Of a DNA stretch of 64,000 nt, positions 1 to 64,000 are shown piece by piece. The first letter of the stretch is position 1, and each line of letters begins with the position of its first letter. The stretch spans positions 56,058,386 through 56,122,385 of the forward strand of contig OX359248.1 of assembly GCA_947179485.1 (NCBI GenBank), given 5' to 3'. The stretch comes from Allacma fusca. Taxonomy: Eukaryota > Arthropoda > Collembola > Symphypleona > Sminthuridae. A program made the translations under genes and the position numbers. The notes below the pieces were generated by a model that did no database searches, had not been told where the DNA came from, and saw nothing but the letters and a program-made list of their open reading frames with translations.

Positions 1-422
1 AACGAAATTGGATGAACACAGTTAGATTTAATTTACGCAAATGCTTATATGTAATGCGAGTATCGTTTTCCATGAAAATCAACAGAATAACTAATTTTGT
101 TTAATAAACATGGGCATGGGCGATTTTTCTTGAAATGAAAATTCTGAAATCGAAATTATTAGCAGCAATGAAGCAAGCTTGCAGAAAATTAACACTGTTA
201 GGCCATTGAAGTCCACACGCTACAAATATTTATTGCTAAAAAATAATTAATAATAATTTTATAATACTGCACAGTAGTTCTTTTTATGTGGCCTAATTAT
301 TATTAAATATTATTTTATATAATTAAATAATAGCATTCCCTAGCATCCAATCTATTAAAAGTGTATCATGTATTTTAAGTTTTCAGTAATTTGTACACGC
401 GTTTCATGTATATGTTGTGAAA

Positions 423-634
423 CATTCCGGGATATTTCGGAACGGAACGGGTTCGGAACGGAAAAACTGGCATAATACGGAACGGAACACAACCTGTAAC
501 GGAAAAAATACTTTACTCCTTTGTTCCGAACGGTGTCAGTTCAAATGTTCCGATGTCCCGACAGCCGGAACGGAACCGGGAACAATATTATTTGTAGGTT
601 TCGGAACGGAACGGAATTTCGTACGGAACAAAAA
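423..634. repeat. GGAAC word array (possible hAT-type element, ends unresolved)
   Basis: The words CGGAACGG and GGAACGGAAC recur throughout, with the complement TTCCG near the middle. This is the same organisation as the delimited word-array elements elsewhere in the window, but I found no convincing terminal inverted repeat or 8-bp duplication. The open frame across it is a by-product of the repeat and not a gene. Confidence 0.55.
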
Positions 635-986
635 TGTTGAACACGTTGGAAGCTCTACTAGGAGGGTAGAGGATATTAAATTATACCCCAAAGAATTTAA
701 ATACAGAACTGTATTACATCTCTGTGCAAAAGCATCACGAATTAAAATGCATGGCAGTTTACGTTTTACAAATTAAGACATATATGCATGAAACATAAAC
801 ATTATTACTGTTATAAATAAAAGATATTGCTTTGAAATGCGTACAGCTAGGTAAAAACGACGCTTCTTTGAACAGATAGACTCATCTAGACAGAGCAAAA
901 CCTTCATTGCTAAAATGAATTACGTAATTAAATATCAATCGATTCAATTTATGGATGTTACCAGAATTGTATACGTGAAGACTTAC

Positions 987-1210
987 AAGAATCGTTTGGC
1001 ATACAAGGAACTGCTCGGAAGTGCAACTGGCCCATCTTCGTCAAGAATTGAATCGGGGTTCACTTTGTTCATGTAGGCCAAGGGAATTCGAGGATAACTC
1101 GCGTACCTCTTGGCCCGGTGCAAAGGTCCCGAAGATCCATTCTGATCCGTAATAATTCCCACAACCCCGTAGATAAGTGCGACAAAAACTAGGGTCTTTA
1201 TTGTCTTCAT
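987..1210 (-). CDS. Candidate secreted peptide precursor, first coding exon
   Basis: The exon reads from MKTIKTLVFVALIYGVVG, a hydrophobic stretch that fits a signal peptide of about 20 residues. It continues to a hydrophilic region with two dibasic sites, AKR before YASYPRIPLAYMN and AKR before FL. A signal peptide followed by KR-bounded segments is the layout of neuropeptide or peptide-hormone precursors. An acceptor-like AG lies one base before the ATG (1212-1213), and a strong donor, GTAAGT, follows the TT of the last codon (986-981). The reading therefore probably continues in another exon to the left (minus-strand downstream) instead of ending at the TAA that overlaps the donor. No cysteines are present, and I do not recognise the mature peptide. 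The family is unknown; a chance ORF cannot be excluded, although signal, dibasic sites and splice sites together argue against it. Confidence 0.5.
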
Positions 1211-1213
1211 GCT

Positions 1214-3334
1214 ATAATAAATATTAAGGACAACAATAATAGTATTTGAAGTTGCAGAAAAACTGATTACCAAACTCTTAGCCTTTAGATTATATAGAAT
1301 TATAGTGAATTGATGAATCTTATATACTTGTAAATAAGATGCTAAATAAGAAGCTGGATGAAGAGGAGTCCTTCTTGCACTCTAACCCTCACGAATCTGC
1401 CAGAAAATTTATTGGTCAGAGATGAACCAGTTGTAATAAAACATAGAGCAGAACTGGAGTGAAATTCCACAAGTTATTTCCATCGCTTTCTCCGTCTTTG
1501 TATTGTGTGGGTTACTGGAGGAGTTGATCTCTATATACAATTATATCTATACTTACATAAGGAAAACCTGTGAGCGCATGATGAGGTTTAGCAACCTTGC
1601 AGAGAAGTTGAATGGTGTCGGATCGATATTACTTACTTTACAGATCTAAAACTGGCAAACTCTTGAGAGAGACAGGCATTATAACCAACCGTCCACATCT
1701 TTTCCTAAAACTTGTACATACTTCCGTGGAGTCAGTTAAATCGACATTAAGTGTGCCTAGACCAAGTGCTGTCTCAGCGCATGATTTCAGCCCAAGCACT
1801 ACGGCAGGTACTTTCCGGGGAATTTTCATGGAAATTCTCCAGTTTTACTGTTAGGGAGGCGACGGCGTTCATGCCAAAACACGGTTCATGTGATAACTCC
1901 CTTGCATTTATAAAACTAACGCATTCCATTGGAAGTGGGATACAACCAGGTTCGTACAAAAGGAGATTTTCCCGTTTAGAGCTCGTTCTGAACCATTTAA
2001 TGAATATAATATGACGCAAGAAGAATTTTAAAATGGGAGAATCGCCCTCAATTTTTATCGAATGTCATATTGGAATGATAAAAATTGTATGGTCCACTCG
2101 TACCATTTATAGGGAATATGAGACATGTGCACATGTTCTCCATAAACGATTCCGCGGACCTGTAGACTGCCTATTTTCTCAATTTTGCTCATAATTTCCA
2201 TCCAAAGTCGTCAGAATATAATTTATTACCTTTACAGCGGAGGCCGCGATACTAATATCTCGCAGGCCAAAACTTTTTCGATGGCTTAATCAATACATCC
2301 CATTAAAATTAAAGTTCTGAGCTTCTATTTTACCGCTTCTGTGGAGTGTACAACCTTTAAGCATTACTACTTACTTGTAACGATTTACATACAATATACA
2401 ATAGGTATACACATATGTGTCATTAAAAGGTAGAAGTTTGGATTTGCTTTACATTTTGCTTCAAAGCTGGGCAAATTATTCGCATACCTTAAATCCTACA
2501 TATTTTTAGATTCTTAGGTCCAACCTACATTTTAGCCTAAATAAATCACTCCCGAGAGTTGACCCTCCCTACAACCGACATACATCCCTCCCGAGATTTG
2601 TCACTACACCTGCAACCGACATACCTCTTTGTTGTAATTGAATCATACCTGCAAAACTAAAATGAAATTATGCATGCATAAATTGAAGTTATTTACAATG
2701 CTCTTAATTTAAAGCTAAACAATACATACATAGTTGGTAATGAAAATGCTTGTTTAAGTTACGCTATTTAAATTTGCTTTCGAAAAGTTTCATACATATA
2801 TTGTTTCAACAATGTCTTATGTGTGCTACTCATTAAAAATCAATTTGTGTTGCTTGATTTATAATTCACTGATTTCAATAATGAATAGTGAAGAAATCGA
2901 ATTTTAGTCAGTCAATTTTAGAAGACGTTTCTGTTTAATGCCGCATTACATTTATACAAAGAACAAACATGTATTATCATGTACAATGAAAATGTTTTAA
3001 ATGTAATGTAAAAATACTTAAATTCACACCTGATCTTTCCGGGCCTCTCTGTATACAACAATTGTTTCAATGATTCCTGTGGCCAAACTTGCTCTTCTGG
3101 CATTTTAGACAAAAAATTTACTGACTGATTCTCATGTTGAATCAAATTTTCACTTTGCACGTTATTTCGAAGGGGATAGACTTACTGCAAGCGAATTGAA
3201 ATCGTTTGCACTCCAGCACATAAACAAAAGTAAAAAAACATATGTGAAACAAAATCTAGATGGGGCTTCTATTCAGCGCTGTGGAATACGAAAGGTTCGA
3301 ACATACCTACACTTTTATTCTTAAGTACCTACCA
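1214..3334. other. No gene recognised
   Basis: AT-rich DNA with short overlapping open frames on both strands around 1612-2019 that show no family motif and contradict each other. A doublet built on CTCCCGAGA and ACCGACATAC occurs at about 2547-2630. Confidence 0.6.
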
Positions 3335-3724
3335 TTTTTAGAAAGTGAAACTTTCTTATAGACGAGTCATTTCCGTCCGTCCGTCCGTCTACAAAATCTT
3401 GCGAGTCGCACAACTCAACAACGGAATGACATACGGACATGGGACTTGTCCAAAAATCGGACATACATTGTAGATGTGCCTTTTGATATTTTCCCTGACC
3501 CAGGGTCAACCGTTTGACCTCTGAAAATTATTTTCTGGATACAATTATCAAAAAATCTTGCATTTGTTATACCTTTCCAACGGATTGACGTATGGACATG
3601 AGTCCTTTACAGATAACAATCAAACTGTATTTCCCTACCCTACTAAAAATTTTTAAGCATAAGTTTCACTTTCCTGCACATGCAAACAAAGTTTGCCCAA
3701 ATCAGTGCAGTGCACGGATTTTTT
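3335..3724. repeat. Interspersed repeat, copy 1
   Basis: A ~390-bp unit starts TTTTTAGAAAGTGAAAC and ends GTGCAGTGCACGGATTTTT. It matches 4001-4390 closely, with scattered substitutions and a shorter CCGT run in the second copy. An inner inverted pair (GAAAGTGAAAC near the start, GTTTCACTTTC near the end) is present. No target duplication is seen at this copy. The class is unknown; a non-autonomous element is likely. Confidence 0.8.
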
Positions 3725-3928
3725 ATGTAGGTGCGCACTGATTATTCCCAGCATACATATAATGCATATATGTTTCCCTCGAAATATAATACATACAAAT
3801 GCCTACAAAATATGTAAAAATTTGAGCATAGCCTACAATTTTGCCTACTTGTAGGCATACATGTATGGTATACGCCAAGCTTTGCTTTGCCTACTTACAT
3901 CATACGTACTCATATCATGTGTGTCACA

Positions 3929-4974
3929 CAGTGCTCTCAGTTAGACACCCTTACTTACTCTTTACTCATAATTGTGTCTCTCATGATGTCCAGTACTTAC
4001 TTTTTAGAAAGTGAAACTTTCTTATAGACGAGTCTGTTCCGTCCGTCCGTCTACAAAATCTTGTGAGTCGCACAACTCAACAACGGAATGACATACGGAC
4101 ATGGGACTTCTCCCAAAAAATCGGACATAAATTCTAGATGTGCCTTTTGATATTTTCCCTGGCCCAGGGTCAACCGTTTGATCTCTGAAAATTATTTTCT
4201 GGATACAATTATCAAAAAATCCTGCATTTGCTATACCTTTCCAACGGATTGACGTATGGACATGCGTCCTTTACAGATAGCAATCAAACTTTTTCCGTAC
4301 CCTACTAAAAACCTTTAAATACAGTATAAGTTTCACTTTCCTGCACATGCAAACAAAGTTTGCCCAAATCAGTGCAGTGCACGGATTTTTACTTACTCAG
4401 GGGCTTCATGGTAGCTATCTTACTCACTACTCCCTCAAAATTTCGGGTCGCAGTGTAATACTTAATCTTTACTTACTTATTCGCAAAAATAAGCTGATTT
4501 TACTTACTGTTTACTTACTTTTGCCTGTATAGTACTCAAGTAATACTTACTCGCTTTCAAATATAATCCATATCACTGCCATCTTTGGTAGTGTAGTCAA
4601 CGACTCAAGTTTAACGAGTTGCATCGTCGCAAGTATTTAAAGGCATTGTTTGCCTATGACATGTGTTATCTGCCTCCATAAACCATACATAAGTCATGGA
4701 TATTGTCGGAGAACATTTTTTCTATGGTAGTTACTCCAGTAAAGAAGAGTTTACTTACTCAATACTTACTTTTTGATACTTTGCAGTTCGTCTTACTTAC
4801 TCATTACTTACATTACACCGGGGAATGAGTGTACTTACCCTTTACGTACTTAAACATCAACCTTTTTAAAATACTCATTACTTAAGCATACTCGCAGATG
4901 TGAGTACGAGTAAGTACAATACTCACTTACTCACTTTATGAAAAATCGAGTAATGAGTAAAATTGAGAGTACTG
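3929..4974. mobile_element. WA1: hAT-type word-array element
   Basis: Its ends are CAGTGCTCTCA and the complement of CAGTACTCTCA (10 of 11 match). It is flanked by perfect 8-bp duplications GTGTCACA at 3921-3928 and 4975-4982. The interior is dominated by TTACTTACTC on the left and its complement GAGTAAGTAC on the right. It contains the interspersed repeat at 4001-4390. No transposase coding is visible, so it is non-autonomous. Confidence 0.9.
4001..4390. repeat. Interspersed repeat, copy 2, inserted in WA1
   Basis: This is the same unit as 3335-3724. It interrupts the TTACTTAC word array of WA1 and is bordered by ACTTAC on both sides (3995-4000 and 4391-4396), which fits a short target duplication. 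Because the target is itself repetitive, the duplication length is uncertain. Confidence 0.8.
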
Positions 4975-5149
4975 GTGTCACATTTGTGTAGGTTACTGTA
5001 ACACATTCTTAATAGTTATTGTATGAATGATAAAAGATATGGATAACTTCTTAGTAAATAATAATTTGAACTGAATTGTATACAGTTTGTACTAAAATCA
5101 AAATGGACTATAGATGCAAATAAAAGGAATAGTGTATGTTACAGAGATG

Positions 5150-5345
5150 TTCAAATGATTTTTCCTTCCTTCAATCCTTCGAATGCAAAAAAATAGATCC
5201 ATATCCTTCCTTCAGACCTCTTCAGATTGAAGGCTTGAAAACAAAATTCCATCCTTCAACCTACCTTCAAAGTAGTTTTGTTGAGATCCTTCTTAAACCT
5301 TCAGTAATAATTAATATCCTACCTTCACCAAATTTCGTCTTCCGT
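5150..5345. repeat. CCTTC word array
   Basis: The words CCTTC and CTTCAA occur about every 10-15 bases. The layout resembles the interiors of the delimited word-array elements. No matching termini were found, so it may be a truncated or decayed copy. Confidence 0.5.
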
Positions 5346-6029
5346 AATATTTTACATATATTCATATATGAGACAACAAAGTCAACTTACAACTCACTGA
5401 AGTCACTTACTATTCAATGCTTAAAAGACAAACGTTGATACATCGATGTATTATTCATCGTTTCAATTTTTAAAAAGCATTTAATATTGGCGAGACTGAA
5501 TCGTCTTTGACACAGTATCAATAGTAAGCCTAGCTCGACTAGTTCGGATCAGCGCTCCATAAAGCTACCGAAAAAAAGTCTCCACAGACCATGTGATTGA
5601 TATCTTAATATTATAAAATGACCGTGATGGCATGAACAAACAAAGCATTTTAAAACTTCGCTCTCTCTCTCTCCTTAACGCGCTTTGTAGGTTCGTGTGT
5701 ACAAATTACCACAAAGGCTAAGCTTACTGGTATACCAAAGCATTATACAGTTGCAAGGACGGGGATATGTCACGGGCTACATTTATAACAACATAAGCAG
5801 CGACTATACCCATTTATATTAAAGAGAAGACACTAGAGCTACATATATGCACAAATTATTTCCCTTCTCTTGCATTTGCAGCTAAAAAGCACATTCATGA
5901 GTTTAGTGGTGAAGTGAAGTGGAGTTTTGTGTACGGACACCAGATGTCATTCGTGGTATTATTTTCGATGTTCAGAGAAACAGTAAATCTATGAATTATT
6001 CATTATTCCTTATTTCTATAAGCTTACTA
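5346..6029. other. No gene recognised
   Basis: No coding, RNA or repeat signal beyond a short CTCTCTCT tract near 5660. Confidence 0.5.
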
Positions 6030-6620
6030 CTGCTACCTCTACTCTATCATTAGAATACGTTGTACTGTCGAGTCAAGCCAGGCTGATACTTTACCAATTA
6101 AGGACAGGTGTGTTACGCACGCCTCTCTTGCCTGCGATTGGCCGATAATTTTTCATGCGTTTCAGCGCGAAATAAAAGAATGTATGCATATGCAATGTAA
6201 ATATCTTGCAACATGATTACGAAATTGAAACTCGATGGTTCACTCACTCATTACAAATACAGAGTCAATCTATGGTTGACAAGTAAACGATGGTTGACAG
6301 TCACTCTGTGGTAACTAGCATAAGCCTATCGGAGGCAAGAGAGGCGTGCGTAACACACCTATCCTTAATTGGTAAAGTATCAGCCTGGCTTGACTCGACA
6401 GTACTGTTCTACCTCTACTCCTACTAGTGGTGTCTAAATTACGACCCTAAATAACGCTCCTCTACTCACTTAATTCTATGCTAGCCTACTATTTTCCTCT
6501 ACCTCTATTATGCTAGTATTTTTGTATACCGCTACTGCATCTCTGCTAATGATTTGCCGATTTTAACGCCTCTACTCTATTTATACCTCTATTCACAGTA
6601 CAGTAGAGGTCCCAGCACCG
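6030..6620. repeat. CCTCTACTC word array interrupted by a MITE
   Basis: Words CCTCTACTC and TGCTACC flank the TA MITE on both sides, and the right side ends near GTAGAGGTCCCAGCACC. Apparently a word-array element was the target of the MITE at 6065-6401. Its own termini were not resolved. Confidence 0.5.
6065..6401. mobile_element. TA-target MITE with long inverted repeats, copy 1
   Basis: A 337-bp element with near-perfect inverted repeats of about 70 bp, starting CTGTCGAGTCAAGCCAGGC, bordered by TA on each side (6063-6064 and 6402-6403). TA duplication with long terminal inverted repeats and no coding capacity is the Tc1/mariner-type MITE pattern. A second copy lies at 42968-43919. Confidence 0.85.
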
Positions 6621-6839
6621 TTGTGCAGTGCTAGTTTCTGTTACTGCTGAAGGTACTTTACAACAACATAAGTGCCTCGATACAAAAAATTACAGTACCC
6701 GCTAGAAACCGTTTTTCCAGCATGTAGTGTAAATAATACTACTTTTATAGTACTACACTACTTATTAAAATTAAACATTAGTATGTACTTGTGAGCAATC
6801 AATTTTAAACTTAAACGTGAGTTTAGCAGTCCAGTCTAC

Positions 6840-7040
6840 ACCTGCCATTTGAGTTCACTCATTGTAACCTAAAACTAACATTTTGAACTTCCCGTAACTC
6901 GAGTGCGATTTGAAATTCGAGTTTGAACTCAAATGTAACTTGAAACTCAAGATTATAGCTCATTTAAAGCTTGAAATTTAAGTTTGATATCAAATTTCAG
7001 TATAACTTGTAATTTGAATTTCGAGTTTGAACTCACTTGT
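6840..7040. repeat. TTGAACTC / AACTTGAAACTC word array
   Basis: Repeated AACTTGAAACTCAAG and GAGTTTGAACTC words in both orientations. Probably a decayed word-array element; termini not found. Confidence 0.5.
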
Positions 7041-7137
7041 AATAAATTCAAGTACAGTTTCAAAAAGAAATTCTTGCATATCGATGAATCCCTCAATTTC
7101 GGTCCTCAATCTTCAATCTCAATCTCAATCCTCAATC

Positions 7138-7172
7138 TTTCGGTAATTATCCCTCCCGGATAATTACCGAAA
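7138..7172. repeat. Perfect 15-bp-arm hairpin
   Basis: TTTCGGTAATTATCC is followed by the loop CTCCC and the exact complement GGATAATTACCGAAA. It lies beside a run of CTCAATC words (7088-7137). A compact remnant of a foldback element is the simplest reading. Confidence 0.8.
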
Positions 7173-7203
7173 ATGTGAAGTGGGAACTACAGATATTTTC
7201 AAC

Positions 7204-7466
7204 CAGGGGTCGGATTTTCAGATTTGTTAATGTGCTTCAGGGAAATTTCTTAGGCATACAGAGATTTTTAGATTGGTTGACCTTATTTGACAGGGATTTG
7301 ACGTCTTACAGGGAAATTATTATTGCCAACAGGGACTTTGAAAATCGTCGACCTTTTTTCAGCAGGGATTTTTGCAATTGTTGAGGACCTCCCAGCAGGG
7401 ACACTTGATTCAGCAGGTAAATTCAGAAATAATATTCCAGGAAGATTTACAAAAATTCGACCCCTG
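7204..7466. mobile_element. WA2: short hAT-type word-array element
   Basis: Ends CAGGGGTCGGATTTT and the complement of CAGGGGTCGAATTTT, with perfect 8-bp duplications TTTTCAAC at 7196-7203 and 7467-7474. At 263 bp it is the smallest complete copy. The interior repeats CAGGGATTT and CAGGGAAATT. It lies just upstream of, or within, Helitron-derived DNA. Confidence 0.92.
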
Positions 7467-7519
7467 TTTTCAACCACTATAAAGATCATCCTATTGAAGA
7501 CTCTTCGTGATCACACTGA

Positions 7520-8760
7520 TACCGTTGCCGAACAACTATGCTTGCATCAAATTGATCTAATTTTTAAAGTGCACAAAAAATACAATGAAAAGGAATTTGG
7601 AATGCCAAGACTACAAGGCTACATGGCATCGACAATGTGTGTCTTATAACATCGATGAAGATAAAATATCGCTTAGAACAAATTATGATTAACCTAACGA
7701 ACAACAGAAACACGTGGTAAATTTTTGCAATAAAGGCAATTGAATCAAATAATGGCACAAATAATTGTATTCATCTAAATGGCCCTGGGTGAGTGGATAA
7801 ACATACTTGTACAAAACATTAATGATCTACGTTCGTGTACACCTGTTTAACGGGTTTACATATAAATTGCAGTTGCTTCAACAGGAATCGCAGCTATATT
7901 TTTGAAACGTGGTAGAACTTACCGCTCTTAATTTTGTATACCACCGAACACAAACAAGGGCACAATACGCGAGTTACCTCTGTAGAGGCAGATAGGATTC
8001 AAAAATCTCAGCCAATAATTTTTGATGAATACACGCTGCAATTAAGTACAGTTTGGATGTGGTTAATAGGCTTCTACAAAAAATGTGGATAATAATAGAC
8101 CATTTGGTGGAAAATTAATCATTCTTGGAGCGGATTTTTGACAATTTTTAAATGTTGTCAAGCGTAGGAATTGAATTTCAATAATTTAATCCAATATCAA
8201 AAGCAGTGCTAATTGGAAATGTTTCAAAACATTTAAGTTGAATGTTAATATGCGAGCACGGTATGATATGTATTTTTCTGATTGGATTCATAAAGTTGGA
8301 AATGGTAAGCTCAACACGAGAATAATTAAAGATAAAAATGATGTGTTGGAAATTCCTCAAAACCTGATTACATTTGATAATTTAATTGACGAGATTTGCG
8401 TAGGAATAAGAAGACGGTCCTACAAACAGAAGATTATGCCAATAGGGCATTATTGTGTCCTCTTAATGTCGAATAGTTGAAAATCAATTGTAAAGTCCTA
8501 GACTTATTGTCAAGGGTAGAGAAATGTTACTGCAATGCAGATAAAGTTGATTTTGTAAATGAAAGTGATGTACAGAATTCTTTTGTAGTGTTTAAACTCA
8601 ATTAATCCTAATAGAATGCCTACTCATTTTTTAAAACTTAAAATCGGAGAAATAAATTCTACTACGAAATTTAAATACGAATAGAGGTCTCTGTAATGGT
8701 ACACGTTTGATTGTTACATAACTAACTACTACATTAGTAACTAAAACTTGCCAAAAGAAT
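7520..8760 (+). pseudogene. Broken Helitron (Pif1-like) helicase
   Basis: Reading the three plus frames together gives the Pif1/Helitron helicase order with many stops and frameshifts. A damaged Walker A (NGPG, then TYLYKTLM) lies near 7780-7830. AVASTGIAAIFLKRGRTYRS lies near 7870-7940, and a Walker B region NNRPFGGKLIILGADF near 8090-8140. DWIHKVGNGKLNTRI and an IP-containing stretch lie at 8280-8400. Near 8590-8720 come LNSINPNRMPTHFLKLKIG and, in another frame, LLRNLNTNRGLCNGTRLIV. These are characteristic of Helitron helicases, which unwind DNA during rolling-circle transposition. No Rep (HUH) domain was recognised upstream. The copy is clearly dead. The segment at 7520-7650 ending in FGMP may be the preceding helicase part, with less certainty. 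Confidence 0.85.
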
Positions 8761-9779
8761 TTGTTTCAACAGTAGCATATCATAAAATGATACACAGTTC
8801 TATTCCAGATTAACGTTTACAGCTGTAGTTACTTCCAGAGGTTCCACGGACATATTTCAATTCTCCTGCGTACACAATTTATTGATAATAACGAATATGC
8901 GCCCGGTGACAGCGTTGTTTCCTGATGCAAAGCACAGAACCGTGTTTTTACTGACAAAAATATTTCTAGCTAGATAATTTTATTAAACTATTTTGTAAGA
9001 AACAAATGTCGAAATAATTTTACCTGGAAGAGAAAGCAAGTACTCAACTAGGACTGTCATATACTCGCAAACAGATTCTGCGATGCTAAGGTACTTTTAG
9101 GTACTTTTTAAGCAATCGTTGAAAACAAAATCTCACCCACTTTGATTTTATCAGGTCATATTATAGCACACGGAATACTTACAATTAAATAGAAGCAACT
9201 ATACTTGCAGCCGTTCAGTTCATAAAGGGGTGAACTGAACTAGCCCTTATTCTTATTGTTTTTGAACGAACTTGAACGAACTAGCTAAATGCAAAAATTT
9301 GATGGAATGAATTTGAATTGAACTCAGAAGTTAATTTGAAAGTGAACGAACGTTCATCATGTGTTCAAATAACAAACTGAACTGAATTGAACTAAAGAGT
9401 CAATGTTTGAATATAAACTTAACTAATCGTGAACACACAACGAATATTATCTATCTCTAAATTGCATGACCATATATTTTATAGTTGTAATCTCAAAAGC
9501 TCACACCTTGGTTTTTGATTATCCATTTCATTGACAATAAATTACAAACAAATAGCTTACAAGCAAACCGGTTTTTACATTCAATACCGGATATTCGTGG
9601 ACGAAGTTGTTTGAATTTGATTTGATTTATTTAGATTGAATTGTCAAGTCATACATCGAATTAAATCAATGATTTCCAATGACGGACAATATATAATAAT
9701 AACTAAACTATACTTATAGGAACATAAATTCATAGTCACTGATAAAATACAAAAAAAGTAGTTTTAAATTTACGGTGAG
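8761..9779. other. No gene; contains a GAACGAAC word array
   Basis: Between about 9230 and 9430 words such as TTGAACGAAC and GTGAACGAAC recur, resembling the interiors of the word-array elements. Ends were not resolved. The rest shows no gene. Confidence 0.5.
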
Positions 9780-10260
9780 TTAATTTAGTACATTTAGTGG
9801 ATCTCTTTTTAGCAGTATCCATTTAGTCAATTCAATATGACAATTTTTATTTTCTAAGTCACGAAGAGGAGGGGGGATTTTATTCCACAATTGTATAAAC
9901 CTGAATTTATTCGACCTTTCAAACGTAACGGATTTGTGAGTTAGAGATTTCAGAGTGTTTCTGTGTAATACTTGTACAGAATTTTGCGTGTACATAAAGA
10001 CTTCGTTGTATTTTTTGAAGTCGTTCTTAAACTTCAGTTGGCGTCGAAGTTGTCCCATTGCAGTGAACAAGAGTCGTTCTTGAATTGAGAGTAGATTGAA
10101 TTTTTCTAAAAGGAAATTTTGCATATCTGCAGAAACGAACATAGCACCTCTATGACGAGAGTTACGTTTAATACCTCTCTTTTTACAGTTTATTTTGTAT
10201 AAGCATGAGTAGAGGAGTTTATTTATTTTGTTTCGTAAATAGAGAAGGTCAGAAGCATTT
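9780..10260 (-). pseudogene. C-terminal part of a non-LTR reverse transcriptase
   Basis: The minus strand encodes a basic stretch (KINKLLYSCLYKINCKKRG) running into a 120-residue open frame that includes LSIQERLLFTAMGQLRRQL and RFIQLWNKIPPPLRDLE. A WN-I-P motif after an R-rich thumb region is usual at the C-terminal end of non-LTR retrotransposon polymerases. There the sequence normally ends a few dozen residues later, as here. The palm with the catalytic aspartates is missing, so this is a 5'-truncated copy. Its clade is not resolved. Confidence 0.65.
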
Positions 10261-10445
10261 AAAATTTAAAAGCACAATAGATGTAGTCACATAGTTATGT
10301 GATTTATTAATTTGGAAGCGCTTGATTTTTTTACCCTGATTGTTTATCAGAAAGCTCATAGTCGATACTACTTTCAAACCACCGGTACATCCAATAACAT
10401 TCCAACCTATGCTCTACGATTATAACTAGAGATAGAGAACATAAA

Positions 10446-11029
10446 ATGGACAATATTCAATGCCAGCATGACGGTTGCATGTTAGCACAAAATAACTCCT
10501 TATTTACACGAGTCTGGCGGAAATTCAGAAAGGAAAAGAACAAAATAAAATTGGCTAACAGAACTGGAGAAATTATGCGTAGAAGCGGGTATTATAGAAT
10601 AATTTCAAAAATTCACGAGAAACGAAGATGAAATTAGGAGTGAACTTATTTGGTCTGTAAACAAAGATATCAGAAGCTTGAAATCAAGTGAAAAACTGTA
10701 TTAGCTATGACAAGTAAAAACTAAAGTTTCCATGAGTGAGAGTTATGTGCTAAATCTAAGTTGGAAAAACATTCCAACTATTGCAGAACTTAGGAGTTGG
10801 GAGCTATAAAATACTTGTACAGAAGGTTTACCTAAATGCAATAAATTCTGTATGGAAAAACCAAAGAGTAATGGAATGTCAATTGTGTAATATTAAAACA
10901 GTAGATGATTACTTTCACATAATCGATGAGTGTAAACGGGGGAGAAATACAGACAAAAATTTCCACAGACGTTTAGAAGATCGTGCGATAGAAGTAATCA
11001 TATTAATGCAATCTTTGGAGGAAAAATAA
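10446..11029 (+). pseudogene. LINE-like 3' fragment with CXXC...H...C motif
   Basis: Two open segments separated by stops. The second contains ECQLCNIKTVDDYFHIIDEC, a C-x2-C-x8-H-x4-C arrangement typical of the short zinc-binding tail found after the polymerase in several non-LTR elements. The first (10446-10628) is basic and unrecognised. It has opposite orientation to the reverse transcriptase fragment just left of it, so it belongs to a different insertion. Confidence 0.5.
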
Positions 11030-11509
11030 GCAGAGGTATGGTATATGTAGCATTTTATTTATTTTGGAAGAAGAACGCAATGAATCTGAGAAAATACTAC
11101 TATGGTCTACTACTCTGACTGATGACTGAATGATGTACAATTTTGGAGAGGGGCAAACAGGATAGTAAATTAGAATTTAGAAAACTAATGTATAAATTAT
11201 ATAAAACATAAATTAAGGGAAGATGCATGCAAAGTTGTAAGGGCCAATGATAAACAGACGACTGAATAAACTAAATTATTATTAGTAGATCTATGTTTTT
11301 AATAAACGTAGAGCTATAACCGTATTGCTATTGTTTGTTCCTTTAAACGGCAAATGAAAGGGGATCAGGTAAAGTGTAAACTGTGTCAAATTTATGTAAG
11401 TTTACAATGGTATAACTACTGGAATACTTTTCAAGTTCAGAATATGTTAAGTCAATGTAAAAAATTATCTCTAATAATAACTGACTCTCAACTTGAAGTT
11501 CAAATAGAG

Positions 11510-11889
11510 GAAAGACCCGACGAATCCATAGAAGACACCAAAAGGGTTCCGATTCCGTTTCTATGGAATTTATACAATAAGATTGCAGGATTATTAAGAC
11601 GATTTCAATGGAGAAAATTAAACGTATGCTCAACAGAATCAAATACAAAGAAACCAAAGTCATATATAGAATCCCATGTAATTCCTGTGACAAGATTTAT
11701 TACGGTGAAACTTATATCCTTTACACACACGACTTTAAGAACATGAAACATGTTCGTTTGAAGAACCATGAAAAATCAGCAGTTGCTCGACACATTTTAA
11801 ACAATAGTAAACATTTCATCGACTGGGATAATGACATATCAGTTATAACAGAACCAAATCAATTATTGAGAAAATTAAGGAAGGTTTAA
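11510..11889 (+). pseudogene. Penelope-like element: RT end and GIY-YIG endonuclease fragment
   Basis: After a frame change the plus strand reads RVPIPFLWNLYNKIAGLLRR and then KVIYRIPCNSCDKIYYGET, followed by SAVARHILNNSKHFIDW. The order 'IPY/F...RI-R', 'VYRIPC-C-K-Y-GET', 'SA-A-H', 'HxIDW' is that of the junction between reverse transcriptase and GIY-YIG endonuclease in Penelope-like elements. The endonuclease nicks target DNA to prime reverse transcription. The expected Arg after GET is displaced by a damaged stretch (YILYTHDFKNMKH), and the polymerase core is absent or unrecognisable. A hammerhead-like motif lies 170 bp downstream. Confidence 0.75.
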
Positions 11890-12062
11890 TAATCCAATAA
11901 TCCAAAAATAATCGGATGAGCCACTATGATTTTTTTATGAGACGTTGCATGGAAACCTTTAATTCTAGAAATTATAACTACTTTATAAGAAACAAATATT
12001 CATTCCTCAAAAATTCATTTTTCCTTCACTGTGCAAGTTATCTCTGACTTACTTGTTAGTGC

Positions 12063-12092
12063 CTGAAGATGACAGTCTCTTAGATATCGAAA
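12063..12092 (+). ncRNA. Decayed hammerhead-ribozyme-like motif of a Penelope-like element
   Basis: CTGAAGA, the hammerhead CUGANGA box, is followed after a spacer by GAAA. It lies just downstream of the GIY-YIG fragment, where Penelope-like elements are known to carry such motifs. The helix between the two boxes is poorly conserved here, so activity is unlikely. The call rests on the two boxes and position only. Confidence 0.35.
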
Positions 12093-12870
12093 GCTTGCCT
12101 ATAATTTTAACCGGTTATAAATAATAATATATATAATTTTATTTTATTGGTTTTAAACTGCTTGAGAAATCAATAATTAAGTACTTCGTTAAACTTCAGC
12201 CGTCTAGGAAAATGACAATAACATGACAAAATATGTTATTGAAAACGTCGTTTTAATCTGTGAAGTATACCAGAAGGACGATTTATTAAACAAGAAATCA
12301 TTTTGGGAAAATTTCAAGGAACATTTAAATACGTCAAATCTCAGTATTGCCTGGAGAATGTTTTAATTACCGAGGGACTATACAACAAGCCGGTAAAAAT
12401 TACTCTGTGGTGCCTGAGTAAATTAATTTGCAAGACAGGTGGGAATTCCACTAAAGTGATTTACGACTGTCTTCAGTATGTTGTTATAGAGATAACTCGA
12501 AAGATGGTTGTGGTGATTCCGGGTGTTGGTCAGCATGTTGGAAATAACAAAACAATCATTCACAATTCAACTTATACATTCATATCCAATTACATCGATC
12601 TACTTTCAAGCCCCAATAATGAAGGGTGAATACCCGCTAAGATGTCTAGCGGACTGTGATCTTAGTCGAATAGATGCTTGTGTTGGAGAGATGTGAAATG
12701 ATGGGAAAATGAGAGAAAATAACAAATGAGCACTCTGAATTCAGATTTTCGTTGAACCAAAATTAATAATTTAGTGAAGCCTCAAATTAGTTACAATTTA
12801 AATACATATTTAGTAGAGAGAAGGTTACAGGTTAAGTTCTGCAAAGCCACTGGTCATCATTTTTCTTACG
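12093..12870. other. Unrecognised coding-like DNA
   Basis: Open stretches on the plus strand at 12222-12366 and 12303-12629 overlap in different frames and show no motif I can name. They may belong to the decayed transposon protein to the right. Confidence 0.4.
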
Positions 12871-12971
12871 ATTAAAACAATGCTTTTCTGAGCGGTAACT
12901 TATTTTTAGAAGATAATTACATGTCAGCAAAAACAAAGGAGCTCCGAGACGAACTGGTCAAGGAGGCTCCT
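12871..12971 (+). repeat. Direct repeat, ~100 bp, copy 1
   Basis: The block from GATTAAAACAATGC to AAGGAGGCTCC recurs essentially identically at 15888-15988, 3017 bp to the right in the same orientation. It reads MSAKTKELRDELVKEAP after an acceptor-like TTATTTTTAG, so it may be an exon of the transposon gene between the copies. Confidence 0.85.
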
Positions 12972-13389
12972 TTAGTAAATAAATTGAAAGATAAGAGCTA
13001 AGGTCAAAGCATCGAATTACAATTAACATAAATATCGACTTCCAACGTTTACAATTCCTGACTATAAATACTTCATATCATGTTTACCTAACACAACCAC
13101 ATTAATTATTATTATTATATTATAAAATAATCCTTGTGTTAAAAAGTGAACCTCTACCCTGTTCTAATATATTATATATACTTCATTTCGCTTCTATAAC
13201 TAATTATAATTAACACGTATATTGTCGCGGTGGTGAACAAAAAGCTACAAAGTTTTTTGCTACTGTATTTTGACGAAGTAGAAATTTCTAATGTTCTCTC
13301 ATCTCACCCCAGGTAGCTTAAAATTGGTAACTGCTATATTACGATTTTAAATATTCAACCATCAGTTAACAGTAAACTAGAACATATTT

Positions 13390-15270
13390 TCAACTGTAGA
13401 CATTCAAATCAAAATATGTTCAAGAATATTTGCTTGAAGTAATTATAAAACCGCTGATTCATGAATTGAGGTTTCTGGAAAGAAATGCAATTTATGTATC
13501 TCGTGATTCTTACAAAGGAAGAATTGATTTTCGGCTAGGGCAAGTAATTGGTGACAATATCCGTTTTTATTTAGCCAATCGCTTTCCTCAAATCACGACT
13601 ATCCTGTCTGCCGAAATGTCAAAATTTTAGTGCCAAAGTGCAGGTCAATGTATTGTGGAATTCATTGGAATCAGGTGTAACGACTCGCATGATTCGGGAA
13701 AAAATCCCCTGCAGTATCATAAATTAAATTTCATGCGATTTTTATCGAATTAAAATATTTCTACGTCATTGAAAAAAATAGCGTAGATCTAATACATTAG
13801 TTTTTTGAAGGAATTATTCTGTTAGACATAAAACTGGTATGCTAAAACAGGGACAAAAGTAGACGCCATTAACTACAGGATTTTGAAAGTCAATTGCTAA
13901 TATTTTAGGAAATTAAAACCAATTGACCCGAAGTACAGTTTGATTTTGCTGATTAGTGACATCGTAAAATTCTTTATGACACCATCCATACCTGATTCAA
14001 CGATTCCTGTACTTCGAGACCTAATTGAGTATCACCATAATTTGTACCGACGTTTATCAGGAAATAATTTACGGCCAAAACACCATTTTAGTACAGATTA
14101 TCACGACTTAATTCAAAGTACTAGCCCCGTACACGTTACTAATACTAAATGAGAGTCGGAATAAGTTTTTAAATGTGTTGCTGGGATATGTGGAAAATTT
14201 AAAAATATTTGCAAAACTGTTACAACCCAAAATTAGCGTTCCGCAAGCTATAGAATAATTCTACGCAAGCTTTTTCGGATATATTCAGGAAGTATGTGAA
14301 TTCAAGATTCAATACAACTACACGCAATTTTGAAGAACGGTTTTTTGAACATTTGGTGATAATGTGGAAATTTCCGAATGAAGAAATTATTGTGAACACT
14401 ATTTAAATTACGTATAGTGGTTATTTGGTTTCAGAGAACACATTAAAAGGTCCAAATTTCAATCAAGTGCAACTTATGTTTAAATATAACAAAACTATTA
14501 ATGTCATCGTCACTCATACAGAAGCTATGTATTGGTCTCGCCACAGAAGCTACAATATTTGAACAACATGAGAACCTAAAATAATATTGGCTTTGGAAAT
14601 ACTTCTGTATGTTCCAGTTTGTACATTCGTGATTTTGTATCTAACATTAAGTGGCCACAGATTCCACTCGAATTATACTAATTTTTTATTTTATTATTAT
14701 AAAATGTAAGATTACAGAAATCCCAGATATATCTGTTCAGACGATTCAAAAGAATTAATTGAAATTATTATTTGTTGGACAGAAAACATTTTCAGAACGG
14801 GGGATTGTCAAATTCAGAACATAATTTTCATGCTTTTAAAATGTCATTACAGTTGTCATCCTAAATACAAGTACAGAAGGAGACACGACCCGTTCATTTT
14901 ATCAACCGACTCAAGCAGCAGATTTCTTTGCAAAAGGGAGTATTTCTGTGATGAGGAAAACGAAATTACTGTAAGGCATGTATTTTGAAACATAAGTATT
15001 AGTACCTCATATATTTAAAGTGTAATTGTCACATTTGTAAATATATAAAGTAGTATTGTGTATACGAAAGTAAATGTGTATTTTCTACAGAACGTGAAAG
15101 ATGTGCTCCTTGCTTACGGTAAGATAATGGTGATATTTGGCGAGGAAATTATTCAGATTGCAGCTTCATTGAAACATATCCCATCAAGTCACAAGACATT
15201 TGGTGAAATTTATGTCCCAGAACTTGGTAGAAAAAACATTCCCCAGACCCTCGACGGATCAGCGAAATAA
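13390..15270 (+). pseudogene. Decayed transposon-encoded protein of unassigned class
   Basis: Two segments resemble proteins that recur in cnidarian and insect mobile elements. The first, 13400-13630, contains GRIDFRLGQVIGDNI, matching the 'G-GDN-G-N' motif known there. The second, 13940-14152, contains LIEYHHNLYRRL and PKHHFSTDYHDLI, matching the 'HH-LY...LKPKHHFL-HYP' motif. Stops and frameshifts separate them, and a weaker open frame at 15058-15270 may be the C-terminal part. The ~100-bp direct repeat brackets this whole region. I cannot assign the transposase superfamily; the family resemblance is from memory of its motifs. Confidence 0.55.
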
Positions 15271-16580
15271 ATTAGCAGAAAGCTGTGTGTCGCAGAGGTA
15301 TCCAACCTTTGCTGGCCAAACATTGAAGGAACAGTAATTGTAATCACACGGGGATACCTATCGAAGTCCATGATAACTAATGCTATCGTGCAGTTTACAA
15401 AATATTTTAATGCATTTTTTTGGTGTTTTGTTGGCACAAATATCGTTTTAATTCCATGTCGATCGATTTATTAACATGTTCATATATTTTGCAGTATTAG
15501 TTCTATTGTCCATCCGCCACGTATACAGATCAGAATAGTAAAAAGAAGTCACTTTCACCAACAGGCCATATACAGTACCATTTTTAAATTTTTTGGTCAA
15601 CAATTCGAGGGGATAATCGATTACTTTGAAGGACACAGTAAGTAGATCAGATTACCGCTGACTTGATCACAGAGGGTAAGTGTACATAACGATACCAATA
15701 TTTAATTACATTTTTTAATTCGACTTTGGTACTATTTTTGCTTGGCATAGTTCAGAATGATTCTGAGGAAAGCGACATAAAAACTTTATGCACGTTACTT
15801 TATGCATGGTCAGCTCAAAAGGTTTTGATTATATGCTCAAAACATTCGCTTTGCGTAGCACTGAGCTTCTGAAATGCAAAAAGGAACGATTAAAACAATG
15901 CTTTTCTGAGCGGTAACTTATTTTTAGAAGATAATTACATGTCAGCAAAAACAAAGGAGCTCCGAGACGAACTGGTCAAGGAGGCTCCAATGAGCAATTT
16001 ATCGTCAAAATAGGATTCAACAACAATGAAAATTGTCCAGTATTTTGCCATCATGAAGTAACCGCTGCAACGATTTCGCATTTTGAATTACTCCGATAAT
16101 AGAATTGCAAAAATCATAATGCGATTTTTCAGTACACGAACTCAAAATGTATAGCTAATTTTTCATTAGTTTTCATTGCTCTCTATTTTGGTGATTTCGA
16201 ATGTAACGAAAATGTCTCAATCTGAGTTTAAATAACAAATCTTGTTTGAGAGTTTTGAAAAATCAAAACACGTTATGTATGTATCATGATTTTGAATACA
16301 TTTTGTTTTTATTAAAACCGTAACGTTACATGTTACAAAACTTCCTTAAATATACAATTGCTTGTGTATGTTCCGTCAACTTTGCCCATCATTTCGTTTA
16401 ACGCTGTTCAACAAGCTATTGCAGATTTGGAAAGGGGAGTCTTCATATTTTGTTGGTTCAGTTGCATGATTGAGAATAGCTGACTGTGCCAATGGTAGTA
16501 GTTATACGTATGAACATTAACATTTCGTACAGAGAAAGTGCCAACTGTTTAATCGGCTAGTATTAAAACATTCTAATTAT
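15271..16580. other. No gene; includes direct-repeat copy and Helitron-like tail
   Basis: It contains the second ~100-bp direct repeat (15888-15988). Around 16325-16395 a stretch with TTACAAAACTT, TTGCTTGTGTATG and TTTGCCCATCATTTC resembles 30590-30655, which lies next to a Helitron helicase fragment. Confidence 0.5.
15888..15988 (+). repeat. Direct repeat, ~100 bp, copy 2
   Basis: Matches 12871-12971 base for base wherever I compared them, then diverges after AAGGAGGCTCC. Confidence 0.85.
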
Positions 16581-17532
16581 CAGAGCTATGCAGTATTTTC
16601 AAATACAGTATTTTAAAATACGTATTTTCAGACCACAAAGTATTTTGTATTTTGTATTTCAAAGTTAGTAAGCAGTAAGCAAGTATTTTGTACTTAGTAT
16701 TTCGAGAGCCAGGAAGTACAAAAGTATTTGGTATTTACTTACTCTCAATGAAATATGAAATGTAATTCAAATAAAGTATTTTGCTCAAAATACTTTTCGC
16801 TGGTATTATTTCTGATTTTGACACTGTATGTAGCTTATACGATGTGCAATGTCTGTGAAAATTCCATTTTCACATTGGAATAACAAACGTCGGAATGAAT
16901 CCCTTGGCTACATCAAACATGTTCAGATTCTCGATACTGTATATCGTCGTTGAAGAGACGAAATGGTCTACGAGGGCATGGTTTTTACAGCACAGACCAT
17001 TTTGACTCTTCAACAACGATATTTAAGATACGCCGAAGAAGAACACCTAGTCGATTTAATTTTCAGTTACTAGCCCCTTTTTATAATAATTATTCCGAAA
17101 ATACATTTATTTACTAATAAATAAAAATTTCATATTAATCTGTTACTTCATTAACAGTCAAAACGACTTAAAATATAATTATAATTGACTGACCTATTCA
17201 GCAACCGTTGAACAATTTGTTACTACACATGTCTTATATGCAGTCTTTGAAGTGACTGTTTTAAAAAAATTGTTCTAGAAATCGAAAAGAGTGAGAATTA
17301 GGTGGGTATTTTAAGAAAAGTATTGTATTTAAAATACAGTATTTTGTATTTGAGTATTTTAAATTTTCTACCAAGTATTGTATTTTTATTTGTATTTTAG
17401 CAATGTAACCTGAGGTATTTTACTTTGTATTTGGTATTTTCCATATTTTAATTCAGGTATTTTATTTTGTATTTGGGCATCGAAGACCAAGTAATTTATA
17501 TTATATATAAAAATATATTTTGCATAGCTCTG
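16581..17532. mobile_element. WA3: hAT-type word-array element
   Basis: Ends CAGAGCTATGCA in both orientations, with perfect 8-bp duplications CTAATTAT at 16573-16580 and 17533-17540. Subterminal words are GTATTTTGTATTTC and AAAATACGTATTTT. The middle holds an inverted repeat of about 29 bp arms at 16941-17022 (CGAAATGGTCT facing AGACCATTTTG). No transposase seen. Confidence 0.93.
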
Positions 17533-17540
17533 CTAATTAT

Positions 17541-17626
17541 ACGATGAGAGGCATAACGTGTGTGCTCAGAACCACTTTTGTGATGACAATTAATAAAAGT
17601 CAGGGACAAACATTTGAAAAACTTTG
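17541..17626 (+). pseudogene. Helitron helicase fragment
   Basis: The plus frame reads TTFVMTINKSQGQTFEKL before a stop. MTINKSQGQTF is the conserved helicase motif V/VI region of Helitron Pif1-like helicases. The fragment starts right at the WA3 target site, so WA3 inserted into or beside this remnant. Confidence 0.8.
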
Positions 17627-18600
17627 ATATTGACTTTGATTTGTCTTGAACTGTGACCTTGATTATGTACATCCATACATATATGCACACTAAGAAACCG
17701 TAACCGCTTATTGATATTGTTAGAACATGATACTTATGACACATGTTTGTTTAAACCAATTCCACATGAGCATATTGTTATCTGGTAACAATTATATTTA
17801 TATTAACCCTGATTTCAGAAAGTAGATAAGAGGGTCTTGCCCTATCATGACTCATCTACTCCTGATCTGAACCTTGCCCTCATCCCTTTCACCTTTTGTC
17901 TGAGTTACTCACTGTACTGGGTATAAATAAGTATCTCTTTTTCATTATACATAGTTGATCATTAACTCGCGTGGAGTGTACAACTCTAGTTGTTAGAAAC
18001 CATTACTCTATTTCCACGATCTTTCTTGGTACAATAAATAATATTTCGTTTGATGGAATTGAGCTGCTTTCACATTTATTAGTGGTCCCAATCTTTCAAT
18101 TCAATTCAAAAAATTCGTTTTGATTCAATTCAACTTATGAATTGAATGAAATACAATGATTCGATTCAATTCACGATTCACAGGATTCAATTTGATTCAT
18201 TTTTGCGTCCTGAATTGAATCGAATGATGATTCAAATCATTCAGACAGTAAAAGGTGGTAACTGGTAACACAAACATTTTATTTTTAAGGATTTTATAAT
18301 CATTACATAAACCAGCGGAAGAATATAAATCAAGCAGTTTCACTATCACTAAAATTGTCAAAAAACTCTGGCTATAAGGGAAGTACAATAAACGTCTGTT
18401 GGGCGATTTTTCTTTGGCGCGGTTTTGATTCCATATTCATTGTGTACCTTTCTGTAAGTTAAAATAGTTAATTCCTATACGATTCATGATCAATTTCAAA
18501 GAAAGTGCATTTCCTCTGGACTACAGTTCTTCAAATTTGTTCAAGAAATTCCAATTTTCTACAACCAAAGTAACAAGCTTTCTGTGGAATTAAAAATGTC
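17627..18600. other. No gene; contains a GATTCAATTC word array
   Basis: At 18095-18240 the words GATTCAATTCAATTC and GAATTGAATCG recur in both orientations, like the interior of a word-array element. Termini were not found. Confidence 0.5.
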
Positions 18601-18644
18601 GGTAAGTTTTTGAATTTTCAAAAGTTATAATTGATTTTATAGAA

Positions 18645-20666
18645 ATGAGTTCCAAAAAATTGAGCAGTCGACAGCTCCAAAGGTTAGTTTCTAAAAATGT
18701 GCAAAGTGAGTTCAGTAAAGCTCAAAAGCGTAAGGCCACCGAAATTGTAAGGACGGTACATGTCCCCGAAGTTATCTGCCCTAAAGTGATTGAACCCCCA
18801 AGTGTGGAAACATGCACTAACGACTTGGAAGATACCAATCCTTTTGAGAATGAAATTCCCGAAGACATTAGTTTGGATGAAAGCAGTGATTTGGAATCCG
18901 ATGAAGAAATATTCAGGGTCATTGAATCAGAAACTCCAGAAAATCATTTTGATTTGGCACCACATTTGCGTAAATGGGCTGTGGAAGGGAATGTTACTCA
19001 AAAATCTGTAGATCAATTTTTGAAGATTCTGCAAAATGTTGATCCGAGCTTACCGAAGAGCTCCAAAACGCTGTTAAAAACACCAGTTACTTCAGACATA
19101 CAGAATTGCGAAAATGGAGAATTGTTATATTTTGGTATTAAAACGGGTATTGAAAAGAAGATTTTAGCGGGATTAATATTTTCAACAACAAATATTTCCA
19201 TGAAGTTCAACGTGGATGGAATCCCAGTATACCAAAGTTCAACTAAATGTATGTGGCCAATTCTTGCAGTTGTAAACGAGTCAATCGATCTAGAACCTTT
19301 CGCCATTCAAATATTTTTGGGAGAATCAAAGCCAAAAAACCTAAGTAATTATTTTGATAAGTTTATTCAAGAGTTTCAGGACTTATTGAAGGATGCTTTT
19401 ACTGTTGATGAAACCTCATATTGAATTCAATTAAGTAGGTGTTTATTTATCTGTGACGCTCCAGCTAGAGCCTTTTTAAAATCAGTAAAGGGGCACACTT
19501 GCTACTCGTCGTGTTAAAAATGTATTACGGATTGTGAATGGAGAAACAAAATAGGTTTCTTGGATTGCAAAGCTTCGCTTCGAACCGATGAAGATTTTAA
19601 AAATAGACGGGATTATAGACCACCACATTGCACCTTATCAAGTTGAACCTTCTCCATTGGAAATCCTAGGAATTCATATGGTCAGTCAATTTCCACTCGA
19701 CTACATGCATCTGGTTTGTTTAGGGATTGTAAGAAAGCTAATTGGCTTGTGGATACGAGGACCCTTAAAAACAAGAATTCCTTCACTGGCTGCTCAAGGC
19801 ATTTCCCAAAAATTGAAAAAGCTTATATCAAGCATTCCCGATGAATTTTAACGATGCCCACGTGACTTAAAATTATTTGAGCGATGGAAAGCAACTGAAT
19901 GCCGATTGTTTCTGATATATACCGGACCAGTTGTATTGAGAAATGTTTTGCATCTTGAAGTCTGCAAGAACCTTTTGCTTCTTAGTATATCTATACGAAT
20001 TTTACTCTCGTCCAATATCTGCAAATACAATTTAGCCAAAATGTTGCTTCAAAAGTTTGTAACACATTTCATAGAGCTATATGGTGAAGACAGTGCTGTG
20101 TATAATGTGCATAATCTAATTCATCTAGCAGATGATGCAATGAAATATGGACCACTGGATAATTTCAGTGCATTCCCTTTTGAATCGTATCTTGGAAAAT
20201 TGAAACGGATAATACGAACTGGGAATAGGCCCTTACAACAGGTGCACCGAAGACTACAAGAAACGCAGTAAGACAGCAAGAATTCCCAAAAAAGCGTAAT
20301 TTATTCGAAAGGACTGCTCCCAGTGAAGCCGAAGACAACCAAGTCTACCGAAAACTTTTCGCAGAAAACGTCTCTTTAAGCGCAAATAAAAAGGACTGCT
20401 GGTTCGAAGACTCATCGGGAATTTTTTTTAAAGCCCATGGGTTTATTGAATTTAAAGGTTTAATAATTGTGTTGGCGCAGGCAGTAATCCCAACTGGGAG
20501 CTTATTTATGTACCCTGTGAACTCCTCCGATTTGGGAATCTTTTCAGCTGAAGTCAAGGGTGGACTGCTTGTTAAAATTAATACTTGCGATATAAAACAG
20601 AAATTAATAGCTTTGTGGGACAACGATGTTGATGTTATTATTGCGCCTTTGTGCCATCACAACTAA
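18645..20666 (+). pseudogene. CACTA/EnSpm-like transposase, frameshifted
   Basis: A 259-codon opening frame starts MSSKKLSSRQLQRLVSKN and has a long acidic linker. It continues through HLRKWAVEGNVTQKSVDQFL and the catalytic-type block FNVDGIPVYQSSTKCMWPI, then IFLGESKPKNLSNYFDKF. A frameshift near 19420 moves on to CDAPARAFLKSVKGHTCYSSC, with more breaks near 19552 and 19849. The next blocks are FPLDYMHLVCLGIVRKLIGL, RWKATECRLFLIYTGPVVL, VHNLIHLADD and FSAFPFESYLGKLKR. A C-terminal region ends in IIAPLCHH. 'DG-P-S-WPI' and 'DYMHL-CLG' are shared with CACTA-type (PF02992-like) transposases that cut at terminal inverted repeats. The superfamily call is from motifs and could be revised. I found no terminal repeats. 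Breaks are few, so the insertion is fairly young. The DUF4806-type gene follows immediately on the same strand. Confidence 0.75.
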
Positions 20667-20708
20667 ATGAGAATAATTAATATCGGTCGTATTACATTTC
20701 TTCATTAG

Positions 20709-23142
20709 GTGTTTGCCCTTGTGGACTTTGTGAGTGAGAAAGGGACGGATGGCACTATTCCGTGTGAAATGGTTCATTTTAAGTGGATAAGCAAGAATTT
20801 GAAAAAATGCTACTGGCCTGGGAATAAAAACTATATCCAAGAATTCAAGCGTGGAGGGGAGAAACTTCAAAATTGGAAAGAATGTGATGTTGAAGTCAAA
20901 TTTGTTTCTGGTATTTTTTCAAAGTTTTAGTATTCAAAATAATTAGATGTAATCATCTATATAAATTGAAATTTAAAATGCTCGTGTGGAACATCATACA
21001 GCGTAATATATGGGATAACAAGATAATAGAAGGCAATTATTCATGAAACATGACATGAGAATATAAATTTTGCAGGGCTGGTCATTCGAATCGGAATTAG
21101 AATTGGAATCGGTATTTCATCCCTATGGTTTGGTATTTTTATCGGAATTGGTATTTTTAAATACATTTTTTCAAGTATTTCAATCTATAATGAATCGAAA
21201 AAAAATTGTATTTGAATTAGTATTCAAAATATATTTGAATACGGTATCCAATGCTTAGATATCCAAAAAATCAGTGACATATTGAAGTTTATCTCGTAAA
21301 TTCAATCAACATAGGGAATTTTCTCTCAGCCATTCCAAAAAATTTTAACTACACGTTAGAATACAAAATTTGGGATTACGTTTGACTACACAAAGTGACG
21401 CAGAGCAACGATGATAATTTTTTTCTGGGAATGAATTTGCTGCAATCTATATGCAGTGAATTTATTTGTCAGTAATTTTCTGAATTTGGAAAAAGGGGTC
21501 TAACTTTTTCAGGGGAAAAAATGCAGCTCTTTTTGTACTACCAGAATGTCCCTGAAAAACAAAGTAAACCAACAGGTCATACATGGTACTTGTGTAGATT
21601 AAGCAGTTATACCTTTATAAAATGGTCTGGCATATTCCAGTGGCTTCTTTTCATTCATAATTGTGGAATTTAGATACTTTCTGGTTTAAATTTAATTGTA
21701 GATATTTTTCAGGACTTTTACCTCCAGGTACTAATATTTAATAACTAAAGTATTTGAATTATATTGGAATTCATAGAAAATAATTGAATAAATTTGATTG
21801 GAATTTTCATTTTTTGAAACAAATACATTTGAATTGGGATTGGAATCCGTTATGATTAATCTTAATCAGAATCGTATTCATATGTTTCGAATACTCCAGC
21901 CCTGAAATTTTGTCGTACTTTAAAAATGAGTTCTTACATGGGAAGTTGTATTTATTTTAGATAATTTGGCTGATGTTCGCGAGTATCGGGATAAGCATAT
22001 ACAAAGCACTGCGACTGATTCAGAATTGGAAATGCAAGTGAATTTCCAAGCTCCCCAGAATGCATGCAGCCTCCCAGCTGTGAGTTCTTCCAATCAGAAT
22101 TATCCGGCCACTTCTAAGGTAGCTACAAGTAAATCGACTAGGAAAGAAATCCCTTCGGCTCCACAAATATCGGATGATTTAATTGACTCTGCCTTTCATG
22201 GAATTCCGAGCATTGAAATTGTTTTAAGCCCGGATAAAGGATAAGCCCAAGTAAAGAAACTGGAAACTTGGGAGTTCCCAATTTCATCAGCAGCAATGCT
22301 ATCCCGCCAGTTGCAGTGGTTCGTTCTTTCGATTCTGACGATATAGACTACAAATGTTTATTTACACTACTGTTTAATTAAATCTTAAATCCATGATATT
22401 TGATTAAATATTAATTTTAATTGTCGCCAATTATTTCTATTTAATAGTTCTTTTCCGATCCGTTTTGTCCAAACTATCTCGTATTGAGCATAAATTGGAT
22501 GAGGTGTCAAAATCTGTTGCCACGTTAAAATTATCTCCAACACAATGCTTAACGAGGCCGGATAACTGCCCTGATATTCCGATGAAAAATATTGCTGAAC
22601 TGGAGCATCTGAATTTGTACTTGGAAGTAGATGATAATCTGAATTACATGGTAACTATGGAATTATTTCGCACTACAATTTTTGTAATTTATTTTATAAT
22701 ATTTTAAAATAATTTTGTTGGAAACTAAATTACATGAGTATTTACTTATTAACACCAAGGCTCAAGATATTGCAAAAACTGGAGGTGACAATGACACCGA
22801 AGCTACAGATCGTGTTCTGGGAAAGATGTTTGCTAGCTCACTTGCCGTTCAACTTAACTGGAAGGGGATTCTGAAGAAAAATAGCCCAGCCAAAACTGGA
22901 CTATGCAAGTATGCTGCGGTGGTGAAGCTAATCTTAGGTAGTTGTTTCCATATTTACTACTTTTCACTTTTCCCCATTGTTTGCCAACTAACACAAAAGG
23001 GTATTAATATTTACAGATTCAGTGAGAATTATCGTACCATCCGCAACAGACAAGGCAATTCAAACCCGAACCAAGCATTGGCTGAAACATTCAAAGTCTC
23101 GACTTTCTCCGAGTGTAAATGTGGATAATGCAGATGATTAAT
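20709..23142 (+). CDS. Spliced accessory protein of the CACTA-like element (DUF4806-type)
   Basis: Exons can be traced by splice sites. At 20709-20910 the exon reads FALVDFVSEKGTDG and FKWISKNLKKCYWPG; an upstream AG suggests an earlier exon. From 21961 the next reads DNLADVREYRDKHIQSTATD, joined in frame across an intron that now holds WA4. From about 22449 to the donor after LNYM near 22649 comes a coiled-coil-like stretch, LSRIEHKLDEVSKSVATLKL. The exon 22712-22937 carries a DUF4806-like block with DRVLGKMFASSLAVQLNWKG. The last, 23018-23142, reads SVRIIVPSATDKAIQTRTKH and ends in TAA. Two-domain proteins of this layout commonly accompany arthropod mobile elements; their role is unknown. 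The second exon meets an in-frame stop near 22243 and an open frame resumes one frame over, so it may be broken there. Same strand and closeness to the transposase suggest one element. Confidence 0.6.
21073..21904. mobile_element. WA4: hAT-type word-array element in an intron
   Basis: Ends CAGGGCTGG in both orientations, with perfect 8-bp duplications AAATTTTG at 21065-21072 and 21905-21912. Words are CGGAATTGGAATCGG and TTTGAATTGG. It lies inside the intron between 20910 and 21961 of the DUF4806-type gene, so it would not disturb the reading frame. Confidence 0.93.
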
Positions 23143-26100
23143 TCGAATTTATATATTTTTTCCAATTTTATTTGAGTGCTATTTAATTTGAATAAAATAA
23201 AATACACATTACAAAATTCAAATCAATAAAAAATCTTGCTATGATTTCATTAAGTCACTTCCTGAGTAAATTTTCATAATTTTGTGGAGCAGTACAATTT
23301 TTAGTAAATAGAAGCTGTAATAATCATGTAAAAATGTCAAATTTTTGTATTCTATAAACGACATATCTGGACGTAAATCCGACGTTGCTTTTTAAAGTAA
23401 TATTTTCGTCAGGAATGGACGCTCATCTGTCGTAATCTAAGCGGACATACAGTATTCAGCTGGACGTCACAGCCGGACGTTATTCTGACCAATTGACGTT
23501 AAACCTTAACGGTATAATAACGGTGCGCTGACCAAAATTTCTACTCGGGGAGTTAGTTTTTGCAAGAAAAAGGGCTTTACAAGCTATTTTTAATTTTAGT
23601 TACAATTTTAAAATAATCAATGAACAACTTCAAGACTTCAATACCATTTTGAATTTTTCGATATAAAACAAAATTTACGCTTTCAATTTCTCCTGCACAT
23701 TTCCTTGAACATGTGTTTGTGCAAACCATTTCACTTTGAATTTTCCAATTCTCGAAAAAAAAATAGACTGCACGCACGGTTTTAAACTTCAGTTCAACAT
23801 TTCAGCAAGCGTGTATGCAAACCAGTTCAAATATTTAAGTTTCTGAGAACTTCGGAACAATTTCGTTCATAAAATAACAAAATCGCGCTACCACAAGCTG
23901 CGAAAATAATTTTCATGTATACTTATGTGAAACCCATACGACACCCATCGCTTCACTCATTGAGTTATCGGTCAACCAATTGAAATTTACGATTCTTTGA
24001 AGTTGATTTCATCCTCGTAGCCGAATACCTCACGGTACAGGTGTCAAGAAAATAAAGCAAAAACTTTACTTACAGCTAAACTGCTTTTGCATTACAGGAT
24101 TGCTTTAAAAGGATCAAATTTGAAAAGCTTTTAATTTAATCATCTTTCATAAAAGTTCTACAGTTCTTAACACAGGGACCTGTTTGGTAGCTCGCTGAAA
24201 AGCTCATTTAATTTCCAAGTAAAGGCAAAGAACATTATAATTTGTAATATAAGTATAATATAACTTTGATATTCTTCCTTGGTTTCTGTATTGAGAGTTT
24301 TAGGGAAACACGGAAGGGATAGGGATTGAGAATAAAATGTAGAAAATTGGGGAATGCAATAGTTTGTACCACTACCCTTTCAATGGGATGATGGTGGAAA
24401 TGTTTCGAGGCACCTAGTAAGTACATTTACAATTCCTTGCATTTTAGTTTCTAATTCGAAATGCATCCAGTTTTTTCTGATCGTCACTGAAAGTTGTAAT
24501 ACCAAATACCGCTCTGGCTGACACTGTTAAAATTGCAACCAACGGTGTCATACACTTTATGTGTATCGTACGATCGCATTTAAGCAAATATTGATAAAAT
24601 ACACTGTACGGGTATTATACTGAGATATCCAACTATGGGGACAATTTTCGAGTATTTTTCGGGTACAGGTACAATTCGGGTACGGTTACTTGGTTTCAGA
24701 TTACGTTGCGACACCAGATGGTTGTGGGTACGGGTGCGAACAAGTTGTAGCCGGAAACAAGGTTATGGTTACGTGTAGCACATAACAGATGTATGTACAT
24801 ACATAGCAACACCCGCACTTCGGGTACCGATTTTGCGTATCCGTGCCGAGCACTGAGGCAAATAATGGAAATCAATTTGTGCCAACAAAGCGTAACCTTA
24901 TTCGCAGAATGAAAACACTGGACTTAAAATTGGGTCATTACCTATATCTGTAAACGTACAAGCAAACAGATGACATGGTGAAGTCGAGGACGAATGATTT
25001 AAAATACTAATTGTAAGAATAGTATTAGTAATAATAAGGCTGAGCCACTAGCAGTTCCAAATTCGATAATTTAATGCACGCAAACATGTAATAAAGGTCA
25101 TTCCAATAGATTAGATACGCGCAATTAGCTGACAAAATTTAAGGTTTTATCACAGCTAATGTGTGAGATTCGGGATTTACACAACATGCGGTCGGACTTA
25201 TAAAATACTACACTAAAATGTTACTACAAGCACCTTGGTACAATTTTCCTTTCCGTATTACAATAAAGAGTTGATTTTGTATCACAACTCCAAAGATCAA
25301 AGTAAGCGAATGCATAATATGTAATTATTGGTCATTACACTTAATTAGTAACGTGTGCATGCTTAAATTGTAATAACATAAGTATCTGTTAATATTGGAC
25401 ATACAAATGCTAATCTACAAATATGTATGTAAGTGTTGAGAGTACTACACGATTCCGAAAATTCTAACTAGAAAAGCTAGAATATAAGATCCATCAGGAT
25501 AATGGCAACAAAGTAAACGGTTACATTATAGTTACACAGCACAGTAATATCCCCCTTCCTAACCTGAGAGAGTGGACAGTGTCCGTGTCCGGTGGCCGTG
25601 AAAGTGATGGTAAGAATCAAATATTCGCGCGCTCTAGATGCATCGACGACCATAGCACTGCAAAACCAGCTATTGCATACAACTATTTGCTGCCTTTCCT
25701 ATTTACATTTGCCTTTGTGAGTCAGTAATACCTGGGTGTGCAGTGCTCCTTACGATATAACACGCATAGACATTAAAACGCTACGTAAATCGATACGCAT
25801 AAATAAATAATATTGATATTCGTAACTATTCCAGTTAATTACGTCATTAACAAATACAAGTAATTAGTTACAGTATTTATGACACGAGGGAATTTCGTAG
25901 TTGTATGCAACTAAACCGAAGCATACTTTGAACACATTGTAATCCTCACAATCAGATACAGACGCAAAGAAGGAAATAATTCAATTTAAAAAATCTTGTC
26001 AAAACCGAATTAAAATGTCAATTCAGTTAGGTCATATAGCAAATCTGTACTCGTGGAACACCTGACATACGTCAATAGGTTCTGCACAATCACGTACAAA

Positions 26101-27271
26101 GTTAGCCATTTGAAAAGCTGAGGAATTTCATTTCGGGTTACACCCGCAGAAAATCCACTTTTGTACGTCATGTTTGTCCTAAATGCCTTGGTGTTTACGA
26201 GGATCAATGTGATTTGCAGTAAGACTGAAGTTTCGGAATATCCCCCTCATACGTGGGAATTTCGAACAAAAAGATATTTAGTTACGGACATAAAAGTCAT
26301 GCTAAAATGGAAACTACATATAAATAGCCATTTAAAGCTTTTATGGTAATTTGTACTAGCGAACCTATAAAGCACGTTTAGGAGAGTGAAGATTTCAAAA
26401 TGCCCTCTCATCATCATCAAATTATAGTATTTACATACGTCCTATAAGCTAACTGTATGTGAATGTCCAAAGCAGGGAGCGAAGTTTTGAATTCTTGGCT
26501 CATCAGCTTCATTTTATGTTTAGTAAAAGACCAGGGACAATTACTTGGAGAGGTGGTAGTGTGAGTAGAAATTAAAAGTTAACCGGCTTACGGATCAAGT
26601 CCTGTCGTGGATACTTATTGTATGCCTAAATCTTGCGCGCTTATTTTAACAGTAGCGCGCGGAACTTGAAATAAACGGGCAGGTAGTGCTCGGTAATAAT
26701 AAGATTAGTAAAAACCCTGTGCTAAAACCAGGGACAATTACTTCGGGAGTTTTGTCATTATGTCATCTGTGAGTAAAAATGTAATACCTAAATGACTCAA
26801 TCCAGAATTAAGCCCTGTCAAGAAGGTTTAAATCTGCTCCAAAATCTTGAGCTAAAATTAAGGGATTAGCGCGGTAAGGAGCTTTAATTCAATGGAAAGC
26901 TAAGGCTAAAGTTCAATAATACCTAGCACTATGCGCAGCCAGTAACATTGCTGGCAAAACAAAGTACTTAAGAGGGCAGGAAATAGTTCTTTTCTATGCT
27001 TTAAATTCTCCATAGCGCGTTTTGAATATATTACTACAACAAGAGGATACATACATATGTGGAAATTTGTACTCACAAACCAAAAGGAGTACGTAAGAGA
27101 CAGTGAAATTTTACAAAACCCTTTCATCATCGCAAAATTAAGTTATGAGTATAAAATCCATCGGCTTCGCCAATGGAAAATACATGCATACCGCATGTAA
27201 CCTGCTAGCCTTTGAGTAATTGGCGCTCGCAAACCAAGATGAGCGCGTTTACTGTGGAGTGCGACGTTATT
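23143..27271. other. Gene-poor stretch with scattered repeat scraps
   Basis: Items seen: a cluster of GGACGT words at about 23360-23490; the partial ACGGGTAC word array at 24606-24855; a degenerate block at 25568-25760 shared with 62866-63062; and AGGGACAATTACTT tails near 26530 and 26735 resembling Helitron ends. A block at about 26325-26375 (GTAATTTGTACTAGCGAA) resembles 30940-30985. No gene recognised. Confidence 0.5.
24606..24855. repeat. ACGGGTAC word array, one terminus preserved
   Basis: The words CGGGTACGG and TCGGGTAC match those of WA10. The right end is the complement of CAGTGCTCGGCACGG, close to the CNNTGCTCGGACTG terminus of WA10. The left end has no full terminus and no duplication of the right flank AGGCAAAT, so the copy is probably truncated. 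Confidence 0.6.
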
Positions 27272-27473
27272 TTCAACATTTGTGGAATCGACTATCAATT
27301 GTTGAATATCAACATTTGTGGAATCGACTGTCAATTGTTGAATATCAACATTTGTGGAATCGACTGTCAATTGTTGAATATCAACATTTGTGGAATCGAC
27401 TGTCAATTGTTGAATATCAACATTTGTGGAATCGACTGTCAATTGTTGAACATCAACATTTGTGGAATCAACA
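27272..27473. repeat. 36-bp minisatellite beside DCAF12
   Basis: About 5.6 tandem copies of a 36-bp unit containing TCAACATTTGTGGAATCGAC and TGTCAATTGTTGAATA. The copies are nearly identical. The period is a multiple of three and stop-free in several frames, which creates long spurious open frames on both strands. It begins 48 bp beyond the DCAF12 stop codon. Confidence 0.95.
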
Positions 27474-27520
27474 AAAAGGGCACTATCCTTAAAACCAGAA
27501 ACAACAATAGTAGCAGCTAA

Positions 27521-29430
27521 TTAATGCCAGAGTCCTATATAATTTCCACAGAGCGTTATTGGAAGTGGTCCGCCTGCAGCAAAAATCCTTGTACCTGACA
27601 TGTCAATACAATGGGTATAAATCGCAGGGGTATATCTCTGACGGAACACATCCATAATTATTTCTTCATCAGGGTAAGTCCACCCAGTGCTGGATTTAAG
27701 AGTGGCAGATCGCGCGGAATTGTTGTGAGTCTCTAAATATTTTCCAGCTCGTAAATCGTAAAACATTATCGTGCCTTGTCCAGTTCCGATAGACAGAAGG
27801 GTTGAATAGAAATTGGCAGAGCGAATACCAAACCCAGAATATTTTGAGGGAATTTTCTTAACGCATTGTATAGTGCGGCAGTCCATTAGAGTTGTGTGAG
27901 ATTTGCTTCCCACCGCATAGAGTCCATAGTCTTCATGAACAGCCAAACACACATTTTCCAGACAAAATGGTAATTTTCTTGAAAATTTCTATTGAAATAC
28001 GAGTTTTAATTAAACGACGATTCGAAATCATATATTATTATTTAGTTAAAAAATAGGACACTTTTAGATAATTACTGAAAAAAATTATCAAGGATATTAC
28101 TTGTGAAAATCGTTCAGAATCCATGTTCCAAATATGAATGTAGCCATTTAGTGAAACACAGGCCAGCTCATTTAATCTTCTATTGAACACGACATCACGA
28201 ACTTTTTGTGCGCTTTTACACTCCTTTCTAGACACAGCACTAATGAAGCTGTGGGAGGGAACTCTGATGTAAGAATGGTCCAGCGAAGAAGACACAGACG
28301 CTTTAGTTGTGTTTATCAATGAATTATTATTAGTTGGAGATAGAAACGCAAAGTCAGGAACTTTCCATAGTGCTAAGCTGGTATCTCGAGATCCGGAAAC
28401 AAAATGCTCTTCATCAATCCACGAAATTCCAAATACCCAATCTTGGTGAGCCATCTTTACAATAGTTGCAAATTGTAAATTTTAAATAAAATTACTTATT
28501 TTGACACTCTTCTGTGAAACTTTTTGAAACTACTCAACAAACCTCTCCGACGCAAACAGGGTCCATTGTTGGGAGTTTATAAACCGCCACATCATTCGGA
28601 TTCTTTCCCCCTGTGGCTAGCAGAGTTCGCGATGGATTTATTTGAATAGCGTGAATCCCGCACTGAGTGTCAGGTGGTAAGCTCCTAGCGGATGAATTTA
28701 GAGAAGGAATATGAGTCATGTGCTTCGAGTTTACATCCAGAACAATCAGCTGAAATGACAATAAAAAATAAAAAATCAGATTGCCAATAAGACACTATAG
28801 TTGCATTTTACAGTGCCCTTTGAAGGTAATTATTAATACCTTGTTACATTTGGTTCCTAAAATCACTTGCTTATCAGACAACCACTGAGAACAAAATACT
28901 TTATTCAAGTTTTCGACTTTAATTGGTTTTTCCTGCAGAATCCCATTGGTAAGTAAGTGCTTGACAGAGAAATCGGACTCTGAGTTAAAGGAGTCCTCCA
29001 TAATTTTAGGCTGAAGCGTCGATGGCTGCTTCACTTGTAAGTTTCCCAAATGACGCTGCGACACGTAATCAGCAATATTGAGGGAAACATTTTGGAAAAC
29101 CGATGAATGCGGGATTTCCTTCCTTTCATTACTCTCCTCCTCTCCCTCAGCTTCTGGTTCTTCTGCCTCATCGTCAGCATTGTAACAGAAAAACTCTTCA
29201 TACTTATTTGAACCCTCTGCAAACTGTCGGGACGAGTAAAGTCTCTGGTCGGCGTAGCTCATTTGAAGTTTAAGTCGTCTCAATAATTTGTTTCCATGCT
29301 TGACTTTTACGATTGAATTTCGGTAACCCATTACAGGTCTCTTGTTAATCCCAGTTAATAAATACTCTAATGTGGATCTTGTCGGGTTATTTCCAGACAA
29401 ACCTCCGCGATTCCTTCCTACGTTGTCCAT
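27521..29430 (-). CDS. DCAF12: DCAF12, WD40 substrate receptor of CUL4-DDB1 E3 ligase
   Basis: Four exons on the minus strand, 28840-29430, 28543-28749, 28101-28454 and 27521-27988, are joined by GT-AG introns of 88-112 bp, all in phase 0. They give 539 residues, against about 450 in vertebrates. The N-terminal 180 residues include an acidic run (residues ~90-105). WD40 blades follow. LNKVFCSQWLSDKQVILGTK leads into the first splice. Further on are NPSRTLLATGGKNPNDVAVY, FGISWIDEEHFVSGSRDTSL, LACVSLNGYIHIW, IGTGQGTIMFYDLRAGKYLE and, near the C-terminus, YTHCIDMSGTRIFAAGGPLP. These match DCAF12, which binds DDB1 and presents substrates, including proteins with C-terminal diglutamate-type degrons, to cullin-4 ligases. 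The ATG at 29428-29430 is chosen as the start of the only long frame reaching exon 1. The frame is intact and the gene is probably functional. Confidence 0.95.
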
Positions 29431-30269
29431 TTGGACTTAATTTCCGAACTTCTGCCTCCGCTTCCTTCTTCCTTGCTACATGCAACCATAAACAAAGTTC
29501 ACAATAGTGGCCACAAATGTTTTCCTACTTTCAAGGATATATGTACATGACAATACCATTAGAACAGAATCTTCATAGGTCACGGAAGCCACGTTATACA
29601 GTACCGAATTCAACTTGATGGTAGTTTTGGTTCAAAATACTTCAGTTAACAATATACAAACCTCACCTAGAAAACGTCAACCAATACTTTCCATTCTAAT
29701 TTCAACATTATCAATATTTACTACAATCCAGAATCAACCATCACTACTAAAACTCTATTTTGTTACAGAAATTCCCACCACGTAATTGATGGAAAACGGT
29801 TAAATTGGCAAGAAAACACTACAAGTGATGACAGAATTTGGAGAACAACCGTACCTACGTCTAGACACATACATATATTTTTAGTAACTGAATTCGGGTA
29901 CTACCTACATATGTAAGTATGTATGTGTACCTGTGCCTTGAACCGGTCCCCAAAACCCGACCCTGTACGTACCGTGTACAGTAATACAGTCGTACAATGT
30001 AGTTTAGTTACCTTTTAATCTCTATATTACTGGCCTCTTTTTAATGATACTGGAATAATTACAAACTTTCGCGGCCTTGGCTTTAGAATTCAAACCTTCG
30101 CGGCTTGGAGAATCGATTATCATACTAGCTATGTACATACTTAAGCGTGCCATCGATTACTCTCCGTACCAGTAATAATTGTAACTACTACACTTAAACT
30201 ACATCTCCTACATTGCAATTCCAATGGTTTATCAGCTAACGTTTCTTATGTTTTAGTTGTTATTTATTA
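29431..30269. other. Upstream region of DCAF12
   Basis: AT-rich with TACATA/TGTATG-rich stretches near 29900-29930. The block at 30063-30108, containing TTCGCGGC twice, recurs in inverted orientation at 57337-57385. No promoter element can be named. Confidence 0.5.
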
Positions 30270-30937
30270 CTAGCTGATCAAGCCACCGCCTGCGTCGGTG
30301 GATAACTGTCATTTCCTTATAACAACACCGACGCCGTCTAGTACTTGATCCGCTAGTATTACAATTATTTTGCCGAAATGATTTTTTTAAATCGAATATT
30401 TTGTAAATGATGACCTTTGCTTCTGAAATACACTTTCGTATGATTATAATCAGAGGTGAATTAATAAAATAATTTTTACCCTGGCTCTAACCCTTAAAAT
30501 AGTTTTGGCTTTCACGCCTTAGTTAACTTTTTTTTTACCCGAGCCCTAAATTTTTTACAGGGTGGGTCCACCATTGATTATAATCTAACATTACAAAACT
30601 TTTTTAAATAATCAATTTCTTGTGTAGATTCTCTCACCGTTGCCCATTATTTCACCTTGTCTTCAGTGTCATTTACAATGATCTTAACATTTTCTTTTGA
30701 CTTGCCTCTAAAAAATGCATCCAATTGATCATGTGAAAAAACATATTTCGGCAAATAAATACCAACTTTATCAAATCTTTGGACTTGAGATTTGTTAATC
30801 GTCATAGAAAAGCTTACGCGAAATTGTAGTATTATGAAAGCCCAAAGGTCTTCCGGAGGAGTGACAATGTCACCGCGCTTGCTACTATATAATGTTTTGA
30901 TGACATGACATCGGCACACATACAGCATAAAAGCCAA
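30270..30937 (-). mobile_element. Helitron 3' part with helicase fragment
   Basis: The minus strand at 30647-30937 encodes FRVSFSMTINKSQVQRFDKV and then GIYLPKYVFSHDQLDAFFRG, the C-terminal helicase block of Helitrons (MTINKSQGQTF-D-VGIYL and FSHGQL-VA in active copies; the second Gly and the Val-Ala are altered here). About 350 bp further along the same strand lie a hairpin, CCACCG facing CGGTGG (30283-30301), and a terminal CTAG (30270-30273). A Helitron 3' end has exactly this hairpin-then-CTRR layout. The 5' part is missing. Confidence 0.75.
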
Positions 30938-31844
30938 TTAGCTTTACGGCAATTTGTACTCGCGAAACTATAAAGCGCGTTTACGTTGCTTTTGCAATAA
31001 ATTATTGTTCTCTACTGACGCCTAGCTATGTGCTCTCCTGTTTGATAGTTAAGAACTAAACTCCTCCCTTCGCGCCAAGTTTTGAAAATGAGCCATGGTC
31101 ATTCTTCTTTTAGTACTAAGAGATTTTGCCTTGTACACAGACTCAATTTATACCGCACCCCTACGTTCACTTAAATTGACATACTCATAAATTTATACAG
31201 TGTAGCCTAGCTATTAACTCTGGTATACACAAAAAATTCCATTGAGCCTGGGCCCAACGTGAGGACAAAATGTTCCCATTAACATGTTAAGAGCTGGGGC
31301 TCTACAAATATTACGTCATGAAGCAGAGATGGCCACACTACTCTACTTTTTAGTAGTGGTAGTGGAATAGTGGATAAAACTAGAGTAGTTGTTGAAAATG
31401 GAAAAAAATAATATTTATTGGTAGAGTAGGACAACGGAGACATCTACAGGTATGTAAGTAGTAGTAACTACTAGTACTCGCTCACAATCGTTCCTAAAAT
31501 ATAGTGTAGAATATTGGAGTCGAGTATAGTTTGTAAGTAGTGTGGAAGTAGTTAACTTGTAAACTCAAATTCCAATAAGAAGTAGTGTTACCCGAGTAAG
31601 CACTACTTATATACATACGAAATGCGCGACTATGTTTTTTCTATATCTTACACCGTTACACTTAGGGTTCCCACTTTTTTCAAACGTCATTTCGGGACAA
31701 AATAATTTTAAATTTTGTTTGCGTATACACGATTCCTAATTGTATTTTTCAAGCCTTTTTGGCATATAATAACATTTTCTTGTTTTCCGGTTTGTTCAAA
31801 AAAGAAACCAATTCACAACATAAAAAGAGCACATTAAGCCTGAC

Positions 31845-33300
31845 TTGAAGATCTGCCTTCACAAGTTTTGTTTTCTCTCGGCTGACCAAACTGTCTTCAT
31901 TAGGCTGAAATAAGTTTCTGCAAAATCGTTGCTAACAGGAATTAATACCACGAACGAGATCAGCTCGAATGGCTGGATAGTTCAGTACATTGATCTTTCT
32001 TAAAAACACAGCCCACTTTGCACCGACCGACAATAAAAAAAACTCAAGTTTGACGAAGTAAGCAAAATTCATTGTACAGTTGGTCCTCGTTTAATTTAAT
32101 AACGAGTGCAACGGCAATATTTAGTAAATAAGCCATGGATGCTAATTCCTCTGATTTCAAATTTAGTAGATCCATTTTCAAAAAAAATTAGTATCACTGA
32201 AATCAAAATGTCTGCTTAAATATGTCTGCAGTGATTTCAAAAAAATCCTAAGCTTCCTGTTCAAAGCGCTTTTGTTTTGTTGCGGGGGTAAATTCTTTAG
32301 AATTGCATTAGAGCTACTTCCGTAAAATTTATCGTTATATCGGTTTACACAACTTTCCAGAAGAGATTTCATTATGGCGTAAACTTCCGTAGAAGTACAA
32401 TCATTACACTCCAACATTAAAATGGGCGAATTCATTTATTGTAAAATAATGTGCACAATATATAGGCTAGTGATGCCAATGGTCTGGTCTGATCCAGTTT
32501 TTATGAAACTGGTCTGGTCCGAAGCTCAGACCAGACCAAAGACCATGGCCCGGACCATGGTCCAGAAAACCATAGAGTGCAATCAAACAATCACATTTTA
32601 TCCAGTGAAATTCTTGTTTTATCCCCAGAAATGACATATTTAATTCGTTCCATGGGATTTCGTTAACTCATATTTTTTTATTTTCATACTTTTTGGACCA
32701 TGGTCCTTGTGGTCTGGTCTGGTCTGGTCTGGTCCTGAAGCTGGACCAATTGTATCTGGTCTGGTCCAAGTGTTGGATCAGACCGGACCAGACCACAAGG
32801 ACCATGGTCCAAAAAATCCAAACCATTATAAATGGTCCGGACCAGACCATTGGCATCCCTAATATAGGTAACATTCGGGTAGGCATTCTACTTTCGCATC
32901 AATTTCATTGCTGTTATGACATACAAACTTGCGAATAACTGCAGGGCAGTCACTTTGTTCCTTCAAAAGAAAATATGACTTCAATGCTCACCTATTAGAA
33001 AGGAACCTGTCCAGTGCTGGAAGTAAGGAAAGCCATATTCACCATTTCACAGAACTGTTTTAAAGAGTTAGTCTCTGCACAGACGAGCTAGATTCGCCAG
33101 AAACCTTTAAAACTAAACCTTCAACATCCATTGATAATTTATTGCATGCATTTTTCACAGCGTTGTGTATAATGTGATATTTGCAATTAGCAGCAACAAT
33201 TGATGGATTTTCTTTCTGGAATTTCTAAAGCTTAGCAGGGGTCTGGTTATCTTTGCAATTTCGACGTAACCAATATTTGGAATTGACAACCTCTTCCCAT
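31845..33300 (-). pseudogene. hAT transposase, broken
   Basis: Reading the minus frames in order gives the C-terminal two thirds of an hAT transposase. At about 33190-33110 is IVAANCKYHIIHNAVKNACN (Cys/His before the insertion domain), then SLKQFCEMVNMAFL, then LKSYFLLKEQSDCPAVIRKF near 32950. WA7 interrupts here. The frame resumes at 32435 with LMLECNDCTSTEVYAIMKSL and YNDKFYGSS, then NLKSEELASMAYLLN and LNEDQLYNEFCLL. Near 31990-31850 come KWAVFLRKINVLNYPAI and the dimerisation tail REKTKLVKADLQVRLN. This is the usual Dimer_Tnp_hAT order. Stops and frameshifts are numerous. The N-terminal BED zinc finger was not identified. This is the only clear transposase in any word-array element of the window. 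Confidence 0.8.
32468..32861. mobile_element. WA7: hAT-type word-array element inside WA6
   Basis: Left end TAGTGATGCCAATGGTCTGG and right end the complement of TAGGGATGCCAATGGTCTGG (one mismatch in 20). Duplications ATATAGGC (32460-32467) and ATATAGGT (32862-32869) match at 7 of 8. Words are GGTCTGGTCC and GGACCATGGTCC. It splits the hAT transposase frame of WA6. Confidence 0.93.
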
Positions 33301-33745
33301 ATAGAATTGTAATACCTAGACCTTTTCAATTATTACCTGATGCTTAAGCGTTTTTGTTACGCTTGAAATCACATTTTAATGATTTTATTAGCTTTATGTA
33401 GATGGCACATGATGCTCTCGTTTGAATCGAGCTCCTCTAGATTGAAATATTTTATTTTTATCTTAAAACCTCTGATAATTATGGTAACTTTTTGAGCTCG
33501 ACGTTTCCGGGACATTTACGTGTCCCGGAATACACCCTTCCGGGACACGGGACAATGACTGTCATTCCGGGACTGTCCCGGGCATTCCGGGACATCTGGG
33601 AACCCTAGTTACACTGCGTTTCAATCTTTTGCTTTTATGATTTTCATTTAATGTACAACGTTTTGTTTTTGTATTGGAGCTTTGTGCATTCTAATTTGTG
33701 CTCCTTTTTAGCAGTAGTTGAACTTTTACTATTATTTATTGTAGC

Positions 33746-35091
33746 TAGTATTTCTTGTCAATTGCAAGTTAACCGCAATTACCAATTGAACTTGCAAGTT
33801 CGGTTCAATTCCGGTTATTTTACACCAGTGAAATGCCATTGTCGGTGCAAGTGCAATTTGTGTGTACTTAAATTGCAATTACAAAAGGATTAAATACTCG
33901 CAATTACCGGTTAAGCTCAAGTGAAATTGCAAGAAATTCAATTGCATTTACAAGTGATTGCACTGCAAAAAGTTGCAATTTTAACAATACTTATTAAGTT
34001 AATTGCAACTTGCAACCATTTCGAATTTGAGTGCAAAATTCTACAAAATGCCTCAATAAGTCATTCCGCTAATTACGGTATTGACTGTACAATTACGTCG
34101 GTCAGAAAGCAAATTGATCTAAGGGAATATTTGATTAGCATCAAAATGTTCCCATTTGTAAAAAAATATAGAAAAATAGGCCAAATAGTTTAAGGATTGT
34201 AAAGATATGTTGAACGTTGAAATTTTACAATATTTAAGCCTTGGAAGCCTTGAAGGAAGGCAATTTCATTTGCGCATCTGTTTCATTATGCATTGTATCT
34301 AGATTATTTTATGTAATACATAGGGATGTGCCGAACGATATAACGAGACGATATTATCATCCATATCGTGCATTTTGGAGCAAAAATATCGTACGATATT
34401 TCTCGTAATTTTTAAACGATATATCGTATGGTTAAGAATATCATTTTTGAAGTTTTTTATTCCAGAAATGTCATACTGTAGACCTCTAACGCTTTTTGTT
34501 GAAAATAATTGGCTGCAAATGTCGGAAATTTTGTCCCCAAACGAAAAGTCGGCAAAACTAAGCGTCATGTGTGTGTTCAATTTCAACTTGCGAGCAAGGC
34601 AACATTTAAAACAGGGTTGTTACCGAATTGCAAACAGTATCGTTATATCGTTTTGTGTATATTGTTATCGTGTATTTTAAAGTCAAATATCGGTAATATT
34701 GGTATCGCTCAAAAATGAACGATACGCACATCCCTAGTAATACACTTTTTTTAATTTAGTAAAACATGTATACCATCTTGCTACCAATCAAAACTGCATA
34801 GATCATTTTGTCTCTTCGCGGACGATTTATACTGTGTATCAGTTAACTTGCAATTACAAATTGCAATTGTACTTATCGGTGCAATTACTTCCAAATGTTT
34901 TTGCAATTGCCTTACCAACTGCAAGTAACTTATGAACTCAACTTGCAAGTTCAACTTCAGTTTTTTCCATGATTAAATTGCCACATTTTAGCAAGTACCA
35001 GTTACGGCATTACTGGTACTTGCTTTATCAATAATTATAATTGTAATTGCAAGTTCGGTTATTCTCAATAATTGCACCGACAGAAACACTA
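33746..35091. mobile_element. WA8: hAT-type word-array element
   Basis: Ends TAGTATTTCT and the complement of TAGTGTTTCT, with perfect 8-bp duplications ATTGTAGC at 33738-33745 and 35092-35099. Words are GCAATTGCAAGTT and CAATTACCGGTT. WA9 sits in its middle. No transposase seen. Confidence 0.92.
34321..34736. mobile_element. WA9: hAT-type word-array element inside WA8
   Basis: Ends TAGGGATGTGCCGAACGATA and the complement of TAGGGATGTGCGTATCGTTC (TAGGGATGTGC shared), with perfect 8-bp duplications GTAATACA at 34313-34320 and 34737-34744. Words are ACGATATATCGT and CGATAT. At 416 bp it is the innermost member of this nest. Confidence 0.95.
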
Positions 35092-36165
35092 ATTGTAGCT
35101 TTAATCATTCCAGGCGTAAAAGCAAAATCTCAGAATTAATCCCTATTTATATCAGTACCTTAATTCTCCATTAATTGTAAGCCAGATTATGGTAGATTCG
35201 GCGAATGAAATGGCAATGGACAGTTCGTTGCCAATAAAACCTCCGTTAAGTCCGACAATAATTGAAATACTGAAAACAGGAGAATAAGCGTACAATGAAG
35301 GATATTCAGCGTACACAGCGGCGCAGTCAACTGGATATTAAGATCATAGAGGACATGCTTATAAACCGAGAGTATTTGCAGTCGGTTTTACTTAAAAAAC
35401 TAAACTGACATTTTCGTGCACGGTGAATGTCTATTTATAATTTTTGTTTATACACTGCAATATATTAAAATAATATTCCTGTAATCTCAACTTTCAACTT
35501 TATGTACATATAATGGAAATGAACAGTCCAATTGCAATAATTTGTTGTGTCAACATAAGGTTTCGAAGGTATAATCAATGGTTCTCATGTACGTACGTGA
35601 GCTGTACAAGCATGTGAATGTTGTCTAAAAAATAAACTAGTTTCCGAAAATGTTTAACCTATAATTTGATGCTTCTTGTAACGAACGGTCCTGTAGGCCT
35701 CTAATTTAGCTTCATCAGTAGTCTAGCTTCATCGACTACTGGATAAACGGTTTACTGTTAAACGGAAGATTTTTTCCTAGGGATCATATTTATAGCTTAT
35801 GTTTAGAATTCAGGAAACCTTTTTAGGCCGATTTGAACGCCTTGCACCGCTATTCAGTGAAGTTTTACATATATTGCATAGTGTGACCTTTTTGCTGTGC
35901 ATAGTAGTGTGGTAGCTGTAGTGTAGAGTAACAATCATTTTTAGCTTGTGGCAAGTAGTGGCAGAGTAGAGTACATGTTATCTCTGAAAGTAAAGCTCTA
36001 CTGGAAAGTAGTGTAGCGGTAGTCTTGATTGTGAACAAAATAGAATACCAGTACAGTAGTTGTCAAAGACCATTTTTATTGGTAGTGTTGTTGTAACTAG
36101 TGGCATTCACCCTAAATAAGTTTTTAGAGTAGTGTGTGTAGTGGAAAATTGAATGGTCACCTCTG

Positions 36166-37840
36166 TCATGAAGTCAAGTGTTAAGGCTCAATTATTTGAA
36201 GTGTTTGAGCGCGAAACTGCTGAAATGATTGTAAAAGCAGTAAATAGCCTCTAAATAATGGGTACAAATAAAACTAACCGAATTTCTGTGAAAACTGAAA
36301 TTCAGTGCATATCATTTTGTCGTTTCGAATAAGCTCACAATGCTAAAAGGTAATACGGAGGGTGTAATTGACTTGCAAATCAGGCCATTATTTGACACAT
36401 TCAAAAAAAAAACGAATTTCGGTTCATTCCAAAAGTTGCTTGAGGTTTTATGAAAGGTTAAAATCAAAACAGCAAATCATAACAGTACAACTAAAATGAA
36501 CATAATATAGTAGATCAGGATAGAGGTTTACTTTTTAACTCAAGGATTATATTTTATTCGCAGTAACGTTTCGAGCTTTTACTCTTCGTCAGGCAAATGA
36601 TATACTAATAGTAACATTCAATATATTGCATATTACAATCAATAAAAATTCAACAATTGAAATTATTGATTTTTCGATTATCTAAAATCATCGTTACTGT
36701 TTTTGTAAAATATGAATTAGTTAGGCCATTTAAAAAAAAGGCTAAGATATCCCAGGGATTGCCACACCTGTCGAACTTTCGATTTCCTGAGGCTTCGATG
36801 TTTCCTTAACATGTGATGCTTAGTCCAGGAAATGCATTAGAATTGAAGAAATGGATGATTCGATTTCCGGTTCCAATTCTTACTTTATCATCACTTGATG
36901 CGTACTTCAATCCAGTAACTACCATATCATCCACACTATGTCCAGTCAGATTAAAACGTTGGGGAACACATGAGTCTGGTTTTTTATCATGTACATTTTT
37001 TAAGTCTTTATTAAGATATCAAACTGCTCAATACAAGGTACTGGTTTCCAGCAGTGGATACCATTGGCAATATAGTCAAGTCAGATGTACATAAACATAT
37101 ATAGAAATCAAAGCAGGATTGTAATCAAATTATGAATCATGATATAAACTAAGCAGTGGGCGCTTGTAGGAAGGTATTGTATTCACTATTTCGTGTATGT
37201 ACAATAATATAACATATTATACATTTGAAATAGTGTGGTTACTATTGAGGGCAAAAATCCCAAATTATTAAAAAATATTTGGGACTAGTTGTACTGCGGC
37301 ACGGTCCCAAAGAATGGAGCGTGATAAGGCCTTATGTTTACATCGAAGGCACTGCGCGTGTATTGCGTTACAGGAGCCTCCTCTCTTGATCTAATTTAGC
37401 AAGCAAGCAAGGCTTGAATGCTTGCTGTATGTACAAGTATATTTTCCACCCGTCCCTTACGTTGTGAATGAACCCTTATGTATGTATGTATAAAAAATGT
37501 CCGTGTCGGTTTTTTCCTGTTTTCACGGTGAGCACAATGTAATACGCGATATTTTAAAATTCCGATTCGTCGTTCATATAAAGCTTTACATTTTGCAGTA
37601 AAAAAATATGCAGATTACGTTGTGATTACCGTGAAAAAAATCCGTAATGAGAAAAAAATTTGATGTACTTTTTTAAAAAACCCGTTATTTTTATCCAACG
37701 TTGTCCGAAAAAAGCATGAAGCAACCCTAGGTTTCTATAACAATTAAACAACATGTCAAATATAAATGCTTGAGTTATTAAGGGTGGTAAAAATTATTGA
37801 AAATTTCGGGCTTTTGACTTCCCATTACGATTTTGCGACC
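36166..37840. other. No gene; carries a hammerhead-like motif
   Basis: Apart from the Penelope-type motif at 36567-36592 no feature was recognised. The open frame at 36813-37094 shows no family signature. Confidence 0.45.
36567..36592 (-). ncRNA. Minimal hammerhead-ribozyme-like motif (Penelope-like element)
   Basis: The minus strand carries CTGACGA, one unpaired A, the arm GAG, a short loop, the arm CTC, then GAAACG. This is the CUGANGA, helix II and GAAA order of a hammerhead core. The single extra base after the CUGANGA box is how I remember the motif in Penelope-like elements. It is on the same strand as the GIY-YIG fragment at 37850-38130 and downstream of it. Whether it still cleaves cannot be judged. 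Confidence 0.5.
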
Positions 37841-37849
37841 GCATTTTCT

Positions 37850-38130
37850 CCCGAAAATTGCCTTGATGTACATGTACATTTAGGTGTGTACATGCAAATA
37901 ATCAACGAGTTGGTGACATTTTCGTTGTCCGTTTTCAAAAAACAAACTCTCACCTTTCCTGCGTTCCGCAAATCTATCCCCAAGATGTATTTCCGTTTGC
38001 CCTACATATATTACGTCAGGGCATTTGTTGAATTTAATATCAAATATCAACGAATTTGACTCACATGGAAATTCTTGTTTTAGATGTATTGTCCTCTTCA
38101 CGTTTGTCACCGTAGATAGTTTCAAAGTAT
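37850..38130 (-). pseudogene. Penelope-like GIY-YIG endonuclease fragment
   Basis: The minus strand encodes FPCESNSLIFDIKFNKCPDV and then IYVGQTEIHLGDRFAERRKG, ending with HQLVDYLHVH. The order 'C-SNLIY-I-C--C', 'YVGQT--L-DR' and 'H' matches the GIY-YIG domain attached to Penelope-like reverse transcriptases, where Tyr, Gly and the Arg of the 'DRF' segment are catalytic. The first Gly-Ile-Tyr-equivalent is altered (LIFDI). No polymerase part is recognisable upstream. Confidence 0.6.
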
Positions 38131-38540
38131 GTTTGCACGTTTCGTTTATCTCTTTTCCATGGAAATGTGGCTGGTGGTTTTGGTATAGGTGTCTTGGTAA
38201 TGAAACTCAATATAATGGACAGAATTGGTTTGTCCCAGCAAAACTGATAAAACACTTTATAGGGAAAACTCGTTGTAAGGGAACATATTTTAAACTATGG
38301 TACAGTGGTTAAGTCATTGTATAAGGGATTTTTACAAAATATTTGCATTCTTTACCTTCACAATTGGGACTTCTCCCTTCTGCACCGCGGTTGGATTTAT
38401 ACTTGAGTAATGACAATGCCGGCAACTGTGAGCTGTAACCGGTAATACTGCCTAAATTATTTGGAATGACTACTGAAACCAGGAAAACGTGATTTTACAA
38501 TGTCCAGCACTTAACCTAAAACCATGAATTTTGATTAAAA

Positions 38541-39268
38541 ATGGTCAATAATTTCGATACAAATTGTTTGTACCCAGAAGATACCCAAGGTTTGCGGGTA
38601 CAATGTTTATGTGCCAATTTTGTACGTCGACCTGGACATGTACCCATATACTCGGGTACTACTTATACCGATAACGGGTGCTACTGTAAATGTGATTATA
38701 ATTACCGATGGATTCCAGCAAAACTTCTCTTCAACGGCGTGATCAATTCCTCTGTCAATTCTTCAAGAAATTTCTGTCTACTTAAAACCCAATTAGCTTG
38801 CGTTCCCACCACCGATTTTTATTTTTCATCTGAAACTACTAAGCAGTTGATTCCCACATAATCCATGTATTGCATGACAATGTTTACAGGCCAACGATTG
38901 GGTTCTCTATGACAAGTGTATTCGGGCACCATCTGGTCTACTGTATCGACCCCCTACATGAAGTAAAACAATTTGAAGTATTTATTAGACTTACGTTTAA
39001 ATTTTAGGTTGATAAAAGGCATCGATAAAACGATGCTTTACCCTTTTCTTGATTGTAAAAAAACTACTTCGACAATCGAGGAATCATGCTGTATGGACAA
39101 CACAAGAACAATTTGTTTCTCCCTTCCACGGTATGCTACTAGCATACAGTTATCTTTCCAAGCAAATTTGGTTTCATGCAGAGGAATGTTTGCATTGTAA
39201 ACAAGAACATACGGTATTTCCCTACGTTGCTTTCGTATTGTAAACACGCCAGTAATTTTGCGGCTCAT
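38541..39268 (-). pseudogene. piggyBac transposase, C-terminal half, broken
   Basis: From 39268 leftward the minus strand reads RKITGVFTIRKQRREIPYVL, then HETKFAWKDNCMLVAYRGRE and KQIVLVLSIQHD. After a non-coding gap of about 90 bp it resumes at 38955 with GVDTVDQMVPEYTCHREPNR and WPVNIVMQYMDYVGINC, reaching LSRQKFLEELTEELI. The DDE core and the GVD--DQM...RWP block are those of piggyBac transposases, which excise precisely at TTAA. TTAA-flanked ends were not found, and the cysteine-rich tail is not clear. Confidence 0.8.
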
Positions 39269-39401
39269 AAGCTCTTCTGTTGCTACGCGAGAGTCAAAAA
39301 ATTGTCGGTCAAGACTTACCCCCTAGATCCTTCAAAGGGTTGAACCATGTCGTGAAGAACCTGTTTTCCTTGCTGTATCACTACAGCATCACCAACCTTA
39401 G

Positions 39402-39994
39402 CTTATTACCGCCCGTATCCTTTAGAGCCGTCCGTGTAAGCCAGTATGTCCTCCGGATGGTCCACGGATAAATCCCTGTTCGATTCCTCGCGACTCCTGA
39501 TGTATACCTCGTATTGCCTCTCCACATTGACCCTGATGTCATCACATGGCTTTTCCAGCTCTGGTGTCATCCACATGTCGCCACGTGTGTCCATTGTAGT
39601 ACCAGTGCCCATTTCTTCTTAATCTCTGTCTAGCCATTAAAGCTGACCCTTCTAGGTGCAGCCATAATGGTAGCAGACCTGTTAAGCAGTCCACAGCCGT
39701 GCCCGAGGTACTATTCAGTTCCCCAGTAATCATTAGCTCTGCACATCTCTGTAGCGTGTTCAGTTTGCTTCTGAAACTGCCCACGCTTAAAGTGGTAACC
39801 CATACCACTATCGCATATTCAATGACCGGTCTGGCCAACGCCCTGTATACCCAGAACATTTGGTGCGGCCTTAGTCCCCATACTTTGCTCACCATCCTCC
39901 GACAATTTGCCATACTACCATAGTGTATAGATTGTAATAGTGTACTCACTCTCTGCATAAGCTCAGCACAATTTGAAGCTTGTTGGCTTAACAT
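39402..39994 (-). pseudogene. LINE reverse transcriptase C-terminus and RNase H start
   Basis: Minus-strand frames give WGLRPHQMFWVYRALARPV, IEYAIVVW, LNTLQRCAELMITGEL and PLWLHLEGSALMARQRL, the thumb region of Jockey/I-superfamily non-LTR polymerases. A second frame ends LAYTDGSKGYG, the first catalytic-Asp motif of RNase H. A trailing RNase H is found in I/LOA/R1-like clades. The start (about residue 10-25) overlaps in content with the end of the fragment at 41047, so the two may be separate LINE copies. Confidence 0.8.
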
Positions 39995-40112
39995 TCCGCA
40001 TACAGCGCTTCAGGCGTCTTTCGCTTGGCTTTCAGTTCTCAACATGTGCTTTATTACGAGTCCTGGAGTTTTTAATATTAAAATGTGTAATTAAGTTTTT
40101 AAAGAAAATAAA

Positions 40113-41042
40113 ATGGTGTCGTGTTTTGTTGTGGGGTGTTCTTCGGGTTATAACGGAACAAAAACACATCTCTTTAGAGCACCAAAACAAGCTGATAAGT
40201 TGACATAGCTTAAAAATATCCCCAAAAGAGAAACTCCTTTGGACTTCAAAAAGTCTGTCTGTTATTTACATTTCGAGGAATCCAGCATAATAAAAAGTGG
40301 AGAGTTTATTAAAATAAACGGAGAAAAGGTGAAATTACCATCACGACCCAGGTGGATATTGAAGCCGGACGCAATTCCAACTCGATTCTCAAACCTGCAA
40401 CTGCCATCTTATTATGACAAGCCGGAAAAAAGGAAGTCCCCGAAGAAAAGGTTATTCGCGGAAATTAAAATGCAAAGGATAGAAACCGAAGAGGAGTTAA
40501 AGAGTACACCATTCAGCGAACTCAAAACGGACCCTTCTGTAATAAAACTCCCGTCCGGTTTGTGGACAGTACAGACAGAAGATTCTGGTTTGATTATCCT
40601 CACCATTACCGACTTGGAAGAATTAATCGAAAGAGTCAATGATATGAACATCTGCGTGGGAGCTTCTGGATTTTCAGATTTAGGAATTGTGACGGGAACT
40701 TGCATCGTCAATGACCATTTATTTTCGCAGAATTGTGAGATACTCAGTGCAATTACAAAATGTAAACAGTGTCAAAATCAAACGTTTCTATTAGTCTTTA
40801 TGTATGTACATTTGTATGCATTCATGCTGAATATTTTTATGAAGTATTTTTATACTTGGAAATCATACCTGAGAAAAAATAAAGAATTCTATGCAAGACA
40901 TTCCAAAATTTCATTAAAAAATTTTGATATTTGTATGTTTTTAGTAGCTTTCAAACGTGTCATCACTGTGATGCTAGCGAAAAACGCTCGCAGCGCCACT
41001 CTGAGAAAGTTAAGTGGCGAGTCCCACCATTGCATATGCTAG
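40113..41042 (+). pseudogene. THAP-domain protein with a premature stop, transposon-related
   Basis: The frame opens MVSCFVVGCSSGYNGTKTHL with C-x4-C and reaches an in-frame TAG at 40206-40208. It then continues open for 278 codons: LKNIPKRETPLDFKKSVCYL, H (giving C-x2-H), and DAIPTRF in place of the AVPTIF box. This completes the C2CH THAP zinc finger used by P-element-type transposases and derived host proteins to bind DNA. The stop sits where THAP domains carry their invariant tryptophan, and TGG to TAG is one transition. No transposase core follows. Imperfect inverted repeats (GCGCT...TTTCGCT) at about 40005-40030 and 40975-41000 suggest element ends. Both flanks are LINE sequence. Confidence 0.75.
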
Positions 41043-41046
41043 TGAC

Positions 41047-41763
41047 TTCACTATTGAAATCTATACACTATGATACTACGTACTCTCTTGGTTATCCTGG
41101 AAAGATAATGCTCTTTCCATCTCAGCCCTTTTCCCAGTATTAAACCCAGGTATGCAACTTTTGGCGCGTAGCGCAGGCGTCTCTCCCTTTTAATGGTCCT
41201 GATTCCAAACTTCCTTCTCCGCGTAAACATAACCAACTGTCTCTTCGTAACATTCAGTCGTAAACAAATGCCCGGGCACTAGTCTCCTATGATACCGAGC
41301 GCCCCGTCCACTGTGTCTATGACCGCATACTCATCAATACGTCTTGCAAGTACCGCTACATCATCCGCAAAAGGCCTGACTTAACAGTCCACTTGTCATG
41401 CGCAGCCTTCCAATCAAAACATCAATAACTAGATTCCATAACACGGGTGACAGTACTCCCCTTGTGGGCACCCCCTAGTTACCTTCCTATACACTTTCTC
41501 ACATTGACGTTCCGAGTAGACTGCCCTACTCCATAACTCAAATCTCCTCAGGGCTCCTTTAAAAGCCTCCAGTAGGAGATTGTTAAAGGTGCCCTCAATG
41601 TCTACAAATAGCCCCAGTGCAAATTGTTTTGCATTAAGTGCTTTTCAATCTCATTTACTATTCTGTACAGGGCCGCTTCTGTTGAGCTGTCCCTCATGTA
41701 TGCAAATTGATGGTTCTCCCTGAGTTTTTGCATCATTTGATGAGTCATCAGGAGTGTATCCAC
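41047..41763 (-). pseudogene. LINE reverse transcriptase, central part
   Basis: The minus strand continues the polymerase frame after WA10: VDTLLMTHQMMQKLRENHQF, AYMRDSSTEAAL, then a frameshifted GCPQG-like stretch. FADDVAVL, the catalytic Asp-Asp motif, lies at about 41348-41377. KVAYLGLILGKGLRWKEHYL follows at the end. This is an I/LOA/R1-like order. The duplicated GTATCCAC at 41756-41763 and 45073-45080 shows that it was contiguous with 45073-46173 before WA10 inserted. Confidence 0.85.
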
Positions 41764-42967
41764 CATTGCTCGGACTGTGTACGGGTAATACTCGGGTAAA
41801 TGGGTACGGTTACGGGTATGGGTACTACCCGGGAACAGAAGTTTCGTACTCGCAAGTACGCGGGTACTACCTGGGTACTCTGGATTTTAGACAATAAAGA
41901 GGGTACATATACGGGTCAGGGTATGGGTACTCACTCAATGACAATCAGGTAGTAACCAATAGTTGCGGGTACCACTATGCAAAATACCTGTACCGTGGAT
42001 GCTGTACCCGATTATTTTTGGCTACTTCAAGGATTCCTCCTGGGATGGATTACTACGGCTAACAATAAGATCTGTCAACCGTGGAGTTGCTTATTTCTTT
42101 GTGTACAGACACTTGCGTTAGTAACAGAGCCAATTGGTTTCGTCTCATTTATGATTACCTGGTAAAGTTGCAATCTAACACTTCTAGTAATTCTTCCCAG
42201 GAATCTAAAAAAGAAATAGAGCGTAAAATCAGTCAAAGCGTCTGTTTATCCACTTAAACAGTGAAGCTCATCAAAGGACTATTTCAAGGGCAGGTTCTTT
42301 AGATTCAATTTGATTAGCTTCATTGGGAGCGTAACATTACAATCATTTAAAGACGTATTACGAGATTAGTTCGGAATAAATATACATTTATTAGCAGATC
42401 CGTTTCTTAATGTCACAAATACCCAGGATTGGCCATTTGAAAACACCATAGCATTATGTCCATTGTCTAGGCAATTTGAGAATTTTCATTCCTGACACTT
42501 TGAGTATGTATTGCAGTGAATATTTAAAAAAATTTAGAATGGGAAATATCATTCCTTGCAGGCAATATTTATAATTCAGTCCCTTATTGTCCGTATATTG
42601 TTGATACTTTTGGTGTTAAAAAAGGAGGCATCTGAACTTTGCTTTCAAAACTTTCATAGGGATGAATTTGAGTCTTATTTCGCCTGCTCTGATCGAAAAT
42701 TTCTGTCTCGGGGTCCATAAATGTGAGAGACAGTTTTTGAATGTGTTTTATAAAGCTGTAATTAGGGGTGAGTATCTCGTTGGTTTTAAAATTCTCGTTT
42801 GTCTCGTTCTCGTTTCTGTAAACAAATACGAGAACGAGACGGCCAAAACATGGGTTTTTTGTTAAAATATATGCAACTTAATTGTAGCCTGCACAAATTC
42901 TGGTAAAAGAACGTAGAAATTTATATAATTTCACTTATCAAACCAATCTCAAGAGGCAAAATATATA

Positions 42968-43919
42968 CTGTCGAGTCAAGCCAGGCTGATACTTTACCAA
43001 TTAAGGACAGGTGTGTTACGCACGCCTAGGAATGGGACTGTTCCGGAATGTTCCAGGATTTCTTGGAATGGTCTGGTCCTTGAGCCTGGACCAGACCATT
43101 TGATCTGTTCTCCGTGTAGGACCAGGACCATATGGTCTTTTAGACTGTAGGACCGGAACCATCTGGTCCGTACAAATTGCTGGAACAGGAACATATGTTC
43201 TGTTCCTAAAAATAACATGGACCAGACCGGAACAGAACAGACCAGACCACTAGGACCGAATAGGTTTATAATATGATCACAACACGCAAGCATTTGACAA
43301 TTTAGATACTGTTTTGAATAATCGATCGTATCATGCTGTACAATCTAGCAATGCTATTCTATTCGCGGGAATTGGAAATACTTAATGGTCATCTATTGAA
43401 TCTGGTCCGACCAGTTGAAATACATGCTGGAACGTTCCAAATGGTCTGGGCCAAACAAAGGACCAAACATTCTGGTCTGTTCTTTGAGCTGGACCAGGTT
43501 TAATTGGTCTATCAAGGTTCTTGGACCAGGTACATTTGGTCCTTTCGTAACCAGGGAACAGACCGGAACAGACCATGGAACAGACCAGAACGGACCAAAA
43601 TTTCTGGTCCGGACCAGAACAGTCCCATTCCTACGCACGCCTCTCTTGCCTCCGATAGGCTTATGCTAGTTACCATAGAGTGACTGTAAACCATCGTTTA
43701 CTTGTCAACCATAGATTGACTCTGTATTTGTAATGAGTGAGTGAACCATCGAGCTTCAATTTCGTAATCATGTTGCAAGATATTTACATTGCATATGCAT
43801 ACATCCTTTTATTTCGCGCTGAAACGCATGAAAAATTATCGGCCAATCGCAGGCAAGAGAGGCGTGCGTAACACACCTGTCCTTAATTGGTAAAGTATCA
43901 GCCTGGCTTGACTCGACAG
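42968..43919. mobile_element. TA-target MITE, copy 2, inside WA11
   Basis: Begins CTGTCGAGTCAAGCCAGGC and ends with its complement, bordered by TA (42966-42967 and 43920-43921). It is nearly identical to 6065-6401 once the internal WA12 insertion (43027-43633) is set aside, for example the shared ACTTTACCAATTAAGGACAG and GCATGAAAAATTATCGGCCA segments. Confidence 0.9.
43027..43633. mobile_element. WA12: hAT-type word-array element inside the MITE
   Basis: Ends TAGGAATGGGACTGTTC in both orientations, with perfect 8-bp duplications CGCACGCC at 43019-43026 and 43634-43641. The uninterrupted target is present in the sister MITE at 6065-6401, which confirms the insertion boundary directly. Words GGTCTGGTCC and TGGAACAGGAAC; the first is shared with WA7. 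Confidence 0.97.
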
Positions 43920-45072
43920 TACATATATTTGGGTTTGGACCATAAAATTTGAAAACATGAAAACATTGAAACAAGTAAATGAAGGCCTCCTGTAATAATA
44001 GCTAGAACCAAGAGTTGCTAAACGTCTCAATTGGCCAAATGGTATAGTAAAACACCTCATTTTCCCCACTCATATTGGCTTAAAAAAGATTTAATTGCAA
44101 ACGACATTCTCGGTAAATAAAGCAAGATGTCTAGTACAGTCTCGTTGTTGCAAAAAGAACGAGACAAACGAGATTCTCGTCTCGTTGGCTCGTTATGCTC
44201 ACCCCTAGCTGTAATATAAAATAAATATTCAATCTTGCCTGCCACATTTATTTCCTGAAACCGCAATATTTTACTTGGAAAAATTATGATCAACTCGAAT
44301 GGGTCCGTAAAACATTTTCTATACAGTGTTAAAATATATTTTTTGTAAATACGTTATATCGTTGATGGAAAACTGGCATGATTAGGAAATTCTACTTTCC
44401 TCCTGTACTTTACTAACCTTGCGTCCAATTTAAAAGGTAATGCCAACAGGTCTTACCGTCGGACTCTTTTTAAAAGACTTTTGAGAAAACGATTAGCCGG
44501 GAACAAAATTGTTTCATGTTCTCGAAGTTGAAAAGCAAGATGTGGAGAGTTTACTATTAAAGAATTCATCTCAATTGTTTATCCTTACACCATACAAGAC
44601 TTGTTCAGTGACCAATTCGCGAGAACACATTTCATTTCATTCAGCAAGTTATTATTTTGGTGTAGTAGCATTTGAATTTCGCCAGTGTTTATTAAAAATA
44701 AATCAATTCAAAAAAATTTGAAAAAATTCACAAAATCACGCACATTTTTAATGCAGGTCAAAAAATTGACATTAAAAATTTTCAGCTGGGCAGGCAAATG
44801 TCGACGGGGGTTTTAAACAGGCCAAACTTTTAGTTCCCGAGTAATACCCGGGTACAAACAAGAGGTACTCGGGTACAGGTACAGATTTTGGGCACTTTAC
44901 GGGTACGGGTAAATTGCGGGTACGGGTACTACATTGTAGTTTCAGGTACGGGTACTGAAATAATTTATCCAGTTACTCGGGTATGGGTACGGGTATAGGT
45001 ACATCATTTTGTCGTACCCGATATTCGGGTATGGGTACGGATACACGGTTGCTGTACCCAGTCCGAGCACCG

Positions 45073-46173
45073 GTATCCACAAGCTTCTCCATTCCTTTCA
45101 GTTGAAACGAGGTTAGCGACACCGGTCTTCAGGCGGAGGCCATGCTGTAGTCTTTCTTGCCTAGCTTTGGCACAAAGATCACTCTCGCTCCCCGCATGTG
45201 TTCCGTACATAGCCAAGTTGTAGACATGCCCAATAAATTGCTGCAAGGTAGTCCGCTAATAAGCTGCACAGGATGGATCCCGTCTGGTCCCGGGGCCTTC
45301 AATGGTCTAAAGGTGTCCAGTGCTTTCGTCACCGTACTCGCTGTTATCCATGGCCCCGTCTCCGGAAGGTAGCCACAACTCCTTCGTATATTCGTCTCTT
45401 AATAATTCTCATCTGAGGGGAAATTGACCTCCAAAAGCATCTCACGTATACCTTTGGGTTCAACTAAATCGTCCCTACCCGGTACTTGGAATCCATTTGG
45501 ATGTCTGGGCCCCACATTCTTCAAAACTTTGCTTACTCTGGCAACCGTCGGTAGTTGTTCGTCTGGTTGTTCCTTCCCCTCTGGTGTCCATTCCTGGTTT
45601 CGCATCTGACCTTTATAAATTCGGCCGTGCTGCGGTCCCGACATGCCACCTTAAATCTGCCCTCATATAATTTCGTACCCTTCAGTCTCCAGACCCGACT
45701 CTCCTTCCACTCAGCGTCCAGGATGCCATCCAACCCCTCTTTCAGCTTATCGGCCGCATTCCAATTTACGTTTTCCAGCGGATACTCCCGCTGTGTGACC
45801 AACACTGGTATCGGGGTCCTCGTCCTCCCTTATGTCCGTCTCCTCTGTTTCTTTGCCTTGGCCTTGTGCATTGGGCTGCTCGTGCCTGCTGTTGACACAG
45901 AGCCCCTACTCCTCTTCTTTACGGAAGTCTTTGGATCACTTGAGCCAAACCACTATGTTTCCCACGTAATATGCCGCTACTGACATTTCTTCTTACTTTA
46001 CATTTTCTTTGACACTCATGCCCTACCTCTCGCATAACCTGAGATATTTCTCGGATTGATTTAATAAACTCAGGAAGCCAGATAGTAGCCCCTATTCCCA
46101 TTTCCATATCTGACTCGGTGCCGGTTCCGACCTCCACTCCTGCTACAGGAGTTTCCTCGCTCGACCCGTTCAC
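45073..46173 (-). pseudogene. LINE 5' part: upstream domain and polymerase N-terminus
   Basis: Overlapping minus frames run from MNGSSEETPVAGVEV (46173) through a poorly conserved region (WRLKGTKLYEGRFKVACRDR). Next is GIREMLLEVNFPSDE, the hydrophobic-FP segment before the polymerase, then FRPLKAPGPDGIHPVQLI, VIFVPKLGKKDYSMASA, a stop, and RPVSLTSFQLKGMEKLVDT. The blocks K-APGPDGI, IPK-GK-DY and RP-SLTSF are those of I/LOA/R1-like reverse transcriptases. The frame is cut at the WA10 site and resumes at 41763. No apurinic endonuclease domain was recognised, so the 5' part is decayed. Confidence 0.85.
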
Positions 46174-46401
46174 TTAATATCACCTCCCTACTGTATAATA
46201 CTTTGGCATACCAGTAAGCCATTTAGCCTTTACGGTGCGCGCTCAGGAGAGAGAGCGAAGATTTTAGATCCTTCCGTCTTTAAATTATTGTATAGTGATA
46301 GTAATAGTCTGGAATTGGGGAGCACCTGAACGGCTATGCTTTCTGCTGTTGTGTTCATTTAAAGCTTGGCGCGCTATTTCACTATTTAGCAGCCCTATAT
46401 G

Positions 46402-47683
46402 TAGTGGTCGGACTACTTCAGTTCAAAACTGAAATTTTCAGTTCAGTTTGGTTCATAGAAATTTTGGTTAAGTTTGAACCACAAACTAAACTGAATGGTT
46501 CGGTTCCAGTGTAAAACTGAACTGAACTGAATCGTTTGAACGGGATGTTACTATAGGCATTGGCATACCGATATAGCCATACGATATTATCGTCCATATC
46601 GTAGATTTTTCGAAGCGATAATTGAACGATAATAATTATCGTAACCTTCGAACGATATATCGGTCAGTTTCTATATCGTAAATACGTGGTTCAATTCCCC
46701 AAATAATGATTCACCCCCCAACATTTTAATTGTTAATGTATATTAACTAATTCAAAACATGTCAGTCAGCTCATAATAATACAATGTAAACTGTTGGTTT
46801 TCTGAACACATACGCTAAACATAAGTGTAACTTCTTTATTTGCTCATTGTCAGAAAAAGTTTTTCTGTAATTAAAATACCAAGTTTGTTTCTGTTGGAAT
46901 CAAAACATACTTGGTGGAACCTGTGTGATTCCTTATTGTTATCACCAGTTTCAGAAAAATTAATACTAATTATGCTGTCAGTAGGGTTAAAACATACTTG
47001 GTTTGCCGTACGTAAATCCTCATTGTCAGTACCAGTTATTATTCAATTAATACTAACTTTAGTATCGGTGTTCCGAATGGGATCAGTAAAAAGAAAAGTT
47101 CTTTGATAATTTTCCGAACAATGCATTTGTGTGGCACTTTTTGTTATAAACAGTAGTAATAAGGTGAGAATCTAATTAACCATCAATACTTCGGCAGTGT
47201 CGGTCGATTATTTTTATATTTTGTTATTAACCGATACGTTTCAAATTGAAACAAATATCGTTATATCGTCCTTCGATATCGTTATCGTCATTTTTAAGAT
47301 GAACGATAACGATATTTAAAAAATGACCGATACGCCAATGCCTAGTTACGCATGCACCATAAGTCCTGTTTCTGTCATGACGCACTTATCATCTCTGACG
47401 GTTTCAAATTGCATTGCTATATTATTCTATATATAAGAACATATATTATGTGTATGTTTGTTTATATACATTACTTACCAAAAAGGAAACTATTTGCGTT
47501 ATAGTTTTAACCTGGCGCGTTAAACTGTTTTGTAATCAGTTCAGTTCAGCTCATAGAGGAAACTGAACTGAACTAAACCGAAGAATAGCTAACTGAACTA
47601 AAATTTTGATTTTCGATTCAGCTCACTTTGTGAACCGAACTAAACTGAGTTTTACGAACCAAACTGAACTGGTCCGACCACTA
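46402..47683. mobile_element. WA13: hAT-type word-array element
   Basis: Ends TAGTGGTCGGAC in both orientations, with duplications CCTATATG (46394-46401) and CCTATATT (47684-47691), 7 of 8 matching. Words CAGTTCAGTT and AACTGAACTGAA. WA14 is inserted in the middle. Its right 133 bp are repeated at 49756-49888 as part of the 2205-bp duplication. Confidence 0.85.
46554..47344. mobile_element. WA14: word-array element inside WA13
   Basis: Ends TAGGCATTGGC in both orientations. Words ACGATATTATCG and TATCGTTATCG, like WA9. The flanks share GTTAC (left GTTACTA, right GTTACGCA), so the target duplication is imperfect or one end has shifted. Confidence 0.75.
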
Positions 47684-47707
47684 CCTATATTACAGGTCAG
47701 TTGGAAT

Positions 47708-48589
47708 TAGGGCTCCTCACAACTCAGTTTATTGAGCTAGTTGAAATTGAATTTGTAATTGAAATTGAATTTTCAATTCAATTTATAGCGCTAATTTGTA
47801 ATTGATTATTTGTCAATCAAATACTAGAAAAATAATCAATTTGTATTAATCAAGTAGCAGCGTCAATAGTTGAATTGTCAATTACAACATTCAAAATTTG
47901 CGCAAGTTGAAATTGACTTGTAATTGGGATTAAATTGAATTGAAATTGAATTGAAATTGTTTTTTTTTCATTCTTACCCGTGTGTACCAAAAGACAAACT
48001 GGTTATGAAAATAAATTCGACGAAAATAGTGTTGGCTACATCTGATCAATTTGTTTGTTATGAAATTAAACTAAACTCATTCACCTTCCAACTGCAAACT
48101 AAGAACATCATTTTCAGGTCTGCCGATTTTGTATGATGCTCTGAAAGATATGGCTCGAATTTTTCCCTGGAATCGTATTTACAACTAATCATTTGAATAT
48201 CAAACAGATTTTCAGATTCGGTAATTGTTGGTTCCCCATTAGGTTTGGATTGGAGTTACTTTTTCAGCGTTTCGTTGCTTTTGTATTAGAAGAAATAAGC
48301 AGCACATTAAGGTGTCATTTGCTTTGGGACGTTGAGTAATCTCCGCGCTTTGATTACACATTACTGCCTTTGCGCGCATGCTTGCCTTAACATTTACTAG
48401 TTGTCAATTATCAACTTCAACTATCAATTTTTGGCAACGCAGCTATTTGAAATTGAAATTGTAGAAGTTTCCAATTATAATGACTAAATTGATAGTTGAT
48501 TTGTAATTGAAATTGAATCAACAACTAAAAAGCCATTTCTAATTGAAATTGATAGTTGCAATTACTACTTGAAATTGTGAGGAGCCCTA
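47708..48589. mobile_element. WA15: hAT-type word-array element, copy 1
   Basis: Ends TAGGGCTCCTCACA in both orientations, with perfect 8-bp duplications GTTGGAAT at 47700-47707 and 48590-48597. Words TTGAAATTGAATTG and CAATTACAACTA. The 61-residue open frame inside (from 47951) has no recognisable domain. Confidence 0.95.
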
Positions 48590-48916
48590 GTTGGAATGAT
48601 GTTGACTTATGTTGTTTGGGCTGTTATGATTTCACTTCATACAATGGAACTTAATTTACACCACGAATGATGAAGTAGTTCATGTTCATAACTATCATTT
48701 ACAGCAATAACTTCAGGGAATACAATGTTTAATCAGTTTGTAGCTCCAGTCTCAAATCCAGCAAATGGGGTTTTAACCAGTCAGGAATACTTTCGGTAAG
48801 TTCAATGTCACTGTCTACATCATCACTGTCTGTTATTGAACACATTCAATAATGTACTCAATGTGACTGGCTGATGATACTAAATGAATTGCATGAATTT
48901 CTAACATTCAAAATTA

Positions 48917-49150
48917 TAGCTCCTCACGAGTTCGAGTACGGGTCGAGTACGGTATCAACTTAAGATTAGTACTTGCATACGTCGGTCGAGTAGCCGTTTT
49001 CGTACTAGGACTAGAGTATATTTTTAACGAGTGTCAGAGCGAGTACGAGTACGTTCAAAGTATTTAAACCAAAATACGGGTACGAGTTCGGGACATAAAT
49101 TCAAAAGTATATACTTGAACCCGTACTTAGATTTATACGCGATACTCGAG
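48917..49150. repeat. GTACGAGTACGG word array with a TAG-type end
   Basis: It starts TAGCTCCTCACGAGTTCGAG, a terminus close to that of WA15 (TAGGGCTCCTCACAACTC), but its words are different. No right terminus was found. A copy lies at 51122-51355. Confidence 0.55.
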
Positions 49151-49296
49151 TAATTTTCTCCAGCACAAAATCTGCATCCATACATCCTTGATTACAAAGA
49201 AAATTATTAGTTATTCCGAAGCGAAAAAGGAAAGGTTGTTACCTAAGTTCAAAATGATTACGAATTGCATGAAACGTTGCACCTACAGTCTACAGT

Positions 49297-49755
49297 TAGT
49301 CGTCGGAACGGTTCAGTTCAGTTTTTTCCAATTCACTTCAATTCCCATGCTGAACTGAATTGAAACTAGATTTTCAATTCAGTTCAGTAAAAACCAAATC
49401 AATTCAGTTCAGTAAAACCCAAATCAATTCAGTTCAGATCGAAATTTTGAATTGAATTGAACTGAACTGAATCGAACACCAGCAGCGGTTTCTACAAATA
49501 TTCTTACAGATACTATATATTTCTAGAATTGGCGGCAGTGTTTTCCAAGTGCGCAACAAAAGGAAGCTAAATTAAGGAACGTCAAAACATCGGCCAAAGA
49601 CTTAACGAATTAATTTTCTCATCGGCCAAGGACACGAACATATGTACCTCCTTCGTTTACATAAGAGGTATTACTATCTTTCAATCGTCATTTTGAAATC
49701 CATCGAAAAATTTCGAATCGGCTGCTCACATTGTCAAATTTTGAAGATGTTCCTA
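49297..49755. mobile_element. WA16, truncated copy at the duplication junction
   Basis: The left 459 bp of WA16 (identical to 51502-51960) end abruptly at the junction with unit 2 and are fused to the interior of WA13. Confidence 0.9.
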
Positions 49756-51960
49756 TCATAGAGGAAACTGAACTGAACTAAACCGAAGAATAGCTAACTG
49801 AACTAAAATTTTGATTTTCGATTCAGCTCACTTTGTGAACCGAACTAAACTGAGTTTTACGAACCAAACTGAACTGGTCCGACCACTACCTATATTACAG
49901 GTCAGTTGGAATTAGGGCTCCTCACAACTCAGTTTATTGAGCTAGTTGAAATTGAATTTGTAATTGAAATTGAATTTTCAATTCAATTTATAGCGCTAAT
50001 TTGTAATTGATTATTTGTCAATCAAATACTAGAAAAATAATCAATTTGTATTAATCAAGTAGCAGCGTCAATAGTTGAATTGTCAATTACAACATTCAAA
50101 ATTTGCGCAAGTTGAAATTGACTTGTAATTGGGATTAAATTGAATTGAAATTGAATTGAAATTGTTTTTTTTTCATTCTTACCCGTGTGTACCAAAAGAC
50201 AAACTGGTTATGAAAATAAATTCGACGAAAATAGTGTTGGCTACATCTGATCAATTTGTTTGTTATGAAATTAAACTAAACTCATTCACCTTCCAACTGC
50301 AAACTAAGAACATCATTTTCAGGTCTGCCGATTTTGTATGATGCTCTGAAAGATATGGCTCGAATTTTTCCCTGGAATCGTATTTACAACTAATCATTTG
50401 AATATCAAACAGATTTTCAGATTCGGTAATTGTTGGTTCCCCATTAGGTTTGGATTGGAGTTACTTTTTCAGCGTTTCGTTGCTTTTGTATTAGAAGAAA
50501 TAAGCAGCACATTAAGGTGTCATTTGCTTTGGGACGTTGAGTAATCTCCGCGCTTTGATTACACATTACTGCCTTTGCGCGCATGCTTGCCTTAACATTT
50601 ACTAGTTGTCAATTATCAACTTCAACTATCAATTTTTGGCAACGCAGCTATTTGAAATTGAAATTGTAGAAGTTTCCAATTATAATGACTAAATTGATAG
50701 TTGATTTGTAATTGAAATTGAATCAACAACTAAAAAGCCATTTCTAATTGAAATTGATAGTTGCAATTACTACTTGAAATTGTGAGGAGCCCTAGTTGGA
50801 ATGATGTTGACTTATGTTGTTTGGGCTGTTATGATTTCACTTCATACAATGGAACTTAATTTACACCACGAATGATGAAGTAGTTCATGTTCATAACTAT
50901 CATTTACAGCAATAACTTCAGGGAATACAATGTTTAATCAGTTTGTAGCTCCAGTCTCAAATCCAGCAAATGGGGTTTTAACCAGTCAGGAATACTTTCG
51001 GTAAGTTCAATGTCACTGTCTACATCATCACTGTCTGTTATTGAACACATTCAATAATGTACTCAATGTGACTGGCTGATGATACTAAATGAATTGCATG
51101 AATTTCTAACATTCAAAATTATAGCTCCTCACGAGTTCGAGTACGGGTCGAGTACGGTATCAACTTAAGATTAGTACTTGCATACGTCGGTCGAGTAGCC
51201 GTTTTCGTACTAGGACTAGAGTATATTTTTAACGAGTGTCAGAGCGAGTACGAGTACGTTCAAAGTATTTAAACCAAAATACGGGTACGAGTTCGGGACA
51301 TAAATTCAAAAGTATATACTTGAACCCGTACTTAGATTTATACGCGATACTCGAGTAATTTTCTCCAGCACAAAATCTGCATCCATACATCCTTGATTAC
51401 AAAGAAAATTATTAGTTATTCCGAAGCGAAAAAGGAAAGGTTGTTACCTAAGTTCAAAATGATTACGAATTGCATGAAACGTTGCACCTACAGTCTACAG
51501 TTAGTCGTCGGAACGGTTCAGTTCAGTTTTTTCCAATTCACTTCAATTCCCATGCTGAACTGAATTGAAACTAGATTTTCAATTCAGTTCAGTAAAAACC
51601 AAATCAATTCAGTTCAGTAAAACCCAAATCAATTCAGTTCAGATCGAAATTTTGAATTGAATTGAACTGAACTGAATCGAACACCAGCAGCGGTTTCTAC
51701 AAATATTCTTACAGATACTATATATTTCTAGAATTGGCGGCAGTGTTTTCCAAGTGCGCAACAAAAGGAAGCTAAATTAAGGAACGTCAAAACATCGGCC
51801 AAAGACTTAACGAATTAATTTTCTCATCGGCCAAGGACACGAACATATGTACCTCCTTCGTTTACATAAGAGGTATTACTATCTTTCAATCGTCATTTTG
51901 AAATCCATCGAAAAATTTCGAATCGGCTGCTCACATTGTCAAATTTTGAAGATGTTCCTA
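49756..51960 (+). repeat. 2205-bp tandem duplication, unit 2
   Basis: Second copy of 47551-49755. The shared dinucleotide TC at the breakpoints (CTATC at the right edge of unit 2, GCTC before unit 1) is the only homology at the junction. Confidence 0.97.
49913..50794. mobile_element. WA15, copy 2
   Basis: Duplicate of 47708-48589 inside unit 2, including both GTTGGAAT target duplications. It arose by segmental duplication and not by a second transposition. Confidence 0.95.
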
Positions 51961-52392
51961 TCTTTATTTATAATTAGCCTTACCGTGCGTTGTGCATAAA
52001 GCTAAAATAGATTTCCTGATTAAGAGCGCAGCTCGAAACGTTGCAACGTTTTAAAGATAGTAATACATCTTATGTAAACGAAGGAGGTACATATGTTCGT
52101 GTCCTTGGCCGATGAGAAAATTAATTCTAAGTCTAATTCTAATTCTAAGGCCGATGTTTTGTCTCCCATAATTAAGGATACAAATCGCTACTTAAAGGAG
52201 AGTTTGTAAACGGTGGATTTTTTATTAAAATATTTGAGGCAGAATGAATTGTTTGAACTTCAATTCAATGAAAACTATTCAGTTCAATTAAAACTTATGA
52301 ACTAAATCAATCGGTTCAATTTCATCTTGAATTGAATCGAAAAAGTAGTGAATTGCATTGAATTGAATTGAACTGAGTTGGTCCGAGCACTA
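51502..52392. mobile_element. WA16: hAT-type word-array element, complete copy
   Basis: Left end TAGTCGTCGGAAC, right end the complement of TAGTGCTCGGACC. Flanks TCTACAGT (51494-51501) and CGTACAGT (52393-52400) match at 6 of 8. Words AATTCAGTTCAGT and GAATTGAACTGAAC, shared with WA13. Internal arms at about 51813-51889 and 52051-52127 form an inverted repeat of ~77 bp. Confidence 0.8.
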
Positions 52393-53077
52393 CGTACAGT
52401 TAAAGGCTGACAATGAGTCAACACGTTATTATTACAGCTCCGAATGGAGTAATATTGTAGTTATTAAGTACCTACCGCAGTAAAATATGGAACCGGAGAA
52501 TAGTGCAGCAATAATGGAGGTTGAGGATAAGATTGACCTGACTGTACAGAATCCAATCGATGTAACTGGCAGTATCAAATCTCGATCTATAGTTTATAAG
52601 CTTTTCAATCTAGTCTCGAAAGATTTATATTGAATAACAAAGCTTCTACGAGTTTCGCCGATTACCGCTCAAAGTTCTGTGATCTCTACAGGTCAAACGG
52701 GTGGGCCGATCAAAAAGATTTTGAATACCCCCGAGGGGTTCACAATAACAAACCTTCCTGCATTTTAAGTCATTCCATTCATAAATGCCGAAAATCTTTT
52801 ATGCCCTTTGAAATAGTTTCCGTTGACCTAGCACGTTAACCGTTAGAGTAACGACGAAAATATTTTGGTGAGAGGTTCTATAGGGTTTTAACTTTGCTTA
52901 GAGCAAATTTCACGGCATTTTGAGCTGTGATTGATTTTGGCTAAAGAAAGCTGATATATTTAAACGTAAGAAGGATCGCCAAAGAAGTGTAACGTTAATT
53001 GGTAAAGATACCCACTACCTCTGTGTTATAAATTACTTGAACGGCCCATTATGAATTCCACTTGAAGAGCTCTTTGT
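52393..53077. other. No gene recognised
   Basis: A short frame from ATG at 52488 (MEPENSAAIMEVEDKIDLTV) reaches a stop at about 52632, with a further broken frame to 52770. No family motif is visible; it could be a decayed gene or transposon fragment. Confidence 0.4.
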
Positions 53078-53654
53078 CAGGGTTGGAAAAAAACCGGCTT
53101 TTATCAATAAAGGCCAAACCAGTGGCAAGAAATGGTAACAACCGGTTTTTATTTGATGTGGATTTTATTGGCTAAAATATAATAAACGCCATTACTATCC
53201 AGTTAAATAATCTAATATCCAGGCCAGTGGTTGACATTGGATTTTACCGGCATCATTTGGCTTGTGGTAATATTGGTAACAATTATGTCCGATCACGCGG
53301 CGTGGTCCAAAAAGTTAAAACTCCGCTTCTTTTAAGCCCGCACCTACTTACCCCCTATAACGATTTTCGATAGTTACTTAGCAGCCCAATTTAAATATTG
53401 TGGCAGACCGGTAGTTCTCTGCAGGATTCCTTTAGCCATTGTGGGTTTTATTCATTGCTGTCCATGCAAGCGTAATATTAGCCAAGCCGGTGGTACTTTT
53501 TGGTTAAAACCGGTTTTTATTGTACAATGGATTTATTTGGATACTATTGTTTATGGCCATTTTATACCAATCTATGCAACCGGACCAGGCCGGTTAGTAC
53601 CGGATTTTACCCAATTTTGACCAGGCCAATTCTTCTTCCCACTTGCCAACCCTG
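53078..53654. mobile_element. WA17: hAT-type word-array element
   Basis: Ends CAGGGTTGG in both orientations, with perfect 8-bp duplications CTCTTTGT at 53070-53077 and 53655-53662. Words AACCGGTTTTTAT and GGCCGGTT. Non-autonomous. Confidence 0.93.
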
Positions 53655-54185
53655 CTCTTTGTACTTGGACCAACTAATGTTAACCCGGAAAGTAAACTCT
53701 CTTTTAAGGGAACTTAAACTCTCACTTAAGAATCTGTAATACGGAGATGGAACTGTATCAGGTAAAAACTAATTGACATATTTTGGTACATGATCACATA
53801 TGTATGTGACTTCTGCTCCCATTGTCAGCATATGAAAGAAATCTTTTTTAAAGGAATCTCTAATAGGTACTAAAGTAAAAAAATTAAAAATAGCTCACAT
53901 CAATGGGTTATTAACCAACATCATGTAGACTGCCAAAAGTTGTAACAATGTTCCGTTGTTAAGAGACCTCGATGCATTGATTCAATGGTCATCGTTATTA
54001 ATTGTGGCCGAATCGAGGTCTCATAAGAAAAATCGTACAAATCGGTGTGGATTAACGAGCAAGACACGAATAAAACTACGAAAAATAACTAAACGAATAA
54101 AACGACAGGACTTGATTCATAGGCCGTTTTGCTTTTAATTTCTACATTCACAACTACTAAAAAAAATACCTCTACAAGCAATTGT

Positions 54186-54212
54186 CCCTGTGAAGCACAG
54201 GGCTTTTACTAG
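54186..54212 (+). mobile_element. Helitron 3' terminus
   Basis: A hairpin, CCCTGTG facing CACAGGG with loop AAG, is followed 6 bases later by CTAG and then T. Hairpin plus CTRR before T is the Helitron 3'-end signature. The same motif in reverse orientation is at 55937-55964. No helicase is visible upstream, so it belongs to a non-autonomous or truncated copy. Confidence 0.65.
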
Positions 54213-54249
54213 TATTGAGATTCTGGTAGAGGTGGGATTCGAACTTGAC

Positions 54250-54925
54250 TTCAGGCCCTAACCCGGAAGAAACCCGAAAAAGACTATTATACCCGGCCTG
54301 CCAACGGGCTAAATATTTGATATTCAACCTGGCCCGTTGTATTCACCTAACATTTTATGTAGCCCAAACCCGTCTCCAGAATTTTTTACTACCCGAACCC
54401 TCCAAAAACCTAATCTTTAAATGGGTTTAAAACTAGATGAAAACCCGGATTTTAGTAACAATCGAATCCGTTGTGAAACCTTTGTTTGCATATTCTATTC
54501 GATTTACATATTATATCCATCTTCTCTACTCAACACATTCAATAAATGTGCACTTAAGGAGCAAAATTTGTTATTGGTTCTGAAAATTTGCTAACAAACT
54601 ATCAAGCGGAAGGGACCGTTTCAAAATACTTAGGTATGTGTACGTATTGAATAATGAACAATTTTTTGAATGAAAAGCTATGATTGAACTCTGCACAACG
54701 TCAAACTGCCACCTATTTGTCCTAAATTCGATTGTATTAGGATTGTCGGGCCATTTATAATTTCTGACCCCCGGGAACCCGAACTGAAAAATAAATGCAG
54801 GCTCAACCCCGATCTTAACTCGGTTTCATTGTTTTAGTGCTGGCCAAACCCGGTCGCAGCCCGGTAGCCCTACTTAAGTTCGAATTTACAGCCCGAACCC
54901 GGTCACAAAGCCAGCTCCTGGGCGC
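54250..54925. repeat. AACCCGG word array
   Basis: The words AACCCGAACCC and CCCGG recur at both ends (54250-54480 and 54765-54915). Candidate ends CAGGCCCTAACC and the complement of CAGGAGCTGGC match weakly, and no duplication is seen. Confidence 0.5.
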
Positions 54926-55072
54926 CACCTCTAGATTCTGGCGTGGTACACAAGACATCATATTCAGCCAGTCACACTTTTTTATGACGAGTGATCTTTA
55001 TAAGTCAGTCAGTCAGTCGTAATTTGCAGGATTTTTGGATGTCATTTGCGTTCCATCGCTTAACACATTCCA

Positions 55073-55553
55073 TAGGGGAGCGTTCATAAAATACGTCATG
55101 TTGTTGGTACGGTGGGGGGTGGTTGAAAATATTTGACAGAAAATGATGATGGGGGAATGGGGGGCTGATGAAAACATGATGTCAGCAACAATTGCTTGCT
55201 GGAAGTGAGAATCTACTAGTTTCGTCAAAATTTTGGAAAGCTGATTGTGAGTAGTTTTCTTCAGCAGATAATAGTATCAATGTCACACTTGGATTCGCAA
55301 TCAAATTAATTCTATTCCGGCTCAGTTAGAGGACAGTATGAAACTATAAATAAATACCGCGCAGAAATCTTCAATCAATATGATAACCGCGACCTCAAAT
55401 ACGTTACCACCATATATAGATACCTAAGATGGCTTCCGCAACAAATCACGTTATGATGGACGGGGTTATGAGCAAATGTATTGTATGAGATTTAGGGGGA
55501 GGGGGGTCAAAAATCTTCAAAATTTGAATGAGGTAATTTATGAACGCTCCCTA
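55073..55553. mobile_element. MITE-like element with GGAGCGTTCATAAA ends
   Basis: Left end TAGGGGAGCGTTCATAAA, right end the complement of TAGGGAGCGTTCATAAAT. The interior includes TACGTCATG and G-rich stretches. Flanks ACATTCCA and GCCTTTCC match poorly, so the target duplication is not proven. Confidence 0.65.
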
Positions 55554-55936
55554 GCCTTTCCACAGCAGAGTAGATGAGCGTTCGCGGTAGATTTGAATAT
55601 CGACACCGAGAGAGCAGACAGAGAGCATACATGGGCACTCTCACGAGGGAATGAGGGATGCCTCGCCCTCTCCCTCACAAATTGCGAGGGTGATGGCGAG
55701 TACACGTTGATTTTAGGCGCCCTCATGAACATGAGGGAGAGGACCTATGAATAGGATGTGAACGAAAGAGGGGGAGGCAGTGTACACATGTAAGCCCTCA
55801 TGATCTTATCTTACCTTAATCGTTATGCGAAAATCATACTTATATTGTTCTCTAGCAAGCCCAACTTCATAACGTCAGCTTCACCTACAGTAATCTAGCA
55901 AGTAACCGTCGTCTCATTCTCCATGTGATAGGATGA

Positions 55937-55964
55937 CTAGTAAAAGCCCTGTGCTTCGCACAGG
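55937..55964 (-). mobile_element. Helitron 3' terminus, minus strand
   Basis: CTAG (55937-55940) precedes CCTGTG-CTTCG-CACAGG (55948-55964). Read on the minus strand this is a hairpin followed by CTAG, as at 54186-54212. Confidence 0.6.
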
Positions 55965-56478
55965 GGCAATTACTTGAGAATTGTGAGAGTATACACAAAA
56001 CCGTAAACTGCTAAAGATCCCGTATCATGGCATGTCGAGAAGGCTTAATATTAATAACCCGCTTCTCTGGGCAAAGTAATCTCATATAAGATATGCGGAC
56101 TACTAATTGTACGACTAACAATTCGTTTCAAATAGCTAGTTGGCAATTTATCATCAAAAAATTATGGTACAACGCTCCAGCCCACTAAAGTTCTCTCCCA
56201 AACTCAATATTTGGTAATACACGGGGAATTTAACTAATCGCTTGATCAACTTAATACCAACCAACAATGTTATTAAATCTTGCTGTTGAATCACTGTATG
56301 GTGCTTCACCCCTTAGTGGATCAGCACAACGTGTTGATCAAGTTTGATTTTTTAAAATGATAATTTGTATATATCTCAGTTGTTATTAACGCAACATTTT
56401 GCAATTGATATTGTTACTAAAGTCCATGGTTCCTACAAATCAATCCTTAATTCGTAATGATATTTTTTGGGGATATCT

Positions 56479-56831
56479 TCACTGAAGAGGCAAAATGGAC
56501 TAAGTGCAATTGGTCTACATTGCAATGGTCTACATGACTTTTTCCTTAAAGGTAAAACGGAATAGTTGCAAGCTTTCCTGAAAGCAAAATGAACTACATG
56601 CAGTTTTCACTAAAAGCAAAATGGTCTACATGCATGTATACTTTCATAATGGCCATTCTGCTTTAAAGCGAAATTGTATGTAGACCATTTTGCTTTTAGA
56701 CGAAATTGTAAGTAGACCATATTGCTTTTAAAACTTGATGCATCTATTCCATTTTGCATTTAGTAAAACTGCATGTAGACCATTTTGATTTTAATCGAAA
56801 ATGCATGTATTCCATTTTGCCTCTTCAGTGA
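56479..56831. mobile_element. MITE-like element with CACTGAAGAGGC ends
   Basis: Ends TCACTGAAGAGGCAAAATGG in both orientations. The interior is a word array of GCAAAATGGTCTACATGCA and its complement. Flanks share only GATAT (GGATATCT, CGATATAA), so the target duplication is eroded. Confidence 0.7.
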
Positions 56832-57660
56832 CGATATAAAGATCATGTGTATGGATGTAAAGGCTTGTAATTAAAAAATAGTGAGCAAATAACTTCAGCA
56901 ATACAAATTCTGAGAATTTATCTGACGTTATATATAAAAACTGTTGCAATAGGTACTTTCAATTCCATTTGCTTTTTCCTAATAAGAATCCCACACTTAT
57001 GTGTACAAACTTCAGTCATTAAAATTCTCCTCTCCTCAAATTCGTCAGTGCTGCAACCGAACGTTGTTTTTCTCACTACCAGACTTAATTTAATCCAAAT
57101 TTGATGATTTATGTCTAATGTTTCTAATAATTATTATGATTAGCACTTTTAAGTGATAATCTAAAATTGCGTAATATTGCGAGCTTCCAGTATGCTGCAA
57201 GCAGTTGGTAAGTATATGCCGAGAAGCACAGCGAGCTGAGCGAGCTGAAAAAGCTCTTCTCTGCGACAACGTTTCAGCCCGCTGTGCTTCTCGGCTTGCT
57301 GTATATACCACCGACTTGCTTGGCTATATAGTGAAATGAGCCGCGAAGGTTTGAATTGTAAAGCCAAAGCCGCGAAAGTTAAAATCAACGGACAGGTCGA
57401 GATCAATAAGAATAAGGATGTTTAATGCGAGCTGAGGTACATTGTTTATGGCCCAGCGCAAAAATCCCAGTTTAAACTTTTAAAAGTAAAACGCCCTCCT
57501 GTTTACCTTAAAATTTCTCATACAAATATTAAACTCCAGAAAACAAATTCATTTTAGGATGCGGGAACACTTGAACATTTGTAAACAAAGGCGCTACCAA
57601 GGCTTTATATTTTATTAATGCTGTTTTCAGGCCCTAATATTGAATATTATTGGTCTGAGG

Positions 57661-58672
57661 CAGAGCTGTTTTCAAGTCCATGTCTGTCTTGGCTCATTCA
57701 AGTCAAGTCCCAAGTCCAAGTCATGTTCGTGCAAACGAAAATGTTGACTTGAAGTTTCAAGTAGAGGATCAATTCCGTAACGAAATTTGAACACGAACTC
57801 ATGTTCAAGTCTATTCAAGTCCATGTTCTTCTAAAAGACTTGACAACCAAGTCTATTTCATGTTCAAGTTAAACGACATGACCTGACTTGAGAAATGACT
57901 TGACTCCTCAAGTGCAATTCCCATGTCTAAACGAGCAGTTGACGTTTACTCCAGTGTTGCAAATTCCTACAGAAGTCGCACTCTCTACGGTTACTGAAAC
58001 ATTAACTAAGATTCGCAGGAACTATCAAGGAGCCATAAGCCTTTGAGAAAGCGTTTTTTATTAGAGGTTTGTCTGTCGTTACAAGTGTAGTGTTAGGATG
58101 GACAAACATTAATGGGCTATTTAAGTGTGTCTTCAACTGGAATTCCAATGAAATTTTTAATTGTTTTCAATGGGAACCGGTCTTTTAACCCAAAAAAGAC
58201 TGTCAATGATGGATGTAACTATTCAGCTGTGCATGTGTTTAAAGGCATGACTAAGATTAAAATCCAATTTGCAGAATTTTGATCAAGTTCGAGCTGAAGC
58301 TGTCGATAAAAAGTTTTAGGAGAAACGGTTGACTGAATTGCATAATATTTTTTAATACTCGTTGATATATTTAAACGTTATTTGTTACTTTAATCATTTA
58401 ATGATTAATAACATGAGTCCCATGTTCATGTCATGATCAAGTCACGTCTCAAGTCATGATCAAGTCACGTCATTTGACACCACACATTCCAAGTCCTATT
58501 CATGTCCAAGTCATGCAATAAATGACGTGAAGGAGTCTGATTTGAAAATTCATGTTCAAGTCTCAAGTCAAAATATCAAGTCCAGGTTGAACATATTTTT
58601 GGACGTGATATTCAATTCCAAGTCAAGTCCATGGTCGGGTCAGCGTAAAGACATGACTTGAAAACAGCTCTG
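57661..58672. mobile_element. WA18: hAT-type word-array element
   Basis: Ends CAGAGCTGTTTTCAAGTC in both orientations, with perfect 8-bp duplications GTCTGAGG at 57653-57660 and 58673-58680. Words CAAGTCCATGTTCAAGTC and GACTTGAA. No transposase seen. Confidence 0.95.
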
Positions 58673-59510
58673 GTCTGAGGTTATGGAACTACTTGTGACT
58701 AATCTTTGTTAATCAGAGACTGAGAAAACAGCTTTGTTCAATAATAATCATTTTCTGAGCTACTGGACCGATTAAAATGAAGAATTACTGTAAATAACCG
58801 ACAAAAATCCTTTGTATCAAAATATTGTGATTTGAATAATCATTTTTTTCCATTTTGCTAACAATTAAAATATAAGGAAGATAGACAATTTTTCCAATGA
58901 ATTGGAGCTTTAAACTTATTATTTACGTTACTTTCAGGACCAAATCGAAAAAACATTGCAAATTTTTCAAGATTTTTATACTTTTTACAATTATTTCAAC
59001 CAGGAAACCTAATACGTACCCGTACCCAAATACCCGGATAAAACCTGCACCAATAAAGGGCATTATTTTGATTAGTTTATTTCCACAAAATTTGTTTTCT
59101 AAATTAGTTTTGAAATCTAGGTTGTAAGAAATTTTATGAACTTTCTAAGCTAAGCAAAAGTTCCGTACATTCAGAACTGGAGGCATGTCGACAGACATTG
59201 AAGTTTTCTTATTTTAAAAAAGTGTCAGTGAACAAGTTATTTGAAAGCACAGGGATTGTAGGAAATTGTACGGTGGTTCATTCACGATCAATATTAATAC
59301 TACTAGTTCAAAGAAGGCTGTCGTCAAAATTGAAACTTCGCGCCGTCCCATTACATGAGACACTCGGGCGCCAATGAGCTGTGCAGAAGAGCGACAGTAG
59401 TACACATTATGTTACCATCCCCATTTTTGGTTGGCTATTAAATTGTTTTGTTTACTTGGACATGCTTATGCTATAGTTATCCTAAAGATACGGTAAGCAA
59501 GTGTTACTAC
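58673..59510. other. No gene recognised
   Basis: Only short, motif-free open frames. A run of ACCCGTACCCAAATACCCGG at 59018-59038 resembles the WA10 word. Confidence 0.5.
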
Positions 59511-60130
59511 TAGTGCTGTAATTTGTCCTTTTAGTATTGTATTGTACTTTGGCGAAAAGTACAAAAGTAGTACAACTAAGATATTGTTTTGTACTCCGAG
59601 TTTTGTTTTTGTTTTGTACTTCTATCAGATTGTTTTTGTTTTTGTACAATCTGTATTGTATTGTTCTAAGGTTCTAGAAGACGCTAGAAATTAGCTAAAG
59701 TGATAGTTGTATCTGAGTTGGCCGTTGGCTTTTACCACCTATTTCATCGATGTAGAAATGTCCCCTATGCGTGGACTACATTTACAAATCGCATAGTTCG
59801 TTTGTTAGACTAGGTCTTTTGTCTTTGTTAGACAACGACTAGATTTATCCAGGTCAACATTTAAACCATACGGTTAGCCAATTTTATTGATCAGTACCGA
59901 TTCATTGGTATCATATCTGATGCCATTGAATTGTCATTAGCCAGTGTTGATTTAATTCGTGACCTTTTTCATGACGTCTTACTAATCCACATTAAATGTA
60001 ACCTACAACTAGTACATCTTATCGGTGGCGTCTAATAATCAATATAATAATAATAATAATAGGGTTTTATTGGTTGATATAGTGGCCTCAGCCGTTACAA
60101 CCTTTAATAATCAATATGGTAACAGTCAAA

Positions 60131-60597
60131 GTCATGCAACTATTAGTGACACAGTAAGGTCAATCTGAGGTCGTGTGACTATTAGTGACACAGTAAGGTC
60201 AATCTGAGGTCGTGTGACTATTAGTGACACAGTAAGGTCAATCTGAGGTCATGTGACTACTAGTGACACAGTAAGGTCAATCTGAGGTCATGTGACTACT
60301 AGTGACACAGTAAGGTCAATCTGAGGTCATGTGACTACTAGTGACACAGTAAGGCCAATCTGAGGTCATGTGACTACTAGTGACACAGTAAGGCCAATCT
60401 GAGGTCATGTGACTACTAGTGACACAGTAAGGCCAATCTGAGGTCATGTGACTACTAGTGACACAGTAAGGTCAATCTGAGGTCATGTGACTACTAGTGA
60501 CACAGTAAGGTCAATCTGAGGTCATGTGACTACTAGTGACACAGTAAGGTCAATCTGAGGTCATGTGACTACTAGTGACACAGTAAGGTCATGTGAC
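60131..60597. repeat. 39-bp minisatellite inside WA19
   Basis: About 12 copies of a 39-bp unit containing ACTAGTGACACAGTAAGG and TCAATCTGAGGTCATGTG. Variants cluster by neighbour (CGTG then CATG; GGTC then GGCC then GGTC again), showing local copying between adjacent units. Confidence 0.95.
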
Positions 60598-60900
60598 CTG
60601 AAATTGACCTTATTGGGTCACCAATAGTCTCATGACAAATTACGGTTTTAAGGGGCGCATGACCTATAATGAAACTTGGTGAGAAACTAGTAGTAAATCA
60701 CCTATGATTGACTTTATTGGCGCATTAATGGTCACATGACACTAGAATGACATACTCAATGTAAGTGTATATTTTATATGGGCGATAGTAGGCGAATCTA
60801 CCAATAATTAGTCAATGCCCAGTTTTTGTGCTTTGACGTGTTTTTTCACGATTCCAATTACACAAATTAATTCCTATGTGCTCTAGAAATCTATTACAAC

Positions 60901-62260
60901 CAGGGATGGGAAATTTACAAAGACGACCTGCAGGATTGGATTAACGGATTAAAGGAAAAACTTTCGATCACTTGGATTGGATTAACGGATTTTGCATAAA
61001 ATTCCGATCACCTGGATTGGATTAACGGATTAAAGCAAAAAATTCCGATCGCCTGGATTGGATTAACGGATTAAAGCAAAAAATTCCGATCACCTTAATT
61101 GGATTAACGGATTAAAGCAAAAAATTCCGATCACCTGGATTGGATTAACGGATTAAAGCAAAAAATTCCGATTACCTGGATTGGATTAACGGATTAAAGC
61201 AAAAAATTCCGATCACCTGGATTGGATTAACGGATTGACGGGGAAACTCCAAACATTTTGATTCGATTAAAGATTTGATGAATAAAACTTCGCAGATTTA
61301 CGTGGGATTTCCAATAAAGATGCAGATATTAAGGATTGATGAACAATATCAAAACGTTTCTAATGGAAGAGCACATAGACCAATTTAAAGCTTATATAAA
61401 TGAGGTTTACGGGCCAACATTTCTTAATACATACTGAGATCGTTTACACTAATGGCCATAATAAATTCGGTAATTCATATTGGGATAATGCGCTGAATCA
61501 AATATCCTAATAGTTGGTTCAAATTACAAGGTTGTTCCCATTTATTCAAAGAAATTAGTATGCAGTAAATTATTGGGGATGAAGTGGAACCAGGAATTAC
61601 AAAGATATAGGTCAAATCGCAATTCCAACCTACATATTTATGATACACATTTAAATTATTGTATTGAACAGCTGAAATGCTAGTAATAAAAATATGCACA
61701 TATTTCAGGCAAACTTAAAGAAAATTTGTTACTCCGTAATTAATACAAAAAAGCTTAAAGCTTTTACTATGCTCCCACGCGTTCTTTTCTCAGATTTATA
61801 TTTTTACAAACTGTAACGTCATGATTCCTGTTTGAAAACGCTAGCCTTGGAATTGCGGCATGTCAACAAACACAAGCTACATGTTCATTATGAAACCGCT
61901 AGATGTTGAAAAACGTGAAAAAATGTAGCAATGACATAGCAGGAGACATAATCCAATCCACACTACTGACAGCAGTGGATTTTGGGATTAGGATTGACCG
62001 AATAATTCATCAAGTTTTGGATTAGGATTGACCGAATAATTCATCAAGTTTTGGATTAGGATTGGGGATTAATTCGTTTCCATGTAAATAATTGGATTAA
62101 ACTAATAGATTAAAATGAAAGCATTAAGCCGGGATTGAGGATTAAAGATTAGATTCAAGTTTCCACAACACTTGGATTGGGATTGGAATTAAATAATTTT
62201 TATAAATTTTGTAATCCGGGATTAATTTAATCCCGGATTAATAATCCATTCCCATCCCTG
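60901..62260. mobile_element. WA20: hAT-type word-array element inside WA19
   Basis: Ends CAGGGATGGGAA in both orientations, with perfect 8-bp duplications ATTACAAC at 60893-60900 and 62261-62268. Words GGATTGGATTAACGGATT on the left and AATCCGGGATTA/GGATTAGGATTG on the right. Confidence 0.95.
60933..61240. repeat. 41-bp tandem repeat at the left end of WA20
   Basis: Eight copies of a 40-41-bp unit: GGATTGGATTAACGGATT, then AAAGCAAAAAATTCCGATCA, then CCT. The word of WA20 has here become a regular tandem array. Confidence 0.95.
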
Positions 62261-62463
62261 ATTACAACAATCACTTTAGTAAATTTCTAGCGTCTCTAGA
62301 ACCTTGAAACAATACAATTTGGATTGTATTGTTTTTTTCAATTCCTGTTTTGTTTTTGTTTTAGCTTTCTATCTCGAAATTGGATATTGTTTGTTTAGTT
62401 TTGTACCAAAGACAAAAACAATACAAAAGTACAAAACTAAACGAGTACAATATTACAGCACTA

Positions 62464-63427
62464 GTTACTACAATTTAATCCTGTCCAAGTCATTCCAATT
62501 TTTTGGCATTAGCGTTTTTTCTTTGGTCTTCCTTCTAAATTTTGCCGTTGGGAATACTAAGTACCACAAGAGCTAACTAACGGGCTTATTTGCAGTATGT
62601 ATGTATTTTTCATTGGCGAAGCCGATGACTCTCTTTTTCCCCTAGCAACTTCGAAGGACAATGTTAAAGTAGTTATTAACGCGGATGACACGACCAAGGG
62701 GAATTGCTAGGTGAAGGAAATGGCGCTTACACACGTAACTGTGTCTACCCAGAATTGTAGTAATTTGTTAAAAGTTATTGTAACCATGAATAACTACATC
62801 AGCCGTGTCATCATCCGCATATACGAATGGCTTTACTGCTATCCTCTCTTCTAATTTGAAGGAGTGGATAGTGATAGTGAAAGTGAAAGTGATGGTAAGA
62901 ATCAAATATTCGCGCGCTCTAGACATATCGACGACCATAGCGCTGCGCAGCTAGCTATTGCATGTGACCATTTACTGCCATCCCAAATTACATTTGCCTT
63001 GCTGAGCCAGCAATTGCTGGCTGTGCAGTGCCCGTATCAAATAACGAGGGCTCTCCTGAGTGCGAGAGAGAGGGGTGTATTTTAAAAGTAGAGCCTCACG
63101 AGGTCGAGGACGAGGACAACCCGTAACGTGTCGCTCGATTGATGGCGAGGGAGAGTGCGCGTAGGCTGTATTCCATCCCTAGCACAAAGAGGCAGAGGGG
63201 GTGGGAAATGCCCATCTATGACAGAGAGAGAGAGAGAGACAGGACGGCATGGGATTAATAGAGGAGTAGAGGAGATTTAGATTCTGCAAGTATTTTAATC
63301 GTCAAGCCAGGCTTCATTCTATTTCATTCCGTACCGAGCTTCCCAGCCTGTAAACCCTCATTGTATTGTCACCCCATTTTTCCGGAACTGACAGCTATTG
63401 TGAAAGTAACAATTTCAAGCAAAAACA
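62464..63427. other. Upstream region of CDK7 with repeat fragments
   Basis: Contains a block at 62866-63062 shared with 25568-25760. It also has TTGGCGAAGCCGATG near 62613, recurring inversely near 27163, and a TAGAGCCTCACGAGGTCGAG word-array start at 63088. A GA dinucleotide run lies at 63222-63239. No promoter motif can be named. Confidence 0.5.
62864..63085 (+). pseudogene. Open-frame fragment shared with 25568-25760
   Basis: The plus frame reads MDSDSESESDGKNQIFARSR, then HIDDHSAAQLAIACDHLLPS, and ends GVF. The related block at 25568-25760 keeps GATGGTAAGAATCAAATATT and the following codons but is broken. Two copies suggest a dispersed gene or transposon fragment. No domain recognised. 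Confidence 0.4.
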
Positions 63428-64000
63428 ATGGATTTAGCCAGTATAGCACTTAGCAGTCACAAAAGGTACGAGAAAATCAAATTCTTAGGAGAAGGACAGG
63501 TGAGCATTTGAAAGGGTATATTTTCATGTTGCGCTTAATCCTCGTAATTAATTAATTAATTATTAATTAATTACGGCTGGTGTTTACTTTACTAGCCCTT
63601 AACGGATTTTTGTAAAAAAAGGTATAGGGGCTAGTCAAGTAAACTTGTTCCTTAATTAATAAATATATTTTCTATTATACTACGCAAACACGTCTAATTA
63701 ACTGGTAAAGTTGCAAAAATTTTGACAACCTTGATTGAAATTGCAGTTCGCTACTGTTTACAAAGCAAAGGATCTTAAGGAGGACAGAATTGTTGCTGTG
63801 AAAAAGGTAAATAATAATAGTGACAAGCGGAGTAGGAACATAATTAAATCAGTTGTTAATTACTATTTTCAGTCTTATTCTGAATGTTGCTTCCTGTAAT
63901 TTTCTGGAAAACTAAAAATTATATGCTATTTTCCCCTAGATTAAAGTAGGCGCCAAATCGGAGTTTAATGATGGAGTCAACCGAACGGCACTTCGAGAAA
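63428..64000 (+). CDS. CDK7: CDK7, cyclin-dependent kinase 7 (5' end only)
   Basis: Exon 1 (63428-63499) encodes MDLASIALSSHKRYEKIKFL and GEGQ. Exon 2 (63747-63806) encodes FATVYKAKDLKEDRIVAVKK. Exon 3 begins at 63940 with IKVGAKSEFNDGVNRTALRE and runs off the window. All three have GT/AG borders and phase-0 joints. The glycine loop GEGQFATVYKA, the AVKK lysine that binds ATP phosphates and the cyclin-contact helix NRTALRE identify CDK7. This is the kinase of the CDK-activating complex and of TFIIH that phosphorylates cell-cycle CDKs and the RNA polymerase II tail. The ATG is the first in frame after upstream stops. It appears intact as far as it goes. Confidence 0.95.

Follow-up and report, generated by a model that had tools for sequence, protein, structure and literature searches.

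A 64-kb window of Allacma fusca best explained as hAT transposons from many families, with subterminal words biased in direction

The window analysed here, a stretch of 64,000 nucleotides taken as a whole, is best explained as a population of mostly non-autonomous hAT transposons from many families, whose ends would be repeated sites for the BED finger of their own family's transposase, arranged in polar arrays whose words change in concert. We put the probability of this explanation as a whole at roughly 0.7. The termini, the target duplications, the arrays, the direction bias and an aligned word switch in one family pair are observed directly. Taken together, the results partly confirm the observation made in a preliminary description of the window and partly support its interpretation.

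In order to delimit the elements, we scanned the window for end pairs in which the duplication is perfect (8/8) and the termini agree at 10 or more of 12 positions, with 20 Markov shuffles as the control. Seventeen such pairs are found, whereas the shuffled windows average 0.20. Two of these are not elements, namely: 16600-17352, an inner pair within element C, and 47708-50794, a cross-pair between the duplicated copies of element L. A second scan adds 21073-21904 and 54227-54933, with termini matching at 9/10. The preliminary description had listed 19 elements, 16 of them with hAT-type ends and perfect 8-bp duplications; all 16 are recovered, where about 0.2 would be expected by chance, and together with an added element at 55626-63220 (R) they form the final perfect-duplication set. 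It should be noted that 49913-50794 is 99.6% identical to 47708-48589 and is its copy by a 2205-bp tandem duplication, so that 15 of the 16 are independent. Two of the three elements listed with imperfect duplications are recovered at 7/8, namely 32468-32861 (G) and 46402-47683 (K), while the third is unmatched. Most window elements have short terminal inverted repeats of the YANNG type, which is the rule for hAT termini; exceptions include J, where the fifth base is A, and R, which starts CATAC/CATAG. The features are listed below, with L numbers denoting other loci.

Element A, 3929..4974: 8/8 duplication GTGTCACA, terminal inverted repeat CAGTGCTCTCA, word TTACTTACT
Element B, 7204..7466: 8/8 duplication TTTTCAAC, terminal inverted repeat CAGGGGTCG, without a significant word; sequence relative at L031
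Element C, 16581..17532: 8/8 duplication CTAATTAT, terminal inverted repeat CAGAGCTATGCA, word GTATTTTG
Element D, 21073..21904: 8/8 duplication AAATTTTG, terminal inverted repeat CAGGGCTGG, word not above shuffles
Element E, 31324..36165: 8/8 duplication TCATGAAG, word AGTAGTGG; F and H inside; related copies at L010 and L016
Element F, 31663..33607, nested in E: 8/8 duplication GTTACACT, word CCGGGACA, chiefly at the right end and not above shuffles
Element G, 32468..32861, nested in F: 7/8 duplication, word GGTCTGGTCC
Element H, 34321..34736, nested in E: 8/8 duplication GTAATACA, word AACGATAT
Element I, 42763..44207: 8/8 duplication GCTGTAAT, word AAACGAGA, above shuffles only in the L021 relative
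Inserted element within I, about 42967-43919: encloses J
Element J, 43027..43633 (607 bp), nested: 8/8 duplication CGCACGCC, word TCTGGTCC
Element K, 46402..47683: 7/8 duplication, terminal inverted repeat 12/12, word GTTCAGTT
Inner array element inside K: word ACGATA
Element L, 47708..48589: 8/8 duplication GTTGGAAT, terminal inverted repeat TAGGGCTCCTCACAA, word GAAATTGA
Stretch with the word CGGGTACGGGTA, about 48915-49172: apparently a truncated relative of L028:8233-8877
Second copy of L, 49913..50794: via the tandem duplication, not an independent insertion
Element M, 53078..53654: 8/8 duplication CTCTTTGT, word GGTTTTTA; copy at L025:8465-8863
Element N, 54227..54933: 8/8 duplication GATTCTGG, word CGAACCCG not above shuffles
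Element R, 55626..63220: 8/8 duplication ACAGAGAG, terminal inverted repeat 11/12 and not YANNG, word TCGCCCTC; O, P and Q inside
Element O, 57661..58672: 8/8 duplication GTCTGAGG, terminal inverted repeat CAGAGCTGTTTTCAAGTC, word TCAAGTCC; partial copy in L025
Element P, 59511..62463: 8/8 duplication GTTACTAC, terminal inverted repeat TAGTGCTGTAAT, word TTTTGTAC; relative of the transposase-bearing L023
Element Q, 60901..62260, nested in P: 8/8 duplication ATTACAAC, word TGGATTAA

Element R, which by our count is not among the sixteen, has a possible relative at L020:7820-8509 with the word CGCCCTCA.

That the 8-bp duplications mark real insertions, as had been proposed, is upheld by one empty site and by copies with duplications of their own. 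An E-family copy at L016 spans the insertion point of F with a single GTTACACT, and perfect duplications are found around the I-family copy L021:7495-8035, which is without the inner insertion, and around the M-family copy L025:8465-8863.

The hAT identity of the elements is likewise supported, by the duplications, by the mostly YANNG-type termini and by relatives whose transposases have both a BED finger and a hAT dimerisation domain. The genome yields 860 candidate hAT domains, the best 150 of which were scored; none of these 150 lies in the window, and no hAT dimerisation domain is found among the 25 window ORFs scanned. In three relatives of P (L009, L018 and L023) the domain exceeds the curated cut-off. 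L009 matches both zf-BED (2e-6) and the hAT dimerisation domain (2e-12), and a PDB match to Hermes covers its C-terminal part. The BED finger of L023 is below the cut-off (17.7 vs. 20.6 bits), while those of L018 and L033 are recognized by pattern. Neither L018 nor L023 is an intact gene; both are split into separate ORFs. Pieces of F that look hAT-like by eye, and which were considered as transposase remnants, match nothing in Pfam, a homologue search with one of them gives none, and a BED-like piece of E (35810-35977) has no BED match. L010 was rejected as an autonomous parent of the E family, its transposase sitting in a nested element with L026-type ends.

The preliminary description had assigned to every element its own subterminal word. 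To assess this, we counted the top 8-mer, with at most one mismatch, in the terminal 250 bp of each window element and in 60 shuffles of it. The word exceeds all 60 shuffles in 12 of the 18 elements (A, C, E, G, H, J, K, L, M, O, Q and R), mostly at the ends, and the claim stands for these; in the other six (B, D, F, I, N and P) the 8-mer test gives no excess over the shuffles. Relatives of two of the six, I (L021) and P (L023), do have words above their 20 shuffles. At other loci, arrays exceed all shuffles in 20 of 22 elements, a set that omits L013 and L010; the word of L013 is not above its shuffles (10 vs. a maximum of 12). Repeats at both ends are found in the same proportions, 12/18 in the window and 20/22 elsewhere. 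Word density per kb at the ends and inside is 50 vs. 0 in O, 44 vs. 0 in J and 48 vs. 4.4 in C, the weakest contrast being that of A (24 vs. 12.8), with B, G and H too short for comparison. The variety of words noted earlier is real, but it is not confined to the window, as further words occur at other loci.

We propose that each end would act as a platform of repeated sites for the N-terminal BED zinc finger of its own family's transposase. Several fingers of the oligomeric transposase would bind the words, keeping the end in place during cleavage of the terminal inverted repeat, and the words would be individually conserved, tending to one direction across both ends. Words that keep one direction over both ends would leave the two ends other than mirror images, and this polarity may serve the pairing of unlike ends.

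The arrays had been described as running direct at one end of an element and inverted at its opposite end. Our results contradict this: left-right word matches are mostly direct in 15 to 17 of the 18 window elements, depending on the setting. Across families, words run in the same direction at both ends in 27 of 32 cases, in opposite directions in 3 and undecidedly in 2. Direction concordance reaches 0.62 for words of the same end and 0.64 for words of different ends, from which it follows arithmetically that roughly three in four words run one way. The shared direction is a bias and not a rule, and background composition accounts for part of it; R, L020, L026:8628 and L027:8166 lean the opposite way in at least one direction test.

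In Hermes, a hAT element of Musca domestica, the repeats read by the BED finger are short and subterminal, lying immediately inside the terminus, and the two ends have 17 and 14 AAG(T/C) sites; according to the portion of that report available, repeats LE STR2-7 are antisense and RE STR1-5 sense (PMC10368747). Provided that each end is read starting at its tip, which is how we take that text, Hermes has the same element-wide word direction as the present elements, whose ends may then share its asymmetric organization, with the shared direction present as a bias. Concerning the polarity only, the shared direction could instead be due to selection against long inverted arrays (through fold-back, breakage or double-stranded RNA), and not be a signal for pairing. 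We give this a substantial but minority chance: direct arrays do avoid extended mirror-image ends, and the bias is moderate. However, single ends often contain inverted words, as in G and J, and several elements have more inverted left-right matches than their shuffles. The Hermes text, as far as the available part goes, places a run of repeats in antisense at one end and another in sense at the opposite end, and ties function to the asymmetry of the ends.

The words are probably transposase-binding sites, a role that gains evolutionary support, rather than demonstration, from its best evidence, a concerted switch of words. Three related transposase-bearing elements share a near-identical terminus, TAGTGCTGTAAT, and have the words TTGTAC (L023), TTGTTC (L018) and TTGTTG (L009). 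At 12 aligned TTGTAC sites, L023 and L018 differ at base 5 in 11 of 12 and at the other word bases in 7 of 60 (Fisher 1e-7), while all aligned bases differ in 102 of 338. Window element P differs from L018 at base 5 in 9 of 10 sites and at the other word bases in 7 of 50. In the same-word control, L023 vs. P, the figures are 2/12 and 7/60. As 8-mers the words are exclusive, with 7 copies of TTTTGTTG in L009, 7 of TTTTGTTC in L018, and 7 and 6 of TTTTGTAC in L023 and P, respectively, the others being 0 in each; as 6-mers, each element also holds one or two of another's word. Identity between the spacers of L023 and L018 is only 59%, where shuffled sequences reach up to 55%, and this supports positional homology of the words, although the alignment is partly word-driven. 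For the ends of L009, no alignment with L023 rises above the shuffled level. A further switch, CGGAT to CGGTT (L016, L019 and L015 vs. L022), is hinted at by a weak alignment (54-58%).

Satellites can arise in transposons, and the arrays might be functionless by-products of repeat turnover in the ends, by slippage or abortive gap repair, with families differing by their starting seed. True tandem repeats do occur in some arrays, for example with units of 41 bp and 39 bp in Q and P. We nevertheless consider this unlikely: words are concentrated at the ends and rare inside in most of the elements compared, and the longest direct left-right matches are just 8-20 bp in the 17 elements examined. 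Moreover, slippage would be expected to copy spacers as well, whereas between L023 and L018 the spacers have diverged and the aligned words change in parallel at one base, their other bases being largely kept. More improbable still is that the words serve host proteins or the promoter of the transposase gene: the gene is flanked by arrays and the subterminal regions of maize Ac are reportedly bound by host proteins, but arrays lie at both ends even of short elements such as J, and word changes track transposase lineage within one genome, with one set of host proteins.

Under the binding-site reading, a change of finger preference in a transposase lineage would be followed by a change of the words together at the same base, and one helix residue may set the choice of word. 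The residue preceding the first helix histidine is K in L023, L033 and L038, N in L018, L036 and L037, and D in L009. Hermes R70, which reads bases, sits before the zinc ligand H71 in the available account (PMC10368747), and by analogy the K/N/D residue possibly reads bases too; the link between residue and word covers three lineages, within which copies are not independent. The aligned sites suggest that a whole array may change its word together when the enzyme presumed to read it changes. More tentatively, and at somewhat less than even odds, hAT families may split by such retargeting: the BED finger would change, chiefly around the residue before the first zinc histidine, parallel single-base substitutions would follow in about a dozen sites at both ends, and with the polar array rewritten letter by letter, sister families would stop cross-mobilizing. 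If so, the genome records an evolving protein-DNA recognition code, of which the words are the readable half.

To our knowledge, it is an open problem how the specificity of a transposase can change jointly with that of its tens of binding sites. In this one genome, sister families differ in both words and fingers while their termini nearly match, so that co-change can be tested directly. Such families could also yield the code by which BED fingers recognize DNA, and this domain occurs in host transcription factors as well. The direction bias, should it prove general, might aid in predicting the end at which an unstudied hAT element nucleates the complex.

Subterminal repeats of hAT elements are already known. 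In a limited literature search (titles and the start of abstracts) nothing turned up on shared polarity or on the concerted switching of words, and within that scope both look new. In contrast to those of Hermes, the words scored here are 6-8 bp long, family-specific and known from sequence alone. In maize Ac/Ds, the transposase binds AAACGG repeats in the terminal 200 bp, which many non-autonomous elements keep; there is one word per family, and the part of the article available mentions no switch from family to family (PMC3260210). The fish element Tgf2 has 17 and 18 subterminal repeats, termed a defining hAT feature and "haphazardly present" in the accessible text (PMC4890040), and at the left end of Tol2 the terminus is followed first by a palindrome and next by an antisense repeat (PMC10368747, in part); here, word direction is not haphazard. 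At both ends of Herves, from Anopheles gambiae, the transposase binds copies of an 8-bp subterminal motif, and such motifs vary between hATs, but the available portion of that report concerns a single element and describes no series of related families (PMC3143072). Finally, a study of CGGBP proteins and hAT DNA-binding domains, including BED and Hermes domains, found diverse 8-mer preferences, with the motifs of four hAT proteins matching their own subterminal regions; as far as the accessible text goes, it treats the protein side only and not the evolution of arrays (PMC8097297).

For the boundary search, 26 longer transposase loci were taken. An 8/8-duplicated element surrounds the transposase domain in 12 of them (L009, L015, L016, L017, L018, L019, L022, L023, L024, L026, L028 and L030) and a 7/8 duplication does so in three (L010, L013 and L014); L033 gives an 8/8 element only once joined with L040, and in the remaining ten no convincing boundary is found. 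Stretches L001-L008, of about 3.2 kb each, contain no 8/8 element. L036 and L038 have a finger but no terminus within the stretch examined, L035 has a terminus and no finger was found in it, and in L039 neither is seen. Between words, lags 10-12 are modestly enriched (27, 30 and 29, vs. roughly 17 at other lags, judged by eye), too slight to be convincing as helical spacing. The terminus pattern, with TAC or TTC as the tip word, is found in 368 copies, 155 of them with TTC.

The assembly that holds the window (56058386-56122385) comprises 392.7 Mb in 91 contigs. A genome search for the hAT dimerisation domain returned 860 candidates, and the best 150 of the 860 were scored, all 150 lying above the cut-off. 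Within the window, a scan for YA-starting terminal repeats (terminal match at least 10/12) with an 8/8 duplication gave 17 end pairs vs. 0.20 expected from 20 Markov shuffles, and a second scan added 21073-21904 and 54227-54933. An inner pair in element C (16581-17532) was not counted as an element, and a cross-pair joining duplicated copies was dropped. The scans upheld the 16 perfect-duplication elements of the preliminary description, one of which is a segmental duplicate; R (55626-63220) is additional to them. Several elements are nested: G inside F inside E (31324-36165); H also inside E; Q inside P (59511-62463); and J within an insertion in I (42763-44207). At L016, a locus elsewhere in the genome, an E-family copy lacks F and has the duplication once, as an empty site should. 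The I-family copy at L021 is flanked by a perfect duplication of its own and is missing the inner insertion (~42967-43919).

That insertion (42967-43919), which carries J, has long terminal inverted repeats (~70 bp, by eye) and does not look like a hAT. Inside K, 46549-47349 is an element with the terminal inverted repeat TAGGCATTGGC and ACGATA words, a word common to H, and with no clean 8-bp duplication by eye. A tandem segmental duplication of 2.2 kb (47543-51967; period 2205, 99.6% identity) duplicates L and the adjoining arrays. Outside the window, L010:2354-5270 is a transposase-bearing element with L026-type ends that sits within an E-family element. Tandem arrays inside P and Q (60131-60591, 39 bp x 11.8; 60933-61236, 41 bp x 7.4) are perhaps satellites expanding within hAT elements.

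The claim that each element has arrays of one short subterminal word was examined using the best 8-mer within 250 bp of each end. It held for 12 of the 18 window elements, whose best 8-mer exceeded all 60 shuffles, and not for B, D, F, I, N and P. In a comparison set of 22 elements with 8/8 duplications from outside loci, 20 were above all 20 shuffles; only L026:4601 and L027:8166 were not. In 17 elements, half of the ends (17 of 34) have their first word copy (at most one mismatch) starting 11-15 bp inside the tip. The BED site of Hermes lies in this zone, at positions 11-27 of the left end (PMC10368747).

The words had been described as mirror images, direct at one end and inverted at the other. 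This was not borne out: when left and right subterminal zones were compared with tips trimmed, direct matches outnumbered inverted ones in 17 of 18 window elements for 8-mers, and in 15 to 17 over six settings. The same was true of 19 of the 22 outside elements, the reverse being found in L020, L026:8628 and L027:8166. Inverted matches likewise exceed shuffles in several elements. Among 600 control pairs outside elements (R still included), 57% were direct-biased. When the word was picked on one side and counted on the other, 91 copies were in the same direction and 37 in the opposite one; since 150 control pairs under the same procedure also lean this way (105 vs. 74), the bias is partly background. 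The majority direction at the two ends of 40 elements was the same in 33, opposite in 4 and undecided in 3, vs. 48, 44 and 68, respectively, in 160 control pairs. For 32 families, which we grouped from termini and words with one representative each (L023 for P), these counts were 27, 3 and 2; direct exceeded inverted in 29 families, and in 26 once corrected for composition. Words agree in direction equally within ends (0.62) and between ends (0.64), which suggests that direction belongs to the element as a whole. The common direction is a bias, not a rule.

Three related transposase-bearing elements, L009, L018 and L023, carry the words TTGTTG, TTGTTC and TTGTAC, respectively. L023 has the same termini as window element P; the 12-bp terminus TAGTGCTGTAAT is found again at each end of L018 and, in L009, at the right end, the left end there being one base off. 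Genome-wide, there are 368 occurrences of the terminus TAGTGCTGTAATNTTGT, vs. 0 for the reversed control, and 155 of TAGTGCTGTAATATTGTTC. The L009 transposase is a single 642-aa ORF; those of L018 and L023 are split over separate ORFs, with pieces 45-59% identical to L009. The three words are exclusive as 8-mers; counted as 6-mers, another element's word also turns up once or twice in each.

The ends of L023 and L018 can be aligned (69-71% identity over 338 bases); L009 and L023 gave no secure end alignment. Opposite 12 aligned TTGTAC sites of L023, L018 shows TTGTTC at seven, TTGTTT at four and a non-word at the remaining one. The differences are concentrated at base 5 in both directions of counting, and the sites occur on either strand and at either end.

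Base differences at aligned word sites (variable base; remaining word bases)
L023 to L018: 11/12; 7/60
L018 to L023: 8/10; 2/50
P vs. L018: 9/10; 7/50
P vs. L018, reverse: 9/11; 6/55
P vs. L023, same-word control: 2/12; 7/60
L016 (CGGAT) vs. L022 (CGGTT): 18/25; 16/100
L016 vs. L019, same-word control: 1/26; 9/104

The CGGAT/CGGTT case is weaker, with only 54-58% identity. The L023/L018 spacers alone are 59% identical, a small margin over 20 shuffles (mean 47%, maximum 55%). These alignments are most simply read as purifying selection on the individual words, combined with a shift of the preferred base.

The sequence of the BED helix is GAFTTNLKDH in L009, GAYSTNLKNH in L018 and GAYTTNLKKH in L023. 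At the D/N/K position, related loci match their own lineage, L036 and L037 having N, and L033 and L038 having K. The tip words of L037 are chiefly TTGTTC, TTGTTT and TTGTTA, and L033 joined with L040 (residue K) has TTGTAC words. L035 has a terminus with TTGTTG words and no readable finger; in the stretches examined, no terminus was found for L036 or L038, and neither terminus nor finger for L039. Hermes contacts bases through S66, Q64, N67 and R70 and through the R63 and T65 main chain, with H71 serving as a zinc ligand (PMC10368747). Judged by spacing, R70 would correspond to the D/N/K position. Sequence searches paired the L009 finger with ZBED1 and not with that of Hermes; the L018 finger aligned only weakly. 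Among 5.8 billion proteins, with scoring of the 7994 candidates sharing most words, L009 had 7 relatives at E <1e-10, the best 36% identical.

Subterminal repeats are described as a defining feature of hATs (PMC4890040), and those of Hermes are bound by its BED fingers; the arrays thus place these elements among the known hAT type. A limited search of the open-access literature found no description of a word direction shared across many unrelated families, or of sister families whose words have switched in concert, position by position. Within that search, these two features, and not the arrays themselves, appear to be new.

The window also holds a gene, assigned by ORF identification, that points to an animal genome:
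27521-29436, minus strand, DCAF12 gene ORFs

A 36-bp tandem repeat of 5.5 copies (27273-27469) adjoins the DCAF12 ORF at the gene end. The ORFs at 18606-20666 belong to one gene, transposase-like by eye, part of which has a weak DUF4218 match (E 8e-5, below cut-off). An ORF at 40209-41042 weakly matches a THAP domain (E 1.7e-4, below cut-off), and a minus-strand ORF at 39542-40009, with no Pfam match, resembles by eye a LINE reverse transcriptase fragment. Finally, 10381-11287 shows 74% similarity across 940 bp to L016:8052-8967, most of which falls within a 566-aa ORF.
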